A DNA stretch of 64,000 bases from a virus. Position numbers and translations under genes: made by a program. Positions 1 to 64,000 of the stretch are shown in pieces. The notes under the pieces are model-generated. The model made no database searches and was not told the DNA's origin. It saw only the letters and a list, made by a program, of their open reading frames with translations. Within the stretch, counting starts at the first letter, position 1. Each line of letters starts with the position of its first letter. The DNA is taken from IMG/VR virus record IMGVR_UViG_3300015360_000029, positions 1 to 64,000 of that record. One strand, written 5' to 3'.

Positions 1-315
1 AGTAACTTGACCTTGAACGAATACGCCGTTCGTGGTAACGATTGAACCGAGTGAAACTTCGATGTTGTCGACTTCAGTTTGCAGAGCCGCTGCATTGCCG
101 CCAGTAGCGATTGCAACCCAGTTCGAAACACCTTGTGAACCGTAGTAAAGTGTGTTCGCGATGTAACTGCCACCAGAATCGGTTACAAAAATCATGCGGC
201 CAGCATCAGCTGACGTGTATGCTGTGACGCCTGCGCCCGCAAATTTTTGAACGCGCAGGTTCTGAATTTCCGAAGCGGATGATGCGTCAAATACGAGTTG
301 GCCATTGATCTTCAT
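1..315 (-). CDS. Tail fibre-like structural protein, N-terminal part (runs off the left edge)
   Basis: The reading frame opens at an ATG (315) preceded by a good AGGAG site and stays open for 105 codons to the window edge, so only the N-terminus is visible. It begins MKINGQLVFDASSASEIQNL and continues with a 'GRMIFVTDSGG...LYYGSQGVSNWVAIATGGNAA' stretch, a pattern common at the start of phage fibre proteins: a short attachment strand, then a small beta-rich module ending in W-V-x-I-A. It is the last gene of the minus-strand fibre cluster visible here. The function is inferred from composition and neighbours only. Confidence 0.6.
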   Translation of the reverse strand, partial: MKINGQLVFDASSASEIQNLRVQKFAGAGVTAYTSADAGRMIFVTDSGGSYIANTLYYGSQGVSNWVAIATGGNAAALQTEVDNIEVSLGSIVTTNGVFVQGQVT

Positions 316-335
316 TGATGTCTCCTGGACTGTGA

Positions 336-566
336 TTAAATGATGCGACGTGTCGCTGTAGTAAGTGCCTTGATAGCGTTGTTGAACAATACAGGCTCAA
401 CCAAACATTTTCCAAGGTCGAAGTCTGAAAGGATCCCTACATCAACATCACTGAAACAAAAGACTCCGCGATTACCTTGCTTCTCGATTCGGTCAAGTTT
501 GAAACCGTGAACCTTAAGAGAAGCAGCAAGAACGATGTCGCTTGTTTCGATGTGGCGTTTTGACAT
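336..566 (-). CDS. Small conserved phage protein (76 aa), possibly DUF5659-like
   Basis: A 76-aa protein starting MSKRHIETSDIVLAASLKVH. The pattern 'F/I-x-T-S-D-I-x-L-A-A-x-L...G' followed by 'VFCFSDVD' and a C-terminal 'FNNAIKALTTATRRII' resembles small phage proteins of the DUF5659 type, but I recall this family only loosely. No signal peptide or membrane segment is visible. A late promoter (GTAAATAC, 592-599) lies about 30 bases upstream and there is no strong ribosome site, so it is probably a late gene made from its own transcript. The role is unknown. Confidence 0.55.
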   Translation of the reverse strand: MSKRHIETSDIVLAASLKVHGFKLDRIEKQGNRGVFCFSDVDVGILSDFDLGKCLVEPVLFNNAIKALTTATRRII

Positions 567-591
567 GAAGATTCTGTGTCTGATTCAGAAC

Positions 592-599
592 GTATTTAC
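592..599 (-). promoter_or_regulatory. T4-type late promoter for 336-566
   Basis: Minus-strand GTAAATAC, matching the T4 late -10 element (TATAAATA) as seen repeatedly in this window. It is placed correctly upstream of the gene starting at 566. Confidence 0.6.
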
Positions 600-635
600 A
601 GTACTGCTTCAAAATCAATGAGCTTTATTCAAGCA

Positions 636-1043
636 TTAGTCGAGGAACAAGATTCGTACGATCCCGGCTTGTGGAGTGCCGAAACTGATCACGATGGTGT
701 TTGAATCGACGATCCGCATCTCATCAGCTAGAATCACAGCCCCGCTTGAATCTGTGACCTGAATGATCGCATTCGTCGATAAAAGGTTGTGAGCAACGTT
801 CCAGATCATCGAAGCGATCGGCACTTGAAGAACGATTTTCTTGAAACCTGAAATTGCTGAAACTGAAGAACCTGTCAAAACACCGTTCACAAGTGCTAGA
901 ACTTGCCCTTCAGACATCGCGACAGCATCAAGCTGCCTGATGCCTGGACCGCGCCGAACAATGACAGATTCCTGATTGACGTCGGCCTCAAGGAATGGTC
1001 TTTTCGGAAGTTCAAGCTGAACGAATGTTTCAAAAGATGACAT
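636..1043 (-). CDS. Small virion structural protein (fibre/appendage type, 135 aa)
   Basis: It starts MSSFETFVQLELPKRPFLEA, followed by 'VRRGPGIRQLDAVAMSEGQVLALVNG', which looks like a known type of T4-like appendage protein, then a beta-rich C-terminal domain with 'WNVAHNL...IIQVTDSSGAVILADE...ISFGTPQAGIVRILFLD'. The protein at 51222-52091 ends with a closely similar domain ('WNVLHSLG...LLITFTTSQTGIVLVQA'). Its start codon overlaps the stop of the upstream fibre gene (TAATG), so the two are translationally coupled. It is probably a short tail or collar appendage; the exact role is unknown. Confidence 0.6.
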   Translation of the reverse strand: MSSFETFVQLELPKRPFLEADVNQESVIVRRGPGIRQLDAVAMSEGQVLALVNGVLTGSSVSAISGFKKIVLQVPIASMIWNVAHNLLSTNAIIQVTDSSGAVILADEMRIVDSNTIVISFGTPQAGIVRILFLD

Positions 1044-2782
1044 TACATCACCTCCGACACATCAAGCTGAAGAGCCCCAGTGGTATTCGATCCTGCGAAG
1101 GAAGCATCTGAGATGAAAAGATACGATCCAGTGTTTGAAAAGACACCACTAACATCAACGATTGTGAAGCTTTGAAAGGTGCTTACAGTACTGGATATCT
1201 TCGTTAAGACTGTGGATCCTGTGTACGAAGCTGTGACCTTCGAGAAATCCACGATCGGCGTTCCGATGAAATGAAATCGTTCGAACGGGGCGAATGTGAT
1301 CGTTCTAGTATTGAATCCACCGATGAAATACGCGGAGCCTGCAGAGATCACGGTCCCGTTGATACCAGCGAGACCAGCGATGACCATCCCGCTGAACAGT
1401 TGAGCACCTTTAGGATGTGTATCTAGAATTCGAAGATCTCTTGTCCAAGTACTTCCAGAACCAGACCACACGCCTTGCCAAGTACCCGCTGAGGCCAGAA
1501 GCGTCGGGGCATTCAAAAGTTGCTGATCAGCGGTGATTGTGATCGTATAATTCGTGCCTGCTGCCGATGAGAACAGGCGAGTTGGATTTCCGCTGATGCT
1601 GATCGCAGCTGTTGGTGGCACATTCGCAATGCTTACTGCCGATGTTACTGTAGATGTAGAATTGTTTTCAGCCTTATTAGCTGAGATTGTATAATTCTGT
1701 GTTCCAACGATATACGAACCGCCATTTCGGGTAATAGTCTTTGTTGAAGCATATAGCGTCGGTGCTGTCACAAAGATGTTCGTGCCTGAATACGAAACAG
1801 TTGTGAAATTCGTAATGACAGTAGTGATGTTTGCTTCTTCGGATAGCTTTAATCCTGCTTGACCGATTGGGTACACGATTGATCGAGTCCCTATGAGCGG
1901 GAATACTTGATCAAGAAGTCGAGTGTTCAATGATGTAAATGCTGCTCCGAACGACCCGAGTGAGTTCCGTGCTCGAGCCGAAATAGATTGAAGGCCTGTC
2001 AAATTGGAAACTGTAAATGATCCGCTGATGGACTTGAACCCAGACGAAGCTGAATTCATCGCACCAAGTGTCAAGGCGGTTAGCGAAGATGCAGCACCGC
2101 CAGCAAGAATTTCTGCGTATGTTGCTGAGTTCTGAACTGATCCTGAAATTGTCAACACATCGCCAGCTTTCAAAGCTGTCTGTGATCCTGGGTATGGGCC
2201 TTGCATAAGAGCACTGATCGTTGGTGCTGCAGCACCAACGCGCAGAACAAATGTAGCTGTAGCGTTCGTTGACGAAGTAGCAGTTACAGTTGTGTCTGTC
2301 GAGATTCCGACTAGAACAGCCGAAGCAACGTACGTGCGCTTGTCGTACATGTCTTCAGCCAAAGTGCATACGATTGCACCACCAATTTGTGCTGGGAGCG
2401 TCGTGATCGTGACTACTGGCGAATAGAATGCTGATGGTCCTTCAGCGAGCAACATTACAAGAACTGATGAAGTATCAGTTGTAGCTTCAATGATCACCTT
2501 GTTTATTGGGACAGTTCCAGCTGCATAGATTTTCGAACCAACAATTCCTGATGCGGAAGGCGTTGCGTCAATGAAGAATAAACCGCCAGAAACAAATGTT
2601 GCTGCACCACCACCACCACCACCGCCGCCTGAAGAAGAACCATCATCAAACAACAAACCTTTGCCGCCAACAGTAAAGAACGGGCCTTCAGTGCCACCAG
2701 CGTTGATGATGCCGCCATTAGGCAATACCCCTTGCTCACCGAGTTCCTGAATGTGAATTACAGGTTTGTGAATGGTGCTCAT
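1043..2782 (-). CDS. Tail fibre-like protein with poly-glycine hinge (579 aa)
   Basis: The N-terminal about 50 residues ('HKPVIHIQELGEQGVLPNGG') are joined by a run of eight glycines (about residues 52-59) to a long beta-rich, Thr/Ser/Ala-rich body. From 'GGLFFIDATPSASGIVGSKIY' onward it aligns with the plus-strand fibre at 63151 ('GGLFFTNITPTSSGIVGSK'), so the two are paralogues with different N-termini. The glycine run probably acts as a flexible hinge. Start and stop overlap the neighbouring genes (ATGA with 2779-4437; TAATG with 636-1043). It is probably a fibre or adhesin subunit exposed on the virion; the receptor is unknown. Confidence 0.65.
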   Translation of the reverse strand: MSTIHKPVIHIQELGEQGVLPNGGIINAGGTEGPFFTVGGKGLLFDDGSSSGGGGGGGGAATFVSGGLFFIDATPSASGIVGSKIYAAGTVPINKVIIEATTDTSSVLVMLLAEGPSAFYSPVVTITTLPAQIGGAIVCTLAEDMYDKRTYVASAVLVGISTDTTVTATSSTNATATFVLRVGAAAPTISALMQGPYPGSQTALKAGDVLTISGSVQNSATYAEILAGGAASSLTALTLGAMNSASSGFKSISGSFTVSNLTGLQSISARARNSLGSFGAAFTSLNTRLLDQVFPLIGTRSIVYPIGQAGLKLSEEANITTVITNFTTVSYSGTNIFVTAPTLYASTKTITRNGGSYIVGTQNYTISANKAENNSTSTVTSAVSIANVPPTAAISISGNPTRLFSSAAGTNYTITITADQQLLNAPTLLASAGTWQGVWSGSGSTWTRDLRILDTHPKGAQLFSGMVIAGLAGINGTVISAGSAYFIGGFNTRTITFAPFERFHFIGTPIVDFSKVTASYTGSTVLTKISSTVSTFQSFTIVDVSGVFSNTGSYLFISDASFAGSNTTGALQLDVSEVM

Positions 2783-4437
2783 GGCTTGATCTGAATTGTG
2801 AGTGATGTTGTATTATCGCCAATCGTGCTATCAACTTCTGGGCTTTCAACCGAAGCGTTGATTTTCAGATCACCGCCCTTAGATGGGGCTTTGACAGTAA
2901 AAAAGATTGGGCCATATGTTAGACCAGAATTTAGCGTTGGGACAGGCGGGAATGTGATAACTGTTAGTTCGTAATTCTGTATTGTCGTTGTGCCAGCAGG
3001 CAGGTTCGTGATTTGAATGACTTCACCCTTGAATTTTGGGATGGACAACTTTCGAATTACGCTCGTCGCAGTAAGAAGTCCAGCATTCGAGATGCTAATA
3101 CTTATTTGAAAGATTCCATTTCTTAATGCTTGTGATGGGCCGCCAAGTGTGATGTCGAGGTTCGTGAATGCGCCGCTGGCAGGTGGCTGAAGAACTGTGA
3201 TGAAAGATGTTTTGATCTCGTCATCGAACCCGAATGCATTCGTGACACGATGCCGAACGTTGTACACTCCAGGTGTTGAGAACGTGAATGTAGTTATTGG
3301 ACCGTACGCATCTGGGGTCCCATCATTTGTGAAGTCCCATTCGTACCCACTTGGTGATCCGAGCGCAATGCTAGTGAACAATACCGTGAGCGGAGCATTC
3401 CCTGTTGTGACTGACGAAGTGAAATCTGCGATTGGGGCGCCTGGCGTTGGTGGTGGCGGTGGCGCGTAAACACTGATGTCGTCAAGAATGATTGGTGATT
3501 GAATGTTCATGTACACAGAATCTGTATCGTACACGAATCCGGCAATTTGGCAGACACCAACGATCGGCGGGACAACTGTAATTTCGCCAAGTTCGCCTGA
3601 GAAGATGGGACGATTTACAGAGGATGGCGGAAACGACCAGCTTGGATTTCGAACGAGACCTTCGGTAACTAGAAATCCAACTTCGCTTGTGTACAAGTCT
3701 TCTGGTACCATACCAGCAATACGTGACATGAAGTCCGTTGATCTGGCAAGAGCGATCCTTGCACCTTGTCGCATCTGAACAAGTCGATACTTTGGAATTG
3801 ATTCCATAGCCATTCCGGACATTACTTCAGCTTCGAACTTTACTTTTCGAGTCGCATTGTTTATGATCAGCAATGAAGTAGCCGACGTGACGAACGACCC
3901 ATCGGATTGCCGCAACGGTTTGTTGTACGCATCGAGAACGATGTTCCCACCTTCGAAGTCACCTTGAATTCCAGCTTGTGAAGTTCCAGAAGTGAACGGT
4001 TTGATGATTGAGCCTGAACTCAAGAATCCTGCGAAGACACGAATTTTCTCAATCCATTTCGAACCATTCCAGATTCGCATCACTGTGTCATTCGTGTCGA
4101 ACCAATGCTGATCAATAGCTGGTGATAGTGGCGGCGAGCCGCTGTACATTGGCGGGAATAGTGTTGTGCCCCTAGTCAGTACAGCTGTTTGAAGGCTGAT
4201 GTCCCAAAATAAGTAAATCGTCTGGGGTCCGCTGATTGGACCCCAGGCATTCTTGACTGTTCGCGGTTCTTCTACGATGTAATTCGCATCGTAATGTGCG
4301 AATATTAGAATTGTTGGATCTGGCGCAACGATCAGATCAATGAAGCCAACGCCCCCAAAAGCCTTCTGAAGAAAAATCGGTGTTCCCGATACATCAGTTT
4401 GATACCTAGCGATACCTTGTCGAAACGTCAACTTCAC
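2779..4437 (-). CDS. Tail-associated structural protein with PKD domain (552 aa)
   Basis: The N-terminal half contains a 'DQHWFDTNDTVMRIWNGSKW' element, a short Trp-rich module shared with other virion proteins here. A proline linker (APPPPPTPGAP, about residues 325-336) leads into a PKD-type Ig-like domain (about 337-425: 'PIADFTSSVTTGNAPLTVLF...YEWDFTNDG...YNVRHRVTN'). A second beta-sandwich domain of CARDB/DUF11 type follows. PKD domains commonly mediate carbohydrate or surface contacts. The start codon is GTG at 4437 with a weak ribosome site. It is probably an exposed tail or fibre component that touches the host surface. Confidence 0.65.
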   Translation of the reverse strand: MKLTFRQGIARYQTDVSGTPIFLQKAFGGVGFIDLIVAPDPTILIFAHYDANYIVEEPRTVKNAWGPISGPQTIYLFWDISLQTAVLTRGTTLFPPMYSGSPPLSPAIDQHWFDTNDTVMRIWNGSKWIEKIRVFAGFLSSGSIIKPFTSGTSQAGIQGDFEGGNIVLDAYNKPLRQSDGSFVTSATSLLIINNATRKVKFEAEVMSGMAMESIPKYRLVQMRQGARIALARSTDFMSRIAGMVPEDLYTSEVGFLVTEGLVRNPSWSFPPSSVNRPIFSGELGEITVVPPIVGVCQIAGFVYDTDSVYMNIQSPIILDDISVYAPPPPPTPGAPIADFTSSVTTGNAPLTVLFTSIALGSPSGYEWDFTNDGTPDAYGPITTFTFSTPGVYNVRHRVTNAFGFDDEIKTSFITVLQPPASGAFTNLDITLGGPSQALRNGIFQISISISNAGLLTATSVIRKLSIPKFKGEVIQITNLPAGTTTIQNYELTVITFPPVPTLNSGLTYGPIFFTVKAPSKGGDLKINASVESPEVDSTIGDNTTSLTIQIKP

Positions 4438-4478
4438 AATCGCAGCTTTTTGGTTGCAGAACTAATTCAAAATTGTGA

Positions 4479-5096
4479 TTAGCTCACGCTGATCGTGAGT
4501 GTATAGACGATCACAAGTTCTCGATTTCCTGTGTGTTCGATTGGTGAGAAGATCAAGTGCGACAACATCAATTCCCCAGAACCGACAAGCAGAGAACCTG
4601 AGGTTTCCTCTGTGAACAGACCTAGCTCGTCGAAGAAATATGGTGATACTCCAGTCCCACCGCTGATTTGACCGCTGTTGTTCGTATCTTGTGCATTGTC
4701 GAATGCTTCATTCGACGAAATAACACATGTCACGATCACACGTGTATTCGTTGAAGCAGGAATGTTCGTGAACGTGACAGAGTTCCCAACACCAACACCA
4801 GCGTTTCCATCATCAACAATTTCAACGTACGTTGGATTGTAAAGATTAGCTGTGACATCTGTAGTCCTCGGTGGATTAAAGACGATGTTCAGAGCACCGT
4901 TAATTGTTGTTCCACGATTTCCAAGTTTCAACTTGAAGATTTGAAAGTTCGTAGCATTCGAGAGACCACGAGCAATTGCGGTAGCCATGTTAGCCGGATG
5001 GATTGCGTTGTGCTTGTCCAGAAGCACTTCGCCGGTTTCACGATCAGAAATCTGAACGTGGCCAGAAACGAGTGTCTTGAATGTTTCTTGAATCAT
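4479..5096 (-). CDS. T4-like baseplate/fibre-attachment structural protein (205 aa)
   Basis: A 205-aa protein starting MIQETFKTLVSGHVQISD, with 'GEVLLDKHNAIHPANMATAIARGLSN', 'LKLGNRGTT', 'YFFDELGLFTEE' and 'LIFSPIEHTGNRELVIVYTLTI'. I recognise this as a conserved structural family of T4-like marine phages, found beside the large wedge proteins, but cannot tie it to a numbered T4 gene. It has its own late promoter (5122-5129) and a GAGGAT ribosome site, and is the first gene of the fibre operon. It probably links fibres to the baseplate rim. Confidence 0.6.
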   Translation of the reverse strand: MIQETFKTLVSGHVQISDRETGEVLLDKHNAIHPANMATAIARGLSNATNFQIFKLKLGNRGTTINGALNIVFNPPRTTDVTANLYNPTYVEIVDDGNAGVGVGNSVTFTNIPASTNTRVIVTCVISSNEAFDNAQDTNNSGQISGGTGVSPYFFDELGLFTEETSGSLLVGSGELMLSHLIFSPIEHTGNRELVIVYTLTISVS

Positions 5097-5121
5097 GAAT
5101 CTTATCCTCGAAGGTTGTCAG

Positions 5122-5129
5122 GTATTTAT
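5122..5129 (-). promoter_or_regulatory. T4-type late promoter for the fibre operon
   Basis: Minus-strand ATAAATAC, within the 32-base gap between 5129-9796 and 4479-5096. It is expected to start the transcript of the 5096-to-1 fibre cluster. Confidence 0.7.
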
Positions 5130-8100
5130 CAAGGACCTGGCTGCAAATACATTTTGACTACAGAAACTTGTGGGATCGATACTTGATATCGTCCAGTTCC
5201 AAGCTTAAGAACAACTGATGCCTGTTTTGGCGCCGCCCAAATAGGAAGCCAGATGAACACTTTGGGTGTTGGCATCGTTTGAATAACCGCAAGGTTCGTA
5301 GCAGTGATCACAAAAGAGATCTCGAAAGTACTGGACGGAATGTCGATTTCGAACGGGGTTTCGAACGCTGCGTACGTTGTGAGAACACTAAGTGGATTCG
5401 GGACTGGTGGTAGAGAACCAGAAGAAAGCAAAGTTACTAACGATCCTGCAGCATCAAAACCGCCTACATCAAATCCAAAAGTATCAAAAGATACGGCTCG
5501 ATCGATGGCAGTGATGATCATAGCATCTTGAATCGAAGTGCTCGCACCTTCAGTACTTGGTTCGCGAACGTCAGCACCAGTTGCACCAATCGTAATTTCC
5601 ATCCCCATCCCAATAGCCGGGATCCCGAAGCTATCAGTTATGATGTCAATTCCAGAATTCGCATTGATGTTCGCCAAGAATTCCCCGAGCGTTGTGCTTG
5701 CGAGATCGTGATTATCTAAGTACACATCAATGAGTCCGAGCAACTGAGCTAATCGAATACTGCGGTCTGTTGAAGTTTGAGTAGCTTGAAATGGCGTCAG
5801 TTGATCGATACCTGCAAGTTGTCGCGCCTCGTGGAAGTGTGATGTCAATGGAAAACCAGAATCGTATCCGTTCGGATACGAATTGAACACATCCGAACCG
5901 TTCCCGTTGATGTCTTCAGTTGGTGAAAGGTCGTACGGTGTATTATCGTATCCAGCAAGGAACCCACCAAATGGTCCGTCCGCGATCAATGTTGAAATTG
6001 TTTCTTCTGTTTCTTGTGTGATCGTCCAGCTCAAAATTTCATCAAGGTTCACAGACACCTCGTCACTGAACAAGAAGTCGGTGGTGAGAGCACCGCCGTT
6101 GATCAAGAATTTTACACTTTCGGAAATCCGTGCTCGAATGACGTCATTGAATCCTGAACCGTACGTGACTAAGTTCGCTTCAGCATTCAACGGAAGGTAC
6201 GTTTGAAAGAATGCAGTATCCCATTTGAATTGTGTCGGCCAATTCTGATTCGTACTTGAAGCCGAAATCGTTCCAATTACTTCACCTGATCCTGCGGAAA
6301 GAATCACGTGCGAAGTTGCAGGATCACTGAACTGGGCGATAGAAGTTCCGTTGTCGTACGAGACTATTGTAATGGGAAGCCAATTTCGCAGGATCGCGGT
6401 TTCAGGTGAAGTGTTCGATAGCGGGACACCACTCGACCCAGTGAATGTATCGATGATTATTGGTGCAGTATTCGATATGTTCAGAGTGAATGGCGCCAAT
6501 GGTGCAAGACTCGGCGGCCCAGAAACTGAATCGTATCCAAGGCTGAGCCCGAATGAATCATTCGTTCGTTTATCAATAAGGACGAAGTCATTGGCAGACG
6601 GAAGCTTTTCAACGATCGATGGACGAAGCAGAACAGTATCTTGTGCACCCCAAAGTGTAAAATCGTCAGAAAGAATCCGAAGTGTGTATTGAAGAACGCT
6701 CACAGCAGGAACGGAATCAGCTGTGAGCGTGATGTATTGATCTGAAAACGATCCATCCGACCCGATGTACCCAACAGCCCCGACATCTTCGCGATGAACG
6801 ATCCAACCTGTTGGCGCACTTGATCCAATCGGTGTTGGTGTCAGAGTATATGAAAGCGAGGGTGCGTCGAATCGCAGCCTCGAAAGTGAAAGTGAACCTG
6901 TTCCAACTGACCAAGAGTTCTCTGTGTCTGGAAGCATCAGCGGGTCAGGAACTTGAAAAGGCAAGGCCGGCAAGAGTGGCGTGACCGTTCTATTCTTGGC
7001 AGGATTGTAAAGATCAGCCTTTGGCTTTTGAATCTCAAAACCGATGATGCCGTTCCAATACGGCTCACCAACAACTGCTTCTGGCTGCCACCCAGAAGCA
7101 GAGCCGTGAACAAGGTAGGTTGGCTTCCGTGAAAACGTTCTGAATGTCAAGATATCGCCGGATGCGAATCCATTCGAGCCACTTACGATAGTGAAGTGCA
7201 CCCCGAGGTCATTGAAGCTGAATCCTTTTAGAACGCTCGTGCTGGTCGATGAGATCGAGCCAGTTCGCGGTGAGCCTGGTACTGGCGCGCCAGGTGATCC
7301 TTCAGTTTGTATTCCTGTAACTGTGTACCCAGTTGAAGAACTGAACGCAACAGTCCAGATCGCTGGCAGAACTTCGTGGAACCCATCACCGTGCATGATC
7401 AACTGCGGGCTGTTTACAGAGGTCAGCCCAATTAGCGTCTCGCTGATGTACACATCGTTGTTCAAGATCGTGAACGAGAACACATCCCCGCCTTGAACAG
7501 CGGTTGGTGACGATGGTGCATTATCTGAAACTACTGCGACGAATGGCCTCGTTCCTGTTGGCAATGTGAATGACAGACCAAGAGCTGGATTTGAGTACGG
7601 GGTATCGATTGGGACGATACCTTCATCAACGGCTGTATTGAATTCGTCGATAGACCATTCCAAGCGGAATGAATCAGCATAATACAACAACAGGTCTGGA
7701 ACAGAATTCGAAATTTGTCCAATCGTCTCGAACACAGCCGCGGCCCCGACTGCGGGGTCAGGTGCAATTCCAGATGTGGCAGCTTGAAGATCGATAGCAT
7801 TTGAAGTCGTGCCGTCCTTCTTCAGCGTTGAGATTGGGCGAGTAATGTTCGGGATCGCGCGAAGACGCCAAGACCTACCGCTGATGGCAGATTGTGCGAT
7901 TTGAAGATTTAGTTGAGCAACATTGTAATCTACGAATCGTGTGTCGTACACAAAATTCACCCTTTTATTAGGCAGCTGAGACGTATCGTACTTCAAGCTC
8001 GGGTTGTCGTAAGAATCAAGATCGTACCCGTATCCAATATCAAAGTCAATCGGCGCAGCAGGTTCATTGACAATAGGAATGTAGAACCGATCACCAGCAA

Positions 8101-9796
8101 CGAACTGCCGAACTGAACCAGCAATGATCGTGAACCCAAGTTTCCCATCGTTGTATACTGTTCCAACAACAGCTGTACCTGAATACGTTGGGTTGTTCAC
8201 AGATGTGATGTTGAACGAAGTGCTCGATGTGGCAGTTAGAACGATCGTGCCTGTTTCAAGCGTATTCGCACTCGGGAGGATCAACGACACAGTACCACGT
8301 GCCGCAACAAGATTTTGAATGTACCCATATCGTGTTGACACTAAAGCCGGACGTGTGTATGCTAATGGGTTTACTTTGATGATGTCCCATGCTTCCAGTG
8401 GAGCAGCAGGATCAATGACTAATCTACTCTTAGAATTCAAGATTCTAAGAGTCTCGCCGATCGTTGGGCATTGAAGCACATGTTGGATCGTGAATGAAAT
8501 TGTGCTCGATATGAATGTTGGATCTTCTTCAGCAATGAACGAACCAATGAATCCCGTTATGTTACTGAATACACCCCAATCCGATTTGGCATCATCTTGG
8601 CACACGACTCGCCATGAATCACCAGCTGGAGTGCTTGCTGAAATTGTGATCTGCGAGATGTTGAGCCAGCTCGAGCTCACATTTTTGTACGCTGGAATTC
8701 CACTCTCATAAAGTTCAGAATCACCAAGAAGATAGAAATACATCGACGGTGAAAATGCACTCAGCTGTTCATCAACGTACAACGACCTTGGTGGCACAGG
8801 TCCAGGATTTGGCACACTGTTCTCACCAATCCACCCAGCATATCCAACTAATGGGGCAGTTGAATCTGCGATCAGTTGATTCAACAGTTGTTCATAATCC
8901 CGTGTCAAGATCACAGAATCAAGAATCACAAGGAGTGCATTCATCAGATTGATTGTTCCAGCAGATAGAACCGTGAATCGATTCTGAAGGTGTTCAATCA
9001 ATCTGTACCCATTGTACGCAGAAGCAGTGCTCACACCGTCAGCGATAGCTGAATTCTTGAGTGCTGTATAGTTTTGTGTAACATTCAACGCAGTGATCAT
9101 CGGCGTCAGGATGGCTTGTGCTGTTGGAGACAATGTCAGCACATCAATTTGATTCAGCAGAGATCTAATCTGCCGAAGAGCTGATTCTGGTCGAGTGTTG
9201 TCATTCGCAAGTCGTCGAATTTGTGCAGATGCTGTCGAAATTAGATTCGTTGATCTTGTTTCTGCCCACAACGGAATGAATTGCGGAAGACCACTTGAAG
9301 TAATCGCTGTAGTTTGCATCACTCGGAACTGAAACGACCCATGACTTTGAAAGTAATCCAAACCTTCGATCATCGCTTCGGTAGTGCTTCTGATCCCGTT
9401 CCTTTCGACAAGAACATTAGCAACACCTGGACCGTCGAATGCTTTCTTTGAATAAACGAACGGGATGTTCGAAAGATCAGTGTTCTCATCACGGAATGCC
9501 TTTTCGGCACCGTACGTCGTATTAGTATTCGACGGAAACACCTTTGCCAGAGAAGTATTTAATCTCTTCAACTGCATTGTATTAAATGTTGGATCTCCAC
9601 TCGAGAAGAAATTGTACAGCCAAGTTGGATTCGTTTTGGACTTTACAGAAGTTAGTTCTGAAAAGTTCACGCGCATCGAATCAAAGAATTGGTATTCTTC
9701 AACAACGTCAGTGAGCTTCGAATGATAAGGTTTCGTATCTAAGATGTACGAAACAAGACTTTGAATGTACTGGCTGTTTTTGTTTAGCGCTGTCAT
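5129..9796 (-). CDS. Very large baseplate-associated structural protein (1555 aa)
   Basis: The N-terminus 'NSQYIQSLVSYILDTKPYHSKLTDVVEEYQFFDSM' resembles T4-like marine phage baseplate structural proteins that follow gp6. The body is long and beta-rich. It carries at least two copies of a recurrent module (T/S-F-x-V/I...VG...FTI-x-x-G...F-x-x-GD-x-F), at about 8080-8330 and 7130-7360, also found in gp18, gp14, gp6 and the 3181-aa protein. It lies immediately downstream of the giant 3181-aa gene (3-base gap). It is probably an extended baseplate wedge or arm, in the position of T4 gp8/gp10, but homology to those cannot be shown by eye. Confidence 0.6.
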   Translation of the reverse strand: MTALNKNSQYIQSLVSYILDTKPYHSKLTDVVEEYQFFDSMRVNFSELTSVKSKTNPTWLYNFFSSGDPTFNTMQLKRLNTSLAKVFPSNTNTTYGAEKAFRDENTDLSNIPFVYSKKAFDGPGVANVLVERNGIRSTTEAMIEGLDYFQSHGSFQFRVMQTTAITSSGLPQFIPLWAETRSTNLISTASAQIRRLANDNTRPESALRQIRSLLNQIDVLTLSPTAQAILTPMITALNVTQNYTALKNSAIADGVSTASAYNGYRLIEHLQNRFTVLSAGTINLMNALLVILDSVILTRDYEQLLNQLIADSTAPLVGYAGWIGENSVPNPGPVPPRSLYVDEQLSAFSPSMYFYLLGDSELYESGIPAYKNVSSSWLNISQITISASTPAGDSWRVVCQDDAKSDWGVFSNITGFIGSFIAEEDPTFISSTISFTIQHVLQCPTIGETLRILNSKSRLVIDPAAPLEAWDIIKVNPLAYTRPALVSTRYGYIQNLVAARGTVSLILPSANTLETGTIVLTATSSTSFNITSVNNPTYSGTAVVGTVYNDGKLGFTIIAGSVRQFVAGDRFYIPIVNEPAAPIDFDIGYGYDLDSYDNPSLKYDTSQLPNKRVNFVYDTRFVDYNVAQLNLQIAQSAISGRSWRLRAIPNITRPISTLKKDGTTSNAIDLQAATSGIAPDPAVGAAAVFETIGQISNSVPDLLLYYADSFRLEWSIDEFNTAVDEGIVPIDTPYSNPALGLSFTLPTGTRPFVAVVSDNAPSSPTAVQGGDVFSFTILNNDVYISETLIGLTSVNSPQLIMHGDGFHEVLPAIWTVAFSSSTGYTVTGIQTEGSPGAPVPGSPRTGSISSTSTSVLKGFSFNDLGVHFTIVSGSNGFASGDILTFRTFSRKPTYLVHGSASGWQPEAVVGEPYWNGIIGFEIQKPKADLYNPAKNRTVTPLLPALPFQVPDPLMLPDTENSWSVGTGSLSLSRLRFDAPSLSYTLTPTPIGSSAPTGWIVHREDVGAVGYIGSDGSFSDQYITLTADSVPAVSVLQYTLRILSDDFTLWGAQDTVLLRPSIVEKLPSANDFVLIDKRTNDSFGLSLGYDSVSGPPSLAPLAPFTLNISNTAPIIIDTFTGSSGVPLSNTSPETAILRNWLPITIVSYDNGTSIAQFSDPATSHVILSAGSGEVIGTISASSTNQNWPTQFKWDTAFFQTYLPLNAEANLVTYGSGFNDVIRARISESVKFLINGGALTTDFLFSDEVSVNLDEILSWTITQETEETISTLIADGPFGGFLAGYDNTPYDLSPTEDINGNGSDVFNSYPNGYDSGFPLTSHFHEARQLAGIDQLTPFQATQTSTDRSIRLAQLLGLIDVYLDNHDLASTTLGEFLANINANSGIDIITDSFGIPAIGMGMEITIGATGADVREPSTEGASTSIQDAMIITAIDRAVSFDTFGFDVGGFDAAGSLVTLLSSGSLPPVPNPLSVLTTYAAFETPFEIDIPSSTFEISFVITATNLAVIQTMPTPKVFIWLPIWAAPKQASVVLKLGTGRYQVSIPQVSVVKMYLQPGP

Positions 9797-9799
9797 AAG

Positions 9800-12700
9800 T
9801 TATTCGTACTGTAACGCGGCCGACGCAATGTTTGCAACTTTGATTGAGTACGCAGCCAGACGTGAAGTCTTGAATAGATCCGTCAATTCTAAATTGTTCG
9901 CGAGGATGTCGTTCAACGCAGCAAAAAAGATCTCATTGATCTGAACTGGTTTCGCTGATATCCAAATGTCAGTCATTGTTTGTCTAGTGCTCTCTGGAGT
10001 GTCGAACCACGTTTCAGATTCATTGAAATTCAAGAACTCAATGAAGTCAGATGGGTATACACCATCAGAATTCGCTGGTACGTTTGTATTCGTTAACTTT
10101 GTATTTACGATCGTGTCGGTAACAGAAGAAACCAACAGATCCTGAGGAGCTAAGGTTTGTTCGGTCTTGAACCCGTACCTTGAAGAGCTTCCGTTCCGTT
10201 CATCATACAGCACTCGTCTAAGAGAAGGTACTGGGTTCGCAGCCAGATCTTGACCAGCAAGACTGTCAGTAAGTTTCAACCAAAGAGCTTCTGGGATTCG
10301 CGTTCGCTGCCCAGATCGAATCAACATCCATTCTGTGTGCGTGTCTTTCAGATCGAGCTGCTCAGGATCATCGCGCAGCGTGAAGTTCCGAGTGAAGCGA
10401 AGCTTGAACGTATCATCTTTTGCAACGACGTACGAGAGACCCGAGAGAGTAATCGCATCGTACCTATTCGGATACGAAACACCGCCGATCGTTTCGGCTT
10501 CAAGGAAATTTTGGAATGTCAAGTAATTAGGCGGGCCAGCGCGAAGGTTCTGAACGATTGCTTGAACTGATTGCTTCTTTCCAAAGGCAACTGTGCTCTT
10601 GTTCTTCACCCAGAAATAGTATGTAATTGAGCTGATTGATCCTTCGATGTCGCGAACTGGTAGAGATACGTACTCAAAATCTTTCTTGTATTGCGATTGA
10701 AATGTCAGGTCGTCTGTAATTGCGGGATCGAACGCGATTTCGGCAGCTGTCGGTTCGTAATGCCGAATGATGATTTTCGCAGTCGAACCAGCATTTACAT
10801 TCGTGATCACGAGCGTGTTCCCGTCGATCGTGAATGACGCAGCTAGCTGAGTGATTCCGTTCACGTACACAGAAGTACGAGCGCTATCGATGTTCTCAGC
10901 GTTCTCGATCGTCAATGATCCGTTGGTGAGTTGTACACTTGAAAGAATTGTATTTCGAAGTACAGCCCAATCGGCCCAAGTAGTGTAATACTTTTCGATG
11001 ATCGTTCCATCGTTCAATGTTAGCGGAGCCCTTGAGTACGAGACAGCATCTTGAATCTGAGCCAATGACGCTTGAATCGATTGGTACTCTCCAACGTATG
11101 GCTTCCACGACGAATTCCGCTGGCGCCCATCAGCATCGAGTTCCGCTTGAGTTGGCACACTCCATGCTCGCCACCCTGGTGCTTCGATCTGTACGAACGA
11201 AGATGATGTACGAACGAAGTACTTCCTGCCGTTCTGAACACCTTCTAGAACTTTCAAGAAGTTCCCAAGTGTAGATGACGCAAGTACCCAAGAACCGACA
11301 CTCGCAACGTACACACCATTTTGCGACGCGACAGTTTGATTCTTGACCAGAACGCGATTCCCAGCGACCAAAGTGATTCCATCGACCGTTTGAAGACCTG
11401 TGAATGTGATGTTTGAATTCGTCCCAACGCGAACATCTGGGATCGAGATGTACCCGTAGAACAGAGCAATGTTCGCACCGTATGCAGAATCATCTGGATT
11501 GTTCGTAGCGATCGACAGGGTCCCAGTTGATGGAACTACTTCAGACGTTGAAACAGCATCCCTGGCGGCGATCGAGGACCCCAGGGCAGCGACGATTGAA
11601 GTTACGACAGCAGTCCCAGCGTACGCAGAATTCGACACGTTCACGAGAACAGAAACACGGATCCCGAATGACGTGAAATCGTACACGAGAGTCTGACCTG
11701 AAGCGAGACTCATCGTTGGGATTCCAACAGTCAAAGGTGTTGGGTCGATCAATGTGTACAGCACGATTTCTTCAGCGCCGAAGTCGGTTTGAAGATTTAG
11801 CGAGACTGCGTACTCCGAACTCACAGCTACACCGTCTGAGTCAAGACGCGATACGCCCACAGTCACAGGTGCTGAGAACACAAGATCGCCGACGAGACCC
11901 GTGTACGACAACATCGAGATCCCGACAGTGAAGTTCGGTACCGCGGCAATATTGCCAACGAACTTCTTCGAGAATTGATTCGTCACGATCGCTTCACTCA
12001 GCGGTTTTGGGTCAGAAGTCTTTGGGTCCCAAAGACCGATGCGCATCCCGGCTTCGATGTTGAAACTTGCGAACGTTGCTGTTTCGAGCCACATCGTTCC
12101 GTCATCGTCGATGTTCAATTGATCTTCAAACGAACCATTGAACGATGGGTGTGCATTCGCGTTCGGAACGCCTGCTTCGGACCAAGCGATCGGACGGATG
12201 CTCCATTGTCGATCACGTAAGTACGTTTCTTCGAGAGCAACTTCACCAGCTGCTTTTGTCGCAGAATCGAGATCAGCATCACCAGCTTGTGTCAGCGCTA
12301 GTGCATTGTATTGTTCCGGCGGTACCTCTGATCGAACCCATTCGTACACATCGATCGAAGCGAAGTCAGCAGTCGCACCCCAGCGAGATAGGCGCTCTGC
12401 TCGCGATGGGAAAACTGTGTCATCATAGTACTGAATGTACGAAAGATTTGTTGTATCGAACCACACGCGCCCAAGCTCGTTGTCGCCCCAAGGACGAAGC
12501 GGATCATACGAGTTGTTGTTCACAACTTGAGTGCTGAAGTTGTACTTCGCAGGGTTCAGCGACGAGATGATGTTCACAGATTCCATCGCCGACGGGGTGT
12601 GCTGCCCTGCTGCAGGATGCCAATGCGGGATCTCTTCGATCAATTCGTCGTCGGCGTAATTGAAGAGCTTCACAGGATTGTACTTCGGCACAGCCGCCCC

Positions 12701-15700
12701 GTACCCAACAACACTGAGATTTCCGCCTTTTACATGTTGGATTGTCGCTGCATTCACACGGCGCCCGATGAGCTCGTACGTGTACGAGACAAATGGGCTG
12801 CGTCTACCGTACCAAGATCCGCCTTGTGATCCTTCTTGAATTTCAATGAAGCTTGTATTATTCAATTCGCTGAGTGTGTTCAACTCCAATACACGAGTCC
12901 AAGTACCAGAGCTGATAACTGTGTACACACCGTTTTCTAACGATAAAGATTGATTCTTTATCAGAACTCTGTCGCCGACAATCAACGAAACGCCGTCGAG
13001 ATTTGGAGTGCTGGCGAGAGATCGAATGATGTTTCCTGTACTGCCAGCTCGAACGAAGAACTTCACATTTCCAATTTGAAGACGATCAGCGATACCGCCA
13101 AGATCAACAATCTCGCCGGCCGATACAGACTTCGTGAACGTACCGATCACTTCGGCTTTGAAGTACGCATCTTGATCTAGATCATCGATGCTGAACCAAC
13201 GTGATTCGTCAATGCGCGAGATCTGCGTAAAGTTCGGAAGTTCGAAGCCTGGCCGCGCATCGAACTGAAGCTGCGTGAACTGCTGAAGGGTATCGCCAAC
13301 ATTCAACTTCATTTCTGGATACGAAAGTTGTCTCGAATCTCCGTACTGAGCAATCTTGTACGCCCAGAATTCATCGATCTTGGCATCTTTGAACCTGTCG
13401 TTGTTTAAGTATGCGCCGATCGAAAGGTTCGTACCTTTCGCCTGAATCAGACCTCGCCAAAAGTTGAATTGCGATTTGTCAGAGATGTCAAGATTACTGA
13501 AGTAATCTTTCTTGTTGAACCCGAGCAATGACAGCGAATGCTGCGACGTAAGATTATTTTCAAATGCGCGATTCGCATCGTAAAAGTTCGTGATATTATC
13601 TGTTGATGCCTGAAGATTCTGTCGAACTTCATTTCCGACAAGATAATGCCCACCGAATTCAGGGCGAAATGTTTGAACTGCTTGACGGCGCCCGTTCAAG
13701 TTGTACGTCTGAATGCGCGCACCTGAAAACGGATCGTATAGAAGTCCTTTCGAAATGGAATCTTCTACGAAATACTTGAACACGAAGAGATGCTCGTACT
13801 CGTCGATTGTGGCGTGTACTGAAAACATTGGGGAATTTCCGCTGATGCTTGATTCTAAGTTCCCGCGAATGATGTTCAATTCATTAGATTGAAGTCGAAC
13901 ACCAGTGATGTCAAACACCCCAGGATCTGCTGTGATGTCGAACAACGATGTATCAATGAATTGAGAAAGAAGACCCATATCTTGTCGAACCCAGATCTTA
14001 TCCATGAACGGATTGACGATATGGCCTTGTCTAATATCAATTCCGCGGTAGCATCGATCAATGAACTTCTCGATTTCGAGCTGCCAAGTCCTAGATCTAC
14101 CTGTTTCAGCATCGACGTTATTCATCGGGTCTTGATTGAATACCCATCCTTCATCTGACAAGAGCTGAGAGTACCCGAACAAGAAACTCACTACGTTTTG
14201 AATGCCAACGATCGTCAACGGAAGGTACGTTTGAACTGTAGATACTACATCAGTGTACTGCTTCCAAATCGTATTCGTAACAGATTGATCAAGCACATTG
14301 AAAGTTTGAAACGACGAATTCGTGTCTAGAGCGTAATACGAAACATTCAAGTACCTTGGGTTGTATCCTTCGATGTTGAATACCCAATCAGCCCCGTTTG
14401 TCGTCGGGGCGAATCCACTCACAGGCATAGAAACTTTTGAGCCGAATTGCTGAACTGTAATTCGAAGACCCTGAACCCAAAGGCTCTTAGCAAGACTGTT
14501 CTTCTTGAACAGCAGATCAAAACTCGACGATGAAAGGGTGTCATCAGCAGTTCGAACCTTCAGATCGTCTGTGGATACGAGACCACCAGCTCGATGTCCA
14601 AGATTCACATCCCAACCACGATAAGCATCGATCGCGTAACTATCCGTTGTATCCACAGAAAGTTCACGAAGGGCATTTGTGAATGTTTGGCCGAAACCAA
14701 GGTACTGATGCCGAATCGCAGGGATGAATGTAACTCCGCCAGTACTGCTCAGCTCAAAGGTATCGCCGATGTGGAACGGCACGCCCCTGTCTTGAATCAG
14801 AATTGACAAAGAACCAATCGATGTAAGGACCCCTTCACGAGCGTACCCGAGCACAAGTCCATCGGCGCCACGAATTGTGAAGTTCTGATATCGGTTCGAT
14901 CCAGCAACTTCGTATGCATCGTATTTGATCGAAACCGAATTCGGTCCGCTGATCGTAGCATTCGCTGAATCGCGTTCGATCACGCGATTCAGATCGCCGT
15001 GAAGTCGGAATCGTTTGTGTCCTGGTGTATTCAGGTCGTACCCGTCGTATACGATCCCGTCAACTTGAACCCAATTGAATCCCCAGCAGAACCCAAGGAA
15101 TAACATTGGGTCATGTCTGAATAGAGCACGAGCAAGAGAGTATCCGAACTCCATAGTGCTGTACCAAACAGTTTCAACTGGCGCGCCTTCACCGAATGTG
15201 TATGGTGCTTCGATGCCCGTCGGCATCACCGTAGTTAGTGCGTTCTGAGATTGTGGATTCGAGGTAGGGACGTATGGTGGCAACACGTCATCGCGAATTG
15301 TGTCAACGCTAAGTCTAAAGTTCGCGCCACGGATAACTTTGATGTCTGCCCAAAGTATGTCGGACCAGTACCGAACTTGTTTGAATAGCACTGCATTAGA
15401 AGGACCAATAGGATTCGCTGTCAAGATCCAAACAGTATTGTATCTTGTCAAACCTTCGATCACTGAAACGAATGTATCTTTCACCAACGGAATTGTAGCT
15501 CGTGTCCAGAATCCACTTTGGACAACCCAGATACCGTTATTTGCAGCTGTCGGTTCATTTTGAAGAAGCACTAAATTACCAGGAATTACTGTGACACTGT
15601 CAATGATCTGCGATCCATTCCTATTGGTAAAAGAACCATCAGTCTTTACAACGCGAACAGTTCCGCCGCTAGTGTACAGTTCTGTTGTTTGTGGATTCAA

Positions 15701-18700
15701 AAGTTCGTCGATCGTGAGATACGGTTCGTATGTCGGAAGCCAGAGTGGTGAAGCTGCCCAAGTTTGATATGTACTGAACCCAAGTAACTTCCACGGTTCA
15801 AAATTTGGGCGCTCAGTCGGAATCACAGTTGGAAATTGCGCTTGATGTGTTTTTAGCACATTCGTCCAGCGAGCAGGAACAACGCTTGGATATCCAGCCG
15901 GAAAATTCATGCTTGAAGCATTCGAATAATTCCAAGAAAGCGAATTCGATGCAACGTAGTCAGAGCCAAGAGGATTCAAGCCGTTGTTCGCCGCGAACGT
16001 AAAGAGCTCGCGCTTCAATTGATCTTTGAAAATTGGATCGATCAACAATGGAGCAAAATCAATTTTACGAGCATTCGGATTGATACCATCGAACAATCGA
16101 GTTTCGACAAGAAGACGAAGGCGATTCAAAAGGTCCGCAAAGTTCACGACACGCCAGAATTGTGTCGTCCCAGTTTGAATGTCCCAATTCAAAGTGCTAT
16201 TGTTCCAGATGCTGATCACATTTGCGATACGATCGTACCATTTGAATCCATCGTTAGGAAGTATTGGAATGTCGGCATCACCATCCACATCGAAAGCAAG
16301 CATTTGAACATCAGCACCACTCGGGCGCAACCAAAGTGAGCCGCGATATGGAAGAGTCGGTTCTGTATTATTGAACGATCCAACTGCGGGTGTGATTGTA
16401 AAATCGGAGCGTAGGACTTCGAGCTCGCCAGAGATACCGATCAGCGAGCGCCTGAATTCGAGGTTGTCCGTTTCTAAATGTGAGTTGTGCCCATCATGAT
16501 GTGTAAGCAACACTTGGCCGAGCAAGTTATCAAAAGCGATTTGTGGCTGTACAAGTTCAAGGATACCAAGTTGTGGCAGCGTTGCAGGGATTCCAATAAC
16601 TGCTGATGTTGTATCGTACAGTACAGTACGAACATCTTGATCAAGAGACCGAAGTGCGAGGATATAGTCAAGAAGATCGTTCAACTTCTGATCTTGAATC
16701 GATGTTCCATCGGGATCAACGACAGAAGTCAGAGTATAGTATTGAATGATGTTCTTCTTGAAGATCAATGAAATCGAATTCAAACCTATTTCATACTGCC
16801 TCTGCGCCATGTCGATCATCGAGATCGGTGTGAGATCCCGTTGCATCATAAGCGATGCGAACAGTGTTTGTTGCTCCGACCAATTCTTGATTGAACCACC
16901 GAACGCATAGTTTGAAGATGCACCGATTGGTTGACTTTGAAGAATCCCTCGGAAATGTGAATTCAAAGTTCCTTCAAGGATTTCGTCGCGACTTGAGTTG
17001 TACGGGTTATTGATGAATGGACGAGAAACTTGGTGCGCGCCAACCCCATTCGCATCTGCAGCTTTGCCACCGTAAAGATCATAGATCGCATCTGTTGAAT
17101 CGCGATACACATATCGTGGCCGCTCAAGATTTCCTATTCTCAAGACAAACGCATCGCCGATATCGAACGCAAGAGTTCCAGCAGAAATGAAGCACGAAAA
17201 ATCCGAAGAAGAATATAGGATACCGACAGTAATAACGTTGAATGGTGCCGGCAAAGCGGCTGTCTTCGATCCAAAGACGCTAAACGTCGTTGGCGTGATA
17301 GCTTGAAAAGTCCAGACTTGTTGCTGAGTATATGGCTGAGCTGTAATTCCTGACAATGTTCCCTTTACTGGGCCGATGAATGCGATCGGCGACAATGTAG
17401 GTCCAGAGCTTATTGAGAAGGTGAACGCTTCACCAATGGTGAATGGTATCGTTCTACTGGAAATAAGAACTGAGAATTCTGCTGAAACAAAGCGGACCCC
17501 AACATTGATTTCAGTTGACATCATACCTGAAATTGATCCAGAGATGCTGAACGTAGCAGGTGATGTAGCTGTGAGCGTCCAAGTTTGAATGGCTGACTGG
17601 GCCGTCGTCGGGATCAATTCAGTGATTTTGCCTTTTGTAGCGCCGATAAAGACTTCGTCAACTTCTTCGGATTGTGTGTATCCTGGATGCCAAATTGTTT
17701 TCAGTGCAGAACCAACTTTGTAGAATAGCAAATCACCATCCGCATCGACCAGACCGTGATCGAAGATATAATCTGCGCTATCTGAAGAACTTAGCTTTAC
17801 ACGACGTTGAAGATCTAGATCGAGCGAAGCTGTCAAATCTTCAACGTAATAAAACACAGAACTCACGAGGTTCGAGTGTGTGCCATCGTATCGGAACAGA
17901 TCGAACATTGGAAGCTGATTGAATTCTGTTTTCGTCTGCTTGAAGCTGACCCCAGCGAGCCCGACGATTTTTTCAGCTGGGGCACCTGCGGCAATGAACG
18001 AATTCAGCTGCAGAATTGAAGAGTACTCGATGATTGGGCAATCAGCTTGAAGTACGTTCGCCCGCGAAATTCCAAGAGTATCAAGATCTGAGCGATGGAT
18101 CCAGAAATTCCCCTCTTGCCAATCGTTTGTGTTATTTGCTGTAAGAACACCAGCTGGCCAAGAATTCCCAGGACCAGAAGTGAACAACCTGCCGCCGTTG
18201 ATTGATCCGCTTCGCACCCAAACTCGAGCTTGCTGAACGATGTTCACGCCAGCGTAATCTGCCGCCCGCACCCAAGTTTGTGCTCTGACAATGTAAATTC
18301 CGTTCTCAGCCGATGAACTGTTCTTCACGAGAACTCGAACACCTTCGCTAAGAAGAATACCATCAATCGACTGATACGTCTTCAATGAGTTGATGTTCTT
18401 GAATCGACCCTTGACGCCAGCTGAAATTGAGAACGTGATATTGTACGTTGATGATAAGAATACCGTATCAATAAAGAACGTATCACCGGTCGAGAATCCT
18501 TCGTGCGAAGTCCAAACTCCATTAGAATCATAGATTGGATTCCGCGAAATTGCGAATGTCATCAATGTTACAATGGATGATCCATTCGTAACATTGAATG
18601 TGAACGTTTGTTCAGTAGGAACACTCGTAACAGGAGTAGCATTAAGATTGTATGTGAATGACTTGATGCCTGATGAATTCAAGAGCCCAGATGTAGTGAA

Positions 18701-19345
18701 TGCCCCGAGAGCTACATCCGCCGTAATTTTGAATTGCGTAGGTGACAAGAATTCGACGGTGAATGATTGATCTTCGAAACCAGTGCCAGTTCGAATAATC
18801 GCGCCAGTTGTAGCAACAAGAACATTGAGCTTGTTCAGATCAGCCGGCTTCGGCGGGGCGATTACGTAATATTCAGGCGCCAGATCTGGATTCCAAGCAA
18901 GCACAGGCTTTGTTGGGAGTGAATTCGCAACCCAGAAGTAGTTATAGAAGTTCGCGAACTTGTCGATGTCGATTGGTGGAAGGTAGTTGTTCGATTGCGA
19001 ATACAACCATTCGAGAGATTCAGCTGAAATTCCAAGAGCCTTAGCCTTGTTCACGATGTCTTGAACAGTGAACGCATACCGCTCGCTCCCAAGAGTAAAA
19101 TTCAACACAGGCACGATCGCATTGATGTCACGTTCAACCGTCGGTTGTGTAATCTTTATTGATTTGTCATCGATTGACGATGGTTTCTGCCCGATGTACC
19201 CGTACAATGGAACTGACTCATCGTGAGTCATGTGCCGATTGAACAAGTTGTCGATGAGACCCTTGATTACAGGGTTCCGAAGATTCTGCGGAACGTACTG
19301 AATTAAGTCATTAAAAGGAATCGAATAGTCAAGTTTCTGTGCCAT
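9800..19345 (-). CDS. Giant baseplate wedge-like structural protein (3181 aa), gp7-like candidate
   Basis: A single uninterrupted 9.5-kb frame. The N-terminus ('MAQKLDYSIPFNDLIQYVPQ...VPLYGYIG...INAIVPVLNFTLG...PPIDIDKFANFYNYFW') matches the type of very large structural protein that follows gp6 in some T4-like phages; T4 gp7 (1032 aa) is the positional counterpart. At least four copies of the fibre module 'G(D/N)RVLVKN...NG(I/V)Y-x-V...W' are seen at about 18250-18400, 15490-15590, 12890-13000 and 11270-11400. A tandem pair of the GD-F module lies at about 17140-17620, with looser copies at 14740-14890 and 18400-18780. It has its own late promoter at 19374. It is likely a baseplate arm decorated with repeated beta modules. 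Confidence 0.65.
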   Translation of the reverse strand: MAQKLDYSIPFNDLIQYVPQNLRNPVIKGLIDNLFNRHMTHDESVPLYGYIGQKPSSIDDKSIKITQPTVERDINAIVPVLNFTLGSERYAFTVQDIVNKAKALGISAESLEWLYSQSNNYLPPIDIDKFANFYNYFWVANSLPTKPVLAWNPDLAPEYYVIAPPKPADLNKLNVLVATTGAIIRTGTGFEDQSFTVEFLSPTQFKITADVALGAFTTSGLLNSSGIKSFTYNLNATPVTSVPTEQTFTFNVTNGSSIVTLMTFAISRNPIYDSNGVWTSHEGFSTGDTFFIDTVFLSSTYNITFSISAGVKGRFKNINSLKTYQSIDGILLSEGVRVLVKNSSSAENGIYIVRAQTWVRAADYAGVNIVQQARVWVRSGSINGGRLFTSGPGNSWPAGVLTANNTNDWQEGNFWIHRSDLDTLGISRANVLQADCPIIEYSSILQLNSFIAAGAPAEKIVGLAGVSFKQTKTEFNQLPMFDLFRYDGTHSNLVSSVFYYVEDLTASLDLDLQRRVKLSSSDSADYIFDHGLVDADGDLLFYKVGSALKTIWHPGYTQSEEVDEVFIGATKGKITELIPTTAQSAIQTWTLTATSPATFSISGSISGMMSTEINVGVRFVSAEFSVLISSRTIPFTIGEAFTFSISSGPTLSPIAFIGPVKGTLSGITAQPYTQQQVWTFQAITPTTFSVFGSKTAALPAPFNVITVGILYSSSDFSCFISAGTLAFDIGDAFVLRIGNLERPRYVYRDSTDAIYDLYGGKAADANGVGAHQVSRPFINNPYNSSRDEILEGTLNSHFRGILQSQPIGASSNYAFGGSIKNWSEQQTLFASLMMQRDLTPISMIDMAQRQYEIGLNSISLIFKKNIIQYYTLTSVVDPDGTSIQDQKLNDLLDYILALRSLDQDVRTVLYDTTSAVIGIPATLPQLGILELVQPQIAFDNLLGQVLLTHHDGHNSHLETDNLEFRRSLIGISGELEVLRSDFTITPAVGSFNNTEPTLPYRGSLWLRPSGADVQMLAFDVDGDADIPILPNDGFKWYDRIANVISIWNNSTLNWDIQTGTTQFWRVVNFADLLNRLRLLVETRLFDGINPNARKIDFAPLLIDPIFKDQLKRELFTFAANNGLNPLGSDYVASNSLSWNYSNASSMNFPAGYPSVVPARWTNVLKTHQAQFPTVIPTERPNFEPWKLLGFSTYQTWAASPLWLPTYEPYLTIDELLNPQTTELYTSGGTVRVVKTDGSFTNRNGSQIIDSVTVIPGNLVLLQNEPTAANNGIWVVQSGFWTRATIPLVKDTFVSVIEGLTRYNTVWILTANPIGPSNAVLFKQVRYWSDILWADIKVIRGANFRLSVDTIRDDVLPPYVPTSNPQSQNALTTVMPTGIEAPYTFGEGAPVETVWYSTMEFGYSLARALFRHDPMLFLGFCWGFNWVQVDGIVYDGYDLNTPGHKRFRLHGDLNRVIERDSANATISGPNSVSIKYDAYEVAGSNRYQNFTIRGADGLVLGYAREGVLTSIGSLSILIQDRGVPFHIGDTFELSSTGGVTFIPAIRHQYLGFGQTFTNALRELSVDTTDSYAIDAYRGWDVNLGHRAGGLVSTDDLKVRTADDTLSSSSFDLLFKKNSLAKSLWVQGLRITVQQFGSKVSMPVSGFAPTTNGADWVFNIEGYNPRYLNVSYYALDTNSSFQTFNVLDQSVTNTIWKQYTDVVSTVQTYLPLTIVGIQNVVSFLFGYSQLLSDEGWVFNQDPMNNVDAETGRSRTWQLEIEKFIDRCYRGIDIRQGHIVNPFMDKIWVRQDMGLLSQFIDTSLFDITADPGVFDITGVRLQSNELNIIRGNLESSISGNSPMFSVHATIDEYEHLFVFKYFVEDSISKGLLYDPFSGARIQTYNLNGRRQAVQTFRPEFGGHYLVGNEVRQNLQASTDNITNFYDANRAFENNLTSQHSLSLLGFNKKDYFSNLDISDKSQFNFWRGLIQAKGTNLSIGAYLNNDRFKDAKIDEFWAYKIAQYGDSRQLSYPEMKLNVGDTLQQFTQLQFDARPGFELPNFTQISRIDESRWFSIDDLDQDAYFKAEVIGTFTKSVSAGEIVDLGGIADRLQIGNVKFFVRAGSTGNIIRSLASTPNLDGVSLIVGDRVLIKNQSLSLENGVYTVISSGTWTRVLELNTLSELNNTSFIEIQEGSQGGSWYGRRSPFVSYTYELIGRRVNAATIQHVKGGNLSVVGYGAAVPKYNPVKLFNYADDELIEEIPHWHPAAGQHTPSAMESVNIISSLNPAKYNFSTQVVNNNSYDPLRPWGDNELGRVWFDTTNLSYIQYYDDTVFPSRAERLSRWGATADFASIDVYEWVRSEVPPEQYNALALTQAGDADLDSATKAAGEVALEETYLRDRQWSIRPIAWSEAGVPNANAHPSFNGSFEDQLNIDDDGTMWLETATFASFNIEAGMRIGLWDPKTSDPKPLSEAIVTNQFSKKFVGNIAAVPNFTVGISMLSYTGLVGDLVFSAPVTVGVSRLDSDGVAVSSEYAVSLNLQTDFGAEEIVLYTLIDPTPLTVGIPTMSLASGQTLVYDFTSFGIRVSVLVNVSNSAYAGTAVVTSIVAALGSSIAARDAVSTSEVVPSTGTLSIATNNPDDSAYGANIALFYGYISIPDVRVGTNSNITFTGLQTVDGITLVAGNRVLVKNQTVASQNGVYVASVGSWVLASSTLGNFLKVLEGVQNGRKYFVRTSSSFVQIEAPGWRAWSVPTQAELDADGRQRNSSWKPYVGEYQSIQASLAQIQDAVSYSRAPLTLNDGTIIEKYYTTWADWAVLRNTILSSVQLTNGSLTIENAENIDSARTSVYVNGITQLAASFTIDGNTLVITNVNAGSTAKIIIRHYEPTAAEIAFDPAITDDLTFQSQYKKDFEYVSLPVRDIEGSISSITYYFWVKNKSTVAFGKKQSVQAIVQNLRAGPPNYLTFQNFLEAETIGGVSYPNRYDAITLSGLSYVVAKDDTFKLRFTRNFTLRDDPEQLDLKDTHTEWMLIRSGQRTRIPEALWLKLTDSLAGQDLAANPVPSLRRVLYDERNGSSSRYGFKTEQTLAPQDLLVSSVTDTIVNTKLTNTNVPANSDGVYPSDFIEFLNFNESETWFDTPESTRQTMTDIWISAKPVQINEIFFAALNDILANNLELTDLFKTSRLAAYSIKVANIASAALQYE

Positions 19346-19373
19346 GCCAGCTTACGCTCATCAAGTTGATAAG

Positions 19374-19381
19374 CTATTTAC
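19374..19381 (-). promoter_or_regulatory. T4-type late promoter for the giant wedge gene
   Basis: Minus-strand GTAAATAG lies in the 63-base gap upstream of the start at 19345, with the usual spacing to the gene. Confidence 0.6.
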
Positions 19382-19408
19382 GAAGCTTGGCAGTTCTTGA
19401 AATTTGGG

Positions 19409-19903
19409 TCAATCTTGAATCACAAGGTCCTTGCGAACTAGCAGCGTCACTTTATGTCCTTTGAAAGTGCGTTTCGCATTTCCCGTGAAATTGATTATTT
19501 GTGTTTCCATTGGGACAACTCGATGTTCGTCATTGGTGCAATCAACGTACCCAAGCTTCTTCGCTTCGCGCTGAACCAATCTGGCGTACAGCGAGATCCT
19601 CGATGGTTCTGAATCTTTCGCTGTGAACATCATCGATTTTGGATTCTTATCCTTTACTAGCTTTCGCAAAATTGCAAGAATCGTTCCCATGATTCGAACC
19701 CCGATGTTCTTTGATGGATCATCATCATTCGTGACATCCCAAGTGCCTTTGCGCTTGAAATGAATCTTCGTGACGTGAATATATTTTTCGGCGATGAACG
19801 AAACCATCTCTCCTGTTTCATCTTTGAAAGACGCTATCCAATCATCATCATCATCTTCAATTTCGAAGTGATACGCATCATCGAACAATTCTTGAACGAT
19901 CAT
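19409..19903 (-). CDS. Unknown small protein between gp6 and the giant wedge gene (164 aa)
   Basis: It starts MIVQELFDDAYHFEIEDDDD and is very acidic at the N-terminus. The middle has 'VRIMGTILAILRKLVKDKNPKSMMFTA...SRISLYARLVQREAKKLGY', a pattern (helix, F-T-A, S-R-x-x-L-Y) seen in small T4-like phage proteins of unknown function, perhaps with an acetyltransferase-like fold. Its start overlaps the stop of gp6 (ATGA). It sits in the same kind of position as the capsid-tagged cargo genes elsewhere in the window, but its N-terminus does not clearly match the tag. Function unknown. Confidence 0.5.
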   Translation of the reverse strand: MIVQELFDDAYHFEIEDDDDDWIASFKDETGEMVSFIAEKYIHVTKIHFKRKGTWDVTNDDDPSKNIGVRIMGTILAILRKLVKDKNPKSMMFTAKDSEPSRISLYARLVQREAKKLGYVDCTNDEHRVVPMETQIINFTGNAKRTFKGHKVTLLVRKDLVIQD

Positions 19904-22900
19904 TTTGATTGCCTTATGATAGTAGGAGTCAACGCTTCAACTATCAAGATATCACTGAGCTTCGTGGCTGATTGAAGAATTTCATCAATTCCTGCTTCGA
20001 CAGTGAACATCGACCCGAATGAATTCGCGCTGTAGACTGGAACAAGAACGACAGAAGCCACATCAGCTGGCAACCGTTGATGAATCAAACTTAGCAATTC
20101 TGTAGCGTAGAACGTATCGCCGAAGTCCCAACCATCGATGTCGAAGTACGTGTTGATTACATTTAGAATTTCTTCTTTGATTCGTTCGTTCGTAAGTGTA
20201 GCCGATTGGGCGCGAACGACTTTGAATTGAGCACGAAGCTGAGCTTCAGCCAACCCGCCGAACATAAGCCGAAACTTACCAGGATGAAGGATTACTGTAT
20301 CGGAAAGCATTTTGTTTTCGAGCAAGTACCCGTATGAGTTCCGAAGCTCTAGCGGAGTCGGTGCCGATGGTGCCGAGTTCGATGTGCCGCGGACATAACT
20401 GATCACGTTGTCGTAATACCCACGAGTCATCACGTACGCATCGTGAATGTTTGTAACAGATGGATCAATGATGTTCGTGAACGGTGAAAAATGTTGCCAC
20501 ATGAAATCAAGCCCAGCATCGCCTGAACCAATCTTTGGCATCCGAAGGTTCCTGCCGAATGTACCTGTGCTATCGACAGTTGATCCAGCCGCCCAAGTTC
20601 CACCTGGGTTATCTATGAGAACTGTTGTTCCGATTAAGAAGTACTCGTACGAATTAGCTGCGAATGTTTCGAATTGGAGTAAACGGTCTGGAATCAAATC
20701 CCCAGAAGAATCTTCTTGGAGAAGATCTGTTGGGACAACTTCAAGCTGGTGGTAATCAATGACGCCGTTATCATCCCCGATAGACCCAACGACATCATAA
20801 ATCTGTGAAGCCCCAAGAACATCCCCGTCGGAATCAAGGTTCGATCGAAGAACTTTCACGTTATCGAATACACGCTTCTTTGTCTCGTTGTCAAGAAGCT
20901 GATCGACGCTATTGAACCAGAAATTCGTTGTTGGGGATTCAATAGCGATTCGCAAGTCACGTGAATGAACTTCGTATCCGATAACTGCTCCGCCAACAGA
21001 TTGTCGAATCTTGCGAACAAACACTATCCACGAATCTTCTTTTGTAGAAAGATCTGGGAACAGCGAAGATGCCGAAGCTGTGCTCGTCGTAAAGATTTGT
21101 GGATCACGCATCCCGCCCGCGTAATTCGGCATCATTTGGGTATCCATGATTTCCCACCAGCCGTTTAAATTCGCAGCTCTTGTTCCAAAAAGTGAGCGTT
21201 GCTGAAGTATTCCTGTCGCGCTCGTGTCAAGTACGAATGCATCACCGGCAGCGAAAGCGGTTGTATTGTTTTGAATTACTGTGAACATCGCGGCGCTGGA
21301 GCTGAAACCTGCTGGCTGGATGTTATACTGGTTCCCGATGGAGCCCGTTGGGAACGAACCGCGCATATTAGATCGTACAGCAAGGCTCTGCCCATCAGCC
21401 TGAACTTCGATGGTCCATACTTCACCAAAGATCCAGTACGCGCCTCCAACCCAACCAGTTGATGCCAACGAATTTGAAAGACTTACTGTCCCGCTGCCGA
21501 TACCGCGTAGCAATCGATTGTATCGCAGCCCGAAGTAATTCTGCTCCGCAACAGGCTGCAAGCCTGAACCAATGTCGCCTGGCGGGAATTTATTTACCCC
21601 GTCAATTGATCGCGGTAAAGTCGCATCGTAAATCCTACTGTCATCCTCTGGGAACAAGCTTGGATCATGAATCACCCCAAGAAGCGTGTTCGATGAATTA
21701 AGGATACGAGATAGCGGTTCACCGTACCAGTGCCGATCTATCAAACCCTGCATCGATGTCTTTTCTTTCAAAGATCCGTCATTGAACCCGGCAACGTACA
21801 TTCCATTCTTGTCGCGATATCGATCACCTCGGTTGTCTTCGATGAATTTCCTTCGAGGCGATGATACAATGCCTGCAGTACTAGGATCACTAGCTGAGAT
21901 GTGTAACATCATGTTCACAATGCCTGAAGTCTTAAGCAACGGTTCAATGATCTCGTCGATTAAACTTTTGCCAGATACAGATGTCGTTTGTGTTTTCAGC
22001 GAGATCTGATACTTCATCGTCAAATCGTCGCCAAAAAGTTTCACGTTTTCATACGTGCCGGAAGCGTCATTCCAGTCAATGTACTTCGGCTGACCGGCGA
22101 ATGTACGATTGATCGTCTTCAATCGAAGGATTGTTGGATCTTTCAACAAGTACGTATTGTAATCCTGCCCGTTCACCATTCTGTTCTGAGCGTAATACGT
22201 TGATGGTGCCGAGCGTCGGATATGCTCAATTGATTCTGTAGCTGAACCGTTCTGCATCGTCGATGTCAGATTGAATGACATCGTACACGTTTCAGTATTC
22301 CCGATCGATGATGTGTACTGGAATGTCATCGGTTGATTCTGAATCTTGTTCTTTTGAATCACAAGACTTCTGTTTGCAGATTGTCGCATCCAGAATCTAA
22401 ACACCCCTTGCGGCGCATCTGCGAAATCGCCGTCTCCGAACAAAACGGCAATTTGATCATTCTCACGCGAATCAACTTCGAACTTCTTTCGAGTTGATCG
22501 ATTGCTGTTGAACACGAGATTTTGCTCTGCTACAGTGTCGACTTGAGTCCAGCGCTCAGAAATCGCGCCGAGACTGTTGATCTTCTGGACCCAAACGTCT
22601 GTGTGATTCACGTTCGTCGGTGCAAAATCAAGGCGTCGATTTGGCAATTGTTCTGTGATGTCGTAGTCAATTCGAGTTAAAACACCTTGCTTCATGAACA
22701 GCAAGAATCCTGTGTAATCTGATCCGTCGCCGATTCCATCATTCGCGTAAATCAGACTCATCGATGAATTCGGATCTGGTTCACGTTCGAAAGGTCCGTT
22801 CTCATCAACGTCAGCTGGAACGACTTCCATCGGAAATGATTCGAGTCCTGTGTTCACGCTGAATGGTGAAACTCCGTTTGGAAAGGTATTTTGATTGTTG

Positions 22901-23451
22901 ATCAAAGAATACGTATCCATCACGACATCGCCAATTTGAACAGTCTTCTGAGGCTGCCCAAATCGCGATGATAGGATACGGTTCATCACAAGAATGAATT
23001 GTTCTTTCCAATTCGCGTTGTTCGGATCATTCCAAGCAATAGTTAAGTTCGAGAGATCAACGCCGCGCGAATCAAGCACGCGTTCAGAAGTGCTAACATC
23101 ATTGATCTTTGAAAGACCACGAACAGGAATGTTCCGAGTTGCTTTGTAGCTGATCAGCTTCGCTAGGCGAAGGATCGACTGCTTCCGCTGAGCAGTCGTA
23201 ATGAAGTTCTCGTGTGCCACCATGTCGACGCGGTACGCAAGCTGCTCAGCAACGTACGCGAACATCTCGAGCATCGAGATGAATTCTGATGACTGGATGT
23301 AGTCATTGAACTGCTCTGGGTAGTACGTTCGAGTATAGTCGACCAGCGACTGCTTTATGCTGTCGAAGTCGTAACTGACGAAACTTACGGCCGAGAACGC
23401 TTGATAAATTTTATCCCAAGACTCTGCTGTGTACGTGGTTCGAAGTGCCAT
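19900..23451 (-). CDS. 6: Baseplate wedge protein gp6-like, enlarged (1183 aa)
   Basis: The N-terminus ('YDFDSIKQSLVDYTRTYYPEQFNDYIQSSEFISMLEMFAYVAEQLAYRVDMVAHENFI...SILRLAKLISYKATR') is the hallmark of T4 gp6/baseplate J-type wedge proteins. At 1183 aa it is nearly twice T4 gp6 (660 aa). The extra length is a beta-rich insertion around 20700-21700, including one copy of the recurrent GD-F module ('FTVIQNNTTAFAAGDAFVLD'). The C-terminal 'NTYFDIDGWDFGDTFYATELLSLIHQRLP...VASVVLVP' is also gp6-like. gp6 dimers form the ring that holds the wedges around the hub. It is preceded by a late promoter at 23475-23482. Confidence 0.85.
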   Translation of the reverse strand: MALRTTYTAESWDKIYQAFSAVSFVSYDFDSIKQSLVDYTRTYYPEQFNDYIQSSEFISMLEMFAYVAEQLAYRVDMVAHENFITTAQRKQSILRLAKLISYKATRNIPVRGLSKINDVSTSERVLDSRGVDLSNLTIAWNDPNNANWKEQFILVMNRILSSRFGQPQKTVQIGDVVMDTYSLINNQNTFPNGVSPFSVNTGLESFPMEVVPADVDENGPFEREPDPNSSMSLIYANDGIGDGSDYTGFLLFMKQGVLTRIDYDITEQLPNRRLDFAPTNVNHTDVWVQKINSLGAISERWTQVDTVAEQNLVFNSNRSTRKKFEVDSRENDQIAVLFGDGDFADAPQGVFRFWMRQSANRSLVIQKNKIQNQPMTFQYTSSIGNTETCTMSFNLTSTMQNGSATESIEHIRRSAPSTYYAQNRMVNGQDYNTYLLKDPTILRLKTINRTFAGQPKYIDWNDASGTYENVKLFGDDLTMKYQISLKTQTTSVSGKSLIDEIIEPLLKTSGIVNMMLHISASDPSTAGIVSSPRRKFIEDNRGDRYRDKNGMYVAGFNDGSLKEKTSMQGLIDRHWYGEPLSRILNSSNTLLGVIHDPSLFPEDDSRIYDATLPRSIDGVNKFPPGDIGSGLQPVAEQNYFGLRYNRLLRGIGSGTVSLSNSLASTGWVGGAYWIFGEVWTIEVQADGQSLAVRSNMRGSFPTGSIGNQYNIQPAGFSSSAAMFTVIQNNTTAFAAGDAFVLDTSATGILQQRSLFGTRAANLNGWWEIMDTQMMPNYAGGMRDPQIFTTSTASASSLFPDLSTKEDSWIVFVRKIRQSVGGAVIGYEVHSRDLRIAIESPTTNFWFNSVDQLLDNETKKRVFDNVKVLRSNLDSDGDVLGASQIYDVVGSIGDDNGVIDYHQLEVVPTDLLQEDSSGDLIPDRLLQFETFAANSYEYFLIGTTVLIDNPGGTWAAGSTVDSTGTFGRNLRMPKIGSGDAGLDFMWQHFSPFTNIIDPSVTNIHDAYVMTRGYYDNVISYVRGTSNSAPSAPTPLELRNSYGYLLENKMLSDTVILHPGKFRLMFGGLAEAQLRAQFKVVRAQSATLTNERIKEEILNVINTYFDIDGWDFGDTFYATELLSLIHQRLPADVASVVLVPVYSANSFGSMFTVEAGIDEILQSATKLSDILIVEALTPTIIRQSK

Positions 23452-23474
23452 TGTGGTGTCCGTGATCGTGTCAG

Positions 23475-23482
23475 GTATTTAT
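23475..23482 (-). promoter_or_regulatory. T4-type late promoter for gp6
   Basis: Minus-strand ATAAATAC upstream of the gp6 start (23451). It overlaps the last codons of the small cargo gene ending at 23479. Confidence 0.65.
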
Positions 23483-23700
23483 GTCGGTAGTTGATCGTCA
23501 GGGATCGAACCTTTTCGGACGAGCCACATTCGCTTCATAGTCTCGATGTTCGAGAGTTCAAGGACCTTCTTCTTGTACGGTGCCGGGATGTAGTTCTCGT
23601 CGTCTTCCTCTTCATCGAGGTCGGACTTCCAGTTCCAAGTGATCTGCCCAGTCTCGTCTTCGATCTTGCCTTCGGCGATGAATTGTTTGAACGAGATCAT
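23479..23700 (-). CDS. Small acidic protein with T4-type capsid-targeting N-terminus (73 aa)
   Basis: It starts MISFKQFIAEGKIEDETGQI. The first ten residues match the T4 internal-protein capsid-targeting sequence (MKTYQEFIAEA type), with an I-A-E|G cleavage site for the gp21 protease. The remaining about 63 residues are acidic ('SDLDEEEDDENYIPAPYKKK') and end 'WLVRKGSIPDDQLPT'. The gene sits between gp25 and gp6 and its start overlaps the gp25 stop (ATGA). By analogy with T4 IPI-III it should be packaged inside the head, processed, and ejected with the DNA. The activity of the mature peptide is unknown. Confidence 0.65.
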   Translation of the reverse strand: MISFKQFIAEGKIEDETGQITWNWKSDLDEEEDDENYIPAPYKKKVLELSNIETMKRMWLVRKGSIPDDQLPT

Positions 23701-24074
23701 GATCCAACTGGAAATTCAAGTTTCAACGTTTCCGTGATGTTCAATTTCACGTATTCGACATCGATCATTGCTACGATTGCATTGTTATTTGGGAGCGGCA
23801 GAACAGCGATGTCGATCAAGCGAACTCGCGGGTCATAATTCATTACCATCATAAGATCTTCCTTGATAATGGAAATGCTTGTTTGATCTAGCGGTTCAAA
23901 AGCCATCAACGGGATTCGAGTTCCGAACTTAGGCTGCATCACACGTTCACCTGGAATTGTATAAATGTGGTTCAGCAGATCGCGTTTCACAGTCTCGACA
24001 TCGATTGTCGAGAAGGTCTTCCCGCCATTCTCGACATGAGCTTGTGTACTAAATCCACGATAGATTGATCTCAT
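23697..24074 (-). CDS. 25: Baseplate wedge protein gp25 (125 aa)
   Basis: Starting at ATG 24074 (AAGGA site) gives MRSIYRGFSTQ and a 125-aa protein, close to T4 gp25 (132 aa). The frame stays open upstream to 24137, but that part overlaps gp5 and lacks a ribosome site. The core 'VKRDLLNHIYTIPGERVMQPKFGTRIPLMAFEPLD' is the gp25/W-like lysozyme-derived fold, with the conserved GER and P-x-F-G-(S/T) motifs. gp25 joins the inner baseplate and helps trigger sheath contraction. It lies between gp5 and a capsid-tagged small gene. Confidence 0.9.
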   Translation of the reverse strand: MRSIYRGFSTQAHVENGGKTFSTIDVETVKRDLLNHIYTIPGERVMQPKFGTRIPLMAFEPLDQTSISIIKEDLMMVMNYDPRVRLIDIAVLPLPNNNAIVAMIDVEYVKLNITETLKLEFPVGS

Positions 24075-24078
24075 AATG

Positions 24079-25191
24079 TCATTCCTTCCAATTCTTGCCG
24101 CGCACGATCTTCGATATTGGACGCTTCCATGGTTCATGTGACGGGATTAATGATGGTTGATCAGCGCACGGCGCTAGTGCAGCTTCATTGCCATTCAAAT
24201 GAATCTGAGGTGCCGACTGCATCAGATTTCCGGCTGCAAGAATGTTGAACGTCTCGCCAGATGTGATGTTTACACCACCTGCGCCTGTGAGCGAAAGATC
24301 AGAGCACGCTTCTGCTCGTAATGATTCCGAAGCGTTCAAATTTAGATTCTTACCAGCGCTGATATTCACGTTCCCAAGCGCTTGCAAATTGAAGTCTCCA
24401 CCTGCGGACATGCTGATAGATTCAGCTGCGTATACATGAACATGCCCGTCGCGATCCATCTCTAGCCACGATCGACCTTGTGAAGTTGAAACATAGATTC
24501 GTTCATTCGCATCATCAAAGATAATCTGATGCCCTTCGGCTGTTTTGATTCGAACGCGAGCGCTTCCAGGATGATCTTGCATGATGATCGCGTGCCGACC
24601 TGGCGTAGTGATGCAATACGTCTGCGGATCAAGGCGCCCAATGTTTGAATCAGCAGATCGAATCACTCGCGGCGAATATCCTTCAGAATCCGTCTTTTCG
24701 TCTGTTGGCTGAGCTGCCATTCGTTCGTAAGCTCCGCGCGTTCGAGATATCGACGATGCAAGATCACCTTGGAATTGTGCCTTCAAATTCGTTGCCGTTG
24801 GCTCGATGATGCCACCGCTGTCAGATGTCGGTGCATCATCGTTCACATTTCTGCCAGCTGGAAGACTTCGATTACCGTGATCGGGGAAGAATGATCCCAT
24901 GTATACACGTTGATTGTAATCTCCGTACAAGAACCCAATTAAGACTTGAGCACCGAGTTTTGGAACAGCCCAGAATCCGTATGATACAGGCCCAGAAGAA
25001 GCAGCACTTGATCCGCCAGCTGGGTACCCATAAGCCTGTCCAGCCAGCGGCGAAACATACAGCACCCATGGGAGGATGTCAACGTTAGGATTCTGACCGT
25101 CGATAGATGGGCACCAAACTTTAATGCGACCCATCTCTTGTGGATCAGCGGTGTCAACAACAACCCCGTCAATAAGTCCTGAGTTTGCCAT
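24079..25191 (-). CDS. 5: Baseplate hub spike protein gp5-like, without lysozyme domain (370 aa)
   Basis: Residues about 1-100 form an OB-fold ('IDGVVVDTADPQEMGRIKVWCPS...PWVLYVSPLAG...FWAVPKLGAQVLIGFLYGDYNQRVYMG') typical of gp5/VgrG. The C-terminal half is a beta-helix with short repeats ('GDFNLQALGNVNISAGKNLNLNASESL...NITSGETFNILAAG'). T4 gp5 has a lysozyme domain between these parts; here the central part ('YERMAAQPTDEKTDSEGYSPRVIRS') is too short and lacks it. The stop/start overlaps the probable hub gene upstream (TGATG). It forms the membrane-piercing needle. Confidence 0.85.
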   Translation of the reverse strand: MANSGLIDGVVVDTADPQEMGRIKVWCPSIDGQNPNVDILPWVLYVSPLAGQAYGYPAGGSSAASSGPVSYGFWAVPKLGAQVLIGFLYGDYNQRVYMGSFFPDHGNRSLPAGRNVNDDAPTSDSGGIIEPTATNLKAQFQGDLASSISRTRGAYERMAAQPTDEKTDSEGYSPRVIRSADSNIGRLDPQTYCITTPGRHAIIMQDHPGSARVRIKTAEGHQIIFDDANERIYVSTSQGRSWLEMDRDGHVHVYAAESISMSAGGDFNLQALGNVNISAGKNLNLNASESLRAEACSDLSLTGAGGVNITSGETFNILAAGNLMQSAPQIHLNGNEAALAPCADQPSLIPSHEPWKRPISKIVRGKNWKE

Positions 25192-27284
25192 CAGGTTTTG
25201 ACCTTTTCAATCTTGGAACCGCCAAAGATGTTGTGTGAGTACAATTCTAATTCTTGCGTAAACAAATGTCCTGCGAAGATGTTCGTGACTTTGAAGATTA
25301 CGTAAAAGTTATTCGAGAGCACACTTGATGCGAACGTACCGTCCTGTAACGCTTCATTCGTCTTGAAATTGACAGCTGGTCCTTTGATGTTCACCTTTGC
25401 GAACACAGGCGCGACTGCGTATGATTTCGTACTCAACGGTTTCTGAATTGTGAATGCATTCCCAACTTGTGAGATGTCTGAATTTTCATTCAAGATATCC
25501 TTTTCCAGACTTTCACGATACTGCCCGCGGCTAATTACTCCACTTTCGGTAGTTGATTGTCCGGATGTCGATGGCGATGAAGCATCGCCAGTATGAAGCA
25601 GCAATTGTCCGATGTTGAACTTGCTCATGATCAACGGATTCCCTTTAATCGTCATAGCGACGACAATTGGCGAACCAGCATAGAACATCGAAAGATTCTT
25701 TGAGTACTGCAATGATTCTGCGATTCGCTGTTGGCTCATTGGTTTCGATGCAACTGAAGAAGTATACCTTGTAAAGTTATCGAGAGCACTCTTCGAATCA
25801 AGTGGTAGCACTAATGGGTCGAATTCTCGAGCGAATGATATCGCATCCGTCTTTGCTGCAGAGTCTGGGGTATCACCGCTGCTGTCAGTGACGTTCCTCA
25901 TTGCACTATCGCCAACTCTCATGTTCGAAGCAAGCAAGAATTGAAAGTCTTGAATCTTTACATCAAAATTCAAAATAGAATCGTTCTTACCTGTGAAGAT
26001 GAAGTCCCATTCTAGAAAGTCTTTTGGTTTTCTAATAGGCAGCCCGTTTTCATCAACAGAACTAAAATAGTATTGATTGTCGAGTTTTGATATATTGTTC
26101 GTCGACACGTCAGCATCTGTGAACAAGTTCGGAACTTGAAACTCGACAACATCGACGTGCACGACCATTGTGACATTATCAGTTGTGAGTCCTACAAGTT
26201 GCTTGAAGAACTTGATGATACCGCCTTGAACAGCATCGCTCTGTTTGAAGTTCCCCATCGCAGCGATCTCTGGAACAGTTTTGAAAATAGCTTCAAGAAC
26301 GTCAGTGATCAGCGCACCAGTGTTGGATGCGAAATACGAGCTTCGAATTTGACCGATTGTTTGGGACGATCCGACTGGTGGTTCTTTGATTGCTTCAGCA
26401 TCAGCTCTAGCTTTGTCAATCTGGTCTTTGAACAAAGTTTCAACAATCTTCCCAGTGTTAGATCCCGACAATTGAAACTTGTCCCAATCCTTTGGAATCG
26501 TGATCATGTATTGGACTTTGCGACCGATTTTTTTAGCAGTCCTGGATTCATTGAACTTGTTCACGATGCTTTGAACAGAGTCATAGTATTCGGTTGATTT
26601 TCGATTCAGCTCTTGTTCAAGGCTTGTGATCAATCCAAGCAAGGAATTATCAGATGACAAAGCATTCGTGGCTGTCGAGATCGTAAGAAATCGAGAATTC
26701 TGATTCACATCAAAATTCATGTTCGGCATGAATTCTAGAACGTAAGATCCCTTAGCATAATCAAGATTGATTTCCATTTGCTGAAGATGCATCGGAATCG
26801 TTTCAGTTTGAATTATGTCGGTACTTCCGTCAGGTTTATGCCCGACGAACATCACACGAAGCATGAACACGATCCCATCGTAATTCGTCTTCATCTGCGA
26901 ATCAAGCAACCACTGCATAAAATTCGCGAACGAAATTCCGACAGAATCGAGAACTGTCATCGACAGATCAGCTGCGAGATTCGATGGTGCTGCACCCTTA
27001 TGCAAACCATTAACGTATACATCGTACTTCAAACTTTCAACAGTGAATTGTGAGAATCGACGAGTATCAATTACTAGAAAGATTTCGTCTTTGCGGCCAT
27101 TAAAGATTACAGGCGCTCCGAGATACTTCGCATCGTCTATTGCTTTCAGCGACGATGCCATCGTATCTTTATCTTCCGAAGTGAATAATTTCGCAGTAAC
27201 TGTCGTTCGACAAGCAAGAAGAACGTAATGTATCGAATACGTTTGGAACTCGTCAAGCGGATTGAAAGGTGTTCCGTTTGCCAT
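25191..27284 (-). CDS. Probable baseplate hub protein (gp27-like position, 697 aa)
   Basis: It starts MANGTPFNPLDEFQTYSIHY. The N-terminal 'NPLDEFQTYSIHYVLLAC' and later 'FANFMQWLLDSQMKTNYDGIVFMLRVMFVGHK' are features of large T4-like phage hub-associated proteins. It lies directly between gp53 and the gp5 spike and overlaps both starts (TAATG and TGATG). gp27 and gp5 form one hub complex in T4, so position suggests a gp27-type role, but it is much longer than T4 gp27 (391 aa) and I cannot show homology by eye. The central region (about 225-265) is helical and charged. Confidence 0.6.
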   Translation of the reverse strand: MANGTPFNPLDEFQTYSIHYVLLACRTTVTAKLFTSEDKDTMASSLKAIDDAKYLGAPVIFNGRKDEIFLVIDTRRFSQFTVESLKYDVYVNGLHKGAAPSNLAADLSMTVLDSVGISFANFMQWLLDSQMKTNYDGIVFMLRVMFVGHKPDGSTDIIQTETIPMHLQQMEINLDYAKGSYVLEFMPNMNFDVNQNSRFLTISTATNALSSDNSLLGLITSLEQELNRKSTEYYDSVQSIVNKFNESRTAKKIGRKVQYMITIPKDWDKFQLSGSNTGKIVETLFKDQIDKARADAEAIKEPPVGSSQTIGQIRSSYFASNTGALITDVLEAIFKTVPEIAAMGNFKQSDAVQGGIIKFFKQLVGLTTDNVTMVVHVDVVEFQVPNLFTDADVSTNNISKLDNQYYFSSVDENGLPIRKPKDFLEWDFIFTGKNDSILNFDVKIQDFQFLLASNMRVGDSAMRNVTDSSGDTPDSAAKTDAISFAREFDPLVLPLDSKSALDNFTRYTSSVASKPMSQQRIAESLQYSKNLSMFYAGSPIVVAMTIKGNPLIMSKFNIGQLLLHTGDASSPSTSGQSTTESGVISRGQYRESLEKDILNENSDISQVGNAFTIQKPLSTKSYAVAPVFAKVNIKGPAVNFKTNEALQDGTFASSVLSNNFYVIFKVTNIFAGHLFTQELELYSHNIFGGSKIEKVKT

Positions 27285-27655
27285 TATACGATCGGGAGGA
27301 TTGAAATTGGAACTTCGCGCTTCGATGGTACGCCACCAATTTTATTTGACATGATTGTTTTGATTCTGTCAATTGTCGGAATGTACAAGATCATTCCTTC
27401 TGTGATTTCCGAAGATGGATCAAGAATGTTGTTGTATTGTGCAACAACCCACCAATATCGCGGCTCGTCAAGAAATGTTGCGGTTATCCAATCAAGTCGA
27501 CCAACAAATTTCTTCTCTACAATGTAAGTTGTATCATCAGAATTCATTGGGAACACGACACGTTCCCACCATTCGATAGCTATTGGATTCACCTCAGTGG
27601 TACCACCGGCGCTGTATCGTGATGTTCGAATTTGGGTGCTATTCTTTTCAGCCAT
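27284..27655 (-). CDS. 53: Baseplate wedge protein gp53-like (123 aa)
   Basis: A 123-aa protein with 'TYIVEKKFVGRLDWITATFLDEPRYWWVVAQYNNILDPSSEITEGMILYIPTIDRI'. The 'D-x-I-x...Y-W-x-V-x-x-N-I-x-D-P...G-x-x-L-x-I-P' pattern is the LysM-like core of T4 gp53, and the length is close to the C-terminal part of T4 gp53 (196 aa). It sits between the tube cap and the hub gene in a tightly packed baseplate operon. gp53 helps join the wedges into the baseplate ring. Confidence 0.8.
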   Translation of the reverse strand: MAEKNSTQIRTSRYSAGGTTEVNPIAIEWWERVVFPMNSDDTTYIVEKKFVGRLDWITATFLDEPRYWWVVAQYNNILDPSSEITEGMILYIPTIDRIKTIMSNKIGGVPSKREVPISILPIV

Positions 27656-27656
27656 G

Positions 27657-29336
27657 TTATGGTCCTAGGGCAGCGAGCTGCTCTGTAGCTCTTTGGAAAT
27701 CACCTGATGCTCTTTTTATATCTGAAATTGCAGCATCGAGTTCTAAATTTATAGCAAACATTTCAGCTTTAGTGGTCGCTGCTGCCAGACGCGGTTCAAG
27801 GCTGTTATATTGAGCTTTGTGAAATTGAAGTTCTTTGATAACTACACCAATTTCGTTGTTAAGAGCACTCTTCTTAGCTTCAATTTCTGAGGAAGTTAAA
27901 GCTGGTGCAGGTTGTGCTGCAGGTTGTGCTGCTGACACAGATACAGCTGGTGCCACCTCAATAGATCCAGATTCGCCAGCACCGGATTCAGAAGCGGCCG
28001 TCTTCAATTCTGAAATAGCAGGTGTAACAAGATCAGGGATTACATTACCTCGACCGCCTTTAACAGAATCGCCAAGCCCAGCAAAAACTCTTTGTGCTGA
28101 ATCGATATCGGAACGTATCCCACGTCCTCGGCCCCCATTTGGAACTGATTGAGCTTCTTGTTGAGGGATCTCATTTGTAGAAGTTCCAAAGTTCTGGCCT
28201 TCGTATCGAGATTTCGTATCGGCTGTTGGTTGCCCATAAGCATCAATCATGTTCCCGAGAAGGTAATCTTCAAGACTGAATTGATTGAATTCTTTTGTGC
28301 TGAAGCTCTCGACAAGTTGAATTGAAAGTTGGATTACCGTTGGGAACGGGATGTTTGAAGCTGATTCATCTGGCGACATTGCTGGGATGTAATCTACATC
28401 TTTCGGCCAATTCCAACTCAGTGACGTAATGACAACTGGCACCTCGCCGATCATCGATTTCCTGAATCCACGAAACTTCAAAACAGGTGGTGGCGCGCCA
28501 AGTCTGTTCTTGAATCGACCAGATTCGAGTGTGTGATCACCAAAGAACGGCATCGTCCAGCCGCGCAGCCAGTTCAAGTTCTTCAAGTTCAAAGATGCTT
28601 CGGCTGATGTTCGTGAAATAAATGTAGCATTCATTTGCCATTGAACACTTTCAGTGCCTTTATACTTTTGAAAAGAACCTGGGAACTGTGATGGGGATAC
28701 AGCTTCGTATGATACTGACCGATTCTCAACGATCTCTGGCATCACTATGAATTCAATGATCTCACGAGTGATGGTATTTTCAAGAACAACCAAATGCGAA
28801 CGATCTTCTCCAGCATCTTGAATTTTGATTACTTCGTTCACAGATTGTGCTGTCGCTGTCACATCAAGACTGCTGCCGCCGAATCCGAGTCCGAAAGTGT
28901 TCCCGCCAAGAGCTCCGAACAAATTTGGTGGGGCAAATTGGGTAGGAGCAGTTCCACCTAAAAGGCTAGCTGTTGATGGCAGCTTTGATCCTAAATTTTG
29001 AAAAGAATTTATTCCATTCGTAAATCTATTTTTTAGATCAGATATACCTTCTCCAACTTTAGTGCCAAGATCTGAAACAAACATTCCAACTGCGCGGTAT
29101 GCTTCACCTCGTCCCTTTGCTTGTTGGAGACTCGACATAGCTGCTAACCGATTTTGAGCTCGTTCGACAAATTCGGCAGGGGCCTGACCATTTTCAACCG
29201 CTGCCGCGAGTTCCCGAAGATCGTTTTCATCTTGTGTGGGAGTATCGACCCCCGGTAACAACAGATACCCACCAACAAGGTTCTCAGAATTACTGCCTAA
29301 GATGCTTGTGTTAAAGGTTGAATCTGGAATTTCCAT
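27657..29336 (-). CDS. Baseplate tail-tube cap/initiator, gp48/gp54-like (559 aa)
   Basis: The conserved middle ('LENTITREIIEFIVMPEIVENRSVSYEAVSPSQFPG...GTESVQWQMNATFISRT...LRGWTMPFFG...LGAPPPVLKFRGF...IGEVPVVITSLSWNWPKDVDYIP') is the tube-initiator type found in T4-like baseplates (gp48/gp54). The N-terminus (1-170) and the C-terminus (about 400-559, Ala/Gln-rich with a coiled-coil-like 'SEIEAKKSALNNEIGVVIKELQ') are low-complexity extensions. Its start overlaps the stop of the upstream nucleotidyltransferase gene (TAATG). It should cap the hub and nucleate tail-tube growth. Confidence 0.7.
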   Translation of the reverse strand: MEIPDSTFNTSILGSNSENLVGGYLLLPGVDTPTQDENDLRELAAAVENGQAPAEFVERAQNRLAAMSSLQQAKGRGEAYRAVGMFVSDLGTKVGEGISDLKNRFTNGINSFQNLGSKLPSTASLLGGTAPTQFAPPNLFGALGGNTFGLGFGGSSLDVTATAQSVNEVIKIQDAGEDRSHLVVLENTITREIIEFIVMPEIVENRSVSYEAVSPSQFPGSFQKYKGTESVQWQMNATFISRTSAEASLNLKNLNWLRGWTMPFFGDHTLESGRFKNRLGAPPPVLKFRGFRKSMIGEVPVVITSLSWNWPKDVDYIPAMSPDESASNIPFPTVIQLSIQLVESFSTKEFNQFSLEDYLLGNMIDAYGQPTADTKSRYEGQNFGTSTNEIPQQEAQSVPNGGRGRGIRSDIDSAQRVFAGLGDSVKGGRGNVIPDLVTPAISELKTAASESGAGESGSIEVAPAVSVSAAQPAAQPAPALTSSEIEAKKSALNNEIGVVIKELQFHKAQYNSLEPRLAAATTKAEMFAINLELDAAISDIKRASGDFQRATEQLAALGP

Positions 29337-30013
29337 TATTTCTTGATTTCTGCATTAGGTGAATTCAACGAAATTTTGACTTTCTTGAAAATAATGTCAG
29401 CAAGTTTCTGATTGACACCAAGAATACTGGCGAACGCTTTCTTTTTACCAAGCTTCACAGCCAGCCGAGCCATCGATGCCGACATCATGTGAATCGGGAT
29501 TTCTTTACCATTCTCAGCCATGTCTAAGAGTTCTTCAGACGGAACACCATCATCAGGGTCAGCACGCTCATCAAGTCCTGGCAAGATGATGTGTTTCAAT
29601 TTTGAACCGTCAGCTGCAGTGAAATACTTATCTAGCAACTCAATGTATTTCGCAGCACGATCTGATCCGGCTGCGATCGCGTACGGCTCAAAACCAGCCT
29701 TTCGAACGTCTTTGAAAGCATCGAACGCTGTTTTTGAAGTGATGAACTTCACCCCGTTCGCATTCCCAGATGCTGTCATGAACTTGATTCTGTCTTCTGC
29801 CGAGAGTGGGTTCCTCTTCAAATCTTTAGAAGTATTATCGTTAGCTACGACTACGACGATTGGAGTTACCTTGTGCCCCATAGCCACTGTGAATGCTGTC
29901 ATCAACTTAATGGCACTATAGTGGCCTTGAGTTGGTGGATTGAACCGCCCTACCATGACAACCGCCCTTTTCGATTGCTCGCCGACAGTTTCCTCCAACA
30001 AGTATTCATTCAT
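29336..30013 (-). CDS. Nucleotidyltransferase (NMN adenylyltransferase/cytidylyltransferase-like), possibly capsid-targeted (225 aa)
   Basis: The motif 'VVMVGRFNPPTQGHYSAIKLM' contains the nucleotidyltransferase (T/H)xGH signature, and 'MMSASMARLAV' matches the second ATP-binding motif (S-x-S-x-x-R). This fold adenylylates or cytidylylates small molecules such as nicotinamide mononucleotide. I prefer the start at 30013 (MNEYLLEETVGEQ), 5 bases after a GGAG site, over the ATG at 30034. That N-terminus (L-L-E-E|T) is a weak match to the capsid-targeting tag. The gene precedes and overlaps the tube-cap gene. It may make NAD or a modified nucleotide cofactor; the substrate is unknown. Confidence 0.75.
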   Translation of the reverse strand: MNEYLLEETVGEQSKRAVVMVGRFNPPTQGHYSAIKLMTAFTVAMGHKVTPIVVVVANDNTSKDLKRNPLSAEDRIKFMTASGNANGVKFITSKTAFDAFKDVRKAGFEPYAIAAGSDRAAKYIELLDKYFTAADGSKLKHIILPGLDERADPDDGVPSEELLDMAENGKEIPIHMMSASMARLAVKLGKKKAFASILGVNQKLADIIFKKVKISLNSPNAEIKK

Positions 30014-30034
30014 GATGTCTCCAAATTCGATCAT

Positions 30035-30042
30035 GTATTTAC
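30035..30042 (-). promoter_or_regulatory. T4-type late promoter for the baseplate operon
   Basis: Minus-strand GTAAATAC, 22 bases upstream of the preferred start at 30013. It is expected to drive the nucleotidyltransferase, tube cap, gp53, hub, gp5 and gp25 genes as one late transcript. Confidence 0.7.
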
Positions 30043-30087
30043 GAGTTCGGTCAGATCCTCGTTTTTGATCGATTGCGGTTCGATGTA

Positions 30088-30096
30088 TGTTACAAT
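30088..30096 (+). promoter_or_regulatory. Extended -10 promoter for the gp55-gp47-gp46 operon
   Basis: TGTTACAAT matches the extended -10 form (TGnTATAAT) of host sigma70. A TTGATC at 30065-30070 is 20 bases upstream, too far for a good -35, so the TGn extension probably matters. It lies about 44 bases before the gp55 start. Similar TGATACAAT elements occur at 35457 and 52637. This is consistent with early or middle expression. Confidence 0.55.
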
Positions 30097-30139
30097 CAAT
30101 TTTGTGTCGCCTTTAAACTCTCTTAGGAAAGAGGACATC

Positions 30140-30676
30140 ATGGCGACAAAAAAGATTTTGACGGCTACCGGAAGCCAACCAGAAGTGATCCCGAAGAAGG
30201 TGATCAAAGTAAAGAAGGCGAAATCGACTTCAACTCGCGGGCATTACGTGACGAACGCTCAGCTGATTGAAGCGATCGCCGCGGACAAACTTACCAAGGA
30301 TGCAACGAATCCAAACGGAAAACTTTCTGGAAAGTTGGCGAAGTATCTCTGGATGATTGCCGAACGGTATTCATACAGTCCGTCTTTCGCAGGATATTCG
30401 TTCCGCGAAGATATGGTTTCAATCGCTGTCGTGAATCTCTGTGCGAATTGGTACAAGTTCGACCCAGCGAAGTCTGACAACCCTTTCGCATTCTACACGA
30501 CGGCTGCATATCGATCGTTCTTGCAGTACCTCGCAGACGAGAAAAAGCATCGCGAAATTCGTGATTCGCTGTTAGTCGAGCATGGTGCGAACCCGTCATT
30601 TGCTTTCCAAGATAGAACACGACCAGGTAAGACTTCGGATGAGACTGCATTTCGTTCCTCATCTGGGGAGGAGTGA
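30140..30676 (+). CDS. 55: Late transcription sigma factor gp55 (178 aa)
   Basis: A protein of 178 aa (T4 gp55 is 185) starting at ATG 30140 after an AGAGGAC site. The core 'GHYVTNAQLIEAIA...LAKYLWMIAERYSYSPSFAGYSFREDMVSIAVVNLCANWYKFDPAKSDNPFAFYTTAAYRSFLQYLADEKKHREIRD' is the minimal sigma region 2 of gp55, with the GY...D-M...A...F-D...N-P-x-A-Y/F-x-T order. gp55 directs host RNA polymerase to TATAAATA-type late promoters, which are abundant in this window. It is the first gene of a plus-strand operon with gp47 and gp46. Confidence 0.9.
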   Translation: MATKKILTATGSQPEVIPKKVIKVKKAKSTSTRGHYVTNAQLIEAIAADKLTKDATNPNGKLSGKLAKYLWMIAERYSYSPSFAGYSFREDMVSIAVVNLCANWYKFDPAKSDNPFAFYTTAAYRSFLQYLADEKKHREIRDSLLVEHGANPSFAFQDRTRPGKTSDETAFRSSSGEE

Positions 30677-30680
30677 GTCA

Positions 30681-31766
30681 ATGGCAATCATTACAACTGC
30701 TCGGAGTTCTCCATTGAAAAAAGAACTCGGCGAAATCAGAAAGCTCTGTGCTTTTACGGACATCCATTTTGGCGCCAGAAACAATAGCGATCAGCATAAT
30801 TTGGATTGTTTGGACTTCATCGATTGGTTCATCACAAAAGTGAAGATGATCAAGCCAAGCCACATCGCATTTCTTGGAGACTTCTTTGAGAATCGGAACG
30901 CGATCAACGTTCGCACTTTGAATGCTGCGACTGAATGCTGCCGCCGTTTGAACGCCTTAGGCATCCCGATCTTTTGGATCGTTGGAAATCATGATCTGTA
31001 TCACCGTTCGAATCGAAAGATCTTCTCGACTGACATCTTCTCAGATCACGATAACTTCATCGTCATCAACGAGCCAATCGAATTGAACAAGGATTGGTTC
31101 GCTGCTCCTTTCCTATTCAAAGACGAGTACCCGTCGTTGGCTGCCGACATCAACAGCCACAAGTACGTGATGGGGCACTTCGAGTTCAGGAACTTCGTTG
31201 TTGCTGGATCAACTCGAACTCTCGATCACGGACCTGAGGCTGAAGCATTTTCAGGTCCGAAGTATATCTTCACTGGACACTTTCATAAGCGGCAGTTCAA
31301 TCGGAACATTGTATACATCGGGAATACATTCCCGACGAACTACGGCGATGCCGGCGATGCCGCTCGTGGAATGGCCATCTTCGATGTTGAAAGTGATGAA
31401 GTGTATTTTGAAGATTGGGAAGATGCTCCGTTATTTTTCAAGACAAAGCTCAGTCAAGTTCTCGAAGGCGAAAGCGAATGGCCGCCGAAGAGTCGTGTTC
31501 GCTGTACCCTTGATGCTGATATTGGGTACAGCGACGTTCAAGCTCTTCGCGAAGAGATGATCAAGTCGTTCAGTCTTCGTGAATTTTCAGTCGAAGAAGA
31601 TCAAGCACTTCGAAAGGGAATGCTGAGTGAAGGTTTAGAATTAGAGACAGAACTTGACACGAGTTCGCTTGATTCGACAGTGAGACAGTTGATCATCGAT
31701 GGTGTTCAACCATCGCCGACGATTGATCCCGCAGTTCTGGTTCGTTTGTACGAGGAGTTAGTGTGA
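30681..31766 (+). CDS. 47: Recombination endonuclease subunit gp47 (Mre11/SbcD-like, 361 aa)
   Basis: I chose ATG 30681 (MAIITTARSS) because a strong GGGGAGGAG site precedes it; an open frame further upstream overlaps gp55. The metallophosphoesterase motifs appear in order: 'FTDIHFGARN', 'FLGDFFENRN', 'IVGNHDLYHR', 'VMGHFEFRN' and 'FTGHFHKRQ'. With gp46 it forms the nuclease that resects DNA ends for recombination-dependent replication and helps degrade host DNA. The stop overlaps the start of a tiny membrane-protein gene (TGATG). Confidence 0.92.
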   Translation: MAIITTARSSPLKKELGEIRKLCAFTDIHFGARNNSDQHNLDCLDFIDWFITKVKMIKPSHIAFLGDFFENRNAINVRTLNAATECCRRLNALGIPIFWIVGNHDLYHRSNRKIFSTDIFSDHDNFIVINEPIELNKDWFAAPFLFKDEYPSLAADINSHKYVMGHFEFRNFVVAGSTRTLDHGPEAEAFSGPKYIFTGHFHKRQFNRNIVYIGNTFPTNYGDAGDAARGMAIFDVESDEVYFEDWEDAPLFFKTKLSQVLEGESEWPPKSRVRCTLDADIGYSDVQALREEMIKSFSLREFSVEEDQALRKGMLSEGLELETELDTSSLDSTVRQLIIDGVQPSPTIDPAVLVRLYEELV

Positions 31767-31894
31767 TGGAGAATTTAGCTGTGATGCTCTGGGCTATCGT
31801 CGGCGCTACGTTGATTGGAATTTGGGCAGGTTCTCCAATGCTCGGCATCGGTGTGTACTGCTGCATTGCGGCAACAGGAGGTTGGAAGTCATGA
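31766..31894 (+). CDS. 42-aa membrane peptide between gp47 and gp46
   Basis: The frame from ATG 31766 to TGA 31894 encodes 42 residues: a short start 'MENLAVMLWAIVGATLIGIW', a glycine-rich turn, then 'GIGVYCCIAATGG'. It reads as one or two transmembrane segments. It starts inside the gp47 stop (TGATG) and ends overlapping the gp46 start (ATGA), so it fits the coupling seen throughout this operon and is very likely translated. No family is recognised. It could be an inner-membrane anchor or a small regulatory peptide. Confidence 0.6.
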   Translation: MENLAVMLWAIVGATLIGIWAGSPMLGIGVYCCIAATGGWKS

Positions 31895-33630
31895 GCATCC
31901 CGCTAATCTTCAAATCACTCTCGCTGAAGAATTTCATGAGCGTTGGAAATGCGGAAAGCACGATCGAGCTTGACTGTCAAGGTACTGTCACTGTCACTGG
32001 CGAGAACCTTGACAATGGCGGATCGAACGGTGCTGGGAAAACGACGATCATCAATGCTCTGTGTTATGCTCTGTATAACAAGGCGTTCGACGCAATCACC
32101 TTACAGCGTCTTGTGAATACTACGAACGCGTTGAAGAATACGCAAATGGAAGTGCGTCTTGTGTTTGAGAAAAACGGTTGCGAGTACGAAGTATTTCGGG
32201 CGCGCGGCACAGATTACAAGATCGAAATTACGAAGGATGGCGAGGACATCACTCCTGGAAAGGGTGCTGTCGAATGTGATGCGCTGCTTGTTGACATCGT
32301 AGGGATCAGTTACGAGTTGTTCACGAAAACAATCATATTCTCAGGGAATTCACCTGCATTCCTGCAACTCCCTTTGTTTCAACAACGGAATCAGATCGAA
32401 GAGCTGTTCAACATTACGATGCTCTCCGAAAAGGCAACGATCTTGAAAGAAAAGATCAAGGCAACAGAACAAGACATCAAAGTTCAAGAAGCTGTGTGCA
32501 AGCAGCAAGAGAGTGCTGTTGAGCTGCATAAAAGGCAAGTGAAAGAAGCTGAATCACGAGTTCTTCGTTGGGAATCACAACGAGTTTCAGAGATCGAAGA
32601 AATTGAAGAAACATTGCTGATCGTTGGACAGATCGATTTCGATGCTGAAAAAGCGCGGCATGCCGAACGAAATTTGCTGAAGCAAGATGGCGCGTACCTT
32701 GCTGCGAAGCTTGCACCGCTGAAGAAAGACCATCAGCACTTGTCGCAAGCTGTTCAGAAGTTGATAGCTGAACACTCACACCTTGAAGATGCCACGTGCC
32801 CGTATTGTGCTCAATCGTTTCCAGATGCCCCGTCGAAGATTGCACTTGTTGATGCAGACATTCAAACCAAAGGTTCAAAGCTTCTTGAAGTTGAAGAGAA
32901 AGTTCAAGACTTCGGAGCGAAACTTCGTGACGCGAATTCGAAACTTGGCATTGTTGAAGGTGCGATCCAATATCAAGATCTCGATGAACTTCTTTCTGCT
33001 CGTGAGAACGCACAAGGTCTTCGTGCGAAGGCTACAGAACTCAAAATCGCAGTGAACCCACATATCGAAGCTCGAGAAAAGCTTTCATCTGGAAAGGTTC
33101 TAGAAGTAGAGTATCTTCGCGTTGACGACATGCGGAAGCGACTTGACCATCAGCAATTCTTACTGAAGCTTCTCACTGATAAGAATTCATTCCTTCGTCG
33201 TCGGATCATCAACAAAACAATTCCGTTCTTGAACAATCGCTTGAATCATTTCACGAATGCTCTTGGGTTGCCACACATCGTGAAGTTCGATGCAGACATG
33301 AGCTGTACTGTAACAGAATTTGGACGTGAGCTAGACTTCGGGAACCTTTCTGCTGGTGAAAAGAAACGGGTAAACACGTCAATGGCACTCGCGTTCCGTG
33401 ACGTGTTGCATCACTTACACGCTAAGACGAATCTTTTGATGATTGACGAGCTCGATGGCGCGCTTGATCAGCCTGGTATTGATGGCATCATTCGAATTCT
33501 GAAAGAGAAGAGTCGCGATGAGAACTTGTCTGTGTTCATCATCTCGCACCACCCGTCGATCGTCGGGCGCCTCGACAGAAATCTTCGAGTTGTGAAAGAG
33601 AACGGGTTCACTTCCATAGAGATGGAGTAA
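31891..33630 (+). CDS. 46: Recombination endonuclease subunit gp46 (Rad50/SbcC-like, 579 aa)
   Basis: The ATG at 31891 (MSIPLIFKSLSLKNFMSVGN) follows an AGGAGGTT site; the frame is open further upstream but overlaps the membrane peptide. Features in order are Walker A 'GSNGAGKTT' (about residue 46), a coiled coil with 'CPYC' zinc hook (about residue 306), the ABC signature 'LSAGEKKRVN' (about 485) and Walker B 'LLMIDELDGALD' (about 515). Length is close to T4 gp46 (560). It works with gp47 as an ATP-driven end-processing nuclease. Confidence 0.93.
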   Translation: MSIPLIFKSLSLKNFMSVGNAESTIELDCQGTVTVTGENLDNGGSNGAGKTTIINALCYALYNKAFDAITLQRLVNTTNALKNTQMEVRLVFEKNGCEYEVFRARGTDYKIEITKDGEDITPGKGAVECDALLVDIVGISYELFTKTIIFSGNSPAFLQLPLFQQRNQIEELFNITMLSEKATILKEKIKATEQDIKVQEAVCKQQESAVELHKRQVKEAESRVLRWESQRVSEIEEIEETLLIVGQIDFDAEKARHAERNLLKQDGAYLAAKLAPLKKDHQHLSQAVQKLIAEHSHLEDATCPYCAQSFPDAPSKIALVDADIQTKGSKLLEVEEKVQDFGAKLRDANSKLGIVEGAIQYQDLDELLSARENAQGLRAKATELKIAVNPHIEAREKLSSGKVLEVEYLRVDDMRKRLDHQQFLLKLLTDKNSFLRRRIINKTIPFLNNRLNHFTNALGLPHIVKFDADMSCTVTEFGRELDFGNLSAGEKKRVNTSMALAFRDVLHHLHAKTNLLMIDELDGALDQPGIDGIIRILKEKSRDENLSVFIISHHPSIVGRLDRNLRVVKENGFTSIEME

Positions 33631-33634
33631 ATAC
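33627..33634 (+). promoter_or_regulatory. T4-type late promoter for 33655-34230
   Basis: Plus-strand GTAAATAC overlaps the gp46 stop codon, 20 bases before the next ATG. It implies late expression of the genes after gp46 on this strand. Confidence 0.65.
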
Positions 33635-33654
33635 TAGATGCTTTGGAGACTTGA

Positions 33655-34230
33655 ATGAAAAAGAACGACTTACAAAATCTTGGAAGATCACTTCGCGAAA
33701 GTGCATCTGTGAGTTCGCGATTTAAGATTGCTATCGATAAAGTACGCGAAGACATCAAAGCTCTTGATGTCCTATTGAAGGAAGCAAATCGTCTCGGTTT
33801 GATTGATCTTTCAGAAGAAGCGATTGAAGTCGAATCAGCCGAGAATGTTTGGAAGGCTTCGAAAGATTCTGCTAAAACATACATTAGCAACACAGCGTAC
33901 TTCGTAAAACAGCTGAAAGACGATTCCGAATTCGAAGTTATGATTGACACTGCCGGGAAGCGGAAGTTCTTCGCGAAGCTCTCGAATATCGATCTCAAAA
34001 AGTCATTCACTCCGATGCGCCCGAACCAGACTCCTGATGTTGAAGGGTATGTTCAGTATCGCGACATCGAACAGGTCGAAGCATTCGCGTACTCTGAAGA
34101 CACAGTGAAGCTGAACACAGATGCTCTGCTGAACAAGGGTGATTATCTCGTTCGCAAGATTGATGGTAATGATTTCATCTACGAAGTTCAAAAGGCGAGA
34201 GATTTCGAAGCATCGTATTCTGAGAAGTGA
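33655..34230 (+). CDS. Unknown late protein (191 aa)
   Basis: A protein of 191 aa starting MKKNDLQNLGRSLRESASVS, with a TTGGAG ribosome site. The N-terminal 90 residues are helical and charged ('IAIDKVREDIKALDVLLKEANRLGLIDLSEEAIEVESAENVWK'); the C-terminal half looks like a small beta domain ('FEVMIDTAGKRKFFAKLSNIDL...YLVRKIDGNDFIYEV'). It has its own late promoter and lies between gp46 and endonuclease VII. It could be a head or DNA-packaging accessory protein. I do not recognise the family. Confidence 0.6.
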   Translation: MKKNDLQNLGRSLRESASVSSRFKIAIDKVREDIKALDVLLKEANRLGLIDLSEEAIEVESAENVWKASKDSAKTYISNTAYFVKQLKDDSEFEVMIDTAGKRKFFAKLSNIDLKKSFTPMRPNQTPDVEGYVQYRDIEQVEAFAYSEDTVKLNTDALLNKGDYLVRKIDGNDFIYEVQKARDFEASYSEK

Positions 34231-34243
34231 GCGGTTCTGAAGC

Positions 34244-34251
34244 AATAAATA
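34244..34251 (+). promoter_or_regulatory. T4-type late promoter placed at the endonuclease VII start
   Basis: Plus-strand AATAAATA ends 4 bases before the ATG at 34256. T4 late transcripts start about 6 bases after this element, so the predicted start site falls on the ATG, giving a nearly leaderless message. Confidence 0.5.
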
Positions 34252-34255
34252 AGGG

Positions 34256-34651
34256 ATGGAAACATCCCCTCAAAAGTTAAAAACCAAAGACATCGCTTCG
34301 ACTCGTCGTTCTCTTCTAGAACGACAACAGTTCAAATGTGCGGTTTGCGGGTACGAATGCTTGGAAGAACAAGCTGTTCTTGACCACGATCACAAAGATG
34401 GACACGTTCGAGAAGCATTGCATCGTGGTTGCAATGCAGTTGAAGGCAAAATCGTGAATGCGATGCGAAGGTATGCTATCAAAGATACAAGAGCATTCCT
34501 CGAAGGTCTGGTTAAGTACCATGAGAAGCATGCCACGAATCGATCTGGCTTGATCCACCCGACCCACAAAACCCCTGAAGAAAAAGTAGCGCGAGTTAAG
34601 GCGAGGGCCAAGAAGAAGCGCGAAGCCATCAAGAAGACAAAGCAACAGTAA
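34256..34651 (+). CDS. 49: Recombination endonuclease VII-like (131 aa)
   Basis: The pattern 'QQFKCAVCGYECLEEQAVLDHDHKDGHVREALHRGCNAVEGKIVNAM' matches the endonuclease VII/HNH core: first zinc pair C-x-x-C, the L-D-H-D-H catalytic strand, and C-N-x-x-E-G. The second zinc pair is H-x-x-C rather than T4's C-x-x-C. The C-terminus is basic ('KVARVKARAKKKREAIKKTKQQ') and could bind DNA. T4 gp49 (157 aa) resolves Holliday junctions and debranches DNA before packaging. The start lacks a proper ribosome site and lies on a late promoter. Confidence 0.8.
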   Translation: METSPQKLKTKDIASTRRSLLERQQFKCAVCGYECLEEQAVLDHDHKDGHVREALHRGCNAVEGKIVNAMRRYAIKDTRAFLEGLVKYHEKHATNRSGLIHPTHKTPEEKVARVKARAKKKREAIKKTKQQ

Positions 34652-34658
34652 TCATCCA

Positions 34659-35252
34659 ATGACAGAAACATCTCTCCATCGATGGAGCGCTCGCCTCGAT
34701 GCTCATCGAGAACATGGGTTCTCAGATCTCGTTCCAATTGTCTCAACACACTTCAGAGCTCACGAAGCTGTTGAGAAATTCTTAGGCCCGTACAACGCTC
34801 GACAACGAAATTCTGCGATGCCGTACTCAGCGCCAGATCGTGAAACTCTTCGCCAGCTGATCCCACAAGGCAGAATGAATGAATTTTCGTACTCCGCGTA
34901 CTTGAATAGCATCATTCGATTCTGTGAATCCTCAAGGGGCACTCGTGGCCTTCCAACGCCACATCCATCTGCAATTCACAGCATTCAGCTGCCTGAACCT
35001 GCTTTCGAACTCAAGGCTATGGTTTCAGGTGATACAATGGTGAATATCATTGGAATTCCTGAAGCCATCATCGTTCGTGGTCTTCGAAATGCAAATGATA
35101 TGAAGTTCATCATCGTGCGGCCGAAATTGAGTCAGCTTGGAACTGCATCAGCAAAGAATTGGGAAGTTCTGTTTTATCGTCAAGCACTCGGGTACATTGC
35201 TGACTGGGTTGACAGTACCTTGAATCCGCGCTATTCAGGACGTCTACAATAA
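34659..35252 (+). CDS. Unknown protein (197 aa)
   Basis: A protein of 197 aa starting MTETSLHRWSARLDAHREHG, 7 bases after the endonuclease VII stop and with no clear ribosome site, so probably coupled to it. It is alpha/beta with short stretches such as 'SYSAYLNSIIRFCESSRGTRG', 'NIIGIPEAIIVRGLRNANDMKFIIVRPK' and 'ALGYIADWVDSTLNPRY'. No signal peptide, membrane segment or catalytic motif stands out. Base composition matches its neighbours. Function not recognised. Confidence 0.55.
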   Translation: MTETSLHRWSARLDAHREHGFSDLVPIVSTHFRAHEAVEKFLGPYNARQRNSAMPYSAPDRETLRQLIPQGRMNEFSYSAYLNSIIRFCESSRGTRGLPTPHPSAIHSIQLPEPAFELKAMVSGDTMVNIIGIPEAIIVRGLRNANDMKFIIVRPKLSQLGTASAKNWEVLFYRQALGYIADWVDSTLNPRYSGRLQ

Positions 35253-35262
35253 AGGAGTTTTC

Positions 35263-35454
35263 ATGCTCATTCAATACACACCCGTCTCGTCTCTCAGTAC
35301 TGAAGCTCGCCAGCGTTTAATCGCATCGGCTCAAAGCTTGTTGCTTACAAATGAAGCTTCACGTGGGCATGTCATTTTCGAAGGCAAATACTTCAATGTC
35401 AGCGAGGTTCGCGCAGCCGCATCCTCGAATCGTATCTTCCTTGCTGAAGGCTGA
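35263..35454 (+). CDS. Small unknown protein (63 aa)
   Basis: A protein of 63 aa starting MLIQYTPVSSLSTEARQRLI, with a strong AAAGGAG ribosome site 10 bases after the preceding stop. It has a helix-rich N-terminal half and 'GHVIFEGKYFNVSEVRAAASSN', a strand-turn-helix pattern that could be a small nucleic-acid-binding protein. No family is recognised. Confidence 0.55.
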   Translation: MLIQYTPVSSLSTEARQRLIASAQSLLLTNEASRGHVIFEGKYFNVSEVRAAASSNRIFLAEG

Positions 35455-35456
35455 TG

Positions 35457-35465
35457 TGATACAAT
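35457..35465 (+). promoter_or_regulatory. Extended -10 promoter (TGATACAAT)
   Basis: TGATACAAT lies 22 bases before the GTG start at 35488 and has the same form as the elements at 30088 (TGTTACAAT) and 52637 (TGATACAAT). It is probably recognised by host sigma70 early in infection. Confidence 0.5.
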
Positions 35466-35487
35466 AACTTTATTAACAGGAGTTATC

Positions 35488-35820
35488 GTGTCAGCAAAGC
35501 AAGCAAAGCGCCTTCGTAAGGCAGCTATGGGTCTCGCAGTGTCAGTTTCGGAAGCAGGCAGGGAAATCAGAGGCCGCACGCTGCTTGCTCAAGAGCATCG
35601 TCGAACAGCTGCATCATCCACAGTCACATCTTCAGCCTCAATGAAGCCTGATCAAATTGTTTCCGACGATGTTCATATCGAGACCTTCGCTGTGTCTGCA
35701 ATCAATGCGCCGAACTCGCTGCGCGGCATCATTCGTTCCCTAAAGAAGGGCATGAAGAATGGCACGCTCGACAAGATGCCACCGCGGTCGCGGTGCTCCA
35801 CCAGCTCCGAACTTCGCTGA
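35488..35820 (+). CDS. Small basic protein, 3' end uncertain (110 aa as read)
   Basis: It starts at GTG 35488 behind an AGGAG site. It is basic at the N-terminus ('MSAKQAKRLRKAAMGLAVSV') with a Ser/Thr-rich middle. The last 14 residues (MPPRSRCSTSSELR) look out of frame. Another frame, entered by a -1 shift near 35780, gives a natural helix ('DATAVAVLHQLRTSLKNEHS...SEWWKRSSL') that ends at 35870 and would overlap the next gene. Either the C-terminus is short or there is a frameshift. Function unknown. Confidence 0.45.
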   Translation: MSAKQAKRLRKAAMGLAVSVSEAGREIRGRTLLAQEHRRTAASSTVTSSASMKPDQIVSDDVHIETFAVSAINAPNSLRGIIRSLKKGMKNGTLDKMPPRSRCSTSSELR

Positions 35821-35823
35821 AGA

Positions 35824-37068
35824 ATGAGCATTCTGTACAGAGTGAGTGGTGGAAGCGTTCATCACTCTGATCCATTGCACTGGTCGAACTTCTACCCAGA
35901 CAAGCAAAGACACCATCGTGAAACAATGAACAAGCGACAGGATTTGATCCTGTATCTTGCGAGTTTGCATGCATCAGCTTGTAGATCAGAAATGCCGCTT
36001 GGGATGATTCACATCCCAATGCGGCTGATGTCATTGCGCGATTGGGTTCAAGACTACCGAGTTGTACTCGATGCGTTTTTTGATGTGCAGCAACTCGGGT
36101 ATAATCTCGGCGATGGGAACCACGAAATCAGTATCCTCACACCAAAGCATTGGAAGAAAGATGAAAGGATCAAGAGCGCTTCGAATGCTGCTTGTGCTTT
36201 GAAGTACGAACCTGGTCTTCGACCTGATACTGAAATCGTTTCAAAAGTATACATTCAGCAACAGCGCGCAGATCACATCCTCGAAAAGCTGGCGCGCTGC
36301 GGGCGCCTCGATTTGCACTCCCCAGTTGAATGGTTGCTTTCACAGAGCGAAGTGAACTTCCATTTTGAACGAGCTGGAAAACTCCAGCAACGTGATACGT
36401 CTGTGTGGCCCGTTAGTGGAGTTGAAACGTGGCCAAGCTGGCTTCGTGAAGATCTATTCGGGCCAGGCATTGACATCGATTCTGCATACACACAATTCTT
36501 GTTGAAGCATCTTCGCGAAGCATACATGGACAGACCACAACTTCTCCAATTGATGTTCCCAGATCTGCTGAGATCGTTGGTTGACAAGAAGGCTTGGCGC
36601 ATCGAATTGTGTGCAGATGTTCTCGGGATGGAAGTGTCAAATGAGAACATCGGCATCGTGAAGCGTCTCTGCATGAGCCTCGCGAACGGCTCACGCATCA
36701 GCCCAATGATTCTGACAGGCTCGAGAGCGTTCAGCATCACAGCTGATCTCGTAATTCAAAACACCGATGACGTATCTGTTTGTAATTTGATTCGTATCGG
36801 TGATCGCCTACAGTCGATCTCGAGGCAGTACGTGCAAGCTCGAAAGATCATCTGCATTAAGGTTCTTGGGCGAAGCCCATCAAGAAAGAACCAAAAGAGT
36901 GTGTTCGCTTCGTATTTTGAATGGGAGCGAATAGCGCGCTACATGATCTGGGAAGAAGTCGGCAGACACGGTGTCATGGTTCATGATGGCATTGATGGCA
37001 TCCCGCAAGAACATCTTGACCGATTGCCTGCGATCATGGAAGGTCTAAGCCTTCGCCTCACAACGTGA
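35824..37068 (+). CDS. Protein with right-hand polymerase palm-like motifs (up to 414 aa)
   Basis: Three motifs occur in the order of T7-type single-subunit RNA polymerases. A is 'GIDIDSAYTQFLLKHLRE' (215-232; T7 motif A has D, Q and LRD at matching spacing). B is 'KRLCMSLANGS' (280-290; T7 has KRSVMTLAYGS). C is 'HDGIDGIP' (387-394; T7 has HDSFGTIP). The T7 Tyr639 position is Asn. The protein is under half the length of T7 RNA polymerase (883 aa) and lacks its large N-terminal domain. Motif A also resembles family B DNA polymerases (D-x-x-S-x-Y). The start may be 35824 or ATG 35926; neither has a good ribosome site. Activity is unproven. Confidence 0.5.
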   Translation: MSILYRVSGGSVHHSDPLHWSNFYPDKQRHHRETMNKRQDLILYLASLHASACRSEMPLGMIHIPMRLMSLRDWVQDYRVVLDAFFDVQQLGYNLGDGNHEISILTPKHWKKDERIKSASNAACALKYEPGLRPDTEIVSKVYIQQQRADHILEKLARCGRLDLHSPVEWLLSQSEVNFHFERAGKLQQRDTSVWPVSGVETWPSWLREDLFGPGIDIDSAYTQFLLKHLREAYMDRPQLLQLMFPDLLRSLVDKKAWRIELCADVLGMEVSNENIGIVKRLCMSLANGSRISPMILTGSRAFSITADLVIQNTDDVSVCNLIRIGDRLQSISRQYVQARKIICIKVLGRSPSRKNQKSVFASYFEWERIARYMIWEEVGRHGVMVHDGIDGIPQEHLDRLPAIMEGLSLRLTT

Positions 37069-37099
37069 GCGTTATTACAGCATTAGGTGCTGAATAAGG

Positions 37100-37122
37100 A
37101 ATGGGAGCCATTGGCTCCCATT
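37100..37122. terminator. Bidirectional terminator between converging operons
   Basis: A perfect 10-bp stem (AATGGGAGCC / GGCTCCCATT) with an ATT loop, followed on the plus strand by ATTGTTTT. It lies between the plus-strand gene ending at 37068 and the minus-strand gene ending at 37129, so it can stop both. Confidence 0.8.
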
Positions 37123-37128
37123 ATTGTT

Positions 37129-37497
37129 TTATGAAGAGCGATCCATAGCATTCTCGAGCTTAGCAATTCCGCTCATAAGCACTTCCATTTCTTTTTCAAG
37201 AACTTTCAAGTCATCGTCAGCCCGACTATCATATTGATCCCCAGACCGTGATCTTTGTGAATGATATTGATTTTTCCGTTCTACATCAATCCGTTGTTGA
37301 AGCTCTTCTTTTTTAGACAGTGCTTGATCGATCTTTGTTTGTAAAGAAGATTTAAGCATGTTCTCACCGTCTTCAACCAGACCAGTAACTTCACGTGTCT
37401 TCGCAACGAAGTACTCGTGCATCGTAACAGCAGCTTGCTCTTGACGATCGTTGATGATGTCTTGAAGCATTGCCTTCAGTGTTTCTTTATTGCTCAT
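37129..37497 (-). CDS. Probable prohead core/internal protein, paralogue of 55602-55787 (122 aa)
   Basis: The N-terminal about 40 residues ('LKAMLQDIINDRQEQAAVTMHEYFVAKT') are nearly identical to those of the gene at 55602 ('LKSMLQDIINDRQEQASVTMHDYFVLKT'). That gene sits between the protease and the scaffold gene, where T4 places small prohead core proteins. This copy has an added charged coiled-coil tail ('TKIDQALSKKEELQQRIDVERKNQYH...LKVLEKEMEVLMSGIAKLE'). It has its own late promoter and an AGGAG site. It is probably a head core or internal component. Confidence 0.6.
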   Translation of the reverse strand: MSNKETLKAMLQDIINDRQEQAAVTMHEYFVAKTREVTGLVEDGENMLKSSLQTKIDQALSKKEELQQRIDVERKNQYHSQRSRSGDQYDSRADDDLKVLEKEMEVLMSGIAKLENAMDRSS

Positions 37498-37520
37498 GTT
37501 TTTCTCCTAGGGTTGATTCT

Positions 37521-37528
37521 GTATTTAT
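37521..37528 (-). promoter_or_regulatory. T4-type late promoter for 37129-37497
   Basis: Minus-strand ATAAATAC, 23 bases upstream of the ATG at 37497 and its AGGAG site. Confidence 0.7.
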
Positions 37529-37579
37529 ACAGGTTTGCCGTTAAAATAAACTGCTTTGAACGGATTTTGAATGTTTGCA

Positions 37580-38149
37580 TCACATCTCAAGTTGATCAAC
37601 GTACAGCTTCGACACAGGATTCTTGACCAGACGTTTAGAGCCTTGAGCGTACAAGCCTTGTTTGATCTCGTCCGCCATGTTCTTTGTGATGTTCCTGGAT
37701 CGCATTCCACCACGCAGGAAGAAGTGAACTGGAACAGGCTCGTCACCATTGACACGTCGAACCATTCGCATCCGTCCACGACCTTCGTGTCCTACGATCT
37801 TCGGAAGCGTCTTGCCTTCGTCGTCGATCATGATCTCGAAGAACGGGATCCCGATTGCGTACCCTTCTTCAACGAACTTCTCAAGATCACGTGACGTTGG
37901 CTCTTGCTGACCTTCGTCGTCGAGAGCGAGCGACATGAACACTGACGGCTTCACAAAACCGACGAACCCCATGTACCATACGTTCGTGTTGTTCGGAACT
38001 GAGCCGAACCCTTTGCTCGAAGAGAACGTGATCTTCCCGACTGTGTAATCTTCTTCTGCTAAAGCTGGTGACCAAGCCGGAACATCACCAAGCCTCTTGG
38101 CATGAATCTCGCGCTCAGCCTCGGCAAGGAATTGTTTGAATGTGTGCAT
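37580..38149 (-). CDS. Protein with T4-type capsid-targeting N-terminus (189 aa)
   Basis: It starts MHTFKQFLAEAEREIHAKRL; the first ten residues match the T4 internal-protein capsid-targeting sequence with an L-A-E|A cleavage site. The body has 'NNTNVWYMGFVGFVKPSVFMSLAL', 'IPFFEIMIDDEGKTLPKIVGHEGRGRMRMVRRVNGDEPVPVHFFLRGGMRSRNI'. This last stretch, with its G-R-G-R-M-R and P-V-P-V-H elements, looks conserved, but I cannot name its function. The message may be leaderless (late promoter at 38153-38160, no ribosome site). It probably enters the host with the DNA. Confidence 0.65.
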   Translation of the reverse strand: MHTFKQFLAEAEREIHAKRLGDVPAWSPALAEEDYTVGKITFSSSKGFGSVPNNTNVWYMGFVGFVKPSVFMSLALDDEGQQEPTSRDLEKFVEEGYAIGIPFFEIMIDDEGKTLPKIVGHEGRGRMRMVRRVNGDEPVPVHFFLRGGMRSRNITKNMADEIKQGLYAQGSKRLVKNPVSKLYVDQLEM

Positions 38150-38152
38150 AGT

Positions 38153-38160
38153 TTATTTAC
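38153..38160 (-). promoter_or_regulatory. T4-type late promoter placed at the 38149 start
   Basis: Minus-strand GTAAATAA ends only 3 bases before the ATG at 38149. The predicted transcript starts at or next to the ATG. It lies directly against the terminator of the gp18 transcript. Confidence 0.55.
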
Positions 38161-38161
38161 A

Positions 38162-38187
38162 ACAAAGGGACCTACGGGTCCCTTTGT
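38162..38187 (-). terminator. Terminator after tail sheath gene
   Basis: An 11-bp perfect stem (ACAAAGGGACC / GGTCCCTTTGT) with a 4-base loop, 15 bases after the gp18 stop. There is no long T-run, but the stem is strong and sits between one operon's end and the next late promoter. Confidence 0.7.
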
Positions 38188-38201
38188 GAAGCGGTTGATC
38201 C

Positions 38202-40040
38202 TTAGATCTGCGCGCCAGTTGAAACAACACGGATCGGGATATGGATGAATTCTGCGGCACGCGTTGGCTTGATTGCAATATCGAGATACATCTCGTTCGC
38301 GTCGATGCGGGCTGCGGTGTTGTTCGTAGCATCACAGTATGATGCGTAGTCGGTAAGACCACGCTTAGATAAGATGTCGTTCATCACGCCATCAGCTGCT
38401 GCTTTCAAGTTATCACGTGTAAGCTGATCGTTCGGCTCGAATACAAATGGCTGCGCACCTTTGCGAAGGACGCGGCGAAGATACATCACGAGGCGAACAA
38501 CGTTGATCCGGTCAAGAGCCGAAGCTGCCGGAGCCGAAGTCTTCTGACCCCAGACAATAATTCCGCGACCTGGGAAGAACACGATTGGGTTGATGTTCTT
38601 GTAGTATTCATACAAGTTGTCGCGTTGACCGCTGTTCAAAGAAACTGGAACGAAGGTGGTTGCTGTCCCAAGAGCGCCAGTCACGAACCCAACATTGTCC
38701 ACACCGAATGTAATGCCGCGTGAGATACCAGCTGGAGCTACCCAAACGTACGATTGATTGTCGCTGTATGCAAACGTTCGAAGAGCGACACCTGATGGTG
38801 CGCCAAGAACATTTCGACCGTCGAGATTTGATTGAACTGCCCACGGGTAGTAGTACGAAATTGAATTTCCTGACTGGCGGGCGGATGTGAGCGCCCATTG
38901 CGCTGTCTGATCTGGATTCAGATTGGACGGAGTATCGGCAATCACCATCGCTTCGTCCTTAACATCGACTGAAAGCAGTGTCAATTCGCCAGCGCATTCG
39001 AAGTATCCAGGACAGAGGATCAAGTTGAACTCATAAAATTCCGAGCGAACGTCTTGATTGATGTTGATCGAAGCTTGAAGAGCAGTGACGATCGACAGAC
39101 GGCGAGCTGCATCATCTGCGCCGAGCGGGTTCGTAACTGTAACAGATGAAGATGTTACAGTGAATGAATCACCAACCGCGAACAGTGTTACGCCTGGAAC
39201 GATTGTGAAGTTCAGGTAGTTATCGTCATATGGCGAATTCACAGCGCCCACACCTGCAGGTCCTATCAAGTACGCAACTGTGAAGTTCGAAGCAGTCGTG
39301 AACGTAATCGTAGCAACGTTGTTCCCGAGCGAAACATCAGGTGCAAGATTCTGAACTGCCCCGTTGCCGACGTTGCCAACACCTGGAGTTGCTGCGTACG
39401 CAAGAGCGAACATGAACTTGTCACCGGCTACGAATGGTACGAGGCCCGCAGAAACAGTGAAGCCAACGACTTGCGACGTGAGAGGAGCACCGACATTGCC
39501 GTCTTTGATGAAGCCTGCAACGGAACCAGTAACACCGAATTCAGTACCAGAAGTGAATGTGACAGTGATGATCTGTGGCTTCACAGCTAATGATGTCGCA
39601 ATGCGTGCGCTAATCGTACCGTTACCAACGCCAACGAACGAAGCTGCGCCTGACATTGGGATACCAAGTGAAACGAAAGTTTCAGCAGCATCGTCAAGAT
39701 CAACGTTCGCACGAACAACGTATGCGCGATTTCCAATCCCCAAGAATGAATTCAAAGCGAGCAATCCGTATTCATTCCGAGCATCGCCGTGGTATTCGTT
39801 ACCAGAGATGTCATTCAAGAAATACGGAACACCGTACAGCTCAAGCGATTGAGTTTGTGACGTCACTGTGCGAACAACGCCGTGCTCAAGAGTACCAGCA
39901 GCCAAAGTCGAACCGTTAGGTTGCAACTTTCCTGTACGAGTAGCAATGAACAGAAGTGGAACTGTCGTTGCCGTCGTCGGAAAGAAAAAGCTTTGATCTG
40001 TAACTGTGACGCTTACGCCAGGGGAGATAAGGTTGGACAT
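38202..40040 (-). CDS. 18: Tail sheath protein gp18 (612 aa)
   Basis: It starts MSNLISPGVSVTVTDQSFFF with an AGCAGGAG site. Sheath-family features include the N-terminal 'SPGVSVTVTDQS', the 'YYYPWAVQSNLDGRNVLGAPSGVALRTFA' core and the C-terminal 'INPIVFFPGRGIIVWGQKT...RINVVRLVMYLRRVLRKGAQPFVFEPND...YLDIAIKPTRAAEFIHIPIRVV'. Between about residues 145 and 310 it carries two copies of the recurrent GD-F beta module ('FTVSAGLVPFVAGDKFMFAL', 'FTIVPGVTLFAVGDSFTVTS'), which probably protrude from the sheath surface. The tube gene gp19 is not adjacent. The sheath contracts to drive the tube through the envelope. Confidence 0.92.
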   Translation of the reverse strand: MSNLISPGVSVTVTDQSFFFPTTATTVPLLFIATRTGKLQPNGSTLAAGTLEHGVVRTVTSQTQSLELYGVPYFLNDISGNEYHGDARNEYGLLALNSFLGIGNRAYVVRANVDLDDAAETFVSLGIPMSGAASFVGVGNGTISARIATSLAVKPQIITVTFTSGTEFGVTGSVAGFIKDGNVGAPLTSQVVGFTVSAGLVPFVAGDKFMFALAYAATPGVGNVGNGAVQNLAPDVSLGNNVATITFTTASNFTVAYLIGPAGVGAVNSPYDDNYLNFTIVPGVTLFAVGDSFTVTSSSVTVTNPLGADDAARRLSIVTALQASININQDVRSEFYEFNLILCPGYFECAGELTLLSVDVKDEAMVIADTPSNLNPDQTAQWALTSARQSGNSISYYYPWAVQSNLDGRNVLGAPSGVALRTFAYSDNQSYVWVAPAGISRGITFGVDNVGFVTGALGTATTFVPVSLNSGQRDNLYEYYKNINPIVFFPGRGIIVWGQKTSAPAASALDRINVVRLVMYLRRVLRKGAQPFVFEPNDQLTRDNLKAAADGVMNDILSKRGLTDYASYCDATNNTAARIDANEMYLDIAIKPTRAAEFIHIPIRVVSTGAQI

Positions 40041-40093
40041 TGAAATACTCCTGCTAAAGATGGCAGCAACTGCTGCTCTGGTTGTTCGTAAGA

Positions 40094-40101
40094 GTATTTA
40101 T
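40094..40101 (-). promoter_or_regulatory. T4-type late promoter for tail sheath
   Basis: Minus-strand ATAAATAC, 53 bases upstream of the gp18 ATG. The leader holds a small hairpin (GCAGCA/TGCTGC) before the ribosome site. Confidence 0.75.
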
Positions 40102-40133
40102 GAAATCGGCAGTTTTTGATAGTCAATCTTGAT

Positions 40134-41621
40134 TCACTTTCTGATACCGAGCTTCTTCAGAATGTCATCTTCCCATAATGTTCCTGAGATATTTACATCT
40201 TGAAGCGTTATTCCTAGACGCTTCAGGATCAAACGGAATTCAGCTTTGTGCCTGTCACTAGATTTCTTGATTCCAAGTTCAGAGAACGCTCGAAACAGCC
40301 CGCTAAGCAACTTACTTTGAAACCAGTCTTTTGCATATCGTTGTCGAGTTGAGTTACTTGTAATTCTGCCTGCTTTGGCATCGGCCATCCAAACATTCAA
40401 TTCTTTGGCTATATCTTCTTGATCACCGAACTCGAGGATGTCTGCAAGTGATCGAGAATCTAAGTCAGTATTCTCATCTGCAGCTTCGACCTTTCCAAGA
40501 ATCTTCGTGACTTTCTTCAAGTATTCATTTCGTTCTGCAGCTGGATCGATCGCGATTTCTAGAGCAAGAACGAATCGCAGAATAGTATCATAGATCAAAT
40601 CGTACTTCGTGTGGTATTCAGCATTCCCGGCAATTCGGAATTCAAGATATCCACTCTTTATCTTCTCAATGTGCACAGACGAATACTTAGCTGTTGAAAG
40701 AGCTGAGCGAGCGAGTTTCACCATCGCATCAGCTTCCTTTGGAAGCTTTCCAATGCCAGTAAGAGAAGTGACGATCGCATCGGTCTGCGGCTTCGTAAAT
40801 GTGTTCGAAAGACGATCAAATTGTTTCAGAACATATCTATCACCCATGAACAATACGAGCTTCAACAGATCAGCATTCTCAATCCCAGGCATACTGATGT
40901 TTATGTGCAAGCCAGTGGTGATGTTCGTTTCAACATTTTGCCGAACCATCCAGCTAAACATTGATTTCAAATCTTGAAGTGCTTTCATCAAAGTCTGCGG
41001 CGGCGAGATAATTTCTGCACCAACCCCTACGGCACCTGCAGTAATTGATCTGTCAGGAACTACAAGCCAGTCACCTCTATCGAAGTGTTCTTTAGATTCG
41101 CGCCAGGCTATCGTGACATTTTGCTCAAGATGATCTGACAAATCGTCCTCTATGTTCGAGAATGTTCCCTTTTGCATCTCTTCGATATCCATGTCGGCTA
41201 GACCGCCGATGTAGATTCTAGCCGATGATTGCCCAGTATCAGCTTCCCAACCGTATGTTGGGATGAAACCATTGGCTTTCACGAAATTGTACACAGATTT
41301 ATATTCGTCAGAGATGAAGTTCTCCCATTCGATTTCATCATCTTCCGATTTCGTTTGAACCCAATTGTCGTATTCTTTGGTAATTGTCTTTTTCTCAACT
41401 TTGTCAATTTCGAAATAATCAAATAATTCATTGAAGTCTGTGATTTTGTTCAATGACGTCCATTCGCGATTCACTTCTCCATTCGCAAGAAGTTCGGACT
41501 TTTCAGAAATGACGCACTCGAATTCGAACCCAATTTTTGCATCGCTATGCCGCTCCGCTGCTTTTGCGAATTCAGCACGGTTCATCGCCTTCTCAGCAAG
41601 GAAGTTTTTGAATGTAATCAT
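40134..41621 (-). CDS. Amidoligase-like enzyme with capsid-targeting N-terminus (495 aa)
   Basis: The tag 'MITFKNFLAE|KA' is followed by 'SDAKIGFEFECVIS', then 'WLVVPDRSITAGAVGVGAEIISPPQTLMKALQDLKSMFSWM...TNITTGLHINISMPG'. The G-x-E-x-E/C, W-x-x-x-x-D-x-S-I, E-I-x-S-P and T-G-x-H-I-x-I motifs fit the amidoligase family with a glutamine synthetase/GCS-type fold, which joins carboxyl and amino groups using ATP. Strand 2 reads F-E-F-E-C, keeping two acidic metal ligands. The start overlaps the gp15 stop (ATGA). I infer an enzyme packaged in the head that modifies host or phage amino compounds; the substrate is unknown. Confidence 0.6.
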   Translation of the reverse strand: MITFKNFLAEKAMNRAEFAKAAERHSDAKIGFEFECVISEKSELLANGEVNREWTSLNKITDFNELFDYFEIDKVEKKTITKEYDNWVQTKSEDDEIEWENFISDEYKSVYNFVKANGFIPTYGWEADTGQSSARIYIGGLADMDIEEMQKGTFSNIEDDLSDHLEQNVTIAWRESKEHFDRGDWLVVPDRSITAGAVGVGAEIISPPQTLMKALQDLKSMFSWMVRQNVETNITTGLHINISMPGIENADLLKLVLFMGDRYVLKQFDRLSNTFTKPQTDAIVTSLTGIGKLPKEADAMVKLARSALSTAKYSSVHIEKIKSGYLEFRIAGNAEYHTKYDLIYDTILRFVLALEIAIDPAAERNEYLKKVTKILGKVEAADENTDLDSRSLADILEFGDQEDIAKELNVWMADAKAGRITSNSTRQRYAKDWFQSKLLSGLFRAFSELGIKKSSDRHKAEFRLILKRLGITLQDVNISGTLWEDDILKKLGIRK

Positions 41622-42562
41622 GGGTATTGAACCTGGTTAGGCTCAGGCGGGCTTCGAGTTCCTCGCTGAGGAGCGATGTATTTTTCGATTTCGTACCAGC
41701 GCACCCCGTCCCAACGCTTTGCAATGTTCGATGTCATGTCGAACCAAGTTTCATCGACTTCTGGATTTGCCGGCGCAATGTTCTGAACGTACGTGCATTC
41801 AGCTGCACTCGGTACTTCGTTAGTGTCGAAGTCGAGGCGCGTGAATGGTTCATCGAACGGAACTAAATTTCCAAAGTCATCAACTTCATTAATATTCATC
41901 GATCCAAGGTTTCCAATTTGAATGATAACTCGACGAACCAGATCATCTTTCACGCCCATTGGAATACTGAGGAAGATTGGAAGTTCGAACGCCAAAGTCC
42001 ATAAAATTATTCGACGATCGGATCCAGATGGATAATTCTCTTCGTTGCTAATCGAAGTGAGTTCGACTTTTGTAATTCGAGTCCAATCAAACGGGCCATC
42101 AGACTTCTGAATTTGCAGATCTGGATTGAACAACACAAGCACTTGCTCAAGGATTTGATCTCGTTGTTGTGTATTCGAGGTGTAAATGCTGAGTTCAACA
42201 GTAATGTTGTACGGGATCGGCATCGCTCGCTTCACAACAGTCAGATCTGTTGGGAACACACCGCCAATTGGAAGCGTGACGCGTTGATCAACGTATGCTT
42301 GAACCTTTCGACGCTCTGGCGCTGGATCGATTTGCGTCAGGTGGGCCGCCATCGTCGGAAGACTGAACACACGATTCTGTGTGTTCCCTGCCATGATCGC
42401 AGCGACAACACGATCTTTGTGCCCGATCACGATTGGCACTGTGATAAATTCTGCATCGCCGCATTCGCCGATCCCAGTTTGAACTTGGAGACCGTGAAAG
42501 ATACTGACGAATTGCAAAAGGTACTGTCGCAGTTGATTGTCGAAGTGGTAGTGAGTGATCAT
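41618..42562 (-). CDS. 15: Tail sheath stabiliser gp15-like (314 aa)
   Basis: It starts MITHYHFDNQLRQYLLQFVS; the pattern 'YHFDNQLRQYLLQFVSIFHGLQVQTG...FITVPIVIGHKDRVVAAIM' and 'MPIPYNITVELSIYTSNTQQRDQILEQVLVLFNPDLQIQ' align well with T4 gp15 (272 aa), including 'RRIILWTLAFEL'. The C-terminal about 40 residues ('DETWFDMTSNIAKRWDGVRWYEIEKY') form the short Trp-rich module shared with several virion proteins here. gp15 caps the finished tail and joins it to the neck. The start overlaps a 27-aa tag peptide gene (ATGA). Confidence 0.85.
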   Translation of the reverse strand: MITHYHFDNQLRQYLLQFVSIFHGLQVQTGIGECGDAEFITVPIVIGHKDRVVAAIMAGNTQNRVFSLPTMAAHLTQIDPAPERRKVQAYVDQRVTLPIGGVFPTDLTVVKRAMPIPYNITVELSIYTSNTQQRDQILEQVLVLFNPDLQIQKSDGPFDWTRITKVELTSISNEENYPSGSDRRIILWTLAFELPIFLSIPMGVKDDLVRRVIIQIGNLGSMNINEVDDFGNLVPFDEPFTRLDFDTNEVPSAAECTYVQNIAPANPEVDETWFDMTSNIAKRWDGVRWYEIEKYIAPQRGTRSPPEPNQVQYP

Positions 42563-42642
42563 TTGAATAACTTCGGATGAGTGTCAATGTATTCGGCGGC
42601 CTTGTCTGTCATTTCAGCAATGAATTGTTTGAATGTGGTCAT
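42559..42642 (-). CDS. 27-aa peptide consisting mainly of a capsid-targeting sequence
   Basis: This frame encodes 27 residues: MTTFKQFIAE, a match to the T4 capsid-targeting tag, then 17 residues (MTDKAAEYIDTHPKLFK). Its ATG overlaps the stop of the ParB-like gene (ATGA) and its TGA overlaps the gp15 start (ATGA), so it fits the coupled operon exactly. After cleavage, a 17-aa peptide would remain in the head. It could be a functional ejected peptide, a decoy substrate for the protease, or the remnant of a larger cargo gene. Confidence 0.6.
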   Translation of the reverse strand: MTTFKQFIAEMTDKAAEYIDTHPKLFK

Positions 42643-42974
42643 GACACCTTCGATTCTTCAAGTTGTTCTTGCGAAACGATTCTGCCTGGGAGATATTCAA
42701 CTTCCATATCTATAGCTTTTTGAAGGCGATGAACACCATCCAACACGACCCATTTGCGTTTCCAAATCGTCATCAACAGCGGAGCATTTAAGTCAGCAGA
42801 TTTCACACGCGCAGCATCATTGTCTTCAGCAAGGATCCATTCAATGTCAGCAACTTTGAAATACGAGACTGGGTTCTTATCAACAAGTCTAAACACCGTG
42901 TTTATGTCATACTTCTGCTTGTCATGGGTAAACGAACCACCTTTTGTCTCTTGATATAATTCAAAAAGCTTCAT
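42639..42974 (-). CDS. ParB/sulfiredoxin-fold protein with tag-like N-terminus (111 aa)
   Basis: It starts MKLFELYQETKGGSFTHDKQ. The C-terminal half, 'PLLMTIWKRKWVVLDGVHRLQKAIDMEVEYLPGRIVS', has the ParB-like core: a strand, then D-G-x-H-R-L-x-x-A (ParB has G-E/N-x-R), then L-P...V. This fold occurs in DNA-binding partition proteins, nucleases and sulfiredoxin. The N-terminal 'M-K-L-F-E-L-Y-Q-E|T' resembles a loose form of the capsid-targeting tag. It overlaps the gp14-like gene (ATGA) upstream and the tag peptide downstream. It could act on host DNA or proteins after ejection. Confidence 0.6.
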   Translation of the reverse strand: MKLFELYQETKGGSFTHDKQKYDINTVFRLVDKNPVSYFKVADIEWILAEDNDAARVKSADLNAPLLMTIWKRKWVVLDGVHRLQKAIDMEVEYLPGRIVSQEQLEESKVS

Positions 42975-44854
42975 GTGATCTTCTTGGTTGTGAGACTCAT
43001 TGTCTGAGTGCGATTCAAGATTTCAAGCTGTGACGGACGATGTGCCGAACGATCATTCCTTCGATCTTGTTCAACAAAAATCCACTTGTTCTTTGCAAGA
43101 CTGAACTTGTACAATCTTGCTGCGAGCTTCAACGCAGAATCGTATTCAAGCCTGAAGAAGTTCCCATCAAGTTGGCCAGCTACATCTGGCAATTTATTGT
43201 ACCCAGTCTGATAAGGTGCGCCATCAGGTGGTAAACCATCTTCGACATATGGTCCGACACCATCGTATGAGCCAGGCTGATTGAATCGATTTGTACCTGA
43301 AGCTTGTTCACGAACGTTCGTGCCCTTCTCAGGAACAGCGATCTTCGCATCTGCTGAATTCTTTTCCGTGATAGTCAATGGCGCTGTTTGAATCTGCTCG
43401 ACACCGCTGAAGAACGAACCATCGTCAATGATGTACTTCTGTGTGTCGACAGTACCAACGATGTCTCGCGTTTCTTGCGAAGGAATCAGAAGCTGCGCCT
43501 GAAATCTATACATGATAGGGCGCCAGTTCGTGCTGAATCCTTCAGCACTCCACGAGACATCATTCACTTCGAGGAATTTACGAACTGGGCGAAGATTATG
43601 ATCGTACTGAAGTTCATTCGGGACTTCGATCACATCACCTACAACGATTGGACGTCCGAGCACTGTAACCATGAGCGCGAAACTCGTAGTGAATGTGTAT
43701 ACGTCAGCGATATTGAATCCGAACTTGCTCAAATCTGAAATCGCATCGAATGGGGTGTACGCAGCTTTCAGAGAGATCGAAGCTTTCGCGTAGTCACGAT
43801 CTCGATTCTCCATGTATAACGTGTCTTGAATGTCATCAAGTCGCGTCTGCTGAAAGTCAAAGAGTTCCAGCTTTTCGACTGTCCATGAATCATTCGTGAG
43901 AGCACCAGTGAAGCTCAATGGGACGATACGCCAGTATCGTGCTCCAGCTGAAGCTTTGATTCGAATCATAGCTGAAGTTTGCACGTTCGGCAAGTTCACA
44001 ACATCAACACGAAGCCACGATAGCTCGATCGGGACGGAAAAGAGATCGTTCGCAGCATATGGGATGCTGCCTGCCATAATCGTGAACGACCCAATTAGTG
44101 AGTTGAATCGAACACCAACAGTCGCGAGACCAAGCACTGAAGTACCACCAGGACCAGTGAACATGATGCTGAAGAGTGTTGATGACGATGCAATCGCCAT
44201 GATAGTGCCTGGCTTCGGCGAAACACCTGAATTGAAGGAACCGAACCCGCCATTCCCGACGCCTGTGAACGACACTTTCAATGGGTCAATGAAGTACCCG
44301 CCATCGGAACGATCAACACGAACTTGCAGAGCTCGTTGAGAAGCACTTGAACTCTGCTGGATTCTGAACGAAGTGATGTGCATTCTAACACCAATGTCTG
44401 GGGCATTCTCTGGTTGACCGTACGAAGTCAACCTGATACCGAAATCATACCCAAGGAATGCAGGTACTGACACGACACTCGATCCAGTTTCAGTTGAAAT
44501 CCAAGATCCCGCAAGCGAGTCGAATGCGTTCGCCGGAGTGCCTGAACCAAGGGCCTGACCATTTCCAGTCAGATCAATTAACTTCCCTTGCTCGTGAATG
44601 CCGAGGAGCTTGAAGATGTTCAGCGGTGCACCAGAGACCAGCAGGTTCTCGATCGCTACCGATTCTTGATACGACGAATCAGCGGCTGAAGTACTATCCG
44701 TAAGCGAGTATTCTGGGGTGCAGTACGCCGGTGGAACATACGGGTTCGCACCAGAACCTGGTGGCGTCGTTTGGATCGGGAGCCCAGAGCCGGGCAATGT
44801 TGGGTTATTGATAGAGCCGGCAGCGTCAGCACAATCATCAAGTGTTGTTCGCAT
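42971..44854 (-). CDS. 14: Neck protein gp14-like, enlarged (627 aa)
   Basis: The region 'VTVLGRPIVVGDVIEVPNELQYDHNLRPVRKFLEVNDVSWSAEGFSTNWRPIMYRFQAQLLIP' resembles the C-terminal part of T4 gp14 (P-x-x-x-G-D-x-I-x-V-P ... F-E-V ... Y-x-F-x-x-x-L). The position between gp13- and gp15-like genes agrees. It is more than twice T4 gp14 (256 aa). The extra N-terminal 300 residues include a carbohydrate-binding-like beta sandwich ('NAFDSLAGSWISTE...YDFGIRLTSYG...ITSFRIQQSS') and one GD-F module ('FTIMAGSIPYAANDLFSVPI', about 44000). The start overlaps the kinase-like gene (TAATG). Confidence 0.65.
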   Translation of the reverse strand: MRTTLDDCADAAGSINNPTLPGSGLPIQTTPPGSGANPYVPPAYCTPEYSLTDSTSAADSSYQESVAIENLLVSGAPLNIFKLLGIHEQGKLIDLTGNGQALGSGTPANAFDSLAGSWISTETGSSVVSVPAFLGYDFGIRLTSYGQPENAPDIGVRMHITSFRIQQSSSASQRALQVRVDRSDGGYFIDPLKVSFTGVGNGGFGSFNSGVSPKPGTIMAIASSSTLFSIMFTGPGGTSVLGLATVGVRFNSLIGSFTIMAGSIPYAANDLFSVPIELSWLRVDVVNLPNVQTSAMIRIKASAGARYWRIVPLSFTGALTNDSWTVEKLELFDFQQTRLDDIQDTLYMENRDRDYAKASISLKAAYTPFDAISDLSKFGFNIADVYTFTTSFALMVTVLGRPIVVGDVIEVPNELQYDHNLRPVRKFLEVNDVSWSAEGFSTNWRPIMYRFQAQLLIPSQETRDIVGTVDTQKYIIDDGSFFSGVEQIQTAPLTITEKNSADAKIAVPEKGTNVREQASGTNRFNQPGSYDGVGPYVEDGLPPDGAPYQTGYNKLPDVAGQLDGNFFRLEYDSALKLAARLYKFSLAKNKWIFVEQDRRNDRSAHRPSQLEILNRTQTMSLTTKKIT

Positions 44855-45471
44855 TACGAAGCCACCGGATCGGTGAACACAAGTTGAGCTCGACCTTTGT
44901 CATCTCGCATCATGACGTTCTTATCGTGCAGATCGACGCCATTCAGATTCGCAAAGTACTTCGCAACAACTCGAACATCGTCATCAGTTGTTTTGCTAGC
45001 GATGCGGCCCCAGTGCTCATCGAGCTCTTGGAAATCGGTGTAATCAATCATGTCATCGAACAGCGGATCGTCTTGTCCGCCTTGATCGAAGTACTTCGGT
45101 GGGACCGTTTTGAGAACACGTTGCACAGCAGCTTTGATTTCTTTCTTAGTGGCTGGCCGAAGCTTTTGAAAGAAGATGATGTGCGCACTCACCGTCCCGC
45201 CATCTCTTAGGAACTTATCATCAACATCGACCTTATGAATGCTGACGATCTTTGGCAGCCATTCGTTGTTCGGGTTCTTCTCACAGAACTTTGCGAACTG
45301 CATGTACTCTGGATCGTATTCAACAACCTTGACTGCGACGTTGTGGTACACTGGATGTTGGAACACCGACGCGTACACACCAGTGCCGAGCTTCTTGATG
45401 TTCAGCGATTTCACAAGCTTATCGGTGTATTGATCAAGCGTCTCTTCTTGAATGAGTTCAAATACTTTCAT
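44854..45471 (-). CDS. Protein kinase-like protein with tag-like N-terminus (205 aa)
   Basis: After 'MKVFELIQEE|TLDQ' comes a compact kinase pattern: glycine loop 'LGTGVYASVF' (about residues 28-37), ATP-binding lysine in 'VAVKVV' (about 48), the catalytic loop 'GVDLHDKNVMM' (D and N in D-L-H-D-K-N) and a DFG-like Asp in 'VFTDPVA' at the very C-terminus. At 205 aa it is smaller than usual kinases (about 260), with most of the C-lobe after the DFG missing. It may phosphorylate a protein or small molecule. It lies between gp13- and gp14-like genes. T4 also packages host-modifying enzymes such as Alt. Confidence 0.65.
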   Translation of the reverse strand: MKVFELIQEETLDQYTDKLVKSLNIKKLGTGVYASVFQHPVYHNVAVKVVEYDPEYMQFAKFCEKNPNNEWLPKIVSIHKVDVDDKFLRDGGTVSAHIIFFQKLRPATKKEIKAAVQRVLKTVPPKYFDQGGQDDPLFDDMIDYTDFQELDEHWGRIASKTTDDDVRVVAKYFANLNGVDLHDKNVMMRDDKGRAQLVFTDPVAS

Positions 45472-45760
45472 GCTCTTCTCCCCACGATGCGAAAACCATT
45501 CTGGTAAGAACCGTACAGCTCAATCTTGTACAAGCTTGTTCGCTTGATGCCATGTTCTTCTGAAAATTTCACGATGTCCTTGATCTGCTTATTCCCGTCG
45601 AGGTCTTCGATCGCTTCTCGGCACCTTTTTGCCTACGAATTTTCAGAACACTTTGATCAACGGTTGAGTAGTATTTATCTCGTCCGGCACCCATTCGATC
45701 AAATTGTTCAAGCGCCAGTTTGTGAGCTTTTGCCTTGATCGCTTCGACTCGCTTGATAAC
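45468..45760 (-). pseudogene. Frameshifted gene remnant (or -1 frameshifted gene) between gp13 and kinase
   Basis: Two adjoining frames give one natural protein if joined by a -1 shift at an A5 run (45626-45630). The first reads 'SVIKRVEAIKAKAHKLALEQFDRM...YYSTVDQSVLKIRRQK'. The second reads 'RCREAIEDLDGNKQIKDIVKFSEEHGIKRTSLYKIELYGSYQNGFRIVGRRA' and its stop overlaps the kinase start (ATGA). No ATG, GTG or TTG stands before the first frame; after a good AGGGAG site the in-phase codon is ATC (45757). It is a decaying small gene, a recoded gene, or a sequencing error. A late promoter (45671-45678) lies inside it. Confidence 0.55.
45671..45678 (-). promoter_or_regulatory. T4-type late promoter inside the gene remnant
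   Basis: Minus-strand ATAAATAC, about 200 bases upstream of the kinase-like start. It could drive the kinase, gp14, ParB-like, tag peptide, gp15 and amidoligase genes. Confidence 0.55.
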
Positions 45761-45777
45761 GCTCCCTGCTGAAACAG

Positions 45778-47664
45778 CTACCCAATCAAGAAGCTCACAT
45801 TCCCTTGGTTCACGTGTCCACCGTACTCGAAGTTCAAGATTTCTTCCTTGAGCTCAGTCATGTCTTGTCTGGCTTCCGAAACCAGAAGCTCTCCGTTCTG
45901 CGAAATCGTGCCAGCAGCACCAGGCGTACCAGAGCTAAAGCGTGATCGAATCAAACCAAGCTGCATCTTGCATTCAGCTAACGCCCAATTTTGAATGAAT
46001 TGTTTTGCCCAACGATCTACTAGAATCTCTTGTTCAGTACGCTCCATCATGCATTCAAGGATCACTTTTTCAGTTCGAGCCACTCGCCGAGTCAACAGCA
46101 ATTCGCGACTTGGTTCATCCCAGAGGAACGTCATGTCGCCTGCGAAGATTCGTTGGAACTCTTCGGAGAGCGAGCTGATCAGATGCAACGATAAGATGTC
46201 GACTGTAGCTGCAGAATAATACGAAGTCAGGATACCAGATGACCAGATCGCATCATTCCCATTCGCAGTCTCGATACCAAGAACGTTCAGCCGATGAACC
46301 TTCTGAACATCGACAATTCGATCAGTCCTGTTCGATGAAGAATTCAAGTAGTACGTTTGCTGGCCAGGCATCAAAGTGAACATCACGAACTGTTTTCTGT
46401 ACGCAGCGTCTGTCCATTGGCGATAGTTGTCGAGCGCGTTGTCGATCCCAATATTGAATTGTTCTTCCTTGAGCTCTACACAGGTCTGAGGCCACCCAAG
46501 TTGACCCTTGAGAATTTTGATCACTCGAATTCGCTCATCATACGAACCGTCGTTTCCTATGGCGATCTTGTCAGTCGTTGGGGTTCCTTGCTGGTGAGTA
46601 TTAACTTGAATCCAAGACACACCATTGAACGCACCAAGAACACGAAGTTTCGTATTGTAGAAAAGCAAACCAAGATATGGATCGATCAATGGCTCACTTT
46701 CAGTTTTCAAAGCCATTGTGAATGCTGGGATCAAACTGCTTCCAGTATTGAACAAAGAGTTGGATGCATCTGGATAAATCCAGGCGGTACCATTGTAGTA
46801 CGCAGCACGTTCTTCAGTATAATTCCAAACGAAATCACCAACACTTGCAGTATTTGGAAACGTTGTCACACCGCGAACTTCAGCAAGAGGCGTCCAAGCT
46901 GGTCCTGGAATTTTGAATTGGACATTCGTTGAATTTCCGTTCTGCCAGCGAGCCCCGTCAAATACTTTCAGTTGTGAACCATTCAAAAGATACGTTTGTC
47001 CAGAAACACCTGGGTACGCATCGCCAGTACGAATCCAATCAGAACGAGTTGAGATCCACTGTGATCCTGTCCAGTACTGAACGAAATTCAGCTGCTCGTC
47101 GAAGTACACTGTTCCGGGTGTTGGAGCAAGAGGGGCTTCTGGCAGTGAAGGAATACTTCCAGAGAATGTTGACGAATCTTTCTCGACGCGCGAGGCTTCA
47201 AGTGGGTACGATTGTACTCCAATTGGGTAGTACTGCAGGATGTTTGACGACGGGTGGATTGATGCGAAGTACAGCGTAGTACCGTCTGTATTCGTAATCG
47301 TGATCTCGAACGTTTCAGTCTTGTTCGCGACATCAATAAGTGTTGCAGCAGGCCACGGCTGATTCAAGATCTGAGAATAGAACGCAACAACGTGCGCTCC
47401 GCTCACCCCTTCTATTCGATCCGCTGGTACGTTCATGTCCGTCGATGAAGTATATTGCACCCCATCAGACGGATAGTTCACGGGCGAGATCGCCTTTTCA
47501 TTCAAGACGATTACTGCGCCATCAACAGTTCCAGCGTCAGTCGGACGAACAATCGTGAGTTTGATTGTCGTAAGTGACGGGCGAGAGATGTCGATCTTGA
47601 AGAGACGTGCTTCGACCCATAAATCGTGGGTCGAGCGAGCTGAGATGTCAGAGCTGGAAGCCAT
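45778..47664 (-). CDS. 13: Neck protein gp13-like with long N-terminal extension (628 aa)
   Basis: The C-terminal about 250 residues resemble T4 gp13 (309 aa): 'IRVIKILKGQLGWPQTCVELKEEQFNIGIDNALDNYRQWTDAAYRKQFVMFTL...TYYLN', then 'RWAKQFIQNWALAECKMQLGLIRSRF...QNGELLVSEARQDMTELKEEIL'. The N-terminal about 370 residues are an added beta-rich region with repeated Trp modules ('QLNFVQYWTGSQWISTRSDW', 'ERAAYYNGTAWIYPDASNSL', 'LRVLGAFNGVSWIQVNTHQQ'), like those of collar or whisker proteins. gp13 completes the head for tail joining. Its late promoter is at 47695-47702 and it has an AAGGA site. Confidence 0.7.
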   Translation of the reverse strand: MASSSDISARSTHDLWVEARLFKIDISRPSLTTIKLTIVRPTDAGTVDGAVIVLNEKAISPVNYPSDGVQYTSSTDMNVPADRIEGVSGAHVVAFYSQILNQPWPAATLIDVANKTETFEITITNTDGTTLYFASIHPSSNILQYYPIGVQSYPLEASRVEKDSSTFSGSIPSLPEAPLAPTPGTVYFDEQLNFVQYWTGSQWISTRSDWIRTGDAYPGVSGQTYLLNGSQLKVFDGARWQNGNSTNVQFKIPGPAWTPLAEVRGVTTFPNTASVGDFVWNYTEERAAYYNGTAWIYPDASNSLFNTGSSLIPAFTMALKTESEPLIDPYLGLLFYNTKLRVLGAFNGVSWIQVNTHQQGTPTTDKIAIGNDGSYDERIRVIKILKGQLGWPQTCVELKEEQFNIGIDNALDNYRQWTDAAYRKQFVMFTLMPGQQTYYLNSSSNRTDRIVDVQKVHRLNVLGIETANGNDAIWSSGILTSYYSAATVDILSLHLISSLSEEFQRIFAGDMTFLWDEPSRELLLTRRVARTEKVILECMMERTEQEILVDRWAKQFIQNWALAECKMQLGLIRSRFSSGTPGAAGTISQNGELLVSEARQDMTELKEEILNFEYGGHVNQGNVSFLIG

Positions 47665-47678
47665 TCGGTTCCTTCGAT

Positions 47679-47686
47679 GTAAATAC
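47679..47686 (+). promoter_or_regulatory. Plus-strand T4-type late promoter for the LysM-like gene
   Basis: GTAAATAC on the plus strand, facing the minus-strand late promoter at 47695-47702. Its predicted start (about 47691) is within 1-2 bases of the opposite start (about 47690). Confidence 0.5.
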
Positions 47687-47694
47687 CATGATCA

Positions 47695-47702
47695 GTATTT
47701 AT
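47695..47702 (-). promoter_or_regulatory. Late promoter for the gp13-like gene
   Basis: Minus-strand ATAAATAC, 31 bases upstream of the gp13-like ATG. It overlaps the plus-strand promoter region. Confidence 0.7.
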
Positions 47703-47937
47703 GCCAAAAAGAACTATGTCTTTCGTACTTCACACCTTTCGTCCTTCAGAGACAATCGATGCTGTCATTCGCCTTCTAGGTCGTCACAATCTGTCTCACG
47801 AAGAATTGATTCCACTTCGGGCGGAATTCAATCGAATGAACGATTCAACGTTGCCTAGACCTGGGATGACGATGAAAATTCCGTTACCTACGGCTTCAAA
47901 TCTGAAAACAGAATCTTCTTCAATTCCTGCCGAATGA
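47701..47937 (+). CDS. Small LysM-like protein on the opposite strand (78 aa)
   Basis: The region 'ETIDAVIRLLGRHNLSHEELIPLRAEFNRMNDSTLPRPGMTMKIPLP' has a LysM-like layout: helix, N-L-S-x-E-E-L helix, then L-x-x-G-x-x-x-K-I-P. LysM domains bind peptidoglycan, and are also used as baseplate folds (gp53). The gene fills the gap between two minus-strand operons and has a plus-strand late promoter. The start may be ATG 47716, after AAAAAGAA, since 47701 has no ribosome site. Its 3' end overlaps the converging gene by 50 bases. It is probably a real late gene. Confidence 0.5.
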   Translation: MPKRTMSFVLHTFRPSETIDAVIRLLGRHNLSHEELIPLRAEFNRMNDSTLPRPGMTMKIPLPTASNLKTESSSIPAE

Positions 47938-48232
47938 TCAACCGATTCGCATTGAACTTCGCTTGAACGGTAGTCGAAGCTTCTTGAAGCTCGTGACCAG
48001 CGAACGGTTGGTACCAAATCCTCGCCCAATCGTAACATTGCTGGTCAAGCTCGGCAGCAAAGTTCAAAATACCAACTCGAGTTGGTTCAACTGAAGCGTA
48101 CTTGAAAGACGCTTCAATGCAGTCCTTGTACAACGAAGTAGCCATCGTTGCAGGGACTGCACTTGGGTCTGCTGATGCCGAAAGCATCGAACACAGACAA
48201 ATTGCAGCAACGATTTTAGATTGAAAGCTCAT
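47888..48232 (-). CDS. Small secreted protein with signal peptide (114 aa)
   Basis: From ATG 48232 the N-terminus 'MSFQSKIVAAICLCSMLSASADPS' is a typical type I signal peptide with likely cleavage after A-S-A. The frame is open to 48265, but the longer start would put extra charged residues before the signal. The mature part has two cysteines ('YKDCIEASF', 'DQQCYDWAR') that could form a disulphide in the periplasm. It is the last gene of the photolyase operon. No family is recognised; roles in lysis control or envelope modification are possible. Confidence 0.6.
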   Translation of the reverse strand: MSFQSKIVAAICLCSMLSASADPSAVPATMATSLYKDCIEASFKYASVEPTRVGILNFAAELDQQCYDWARIWYQPFAGHELQEASTTVQAKFNANRLIIRQELKKILFSDLKP

Positions 48233-48488
48233 CAAGAATCGCTTTTCGAACTTCGTCGGCATCAAAAATTGTCCGTGGTCCCGAGTGCAAGACTATTTCG
48301 TTGTTTATCTTTTCAGTCAACGTATATCTGAACTTGTATTCTTGAATTGCAGAATCGAGTGTATCATGAACATTGGCCATATCGATCACGATCATTCCTG
48401 GAAGCTGTACGTCGTTCTCGTGAAGAATAAATCCGCGAACGGAAGCATAATCGATCCAACTGAACGTTTCGACAAGAGTTGCTTTCAC
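48216..48488 (-). CDS. Unknown small protein (90 aa)
   Basis: It starts at GTG 48488, overlapping the exonuclease stop (GTGA). The protein (MKATLVETFSWIDYASVRGF...) is mixed alpha/beta with 'LPGMIVIDMANVHDTLDSAIQEYKFRYTLTEKINNEIVLHSG'. No motif is recognised. The coupling and spacing show it belongs to the photolyase operon. Confidence 0.55.
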   Translation of the reverse strand: MKATLVETFSWIDYASVRGFILHENDVQLPGMIVIDMANVHDTLDSAIQEYKFRYTLTEKINNEIVLHSGPRTIFDADEVRKAILDELSI

Positions 48489-49066
48489 GACAGCACCTTC
48501 ATCACGATCTTGGCGATGTTCGCTGCGTCATCCGCGCCGTTATGATGACGACCATCGAGCGTCAGACCGTAGAACTTCAGAGCGCGTTCCATTCCAATCT
48601 CTTTCGCGAGTCCTTCTTTCAGCGCCATCAACGTCTTCACGTTGAAGTGAGCACGCATTCGGTCGAAGATGTTCTGATGACGTTGAATGCCGTACAGCTC
48701 GTACAGACCTCCACGCTCACCTTCGCGTGAGCTCAACTTCACTCGGTCGTATTCACCGAAGCTGAACCAAACGTTGTCTTTCGTGATCTCGTAATCTTTC
48801 TCGATCTGCTCGATTGTGGACAGAATGTCGGCGCCTTCGTCGACTGCTTCTTGCGTCCAACCAGTGAGCTGCGTGCAAAATGGCGAGACCTTTGTTCGGC
48901 TCGGTTTCACTACGTACGACGAAACGTCTTGAACACCCTTGATCTTGTCAAGAACACAGATGCCGATCTCGATGATCTCGTTCGGCATTGAACCTTGTTC
49001 TTCGCGAGTCTCCCAGCACGTAGCTTCAAGATCAACGATGAAAACCCTGTCAAGTGCGGCTCCCAT
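48485..49066 (-). CDS. DEDDh-type 3'-5' exonuclease (ERI1/KapD-like, 193 aa)
   Basis: The ATG at 49066 overlaps the preceding stop (TGATG). The exonuclease motifs are 'FIVDLEATCW' (Asp and Glu), 'NEIIEIG', 'WFSFGEYDRVKL' and 'GRHHNGADDAANIAKI' (His and last Asp). These place it in the DEDDh superfamily, closest in layout to ERI1/KapD-type 3'-5' exonucleases that trim RNA or DNA. It may degrade host RNA or process DNA ends during repair, given the photolyase-like gene in the same operon. The length of 193 aa fits a single catalytic domain. Confidence 0.8.
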   Translation of the reverse strand: MGAALDRVFIVDLEATCWETREEQGSMPNEIIEIGICVLDKIKGVQDVSSYVVKPSRTKVSPFCTQLTGWTQEAVDEGADILSTIEQIEKDYEITKDNVWFSFGEYDRVKLSSREGERGGLYELYGIQRHQNIFDRMRAHFNVKTLMALKEGLAKEIGMERALKFYGLTLDGRHHNGADDAANIAKIVMKVLS

Positions 49067-49314
49067 CAATCATTCCCCAGCACAGATGGTACAGTTGACT
49101 TTTGGCTTTCCATGTATTCTTCGATGCAGTTCTTCTCGATGTTCAGCTGAAGTTGCTCAGCGATCATAGCGTGCATCACAACTGAATGTTGAGCTGCGTA
49201 CTGTGGGCGCGTTTGATATCGCGATTGACGAAGGGTCAATTCGTTGATCATTCTGCCAAGCAGGAAGATCCGAGCTTCAAGCCAGCTCAGTCGTTCGTTC
49301 GAAATTGGATACAT
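49066..49314 (-). CDS. Small unknown helical protein (82 aa)
   Basis: From ATG 49314 with an AAGGA site, it encodes MYPISNERLSWLEARIFLLG followed by charged helices ('RMINELTLRQSRYQ...MIAEQLQLNIEKNCIEEYME'). A longer open frame reaching 49476 lies inside the upstream gene and is probably not used. It overlaps the gene before (by 38 bases) and the exonuclease after. Function unknown. Confidence 0.55.
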   Translation of the reverse strand: MYPISNERLSWLEARIFLLGRMINELTLRQSRYQTRPQYAAQHSVVMHAMIAEQLQLNIEKNCIEEYMESQKSTVPSVLGND

Positions 49315-49930
49315 GAAAGTCCTTCGTGCCGGCTTTGAACCAGCTTGGGGTTGTGCGGTTGGTCCAGCGAGCAAACGGTGCTTTCGCGCCAATGTAATAA
49401 TTTTGGTAAGCCAGGACTGGATCATCTTGAACCTTGAATTCGTCACCCATCGCTTGTGGCCACGGAGTGAGGTCACCAGCCGGTATGTTCTTTGGTGGCG
49501 AACTCAAGAAGTCTTTTGTGTCCGTCCACGTCTTGTGTATCTTACCATACCTGTGAGTGAACTCGGCAGCTGTTTCTTGGAGGAGCTTAAACAGCCAAAG
49601 ATAGTTCGAATCCGATTCACGACACCAGATCGCGCACGGATGATTCTGATGCGAGAGGTTGTAGCAAATCGGATCGACGATGTAGTGCTTCTCGACCGTG
49701 GTGCCGGTGAACGGGTTCAGACGCGATTCGAAGATCGTGACTTCTTTACCGAGGAGCTGAATCTTTTGCTTCTTGCCTGATGGCAGAATCTCGACGACTT
49801 GCCGACCGTCGCGGATGCGATGAGCTGTTGAAAGAAGCTGCGCGTACTCGATGATCATCTTGACGACGTGCTTGTCAAGATGCATTTGAGCTGCAATCTT
49901 CGGGTCTTCGTTCAGAACAAAGATGTTCAT
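49277..49930 (-). CDS. Conserved phage protein of unknown function in photolyase operon (217 aa)
   Basis: It starts MNIFVLNEDPKIAAQMHLDK; the signature 'DPKIAAQMHLDKHVVKMIIEYAQLLSTAHR', 'NPFTGTTVEKHYIVDPICYNLSHQNHPCAIWCRES', 'KNIPAGDLTPWPQAMGDEF' and 'AYQNYYIGAKAPFARWTNRTTPSWF' belongs to a family widespread in large phages that, as I recall, has no proven function. Conserved His, Cys and Trp residues suggest an enzyme. It follows the photolyase-like gene with a 2-base gap, so a role in DNA damage handling is possible but unproven. Confidence 0.6.
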   Translation of the reverse strand: MNIFVLNEDPKIAAQMHLDKHVVKMIIEYAQLLSTAHRIRDGRQVVEILPSGKKQKIQLLGKEVTIFESRLNPFTGTTVEKHYIVDPICYNLSHQNHPCAIWCRESDSNYLWLFKLLQETAAEFTHRYGKIHKTWTDTKDFLSSPPKNIPAGDLTPWPQAMGDEFKVQDDPVLAYQNYYIGAKAPFARWTNRTTPSWFKAGTKDFHVSNFERTTELA

Positions 49931-49932
49931 GA

Positions 49933-51141
49933 TCAGGCCTTGTCGTACAGCTTTTTCATAGCAGTGTCGATGTTCATTTGAAGGACCTTGCCGTAGCTCA
50001 GTTCTAAGGCTCCAAGAACTGAAACCATGTTGTTCGGGCTTTGACCGTCGAGGCCGATGATGTCGAACGTGTCGATGATCGTGTTCAGAGCATCGATGCC
50101 AGTGGCCGAGTTGTAGAAGACGAGCGAAGCGAACAGCATCCGTGCCCGGTTCGGCATGATGCCAGTCTTGAGGAACGGACGAAGAAGCACGTCGAGAGCT
50201 TGCACGCCAGTCTTGCCGGCTTGAACCATTTCGAACGTGACACGACCGCCTGGCTTTTGAGCGATCAAGTTCGCGTACGAAGCTGTCGGCAGCAGAGCCT
50301 TGGCCCAGACGAGTGGATCATCCTCGAGAGTGAGGTTGTCACGACGAGCACGAATGATCGAGATTTCACGAAAGGCCAACTGGCGAAGCATGCCAGCTGA
50401 AGGACCTTCGTTGACAGTCAGGTCAGCGCCAGCAGCCTTGAAGTCCTTGGCCAGCGTGAAGAAGACAGTGCGAGGATCCAGACGACCGTTGTGCAGAATC
50501 GTGCTGAGCTGCGTTTGACCGTCGTGCCGATCACGAGTGACGTGGTACGTTGGAGCCATTTTGCGTGCTCGCTTCATCGCTTCGTCACGATCCAGCAAAG
50601 CGTTCAGCGTCGGCTTTGGGTACGTGCGATTCGAGACCGAAGCGCCGAGGTTGTACGGCGTGACGGTCTTCGAGAACTTGTACGGCTTGAACGAGTCGAT
50701 GCTTTTGACGTGCGTCATCCAACGTGACTTCGCAGTCATTTTGAGGCAGGTGTCGTCGACCAAAGCGCTGTCCACGAACGAATGTGGAACGGAGATTTTG
50801 GAGCAATCAATGGTGTGGTACATGCCGAACAGCGGCATGTCGATCACGACCTCGTCGTACCCGTGAAGCTTGACCAGCATGTTGATGTGCGCGATCGGAT
50901 CAGCTTCCTTGAAGACGTGAAGCTTGCAGTCTTGGTCGGCCTGAAGATCGAAGTCGAACGCGTGAAGCGATTCGTAGAACGCATCGAGGTTCGCTTGCGA
51001 GCACCGCTTGTACATCGCACGTTCACGTTCGCCTGCGAAGTAATACGGTGAATAGAACACGAACGTGACTTCACCGTCCAGCGAAGCTGTCAGACGTGAG
51101 TCGGTGCGAAGGGAATTTGTGATCCAGACGAGTGTACGCAT
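49933..51141 (-). CDS. Photolyase/cryptochrome-like protein (402 aa)
   Basis: The N-terminal 'LVWITNSLRTDSRLTASLDGEVTFVFY' is the alpha/beta antenna domain start (L-V-W-x-x-x-x-L-R-x-D). The C-terminal FAD region reads 'MLRQLAFREIS' (compare R-E-L-x-W-R), 'GKTGVQALDVLLRPFLKTGIMPNRARMLFAS' (G-x-T-G...D...R...T-G-x-M-H-N-R-x-R-M) and later 'GLDGQSPNN'. Key FAD-contact residues N and R are kept, but the usual His of H-N-R is Pro. It is shorter than most photolyases (450-500 aa). It probably repairs UV-induced pyrimidine dimers using light. The promoter suggests a leaderless message. Confidence 0.7.
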   Translation of the reverse strand: MRTLVWITNSLRTDSRLTASLDGEVTFVFYSPYYFAGERERAMYKRCSQANLDAFYESLHAFDFDLQADQDCKLHVFKEADPIAHINMLVKLHGYDEVVIDMPLFGMYHTIDCSKISVPHSFVDSALVDDTCLKMTAKSRWMTHVKSIDSFKPYKFSKTVTPYNLGASVSNRTYPKPTLNALLDRDEAMKRARKMAPTYHVTRDRHDGQTQLSTILHNGRLDPRTVFFTLAKDFKAAGADLTVNEGPSAGMLRQLAFREISIIRARRDNLTLEDDPLVWAKALLPTASYANLIAQKPGGRVTFEMVQAGKTGVQALDVLLRPFLKTGIMPNRARMLFASLVFYNSATGIDALNTIIDTFDIIGLDGQSPNNMVSVLGALELSYGKVLQMNIDTAMKKLYDKA

Positions 51142-51147
51142 GAATGC

Positions 51148-51156
51148 ATTATACCA
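51148..51156 (-). promoter_or_regulatory. Extended -10 promoter immediately before the photolyase start
   Basis: Minus-strand TGGTATAAT has a perfect TATAAT with a TGn extension. Only 6 bases separate it from the ATG at 51141, so the predicted start site coincides with the ATG. It would drive the five downstream genes to 47888. Confidence 0.55.
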
Positions 51157-51169
51157 TACCCTGCGGATT

Positions 51170-51204
51170 CAGGTTCAGCGAATTTGTAACGATTCCTGAA
51201 CCTG
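51170..51204. repeat. Inverted repeat CAGGTTCAG / CTGAACCTG
   Basis: A 9-bp inverted repeat with a 17-base loop lies between the stop at 51222 and the photolyase promoter. It could be a weak terminator or an operator, but the long loop and lack of T-run make termination doubtful. Confidence 0.35.
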
Positions 51205-51221
51205 TAACGACGAGCGCAGGA

Positions 51222-52091
51222 TCAAGCCTGAACCAGGACGATCCCAGTTTGAGATGTTGTGAACGTGATCAGCAGTTGGTTCGCGCTTGAGAATGTGACG
51301 TCCAACGGTGAGACAATTTTATATCCTGCGACACCAGTATCAATGAAGACTTGAACAATCCCAACGAATGGCGCAACGAGGCCAAGACTGTGAAGTACGT
51401 TCCAACTTGTTGATGGCGTGTTTTGCGTATGCCGATACGAAGATCCTGAAGAGACAACAACCCACCCAGAAGAAGTTCGAACATTCAGCGTGCTTGCGAT
51501 GCTGTTGAACCAAGTTTGACCAATGTACGGGGATGTTGGTGCCGTTCCACTTGAAAAGTTCTGAGCAAGATCGATGAGGTTCTGAGAATACGATTCTCCC
51601 CATGGGGATACGTTCCTACCTGTAAGTTCAATAGGACGATTTGTAAGTGTTACACCAGGCGGAATCAAAACAGAAGATTCACCGGCAATTGGAATCAAGT
51701 ACGTGCTGATGTTCGTGATCTTACCTGTCGTCACATCGCCAATTGTGAGAGCTGAACCAACCGTTTCATTCACCCTGATTTCTGTGCTTCCAGAAATGAA
51801 CTGGCTTGATGGGTTCGTGCCAGAATCAAGAAGAGACACAGGCGTATACACTGTGTACTTCCCTGCGTAGCTCGCATTGTTCGTGACTTCAAATGTTGTT
51901 GCGACAATCGAGTCGTATCCAACAGGCGTTGTTCCTGAAGTGTAGAACGCTTGTGTCGCGAACGGCGATACTTGCTGCCGATAGAACTTCCCTTGAAAAG
52001 AGCTGACAAGGTTCCCAGCGATCTTCAAAACTGCTGGAGAACCTGGAGCACCAGAAGGCGAAATTTGAACGATTGAAAATGAGCGTGCCAT
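51222..52091 (-). CDS. Fibre-like structural protein (289 aa)
   Basis: It starts MARSFSIVQISPSGAPGSPA. It has beta-rich N-terminal domains, then 'NLIDLAQNFSSGTAPTSPYIGQTWFNSIASTLNVRTSSGW', a common fibre module (P-x-x-G-Q-x-W-x-N...G-W), and a C-terminal 'SWNVLHSLGLVAPFVGIVQVFIDT...LLITFTTSQTGIVLVQA', resembling the end of the 636-1043 protein. It has its own late promoter (52118-52125). It is probably a small appendage or collar fibre on the virion. It stands alone between metabolic genes and the photolyase operon. Confidence 0.6.
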   Translation of the reverse strand: MARSFSIVQISPSGAPGSPAVLKIAGNLVSSFQGKFYRQQVSPFATQAFYTSGTTPVGYDSIVATTFEVTNNASYAGKYTVYTPVSLLDSGTNPSSQFISGSTEIRVNETVGSALTIGDVTTGKITNISTYLIPIAGESSVLIPPGVTLTNRPIELTGRNVSPWGESYSQNLIDLAQNFSSGTAPTSPYIGQTWFNSIASTLNVRTSSGWVVVSSGSSYRHTQNTPSTSWNVLHSLGLVAPFVGIVQVFIDTGVAGYKIVSPLDVTFSSANQLLITFTTSQTGIVLVQA

Positions 52092-52117
52092 GTGATACCT
52101 GATCTTTGTTCGATTAG

Positions 52118-52125
52118 GTATTTAT
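52118..52125 (-). promoter_or_regulatory. T4-type late promoter for 51222-52091
   Basis: Minus-strand ATAAATAC, 26 bases upstream of the ATG at 52091. Confidence 0.7.
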
Positions 52126-52143
52126 GACTTTCAGGAAACGTTC

Positions 52144-52608
52144 TTAGACGAATACTTTGGAGAACAGACCAACGTTGTCGGCGTGAGATGGAGCAGTCCA
52201 GCCTGCAGGCTTGATCATGTCAGGCAAGCCAAGTGGATTCAGGCGTGATGGATTGACGCCTGGTTCTTTCGTCATGTTCGCATCACGAACACGTGCCCAA
52301 GCTTCGTAGCTGTCGACATCGAATGCGTTCAAAGTGCCGATCGCAACGACGCACAGGTCAATCAAAGCATCGACAGTGTTGTCGGCACGCTCTGACGGAG
52401 TGTGATTCAGATTGTTATCGAACTCGTCTGACAGCTCCGTCAGTTCTTCACGAAGGAAGTCAATGCGGAACTTCAAGAACGTTCGAAGCTTCTCGCGATC
52501 GAGATTCCGAATGACTGGGTTCACACCGAACTTGTCGTGCATGTTAGCGATGTCCTGAACCCAATCACCTTCAAGGGTGAAGTCGATGTCTTGTGCTTGC
52601 AAAATCAT
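52144..52608 (-). CDS. MazG/HisE-like nucleoside triphosphate pyrophosphohydrolase (154 aa)
   Basis: It has 'DWVQDIANMHDKFGV', then 'LKFRIDFLREELTELSDEF...ERADNTVDALIDLCVVAIGTLNAF'. The E-E-L-x-E-L and D-x-x-x-D-A-L-x-D-L-x-V elements bind Mg in the all-alpha NTP pyrophosphatase superfamily, which includes phage phosphoribosyl-ATP pyrophosphohydrolase-like proteins. It likely removes unwanted nucleotides or alters (d)NTP or alarmone pools during infection. It follows the gene at 52678 by about 70 bases and has its own extended -10 promoter (52637-52645). Confidence 0.75.
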   Translation of the reverse strand: MILQAQDIDFTLEGDWVQDIANMHDKFGVNPVIRNLDREKLRTFLKFRIDFLREELTELSDEFDNNLNHTPSERADNTVDALIDLCVVAIGTLNAFDVDSYEAWARVRDANMTKEPGVNPSRLNPLGLPDMIKPAGWTAPSHADNVGLFSKVFV

Positions 52609-52636
52609 GGTTGCTCCAGTTGTGAAGCATAAACAG

Positions 52637-52645
52637 ATTGTATCA
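52637..52645 (-). promoter_or_regulatory. Extended -10 promoter (TGATACAAT) for the MazG-like gene
   Basis: Minus-strand TGATACAAT, 28 bases upstream of the ATG at 52608 and its GGAGC site. It has the same form as the elements at 30088 and 35457. Confidence 0.55.
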
Positions 52646-52677
52646 TGAAGATTTGATTGCTGATCCGTGATTCAGGA

Positions 52678-52860
52678 TCAGGTGTTCATTGGGTTCGATC
52701 GCATCAAAGCTTGACGCTGAAGCTGCCTTTTAACACGCTGAAGATCTTCGATGTCGATGAACACTTCGATCGTTCCGTCGACGTACGTGACGCGGCATTC
52801 GACTTCGTGAGGATCGTTTTCATCGAGCTGAATGTACTCAACAGTTTTGAACATCTTCAT
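52678..52860 (-). CDS. Small protein overlapping the acyl carrier protein gene (60 aa)
   Basis: It encodes 60 aa starting MKMFKTVEYIQLDENDPHEV. Its start overlaps the acyl carrier protein stop (ATGA), so the two are made together. It has strand-rich 'HEVECRVTYVDGTIEVFIDIEDLQRVKRQL' and a basic tail. It could be a partner that modifies or binds the carrier protein, but no family is recognised. Confidence 0.55.
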   Translation of the reverse strand: MKMFKTVEYIQLDENDPHEVECRVTYVDGTIEVFIDIEDLQRVKRQLQRQALMRSNPMNT

Positions 52861-53096
52861 TCTTTGACCTTGTTCAAGTACGCCAGAACATCACCGAACG
52901 TTCTGAACGAATCAGCATCTTCGTCGCTGATCTCGATCTTGTACTCGTCTTCGAGCGTCATCACGAACTCGAGGACATCGAGTGAATTCATTTCGATCTC
53001 TGCGAACTTTGTAGTTTCGACGATCTTTGTGGTGACATCTGAATTGAACGACATGAGCTCTGAAAGGATAAGCTTCAAATGATCGATTGTCATCAT
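52857..53096 (-). CDS. Acyl carrier protein-like (79 aa)
   Basis: The four-helix carrier pattern is clear: 'FAEIEMNSLDVLEFVMTLEDEYKIEISDEDADSFRTFGDVLAYL'. Ser38 in N-S-L-D is the expected 4'-phosphopantetheine site (D-S-L-D in bacterial AcpP), and the acidic helix II (L-D-V-L-E-F-V-M-x-L-E) is the partner-binding face. At 79 aa it is the size of AcpP. It has an AAGGAG site. As a phage carrier protein it may divert host fatty-acid or acyl metabolism, or serve a phage-specific acylation; no synthase is visible in the window. Confidence 0.8.
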   Translation of the reverse strand: MMTIDHLKLILSELMSFNSDVTTKIVETTKFAEIEMNSLDVLEFVMTLEDEYKIEISDEDADSFRTFGDVLAYLNKVKE

Positions 53097-53109
53097 GGGA
53101 ACTCCTTAG

Positions 53110-53128
53110 TTAGAAGTTCTAATTCTAA
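53110..53128. repeat. Short palindrome TTAGAAGTTCTAA plus half-site TTCTAA
   Basis: A perfect 13-bp palindrome followed by one more TTCTAA half-site, in the leader of the acyl carrier protein gene just after the capsid terminator. It could be an operator; nothing else supports this. Confidence 0.3.
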
Positions 53129-53131
53129 ACA

Positions 53132-53158
53132 GAAAGGGCTCCCGTTGGGAGCCCTTTC
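53132..53158 (-). terminator. Terminator after the major capsid gene
   Basis: A perfect 12-bp stem (GAAAGGGCTCCC / GGGAGCCCTTTC) with a GTT loop, about 40 bases past the capsid stop at 53196. Minus-strand transcripts from the head operon should end here. Confidence 0.8.
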
Positions 53159-53195
53159 GAGGATCGACCGAACCTCTTTCGAGGTTCATCTTGGA

Positions 53196-54500
53196 TCAGC
53201 TGAACGTGACGTTCTTCACGAGGATACGTGAGTAGTAATCGGCTGAGTTACCAAGGGAAGTACCGACGTTCGTGAACGTAGCCTTGCCGTAACGGGTCAT
53301 CAGCGACACTGCTGGCATGAACGTGTTTGCGTCCATGACGATGCCAGTGCTCATCAGCGGGATGTATGGGCAGTAGAAGTACCCTGAGTCGAGCTCAGAT
53401 GCACCACCCTTGTAACCGATCAAGATGTCTTCGCCGACGTCGCCTGAGGCGTTGACGATGCCAGCACCTGAGCCTGTCAGTGAGAACGCGTCATTCAGGC
53501 CCCAGTTATATGAGTACACTTTCATTTGACCGTTCATGGTACCAACGAGCTTGTTGCCTGTTGGATCTGAGAACGAACCAGATACAGCCGGTGCGAACAC
53601 GGACTTTGCAGCAGATTGCAGGATCGAAGTGATCAGGTGACCACCAACGAGCCAGTTACCAGGTCCACGACGTGTCTTGGCACCAATTTCATTGGCCATC
53701 TTGTTCACGAGGATACCCAAGTGAGCGTAACGGTCGCCGAGGTAGTTCGGTGCGAAGCCAGCTGGTGGAGCAGCAAAGTCGAATGTCGAAACAGTCGAAG
53801 CCAGTCCGAGCAAGTCGGTCAGGATTTCGTTGTCGATTTCGTGAGCGATTTGTGCCGACAGAGCAGCTGTCAGTTCAGACTCGAGGTCCAGACCGTGTTG
53901 GCTGTTCAGGTCTTGAGCAGCTTCCATTGTCCAACGAGCTTGCAACTTGCGTGAGCCGGCCGAGATCGTTTGCTTCAGGACTGACAGACGCATTGCGCGG
54001 CCACCGAAGCCTTCAGCGTCAGCTGTTGTTGCAGCGAAACCGTTCGAAGTCGTAGCAGTCAGAGCTGGCGGATAGCCAGTTGTGCCAACGTTCGAGGATG
54101 AATAGAAACGCTTCATCTTCGATGGCGATGCGCCATATTGGCCGAATGCTTCATCACCAGCGGCGATGTCATTGCCAGCAACGACCGTTGCGCCTGTTGC
54201 ATCAGCTGCTTCAGAGAAAGCAAAACGCAGCGAGTACACCAGACCGACTGGGCCTGACATTGGCTGAACACCAACGAGATCTGACGAGATCGTACCTGGA
54301 AGGATACGACGGATCATCGGGATCGTGATCTTCTGGAAGTTCGAGATTGCCGAAGCATCCATCCCGAGAGCGGATTGGGCGGTTTCCATCAGATGCTGCT
54401 TCTGGTTTTCCAGAAGGGTAGACATCACGGATTTCTTGGAACCTTGGAGGCCTTCAAGCAGGGCGTCTTTGGTTTCTTGCCAGTTTTCAATCAATTGCAT
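53196..54500 (-). CDS. 23: Major capsid protein gp23-like (434 aa)
   Basis: It starts MQLIENWQETKDALLEGLQG after an AGGAGAAAA site. Conserved capsid stretches are 'ISNFQKITIPMIRRILPGTISSDLVGVQPMSGPVGLVYSLRF', 'AGSRKLQARWTMEAAQDLNSQHGLDLESELTAALSAQIAHEIDNEI' and 'PYIPLMSTGIVMDANTFMPAVSLMTRYG'. It is shorter than T4 gp23 (521 aa). The N-terminal 'QHLMETAQSALGM' region holds a plausible gp21 cleavage site (L-M-E|T). It follows the scaffold gene in T4 order and is probably cotranscribed with it from 55530. Confidence 0.93.
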   Translation of the reverse strand: MQLIENWQETKDALLEGLQGSKKSVMSTLLENQKQHLMETAQSALGMDASAISNFQKITIPMIRRILPGTISSDLVGVQPMSGPVGLVYSLRFAFSEAADATGATVVAGNDIAAGDEAFGQYGASPSKMKRFYSSSNVGTTGYPPALTATTSNGFAATTADAEGFGGRAMRLSVLKQTISAGSRKLQARWTMEAAQDLNSQHGLDLESELTAALSAQIAHEIDNEILTDLLGLASTVSTFDFAAPPAGFAPNYLGDRYAHLGILVNKMANEIGAKTRRGPGNWLVGGHLITSILQSAAKSVFAPAVSGSFSDPTGNKLVGTMNGQMKVYSYNWGLNDAFSLTGSGAGIVNASGDVGEDILIGYKGGASELDSGYFYCPYIPLMSTGIVMDANTFMPAVSLMTRYGKATFTNVGTSLGNSADYYSRILVKNVTFS

Positions 54501-54526
54501 AGTTTTCTCCTGTGAGAGTGGAAGTC

Positions 54527-55423
54527 TTAACGAATACCTGCGAGGCGGCGGAGGTTGGCCAGGCTGTCGGATGACGACTTGGTACCTTGGGATTCCACGA
54601 TCGTGACTGGCTCGCCAGTCACGATAGTAGTCTTTGATTCTCTAGCAGTCTTGCTCTCAACGACAACAGCAGGCTTTATAGCAGACTCGTCACCTTCTTT
54701 GAGGATGCGACCGATGAAGAATTTGTAGCTTTCTTCGAGGCGGCTTGTTTCGATGTTCCGAAGGACCATCGCCATTTGCTCGCGCTTCTTGCCCGTCAGT
54801 GCGGACAGAACGGATTCCATCTTTGCTTCACGGATCATCTTGTTCAACTCTTCTTCGCGGATAGCGAGAGCCGTCTCTGCGTCAGCAAGTTTGCTTTCTG
54901 CAACGATAAGCTTCGTTTGAGCTGCGTCTTCGTCAACGTATGTCGTGCCGTATGTCGATGCGAATGCTTCAAAGATCTTGCGACCGAAATCATTCTGCTT
55001 CACTACTTCGAGATCTTCCTTCAGCTCTTCCATCTCAGCGTGAAGGCGCATCTCGAAAAATTGATCGATCTTGTCGACAAGACTGTCGAGTTCGGTGGCA
55101 ACTTCTTCAGCGAGCGCGTGCTTCTCTTCCACGATCTTCTCGGCGTATTCAGCCTCGAGATCACGGAATCGATCGATGTCACCGCGCAGCTCTGCGATTT
55201 CCTTGGTCAGGGCTTCCGAAACGAATTGATCGACTTTATCGATCAGCTCATCACGTTCCCCTGCCCACTGTTCTGCGAGCTCAAGGCGAACTGTTCCTGA
55301 AACTTCTTCGCGGACTTGCGTCTTGAAGGCTTCAACAGAGATCGTCCATTGCTCGGAGAGTTCAGCTTTAGTTTCTTCGCTGAGGAGCTCGGATTTCAGA
55401 AGCTTGTTCAGAATCTCATCCAT
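54527..55423 (-). CDS. 22: Prohead scaffold core protein gp22-like (298 aa)
   Basis: It is an acidic, helical protein with an AGGAG site and the position of T4 gp22 (269 aa), directly before the capsid gene. 'LNKLLKSELLSEETKAELSEQWTISVEAFKTQ' opens the protein and 'ALTGKKREQMAMVLRNIETSRLEESYKFFIGRILKE' is the conserved scaffold core. The long middle is coiled coil. The C-terminus ('SDSLANLRRLAGIR') may bind the capsid or portal. It assembles the core on which gp23 polymerises and is then cut up by gp21. Confidence 0.88.
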   Translation of the reverse strand: MDEILNKLLKSELLSEETKAELSEQWTISVEAFKTQVREEVSGTVRLELAEQWAGERDELIDKVDQFVSEALTKEIAELRGDIDRFRDLEAEYAEKIVEEKHALAEEVATELDSLVDKIDQFFEMRLHAEMEELKEDLEVVKQNDFGRKIFEAFASTYGTTYVDEDAAQTKLIVAESKLADAETALAIREEELNKMIREAKMESVLSALTGKKREQMAMVLRNIETSRLEESYKFFIGRILKEGDESAIKPAVVVESKTARESKTTIVTGEPVTIVESQGTKSSSDSLANLRRLAGIR

Positions 55424-55529
55424 TGCTTTCTCCTTTGTGTGGTTGATAAATTTCGTAGATCGTCACTGGACAACCTACACTTGGGTTTTAGCGAGACGAT
55501 GATTCAGAATCGAAGTCTCTTCGCATTTC

Positions 55530-55537
55530 TTATTTAG
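55530..55537 (-). promoter_or_regulatory. T4-type late promoter for scaffold and capsid genes
   Basis: Minus-strand CTAAATAA, just after the 55552-55581 terminator. The 107-base leader to the gp22 ATG holds no gene I can see. Confidence 0.6.
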
Positions 55538-55551
55538 CAAAATGCACAAAA

Positions 55552-55581
55552 AAGGCAAAGATTCCAAGCAATCTTTGCCTT
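55552..55581 (-). terminator. Rho-independent terminator between core and scaffold genes
   Basis: A perfect 12-bp stem (AAGGCAAAGATT / AATCTTTGCCTT) with a 6-base loop, followed on the minus strand by T6. It separates the 57-56-kb head operon from the scaffold/capsid transcript. Confidence 0.88.
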
Positions 55582-55601
55582 CGAAGCTCATGTGTATGAG
55601 C

Positions 55602-55787
55602 TTATTCTTTATTAATTTCGTGTTCGATTACTTCAAATTCGCGAGCTTCTGGAGTTTCCGCGCTAAGACCCGAAATTTCACAAGTTTTAAGGACGAAGTA
55701 ATCGTGCATAGTGACCGATGCTTGCTCTTGACGATCATTGATGATGTCTTGCAACATCGACTTCAATACTTCTGAATGTTCGCTCAT
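55602..55787 (-). CDS. Probable small prohead core protein (61 aa)
   Basis: It encodes 61 aa starting MSEHSEVLKSMLQDIINDRQ. It sits between the protease-associated genes and the scaffold gene, where T4 has small core proteins such as gp67. The N-terminal 'LKSMLQDIINDRQEQASVTMHDYFVLKT' is shared with the larger paralogue at 37129-37497. The tail is acidic ('SAETPEAREFEVIEHEINKE'). It has its own late promoter (55821-55828). It is probably part of the prohead core that the gp21 protease digests. Confidence 0.6.
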   Translation of the reverse strand: MSEHSEVLKSMLQDIINDRQEQASVTMHDYFVLKTCEISGLSAETPEAREFEVIEHEINKE

Positions 55788-55820
55788 TGTTGAATCCTTT
55801 TGTTTGTTGATCGGACCAGC

Positions 55821-55828
55821 GTATTTAG
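55821..55828 (-). promoter_or_regulatory. T4-type late promoter for 55602-55787
   Basis: Minus-strand CTAAATAC, 33 bases upstream of the ATG at 55787, between two head genes. Confidence 0.65.
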
Positions 55829-55848
55829 TAGCGCTGAAAGATCAAATC

Positions 55849-56286
55849 TTAGCGCGATGCGTCCTTGCCACCATCGTCGTATCCAGCTTCGTACGCATCT
55901 GAAACCGAATCACGAATGGCCTTCTGCACATCGCCGTTCCCAACTGTCAGACCAAGCTTCTTCAAAGCTGCTGAGAGTTCGCCGCAAACGATATTGACAG
56001 CTCCAGCCTTCTTGCCAGCGGCACCTTCGGAAATGATCCCGGCCAAGGCGAGCAATCGCACTTGATCTTCTTTCATCAACTTTGGTTTTGGAGCTTCCTT
56101 CTCGCCGATCATCGATGCGATCATCGAGCAGATCTCGTCGCCAGTGAGTGAATCTGGTTCGCCAGTGATGTAGTCATCCATTTCCTTGGCATAGAAGTCC
56201 GCGAACTTCTGCGAGCCCAGCATGCCGAGTGTTCCGAGAACTGGCTTCGACCAGGCGCGCTTTGGTTTGTAACTTTTGAATGGCAT
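55849..56286 (-). CDS. Probable head/prohead protein (145 aa)
   Basis: It starts MPFKSYKPKRAWSKPVLGTL. It has a basic N-terminus, then helical 'QKFADFYAKEMDDYITGEPDSLTGDEICSMIASMIG' and 'VRLLALAGIISEGAAGKKAG'. This last piece holds an I-S-E|G site that fits the gp21 protease consensus (L/I-x-E|A/G), so it may be processed during head maturation. It lies in the coupled run from gp21 to the core gene. The family is not recognised. Confidence 0.55.
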   Translation of the reverse strand: MPFKSYKPKRAWSKPVLGTLGMLGSQKFADFYAKEMDDYITGEPDSLTGDEICSMIASMIGEKEAPKPKLMKEDQVRLLALAGIISEGAAGKKAGAVNIVCGELSAALKKLGLTVGNGDVQKAIRDSVSDAYEAGYDDGGKDASR

Positions 56287-56289
56287 GAT

Positions 56290-56499
56290 TTATCCTTTGA
56301 GAACTTGAGTGATTGGGGAGGTCAATGAGCAGGTGCGCTTGACACCAGGTGTATCAGCAGCTGAATCCTTCGTGAAGCCAAGGGTGCGAACGGCAGCAGC
56401 GAGCGAAGCAAGAATGCTAGCAGCAGGATCTTTAGCTTCTTCGAGCTGCGCCGCCTCAAAGAGGCCGGCGAGTTCGAGTGTGCGAGCAAGTTGATTCAT
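56290..56499 (-). CDS. Small head-region protein with protease-type cleavage motifs (69 aa)
   Basis: It encodes 69 aa starting MNQLARTLELAGLFEAAQLE. It contains L-F-E|A and L-E-E|A, both matching the gp21 cleavage consensus, within an Ala-rich helix, followed by 'DPAASILASLAAAVRTLGF'. It lies 2 bases after gp21 and before the 145-aa head protein. It is probably a minor prohead core component cleaved on maturation, in the style of T4 gp68 or IP proteins; homology cannot be shown. Confidence 0.5.
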   Translation of the reverse strand: MNQLARTLELAGLFEAAQLEEAKDPAASILASLAAAVRTLGFTKDSAADTPGVKRTCSLTSPITQVLKG

Positions 56500-56501
56500 G
56501 A

Positions 56502-57110
56502 TTACTTTCGAAACTTGAGCGATTCAAGGAACGTCTTGATCTCTTTGGCGAAGTGCTTCTGTGCCTTCGGATCATGAACCATTGCTTCAGCCAGAGTCAG
56601 AATCTTCTTCGAGCCCATGGCTTCTTGAACGACGTTCGGGTACGCTTCAGGTGCCGATGGCTGGTACACGATGTCAACTGTGACGAAGCTGAAGTCCGAA
56701 ACCGAACCGCCTTCATTCACGTTCCCAGTCCCGCGGGACGAGACACCGAGACGAACGCCACCTTCAATCAAACCCTTGGCGATGTTCCCTGAAGGTGTAT
56801 TGAGAAGTTTCATCTTGCCCAGAGCGTTCGCACCATCCATTCGAACTTCTGTGATCGCATGCGAAACGTTCGCAAGGTTGATCGACAGAACATCAGGGTG
56901 ATTGAGTTCGCCGAGGATGTAATGACCTTCGGTGATTCGTTTCGATGCCGTTTCGACTGCCTTTGAGATCTCGGCGAGCGGATACTTCCGACCATTGCCA
57001 TTGACGAGGTCAGCTTGCATCATGATGCCAGACAAGTACAGATCGTTCCCGCGCTTCATCTCAGTCAGCATTGCTGCAACTGGTGACAGGTCTTCGGAGA
57101 GTAGTTTCAT
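56502..57110 (-). CDS. 21: Prohead maturation protease gp21-like (202 aa)
   Basis: It starts MKLLSEDLSPVAAMLTEMKR. Herpesvirus-type serine protease motifs are visible: 'ILGELNHPD' with the catalytic His at about 71, 'LGVSSRGTGN' with the catalytic Ser at about 124, and 'DFSFVTVDIV' with an Asp. The length is close to T4 gp21 (212 aa). It cleaves scaffold, capsid N-termini and internal proteins at L/I-x-E sites, including the tags described elsewhere in this window. Its start overlaps the 26-aa leader ORF (ATGA), so its translation probably depends on it. Confidence 0.9.
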   Translation of the reverse strand: MKLLSEDLSPVAAMLTEMKRGNDLYLSGIMMQADLVNGNGRKYPLAEISKAVETASKRITEGHYILGELNHPDVLSINLANVSHAITEVRMDGANALGKMKLLNTPSGNIAKGLIEGGVRLGVSSRGTGNVNEGGSVSDFSFVTVDIVYQPSAPEAYPNVVQEAMGSKKILTLAEAMVHDPKAQKHFAKEIKTFLESLKFRK

Positions 57111-57187
57111 TTGTGATCCTTATTCGGAAACGGCATCGACGCGACCAGCTGTACGCCAGCCAAAAAATTAATACGATAGAGTTCCAT
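57107..57187 (-). CDS. 26-aa leader ORF coupled to the gp21 protease gene
   Basis: From ATG 57187 (strong TTAGGAGG site) to a TGA overlapping the gp21 ATG (ATGA), this encodes MELYRINFLAGVQLVASMPF and six more residues. gp21 itself lacks a comparable ribosome site. The peptide probably loads ribosomes for gp21 or limits its dose. It may also be a very small core protein. A late promoter (57208-57215) stands just upstream. Confidence 0.6.
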   Translation of the reverse strand: MELYRINFLAGVQLVASMPFPNKDHK

Positions 57188-57207
57188 TATGCCTCCTAAA
57201 TGATCAT

Positions 57208-57215
57208 GTATTTAG
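57208..57215 (-). promoter_or_regulatory. T4-type late promoter for the gp21 operon
   Basis: Minus-strand CTAAATAC, 20 bases before the leader ORF. It overlaps the end of the portal gene. Confidence 0.65.
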
Positions 57216-57216
57216 T

Positions 57217-58896
57217 TCAAACAGCGGGAGGAGGCTCAACTCTAGCACCGGTTGCAGGCTCTTCTGCTGGTTCTTCAGGTGCTGCGCTGAAGAAATCACC
57301 AGGTGCAGGAAGCTCACTGCCAGCGCTAAAGTCTTCTTCGCTACCAGGGTCTCCACCAATTTCAGCTTCGGCAGCGCTGCTTTCAACTTTCTGAGCTTCA
57401 CGGTTCTCGTACACGGCTGGGTCATAGATTTGTTGCAATTCTGAGATGTTCGATGTCCCCGAGATCATACGCTCCTCTTTGAGCATCACTTCGTTCATCT
57501 GGATCTCGTCATCGGTCAGACCGAGGTAACGCTTCAGAATGAATCGGCGGCTCAAGTACTTAGTACCTTCAATGTTGTTGAATGAACCGATCAGATCTGC
57601 GTCAAGAGCAGCTTGACGGTACAAAGCGAAGTTCGCTGGATCAGGAAGTTTGATCTTAAAAATTTCGTCGTCGATCTTCAGACCAACAACTTTCAAGTAC
57701 ACCTTGAATTCTTGATCAATGATTTCTTCGATACGATCTTGAAGGCGCATCACAAAATTCGCGAATCGCAATTCTTCAATGTATGCAATTCCGACCTTAC
57801 CGTCATTCGTTGCAGCTCCTGCCTGTCCTTCGGCCCCAGTTCCCATGTACGATGTTGGGATTCGAAGACCGCGGAACACTTTGTTCTGAAAGTACGCGAG
57901 CAAATTTGTACCGAAATCTTCAGTACCACCAGGCAACGTTTCAACACGTGACCCACGTCCTGATGATGTTACAGGAAAAAACAGATCTTCTTGAATCGAC
58001 GTCGGATCGTATGCACCGTCAACCGTATCCTTGCCACCAGCTGATGTTGGCGATCGTTTCTGACGAATTTCATTCTTGATCTGCTCAAGGTATTGTTTCA
58101 CTCGTTGTGGCGGCAAGTTTCCTGTGTCAACGTAGAACACACGACGTTCTGGGGCACGAACAATTCTGTAAATGATAACTGCGTCTTCAATCATCGCAAG
58201 CTGACGATACACCCTATAAATCGGTTGCAGTACAGAAGCGCCGAACGGGGCAGAATATCCCATATCATCGGACATCGTGATGTGAATCATTGCCGCCGCT
58301 GGAATAATCTGTAGCTCTTCGTTCTTAGGTGAATACGGGTTCTGAACGCCTGTGTTCGCCTTCTTCACATGATAGCTGATCTTATCGCCGAGTTCATTGA
58401 TCTCAATCCCGTGCACAAGCGATGGATCAACGTATTTCCATTTCTTCGTATCGGAAGTCTTTTGAAAGAAGCAATCGCCGTATTTGATCAAACAACGAGC
58501 GATGCTGAATAATCGTTTGTTGAAATCTTGAATTTCTGCCCATTGTCGAAGAGCTTGTCGAAGAGTAACTGATGTCGAATCGCTGATGTCTTGATTGTCT
58601 TCTTTCTGGTATTCAATTATGAACGGAAGATTTGTTTTGCTTTCTTTGCCAGACATTTCTTCTGCAATGATGTCAAGTGATCGTGAGATGTCAATGTCAG
58701 TGTCCATAGCATCGTACTGTTTGTACGACTGTGAGCGCGAGCCAGGTCCTCGCAAGACTTGCGAGTACCATTGGATCGACGACAACGAAGAGACATCTGT
58801 CTTTCGCGGGTCATACGCATCGGTTGCAAGCGAAGTGTACATCTGCTTCCGCGAAGCAGGTGTAATGATTCGCCAGTAGTTTGAAAATTGTGACAC
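57217..58896 (-). CDS. 20: Portal protein gp20 (559 aa)
   Basis: It starts at GTG 58896 (TAGGGAA site). The pattern 'SSIQWYSQVLRGPGSRSQSYKQYDAMDTDIDISRSLDIIAEEMSG', 'IARCLIKYGDCFFQK', 'YRIVRAPERRVFYVDTGNLPPQRVKQYLEQIKNEIRQK', 'LPGGTEDFGTNLLAYFQNKVFRGLRIPTSYMG' and 'VMRLQDRIEEIIDQEFKVYLK' is the T4 portal. It is slightly longer than T4 gp20 (524 aa), with a Pro/Ala/Glu-rich C-terminal tail. It forms the ring at the head vertex through which DNA is packaged and ejected. It follows the tape measure gene by 13 bases. Confidence 0.94.
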   Translation of the reverse strand: MSQFSNYWRIITPASRKQMYTSLATDAYDPRKTDVSSLSSIQWYSQVLRGPGSRSQSYKQYDAMDTDIDISRSLDIIAEEMSGKESKTNLPFIIEYQKEDNQDISDSTSVTLRQALRQWAEIQDFNKRLFSIARCLIKYGDCFFQKTSDTKKWKYVDPSLVHGIEINELGDKISYHVKKANTGVQNPYSPKNEELQIIPAAAMIHITMSDDMGYSAPFGASVLQPIYRVYRQLAMIEDAVIIYRIVRAPERRVFYVDTGNLPPQRVKQYLEQIKNEIRQKRSPTSAGGKDTVDGAYDPTSIQEDLFFPVTSSGRGSRVETLPGGTEDFGTNLLAYFQNKVFRGLRIPTSYMGTGAEGQAGAATNDGKVGIAYIEELRFANFVMRLQDRIEEIIDQEFKVYLKVVGLKIDDEIFKIKLPDPANFALYRQAALDADLIGSFNNIEGTKYLSRRFILKRYLGLTDDEIQMNEVMLKEERMISGTSNISELQQIYDPAVYENREAQKVESSAAEAEIGGDPGSEEDFSAGSELPAPGDFFSAAPEEPAEEPATGARVEPPPAV

Positions 58897-58909
58897 GTTG
58901 TTCCCTACA

Positions 58910-61900
58910 TTAAGACTGTGCTAAAACAGCTCTATTCATGAAACGATTATCAGGTAAACGGGATTGAAACGCTGGTGCACGAAGCATCTGGGCAGCAATC
59001 TCGATTTGAGCATTCTCTGCAATTAAAGTTTGTTGAAGAACTACAAGAATTTGCTGAAGCGTACTTCCTTGATCTGAACCTGAAATAGCACTTGGTGTTG
59101 CAGCCTGAGTTTGATCCAGTGTTTGAACTATAGCCTGCGGTGCTATAGTATTTACGGGTACAGGAATGACTGAGGTTACAGCTGTTGGAGGAAGAGTTGC
59201 AATAATAGAAGGGGTTGTACTCACAGGCGAAGATTCGATCTTAGCAGCACTAGAAGGGGTTGTACTCACAGGCGAAGATTCGATCTTAGCAGCACTAGCG
59301 TTCTCTGCTTCTTTCTTTTTCTGCTCAGGTGTTTTCTGACTTTCAACACGAGCTGCAATTTTCTTATCAGATACTTTTGAATAAGATTCAGCTGTCTGAG
59401 TTGCATTTTCAGTTAACGATCTTAAATTCGATGTTGAAACAACTGTTACCCCAGCGCCAGCACGACTTTCTTTTGTGAGTTCAATTGTGTTCGTCTTTGT
59501 TGCTTCTGTGTTCTTCGCGATTTCCTTCGCGCGCTTATCTTCGTCAGATTCCAGACCTGCCCACCACGTGCCGATAGATTTGCCGACCGTTCCGCCAATG
59601 GACGAACCAATAGCGACGCCAATTGGTCCACCGAAAGCGCCAGCGAGGCCGCCGACGATGGAACCGACAGTCCCGCCAACACCTTCAGCAACAGCTTGTT
59701 TCTTCAGCTTTTCAACATCACCGTCACCACCATTCTCTGGCTTCGCCCGCTCTTCAGCTGAGTTGTAATCCATCAAGGCCATTCCGCCATAAAGAGCGGC
59801 CGCAACGACTCCGGCTTTTCCGATGTTCTTTATATTCGCGCCGATACCTCTTCCACCTCTTCCGCCCAGTACATCGGGGCCACCGAGGCCTGCGGCGTAT
59901 CGAGCAACAGCCCTACCAATAAGATCGGCCTGCGCTACAAGGTAAGCTGATCCAGCAAGGACAGCAAGGAGACCAGCACCAGCCATGAACAACGGACTCT
60001 TAGTCATTCCTTCAAATGCTGCCCAAGCTTTACCCAATGTGATCTCTAAATCGGATAAGGTCTTGTTTATGTCTTTTTGCTTTTGGGGTCCAGTTTGTTC
60101 CTGTGCGCGTACAGACATCGCTGCATCTATGTCCTTTTGCACCCCAGCTTCTTGAAGCTTGTCACCCATTGCTTCAACTTGGAACTGCATCCCTGGCCCG
60201 CCAGTCTGCTTCAGCTCTTCGGACCGTTGCCCGTATTCACCAAGGATTCGCGTATATTCTTTTTGTTCAACATCCGTCTTGTTTCGAATGCTTGCGAGCT
60301 CTTGCGCTCGAGCGACCTTGTCTGGGCTCATTCCGACAAGAGACATGGCTTGTCCCAAACGGCCACGCTGTTGGAATCGCTCTTTGACCGTTGATTTCCG
60401 TTGTGCCAGAATCGAATCCGTCAGTGCGCGCTGTGCTGATTCTGAAAGGCCAAGTTGCTTACCCCATGCTGTTGTTTGAGCAATTTGAGTCAAACGCTTT
60501 TGACGATCTTCTGGCGCAAGACCGATCAATTCTTTCTGAACAATTTCGGACTCGTGAAGTTGCTTTATCAAATCGCCAAATGACTCTGCCGTAAGACCTA
60601 CAGATTTTCGTAGATTTTCAAAGACACTCATTTGACCTGTCACTGACTTCGAAAGGTCTGTAACTGGAATGCCGAGCGATTGAGCGCCACCAGCCATCGC
60701 CATCGAAAGACGAGTAGCATCTTCGCCGAACACTCCGAACTTTTCAAGAGCATCTCGACCGACATCAAGTTGCTTGTCGAATTCTTCGAAACTTCCTGAA
60801 CGTGAAACAAGACCCATGTTCTCGTCCATCATCTTCGTATAATCACGAAGTGACATCCCAGCCATTGCAGCATTCACCGACAAGGTGGTCAAATTCGAAG
60901 TGAATACTCCATATCCACGAGACCCAGTTACTTCAAAAGCATCTTCAGCAACGGCAACTAAGTTGTTCAATAAATTGCTTCGAAGCTCGTCGAAAATTTT
61001 GATGAAGCCAGTCTTCAAACCGCCAAAGAAAGTCTTCTTGCCTTTATCGCTGCCGTCTGGACTTGAAAGATCACCGCCATCACGACCATCGCCGCCACCA
61101 CCCGCGCCTCCGCCGTTCTTCAAAATAGCGCGAGTTGCTCGAAGTTGAGCATTCACGGCTCTCAATAGAAGTTCCATTCTTGAAAGATGTGTTCCTATCC
61201 CGCCCCTGCGAGTCATTGATGAAACCAACACACCGAGACCTGCGCCGAGCGTAGAGAATGCGGCCGAAACGCCTGGAGCTTTCAACATCGTGGCGAAGGA
61301 ATCGATAGCAAGATTCGTGCCAAGAAGCTTAAGTCGCATTTTGTCGAATCTAGGATTGATCTTTTCGTCAAGAATTTTATTCAGCTTGTCGAAGTTTGTG
61401 GTGATTGCAGAAGTATCGATTGCTCCGACTGGTGTGCTGCTGATAGTTGCTGCAGCTGCAGCAACAGCTGATTGTAGTGTATCGAACGAAGTGCTGAAAT
61501 CGATGTTCGTCAGCTGAGTTCTAGCAGTAGTGAAGCTTGTGAAGGCACTTCCAAATGCCCCAGTTAAACTATGCAATCCGCTGGCGCTAAGTCCAGATTG
61601 TTCCGTGAATTTTTCGAGACTGGTCTTTCCAAAATCGGATTGTGTTTGAAGATCCTTTAAGCTGTTGACACTGACGTCAGTTTGCTCCTTCAGCTTCTCT
61701 AAACCAGTTGATCCAAAATCGGCTCTATCTTTCAGGTTCTTCAGGCCACCTGCCCCTTCATCGGTTTGCTTCTTGAATTTCGATAACGAATTTTCAGCAC
61801 CAAGGGCCTTGTTCCCAAGTCGATGAATAGCTTTCGATGTTGCAATGATTGATTCCCGAAGAGCCTTCTCCTGTCCAGCATTCACACGACCAGCTGAAAC

Positions 61901-62026
61901 AGAAGTTCGTGGAGTCGTTCCACCACCCTGCTGTCCGCCTGGGAATGCGTTTTGCATCAAGCGTTTCAATTCAATCAGAGTTTTTTCTGTCGCTGGTGCG
62001 TTTGGCTCTAACATCCTAGGACCCAT
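58910..62026 (-). CDS. Tape measure protein (gp29-like function, 1038 aa)
   Basis: It has a long coiled-coil N-terminal region with near-repeats ('GLKNLKDRADFGSTGLEKLKEQTDVSVNSLKDLQTQSDFGKTSLEKFTEQ', about residues 95-145). Then come helical, Gly/Ala-rich membrane-like segments ('SPLFMAGAGLLAVLAGSAYLVAQADLIG', 'VAEGVGGTVGSIVGGLAGAFGGPIGVAIGSSIGG') typical of tape measures that insert into the inner membrane. A Ser/Thr/Pro-rich tail follows, with a perfect 45-bp tandem repeat (59207-59298). It sets tail length and is ejected before the DNA. It lies directly before the portal gene, an unusual order for T4-like phages. Confidence 0.8.
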   Translation of the reverse strand: MGPRMLEPNAPATEKTLIELKRLMQNAFPGGQQGGGTTPRTSVSAGRVNAGQEKALRESIIATSKAIHRLGNKALGAENSLSKFKKQTDEGAGGLKNLKDRADFGSTGLEKLKEQTDVSVNSLKDLQTQSDFGKTSLEKFTEQSGLSASGLHSLTGAFGSAFTSFTTARTQLTNIDFSTSFDTLQSAVAAAAATISSTPVGAIDTSAITTNFDKLNKILDEKINPRFDKMRLKLLGTNLAIDSFATMLKAPGVSAAFSTLGAGLGVLVSSMTRRGGIGTHLSRMELLLRAVNAQLRATRAILKNGGGAGGGGDGRDGGDLSSPDGSDKGKKTFFGGLKTGFIKIFDELRSNLLNNLVAVAEDAFEVTGSRGYGVFTSNLTTLSVNAAMAGMSLRDYTKMMDENMGLVSRSGSFEEFDKQLDVGRDALEKFGVFGEDATRLSMAMAGGAQSLGIPVTDLSKSVTGQMSVFENLRKSVGLTAESFGDLIKQLHESEIVQKELIGLAPEDRQKRLTQIAQTTAWGKQLGLSESAQRALTDSILAQRKSTVKERFQQRGRLGQAMSLVGMSPDKVARAQELASIRNKTDVEQKEYTRILGEYGQRSEELKQTGGPGMQFQVEAMGDKLQEAGVQKDIDAAMSVRAQEQTGPQKQKDINKTLSDLEITLGKAWAAFEGMTKSPLFMAGAGLLAVLAGSAYLVAQADLIGRAVARYAAGLGGPDVLGGRGGRGIGANIKNIGKAGVVAAALYGGMALMDYNSAEERAKPENGGDGDVEKLKKQAVAEGVGGTVGSIVGGLAGAFGGPIGVAIGSSIGGTVGKSIGTWWAGLESDEDKRAKEIAKNTEATKTNTIELTKESRAGAGVTVVSTSNLRSLTENATQTAESYSKVSDKKIAARVESQKTPEQKKKEAENASAAKIESSPVSTTPSSAAKIESSPVSTTPSIIATLPPTAVTSVIPVPVNTIAPQAIVQTLDQTQAATPSAISGSDQGSTLQQILVVLQQTLIAENAQIEIAAQMLRAPAFQSRLPDNRFMNRAVLAQS
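59207..59298. repeat. Perfect 45-bp tandem repeat (two copies) in the tape measure gene
   Basis: Two identical 45-base units encode the 15-residue repeat SAAKIESSPVSTTPS. The copies are in frame and recent, since no base differs. Such repeats can expand or contract the tape measure. Confidence 0.85.
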
Positions 62027-62048
62027 TCTTTTGCTGTAAACCTGAAGT

Positions 62049-62056
62049 CATAAATA
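62049..62056 (+). promoter_or_regulatory. Plus-strand T4-type late promoter for the gp26-like gene
   Basis: CATAAATA on the plus strand; predicted start about 62062. It faces the minus-strand promoter at 62071. Confidence 0.7.
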
Positions 62057-62070
62057 CATTTCAGATACCT

Positions 62071-62078
62071 CTATTTAG
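62071..62078 (-). promoter_or_regulatory. Minus-strand late promoter for tape measure and portal genes
   Basis: CTAAATAG on the minus strand; predicted start about 62066, only about 4 bases from the opposite start. Confidence 0.6.
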
Positions 62079-62096
62079 TGACAGGAGCAAACCCAT

Positions 62097-62882
62097 ATGT
62101 CTGACTCAAATACGAACCCCCTTCTTACGAAGCTGAAACTTCCAGGCAGAACATTTCAACTCCCGTCACGCGGCGCTCTGTATAAGAATGGCGAACTTGG
62201 CAGCGAAGAAGGTGAAATCCACGTTCATTCACTTTCAGCTCTTGCAGAAATTAACCTGAAAAATCCAGATTTGTTATTCAACGGAAAAGCGATCGAAGCT
62301 GTGTTCGCAGAATGTATCCCAGAAATCAAAAAAGGAACGCTACTATACGGTCGTGACATCGACGCGATCATGTATTATCTTCGAATCGTTACGTATGGAC
62401 CGCAGTTCCAGATCAACGTGAAGCATACATGTGATGGAGCGAAAGATCATTCGTATATTGTCGACCTCGAGCAGAAACTTCAAGAGATGGTATTTCTTGA
62501 TCCAATGCTTGCTGAAAAGAATTTTGTTGCAACGATGCCAAATGGACAGATCGTAAAGGTGCACCCGATTCGATTCGAGCATATGATCAAGCTATTCCAG
62601 CTGAATGCTGGAAAGCAAGAATTCACTTCTGACGATCAGAAGAAGAACCTCGTGTTCAACTTGACAAGCGTAATCGAAGAAATCGACGGTATTACTGATC
62701 GCGCTCACATTGAAGAATGGGTGCGAGCTGTAAGCTCGCCATATCACAATCGAATTACTGAAGCGATTGAACGTACGAATGAATGGGGTCCTGCATCAAC
62801 GTCAAAATTGAAGTGCAAGGATTGTGGTGAAATTATTGAAGTAGAACTTCCGCTGAATCCTATTTCTTTTTTCACAGAATGA
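62097..62882 (+). CDS. 26: Baseplate hub assembly protein gp26-like (261 aa)
   Basis: The pattern 'FQLPSRGALYKNGELGSEEGEIHVHSLSALAEINLKNPDLLFNGKAIEAVFAECIPEIKKGTLLYGRDIDAIMYYLRIVTYGPQF' fits the T4 gp26/baseplate family (L-P-S-x-G-x-x-Y ... V-x-x-L-x-x-x-D/E ... L-L...D...Y-x-L-R-x-x-T/S-Y-G). The C-terminal 'LKCKDCGEIIEVELPLNPISFF' adds a C-x-x-C element. It is somewhat longer than T4 gp26 (208 aa). It has an AGGAG site and opens the plus-strand late operon. gp26 helps assemble the central hub. Confidence 0.8.
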   Translation: MSDSNTNPLLTKLKLPGRTFQLPSRGALYKNGELGSEEGEIHVHSLSALAEINLKNPDLLFNGKAIEAVFAECIPEIKKGTLLYGRDIDAIMYYLRIVTYGPQFQINVKHTCDGAKDHSYIVDLEQKLQEMVFLDPMLAEKNFVATMPNGQIVKVHPIRFEHMIKLFQLNAGKQEFTSDDQKKNLVFNLTSVIEEIDGITDRAHIEEWVRAVSSPYHNRITEAIERTNEWGPASTSKLKCKDCGEIIEVELPLNPISFFTE

Positions 62883-63103
62883 TCATGAGCGGCGATACAA
62901 GCAGGATCGCCGAGATGATCAATTCGATGGCAACAGATGTTCGGAACCTGCTTAAACAAGCTTTTGAGATCGCGTGGTATTCTAGAGGATCAATCCAATA
63001 CGAGACAGCTTTAGGAATGTCCCCGCTCGAGCGAGATATTGCAATTACGTTTGTAAATGATCGTCTGGAAATGCAGAAAAAGAATCCACACCCTGTGTAC
63101 TAA
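62879..63103 (+). CDS. Small partner of the gp26-like gene (74 aa)
   Basis: It starts MIMSGDTSRIAEMINSMATD. Its start overlaps the gp26-like stop (ATGA); ATG 62885 is a possible alternative. 'LLKQAFEIAWYSRGSIQYETALGMSPLERDIAITFVNDRLE' resembles the small protein that follows gp26 in several T4-like phages, possibly a tail assembly chaperone-like factor. Compared with T4, it could fill the place of gp51 or gp28, but this is only positional. Confidence 0.55.
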   Translation: MIMSGDTSRIAEMINSMATDVRNLLKQAFEIAWYSRGSIQYETALGMSPLERDIAITFVNDRLEMQKKNPHPVY

Positions 63104-63106
63104 TTG

Positions 63107-63114
63107 CATAAATA
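63107..63114 (+). promoter_or_regulatory. T4-type late promoter for the 63151 fibre gene
   Basis: CATAAATA, 36 bases upstream of the ATG at 63151. The leader contains short CTCAGA-type direct repeats and no clear ribosome site. Confidence 0.6.
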
Positions 63115-63150
63115 AATCTCAACACTCAGACTCAGACTCGGACTGTACAC

Positions 63151-64000
63151 ATGAAAATTTATCAAGGGGCAGAACTTTCCCGCGATCCACTGGTGGATAT
63201 GGAAGCTGCTACAAAACGATACGTTGACAATCAGATCACAGGATCTGCCGTCGTCGGTGGCTTGTTCTTCACGAACATCACCCCCACTTCTTCTGGCATC
63301 GTCGGAAGCAAAGCATATGTATCTGGTACAGTCCCAACGAATACTGTAATTACCGAAGGAACTGCCGATACCGACAACGTGACAGTCACGTTGTACGCTG
63401 AAGGTGGTTCAGCTTTTTTCTCTCCGACAATCACAATTACCACAGTGCCAGCACAAGGTAGCGGTCCAATCGTTGCTACTCTCACAGTCCCATCGCCTGG
63501 CGATCGAGTATTCACTGCAACAGCTGCTCTTACAGGCATCACAGCTGACACAATTGTTTCGGCTGTTTCAACAACGAACGCAACTGCTTCAGCAACCGTT
63601 CGACGTGCTGCAGCTGGCCCAACGATCACTCTGCTGACAATTGGTTCTTTGCCAGGTTCACAGACCGAAGTCAAGAGCGGCGACGTGGTGCCTGTTACGG
63701 GCACAGTACAGAATACAGCTACGTACTTTGAAATCATTTCAAGTGGCGCTTCCGGATCGATCTCGGTTCTTTCACTTGGAGCAGCTAATTCTGGTGGCGC
63801 AGGCTTCAAGACTGTCAGCGGCACTTTCGTTGTCAGCGGATTGTCAGGATCACAATCTGTTAGCGGCCGTGCTCAGAACGCACTTGGTACTTTCGGTTCA
63901 ACATTACAATCATCGAATTCGATAACGCTGAATCAAACATTCCCATCAATCGGCGCTCGCACGATCACGTACCCAGCAACTCAGTCTGGTCTGAAGAATA
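63151..64000 (+). CDS. Tail fibre-like protein, paralogue of 1043-2782 (runs off right edge)
   Basis: The frame opens at ATG 63151 (MKIYQGAELSRDPLVDMEAA, then TKRYVDN) and is still open at 64000, giving 283 codons. The N-terminal 'VDMEAATKRYVDNQI' is a common fibre attachment start. From 'GGLFFTNITPTSSGIVGSK' on it aligns residue by residue with the minus-strand fibre at 1043-2782 (for example 'PGSQTEVKSGDVVPVTGTVQNTATY' against 'PGSQTALKAGDVLTISGSVQNSATY'). The N-termini differ and this copy lacks the glycine hinge. Confidence 0.75.
   Translation, partial: MKIYQGAELSRDPLVDMEAATKRYVDNQITGSAVVGGLFFTNITPTSSGIVGSKAYVSGTVPTNTVITEGTADTDNVTVTLYAEGGSAFFSPTITITTVPAQGSGPIVATLTVPSPGDRVFTATAALTGITADTIVSAVSTTNATASATVRRAAAGPTITLLTIGSLPGSQTEVKSGDVVPVTGTVQNTATYFEIISSGASGSISVLSLGAANSGGAGFKTVSGTFVVSGLSGSQSVSGRAQNALGTFGSTLQSSNSITLNQTFPSIGARTITYPATQSGLKN

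Follow-up and report, generated by a model that had tools for sequence, protein, structure and literature searches.

N-terminal capsid-targeting tags of the T4 type on putative cargo genes of a large virus of bacteria

Several unrelated proteins of a large T4-like virus of bacteria start with the same address label of approximately ten residues that phage T4 uses to load proteins into its head, suggesting that the virus probably carries a swappable set of enzymes which enter the host cell together with its DNA. The window analysed was a stretch of 64,000 nucleotides (positions 1 to 64,000 of the IMG/VR record IMGVR_UViG_3300015360_000029), and no match was obtained when it was compared with phages by Megablast. 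Four minus-strand ORFs in the window start with MxxFKxF[IL]AE, and the same contig carries two more tags outside the window, at 72189+ and 75982+. The features are listed in the table, and ORFs are named hereafter by their low (stop-codon) ends.

Features of the window relevant to the tagged genes, with the evidence for each
Coordinates	Strand	Feature	Evidence
23479..23700	-	Tagged small acidic protein, 73 aa, MISFKQFIAE followed by GKIED; orphan, between gp6-like baseplate gene and 23697-24137	ATGA overlap at 23697-23700; no relative in fetched loci
29336..30034	-	Cytidylyltransferase-like enzyme; weak tag MIEFGDIMNE followed by YLLEE	PF01467 E 7.9e-7; phrog_3041 2.6e-15; ATGA start at 30034; homologues carry the strict tag
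37580..38149	-	Tagged protein, 189 aa, MHTFKQFLAE followed by AEREI, downstream of tail sheath; weak similarity to a ParB/sulfiredoxin-like fold	Tag present in essentially all orthologues, E10 lost in one; AF2 pLDDT 88; weak Foldseek hits to sulfiredoxin, Osa, ParB, Noc, PadC
38202..40040	-	Tail sheath gene (landmark of the junctions)	Landmark of the sequence-only reading; N-terminus resembles the annotated sheath monomer of PA5oct; conserved order
40134..41621	-	Tagged amidoligase-like protein, 495 aa, MITFKNFLAE followed by KAMNR	Amidoligase_2 in 10/10 family members, best 1.5e-12; strict tag in 12 of 13 relatives, MKLDVLFER in the other
41618..42562	-	gp15-like tail sheath stabiliser (untagged landmark)	PF16724 1.6e-36
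42559..42642	-	27-aa mini-ORF that is little more than a tag, MTTFKQFIAE followed by MTDKAAEYIDTHPKLFK	ATGA overlap on both sides
42639..42974	-	111-aa protein with class-2 tag MKLFELYQET	phrog_17560 2.3e-17; relatives MRLTELYQET, MKLFELYQEE
42971..44854	-	Virion structural protein (untagged landmark)	phrog_11591 6.9e-22; conserved order
44854..45471	-	Protein kinase-like protein, class-2 tag MKVFELIQEE; T7 gp0.7-kinase family	phrog_15752 3e-14; kinase-like motifs GTGVYASVF, VAVK, DLHDKNVMM, FTDP; one orthologue starts MRFKQFIAEE
45778..47664	-	Head-tail adaptor (gp13/14 region landmark)	phrog_211 7.7e-41
53196..54500	-	Major capsid protein; [LI]xE sites at 5, 16, 31, 39 and no further I/L sites	Relatives; site scan
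54527..55423	-	gp22-like scaffold, dense in [ILV]xE sites (19 listed)	Position between protease and capsid genes; site scan
56502..57110	-	gp21-like prohead protease	PF03420 Peptidase_S77 1.6e-27; phrog_207 6.7e-55

To test whether the shared N-termini could have arisen by chance, we examined 88 loci that had been fetched with gp15 or capsid-protein queries, and thus without using the tag. In these loci, 48 of 1,180 called genes carried the strict tag near the N-terminus, against 0 of 5,743 internal methionines, and a reversed-pattern control gave almost no hits in the relatives, so that chance is excluded. Three ORFs matching the tag pattern were set aside as false, namely a terminase-like N-terminus, a hydrophobic, membrane-like protein and a 21-aa ORF. 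Next, we asked whether the second half of the peptide follows the T4 rule when N-termini are picked on residues 1-5 alone. Of 52 N-termini selected in this way, 49 had an aromatic residue at position 7, 51 had I/L at position 8 and 41 had E at position 10. Interestingly, these are among the residues that T4 IPIII mutants assign to head targeting (4 and 7) and to gp21 processing (8 and 10) (PMC9026906). In T4 itself, the DNA pattern returned ipII, ipIII and gp61.1.

The sequence-only reading had proposed that these genes are a family of capsid-tagged cargo genes wedged between virion genes, and our results support this interpretation, although some of its details needed correction. It had given MNEYLLEET as a looser tag of the 29336 protein; however, this ORF most likely starts at 30034, where it overlaps the upstream ORF by ATGA, and MNEYLLEET begins at an internal methionine. 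It had also pointed to 12 conserved bases encoding F-K-Q-F. The sequence TTCAAACAATTC does occur exactly three times, at 42633, 38140 and 23691, but under the codon usage of the window each FKQF has a 0.14 chance of that spelling (0.003 for all three, calculated post hoc), and relatives spell it in many ways, so the conservation lies in the protein and the DNA-level argument adds little. Most of the genes had been described as joined to structural genes by ATGA or TAATG overlaps. We found ATGA overlaps at 23700, 41621, 42642 and 42974, and the stop codon of 44854-45471 overlaps the next start by one base, whereas 38149 lies 52 bases after the sheath gene and is not overlapped.

The two looser starts MKLFELYQET and MKVFELIQEE belong to a second tag class, MK[LV]x[DE]L..E, although MKLFELYQET lacks I/L at P3. 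The tag classes interchange within the kinase and amidoligase families, showing that one protein family may carry either class. This second class was enriched in the virion proteome of PA5oct (8/90 against 0/158). However, the PA5oct test used a pattern refined after seeing the data, and it was not reproduced significantly in phAPEC6, which barely uses either tag (1/61 against 1/640, p = 0.17). The strict tag was absent or at chance level in PA5oct, XacN1, Atu_ph07, phiM12 and S-PM2, with no strict-pattern hit in XacN1 and Atu_ph07, indicating that the system is not universal in the group.

We then analysed the proteins that follow the tags. In relatives, 101 tagged ORFs fell into 27 unrelated protein families, inserted at fixed junctions between virion genes, and the cargo varied from phage to phage at the same junction. 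In the window, the mini-ORF, like the 23479 gene, is an orphan. The window member of the amidoligase family matched Amidoligase_2 with an E of 0.0014, below the cutoff, but invariant E, DGS, EIVSPP and TGLH.N positions were present in the family. For the 44854 protein, the kinase motifs were found in all full-length orthologues, although Pfam kinase models did not hit. The Foldseek hits of the 37580 protein had a best E of 0.055 and TM of 0.27-0.40, with several ParB/Srx-fold entries near the top, and no Pfam or PDB profile hit was obtained. No relatives of the 44854 and 37580 proteins were found in cultured phages. The largest tagged family in relatives (34 members) contains YRG/CST motifs suggestive of an ADP-ribosyltransferase; however, its confident model (AF2 pLDDT 88) had no PDB fold match (best E 1.8), and this identity was rejected. 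In a predicted cargo structure, the tag was the low-confidence segment. A tagged homologue of the 29336 enzyme, the cytidylyltransferase of cyanophage S-SM1 (MKKFSAFLNE), was detected in virions by published MS (PMC3037559).

Taken together, our results make it highly likely that the N-terminal peptides are capsid-targeting sequences. By inference from T4, rather than from virion or N-terminal data for this phage, the tag (aromatic residues 4 and 7 above all) would dock each tagged protein to the scaffold while the prohead core assembles, and the gp21-type protease would then cut after Glu10, leaving the mature protein free in the head to be packed with the DNA and ejected with it at infection. 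Because the tag alone would be the address, genes for unrelated enzymes could be gained, lost or replaced at the junctions between virion genes, where they would be translated with the head and tail proteins. The likely cargo of this phage is a kinase, an amidoligase, probably a nucleotidyltransferase, and proteins of unknown function. That the cargo acts as early host-takeover or counter-defence effectors is only weakly inferred.

Other explanations appear less likely. The tag might be a prohead-core assembly signal on resident head components (core or inner body, DNA condensation) that are not ejected and do not act in the host, since it resembles sequence around the T4 capsid-protein cleavage site (gp61.1 against gp23) and tagged genes sit among virion genes. 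We consider this unlikely, as the cargo includes predicted enzymes (kinase-like, amidoligase, zeta/AAA P-loop kinase and nucleotidyltransferase) and varies at the same junction, unlike structural parts, and as T4 internal proteins and Alt with such leaders are ejected (PMC9026906). It is even more doubtful that the peptide targets proteins elsewhere (membrane, replication compartment or tail) and only resembles the T4 sequence. Although some tagged genes (23479 and 37580) lie among baseplate and tail genes, residues 8 and 10, which T4 uses only for protease processing, are conserved with position 9 free, and the tagged S-SM1 homologue is a virion protein. A nucleotide-level element (translation coupling or recombination site) that happens to encode the peptide is very improbable. 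The three occurrences of the 12 bases and the many ATGA overlaps would fit such an element, and in several genomes codon identity between tags slightly exceeded expectation (0.61 against 0.50 here); nevertheless, codons differ freely between and within genomes while the residues stay, codon identity equalled expectation in one genome (0.45 against 0.45), and 37580 is not overlapped.

A broader possibility, which we regard as about as likely as not, is that large T4-like phages run a general, two-tag cargo loading system that may mimic parts of the capsid protein or core. Any gene acquiring a leader of roughly 10 residues at a virion-gene junction would then become an injected protein, and the phage group would deliver in this way a wide, fast-changing set of enzymes (kinases, amidoligases, nucleotidyltransferases, zeta-type kinases and several unknown folds). 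If our interpretation is right, a ten-residue rule lets one list, from sequence alone, which proteins a T4-like or jumbo phage injects, a question usually answered one protein at a time and worked out mainly for T4. It would also turn many hypothetical proteins between virion genes into testable early effectors, predict injected kinases and amidoligases, and suggest how new cargo is recruited, by a short leader, at fixed junctions, in two interchangeable forms.

The mechanism is the known T4 capsid-targeting sequence, and what is new is the scale, the predicted enzyme cargo, the junction arrays and the second tag; in the papers we could search, short-leader cargo was described for T4-like coliphages and P1 only, not for this group. 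The closest known systems include that of the T4 internal proteins IPI-IPIII (MKTYQEFIAE in IPII and IPIII), which share with the present tags the length, spacing, aromatic residues 4 and 7, I/L at 8, E at 10, an S77 protease in the same genome and unrelated bodies behind one leader. In contrast, the cargo of the window includes predicted enzymes as well as small inhibitor-like proteins, relatives carry up to 13 tags on a 55.7-kb contig, in tandem arrays and at fixed virion junctions, position 5 is K and position 2 mostly I, and a second tag class occurs. T4 Alt, a head-packaged ADP-ribosyltransferase, is likewise an enzyme carried in the head with a short cleaved leader (PMC9026906), but the cargo enzymes here are different. 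The kinase family of T7 gp0.7 is matched by the 44854 protein, which is here predicted to arrive packaged. In P1, an N-terminal signal of DarB loads a foreign protein into the head (PMC9024508), although no consensus is shared among Dar proteins and the signal is longer than nine residues. Polyvalent and MuF-fused head-packaged effectors, including ADP-ribosyltransferases, are also carried in virions (PMC9503650), but those are large fusions or are inferred from neighbourhood, whereas here a short, presumably cleavable leader marks stand-alone proteins.

We compared the capsid protein of the window, which is part of an 87,459-base virus record, with those of other phages. Among cultured phages the closest were Xanthomonas phage XacN1 (50%) and two Stenotrophomonas jumbo phages, whereas IMG/VR relatives reached 85%, with contigs of up to 350 kb. 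The sequence-only reading had proposed that several unrelated proteins share a T4-like capsid-targeting N-terminus, and the four clear tags that it named are present as stated, although its coordinates are the low ends of genes lying on the minus strand. One of the four is a 27-aa mini-ORF that is little more than a tag. The contig carries two further tags outside the window. The coordinates of the features are collected in the table below.

Coordinates of tagged genes, virion genes and related features
Record	Coordinates	Strand	Feature
Virus record	23479 (low end)	-	Tagged gene, orphan
Virus record	29336 (low end); best start 30034	-	Cytidylyltransferase-like gene, weak tag
Virus record	30582-37068	+	Block of genes interrupting the minus-strand virion cluster; cargo genes lie on both sides
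Virus record	31822	+	gp46-like recombination gene within this block
Virus record	37129-37497		ORF next to the tagged gene 37580, similar to 55602-55787
Virus record	37580 (low end)	-	Tagged gene
Virus record	40134 (low end)	-	Tagged amidoligase-like gene
Virus record	42559-42642	-	Mini-ORF, orphan
Virus record	42639-42974	-	Second-class cargo gene, MKLFELYQET
Virus record	44854 (low end)	-	Kinase-like gene, MKVFELIQEE
Virus record	53196-54500	-	Capsid protein gene, MQLIENWQET
Virus record	55602-55787		ORF in the head gene cluster, similar to 37129-37497
Virus record	56502-57110	-	Peptidase_S77 protease gene, MKLLSEDLSP
Virus record	72189	+	Further tag, outside the window
Virus record	75982	+	Further tag, outside the window
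T4 (NC_000866)	18966-19130		Gene 61.1
Contig G009 (locus L223)	10270-18076		About ten tagged genes in tandem
PA5oct	83248		Virion protein with a start similar to that of the ORFs at 37129 and 55602

Next, we asked whether such N-termini could occur by chance. In 88 related loci, which were fetched without reference to the tag, together with the window, 48 of 1,180 called genes had the strict tag within the first 25 residues, whereas none of 5,743 internal methionines did. Across 18 related contigs, the DNA pattern for MxxF/YxxF/Y[IL]xE had hits in 17, with almost none for the reversed pattern, although a few of these hits, such as the single ones in contigs G010 and G013, look like chance. In T4 the pattern returned ipII and ipIII, annotated as 'internal virion protein', and gp61.1.

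To test whether the tag follows the rule known from T4 genetics, we selected N-termini on residues 1-5 only (M.[TS][FY][KR]) and then examined the remaining positions. Mutational work on T4 IPIII has placed head targeting at residues 4 and 7 and protease processing at residues 8 and 10 of its ten-residue leader (PMC9026906). Of 52 N-termini, 49 had an aromatic residue at position 7, 51 had I or L at position 8 and 41 had E at position 10, while position 9 was free; the corresponding numbers for internal-methionine controls were 7, 2 and 1 of 15. The window encodes a Peptidase_S77 protease, and its capsid protein has LIE, LLE, LLE and LME at 5, 16, 31 and 39, with no further I/L-x-E site in the remaining 395 residues. 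Thus the protease specificity implied by the capsid protein is the one with which the tags end. Interestingly, the capsid protein, the second-class cargo protein at 42639 and the protease have similar N-termini, as if all proteins of the prohead core shared one docking peptide.

We then analysed how the tag is distributed among protein families. The 101 tagged ORFs of at least 45 aa in relatives fell into 27 families by body sequence. Gene order was conserved as head-tail adaptor, virion protein, gp15 and sheath, and tagged genes of different families filled the junctions between these, sometimes three in a row. Contig G009 had 13 tags in 55.7 kb, ten of them in an 8-kb cluster made up mostly of one rapidly diverging family with a confident model but no known fold. 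Short tag-only ORFs recurred, with 27 aa in the window and 25-29 aa in three related loci (L030, L033 and L013), and these may be stubs left after cargo loss. In addition, the two ORFs at 37129 and 55602 are similar (LKxMLQDIINDRQEQAxVTMHxYFVxKT), possibly representing a duplicated prohead-core protein with one copy beside the cargo.

The sequence-only reading had listed MKLFELYQET and MKVFELIQEE as looser versions of the tag, but our analysis showed that they belong to a second class, MK[LV]x[DE]L..E. When N-termini were selected on residues 1-5, 31 of 32 had a hydrophobic residue at position 6 and 21 of 32 had an [LI]xE site ending at positions 8-10, against 5 and 4 of 21 internal controls. 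In the kinase family most members have this class (MKIFELIQEE, MKLQDLITEE, MRVQELLTEE), but the member from locus L034 has MRFKQFIAEE at the same place, and in the amidoligase family 12 of 13 have the strict class, whereas the member from locus L027 has MKLDVLFER. Thus the two classes are interchangeable. In PA5oct, whose GenBank record marks proteins found by virion mass spectrometry, the second class occurred in 8 of 90 virion proteins and 0 of 158 others (Fisher 2.4e-4), although the search pattern had been refined on these data; phAPEC6 had one in each group, which neither supports nor refutes the association.

To understand what the tagged genes may encode, the cargo proteins were examined by profile searches, motif inspection and structure prediction. 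The 44854 protein is kinase-like and falls in the T7 gp0.7 PHROG (3e-14), with G-loop, VAVK, DLHxxN and TDP motifs. For the 40134 protein, Amidoligase_2 was found in all ten relatives scanned. The 29336 protein is cytidylyltransferase-like, its best start being assigned by an ATGA overlap; although its own tag is weak, eight of its environmental homologues carry the tag. For the 37580 protein the tag was present in essentially all orthologues, and the confident model (pLDDT 88) gave only weak matches, several of them to the ParB/sulfiredoxin fold. Relatives add a zeta-toxin/AAA_33-type kinase, a second kinase family, ART-PolyVal proteins and a 34-member family with no known fold.

Published proteomic data provide an experimental anchor for these observations. 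Sullivan and colleagues found the putative cytidylyltransferase (T4-GC190) by mass spectrometry in purified S-SM1 virions (PMC3037559). This protein, SSM1_190, begins with MKKFSAFLNE, containing F4, F7, L8 and E10, and is the only hit of the tag pattern in the S-SM1 genome. The Syn9 orthologue (MKKFSAFLSE) is likewise the only hit in its genome. Furthermore, PA5oct EST35_0202, a virion protein by mass spectrometry, is homologous from residue 1 to an environmental tagged family, though its own tag is degenerate (MKSFRDYYDA).

Taken together, our results demonstrate the tag, its rule, the protease, the modular distribution and the exchange of tag classes, whereas docking to the core, cleavage after Glu10, packing with DNA and ejection are inferred from T4. 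Roles in early host takeover or counter-defence are only weakly inferred: T4 internal proteins do inhibit restriction enzymes (PMC12373910), but none of the cargo here was linked to a target. A hint at the origin of the tag came from the 54-aa T4 protein gp61.1, which starts with MKTFKEFIKE. Its residues 2-38, tag included, align with gp23 residues 57-93 across the capsid-protein (gp21) cleavage region (score 82, shuffled maximum 44). The tag may therefore mimic the end of the capsid-protein propeptide, and gp61.1 itself may be an unrecognized internal protein.

In the open-access literature searched, we found no paper describing the leader in this jumbo group, at this scale, on such enzymes or with a second interchangeable tag. 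The leader mechanism itself, however, is that of T4. A 2022 review has already suggested that it could load varied proteins (PMC9026906), and the identification of ip genes by their leader in T-even phages is also known (PMC12373910). The system seen here differs from that of T4 in the group of phages that carries it, in its scale, in its predicted enzyme cargo and in its second tag class.
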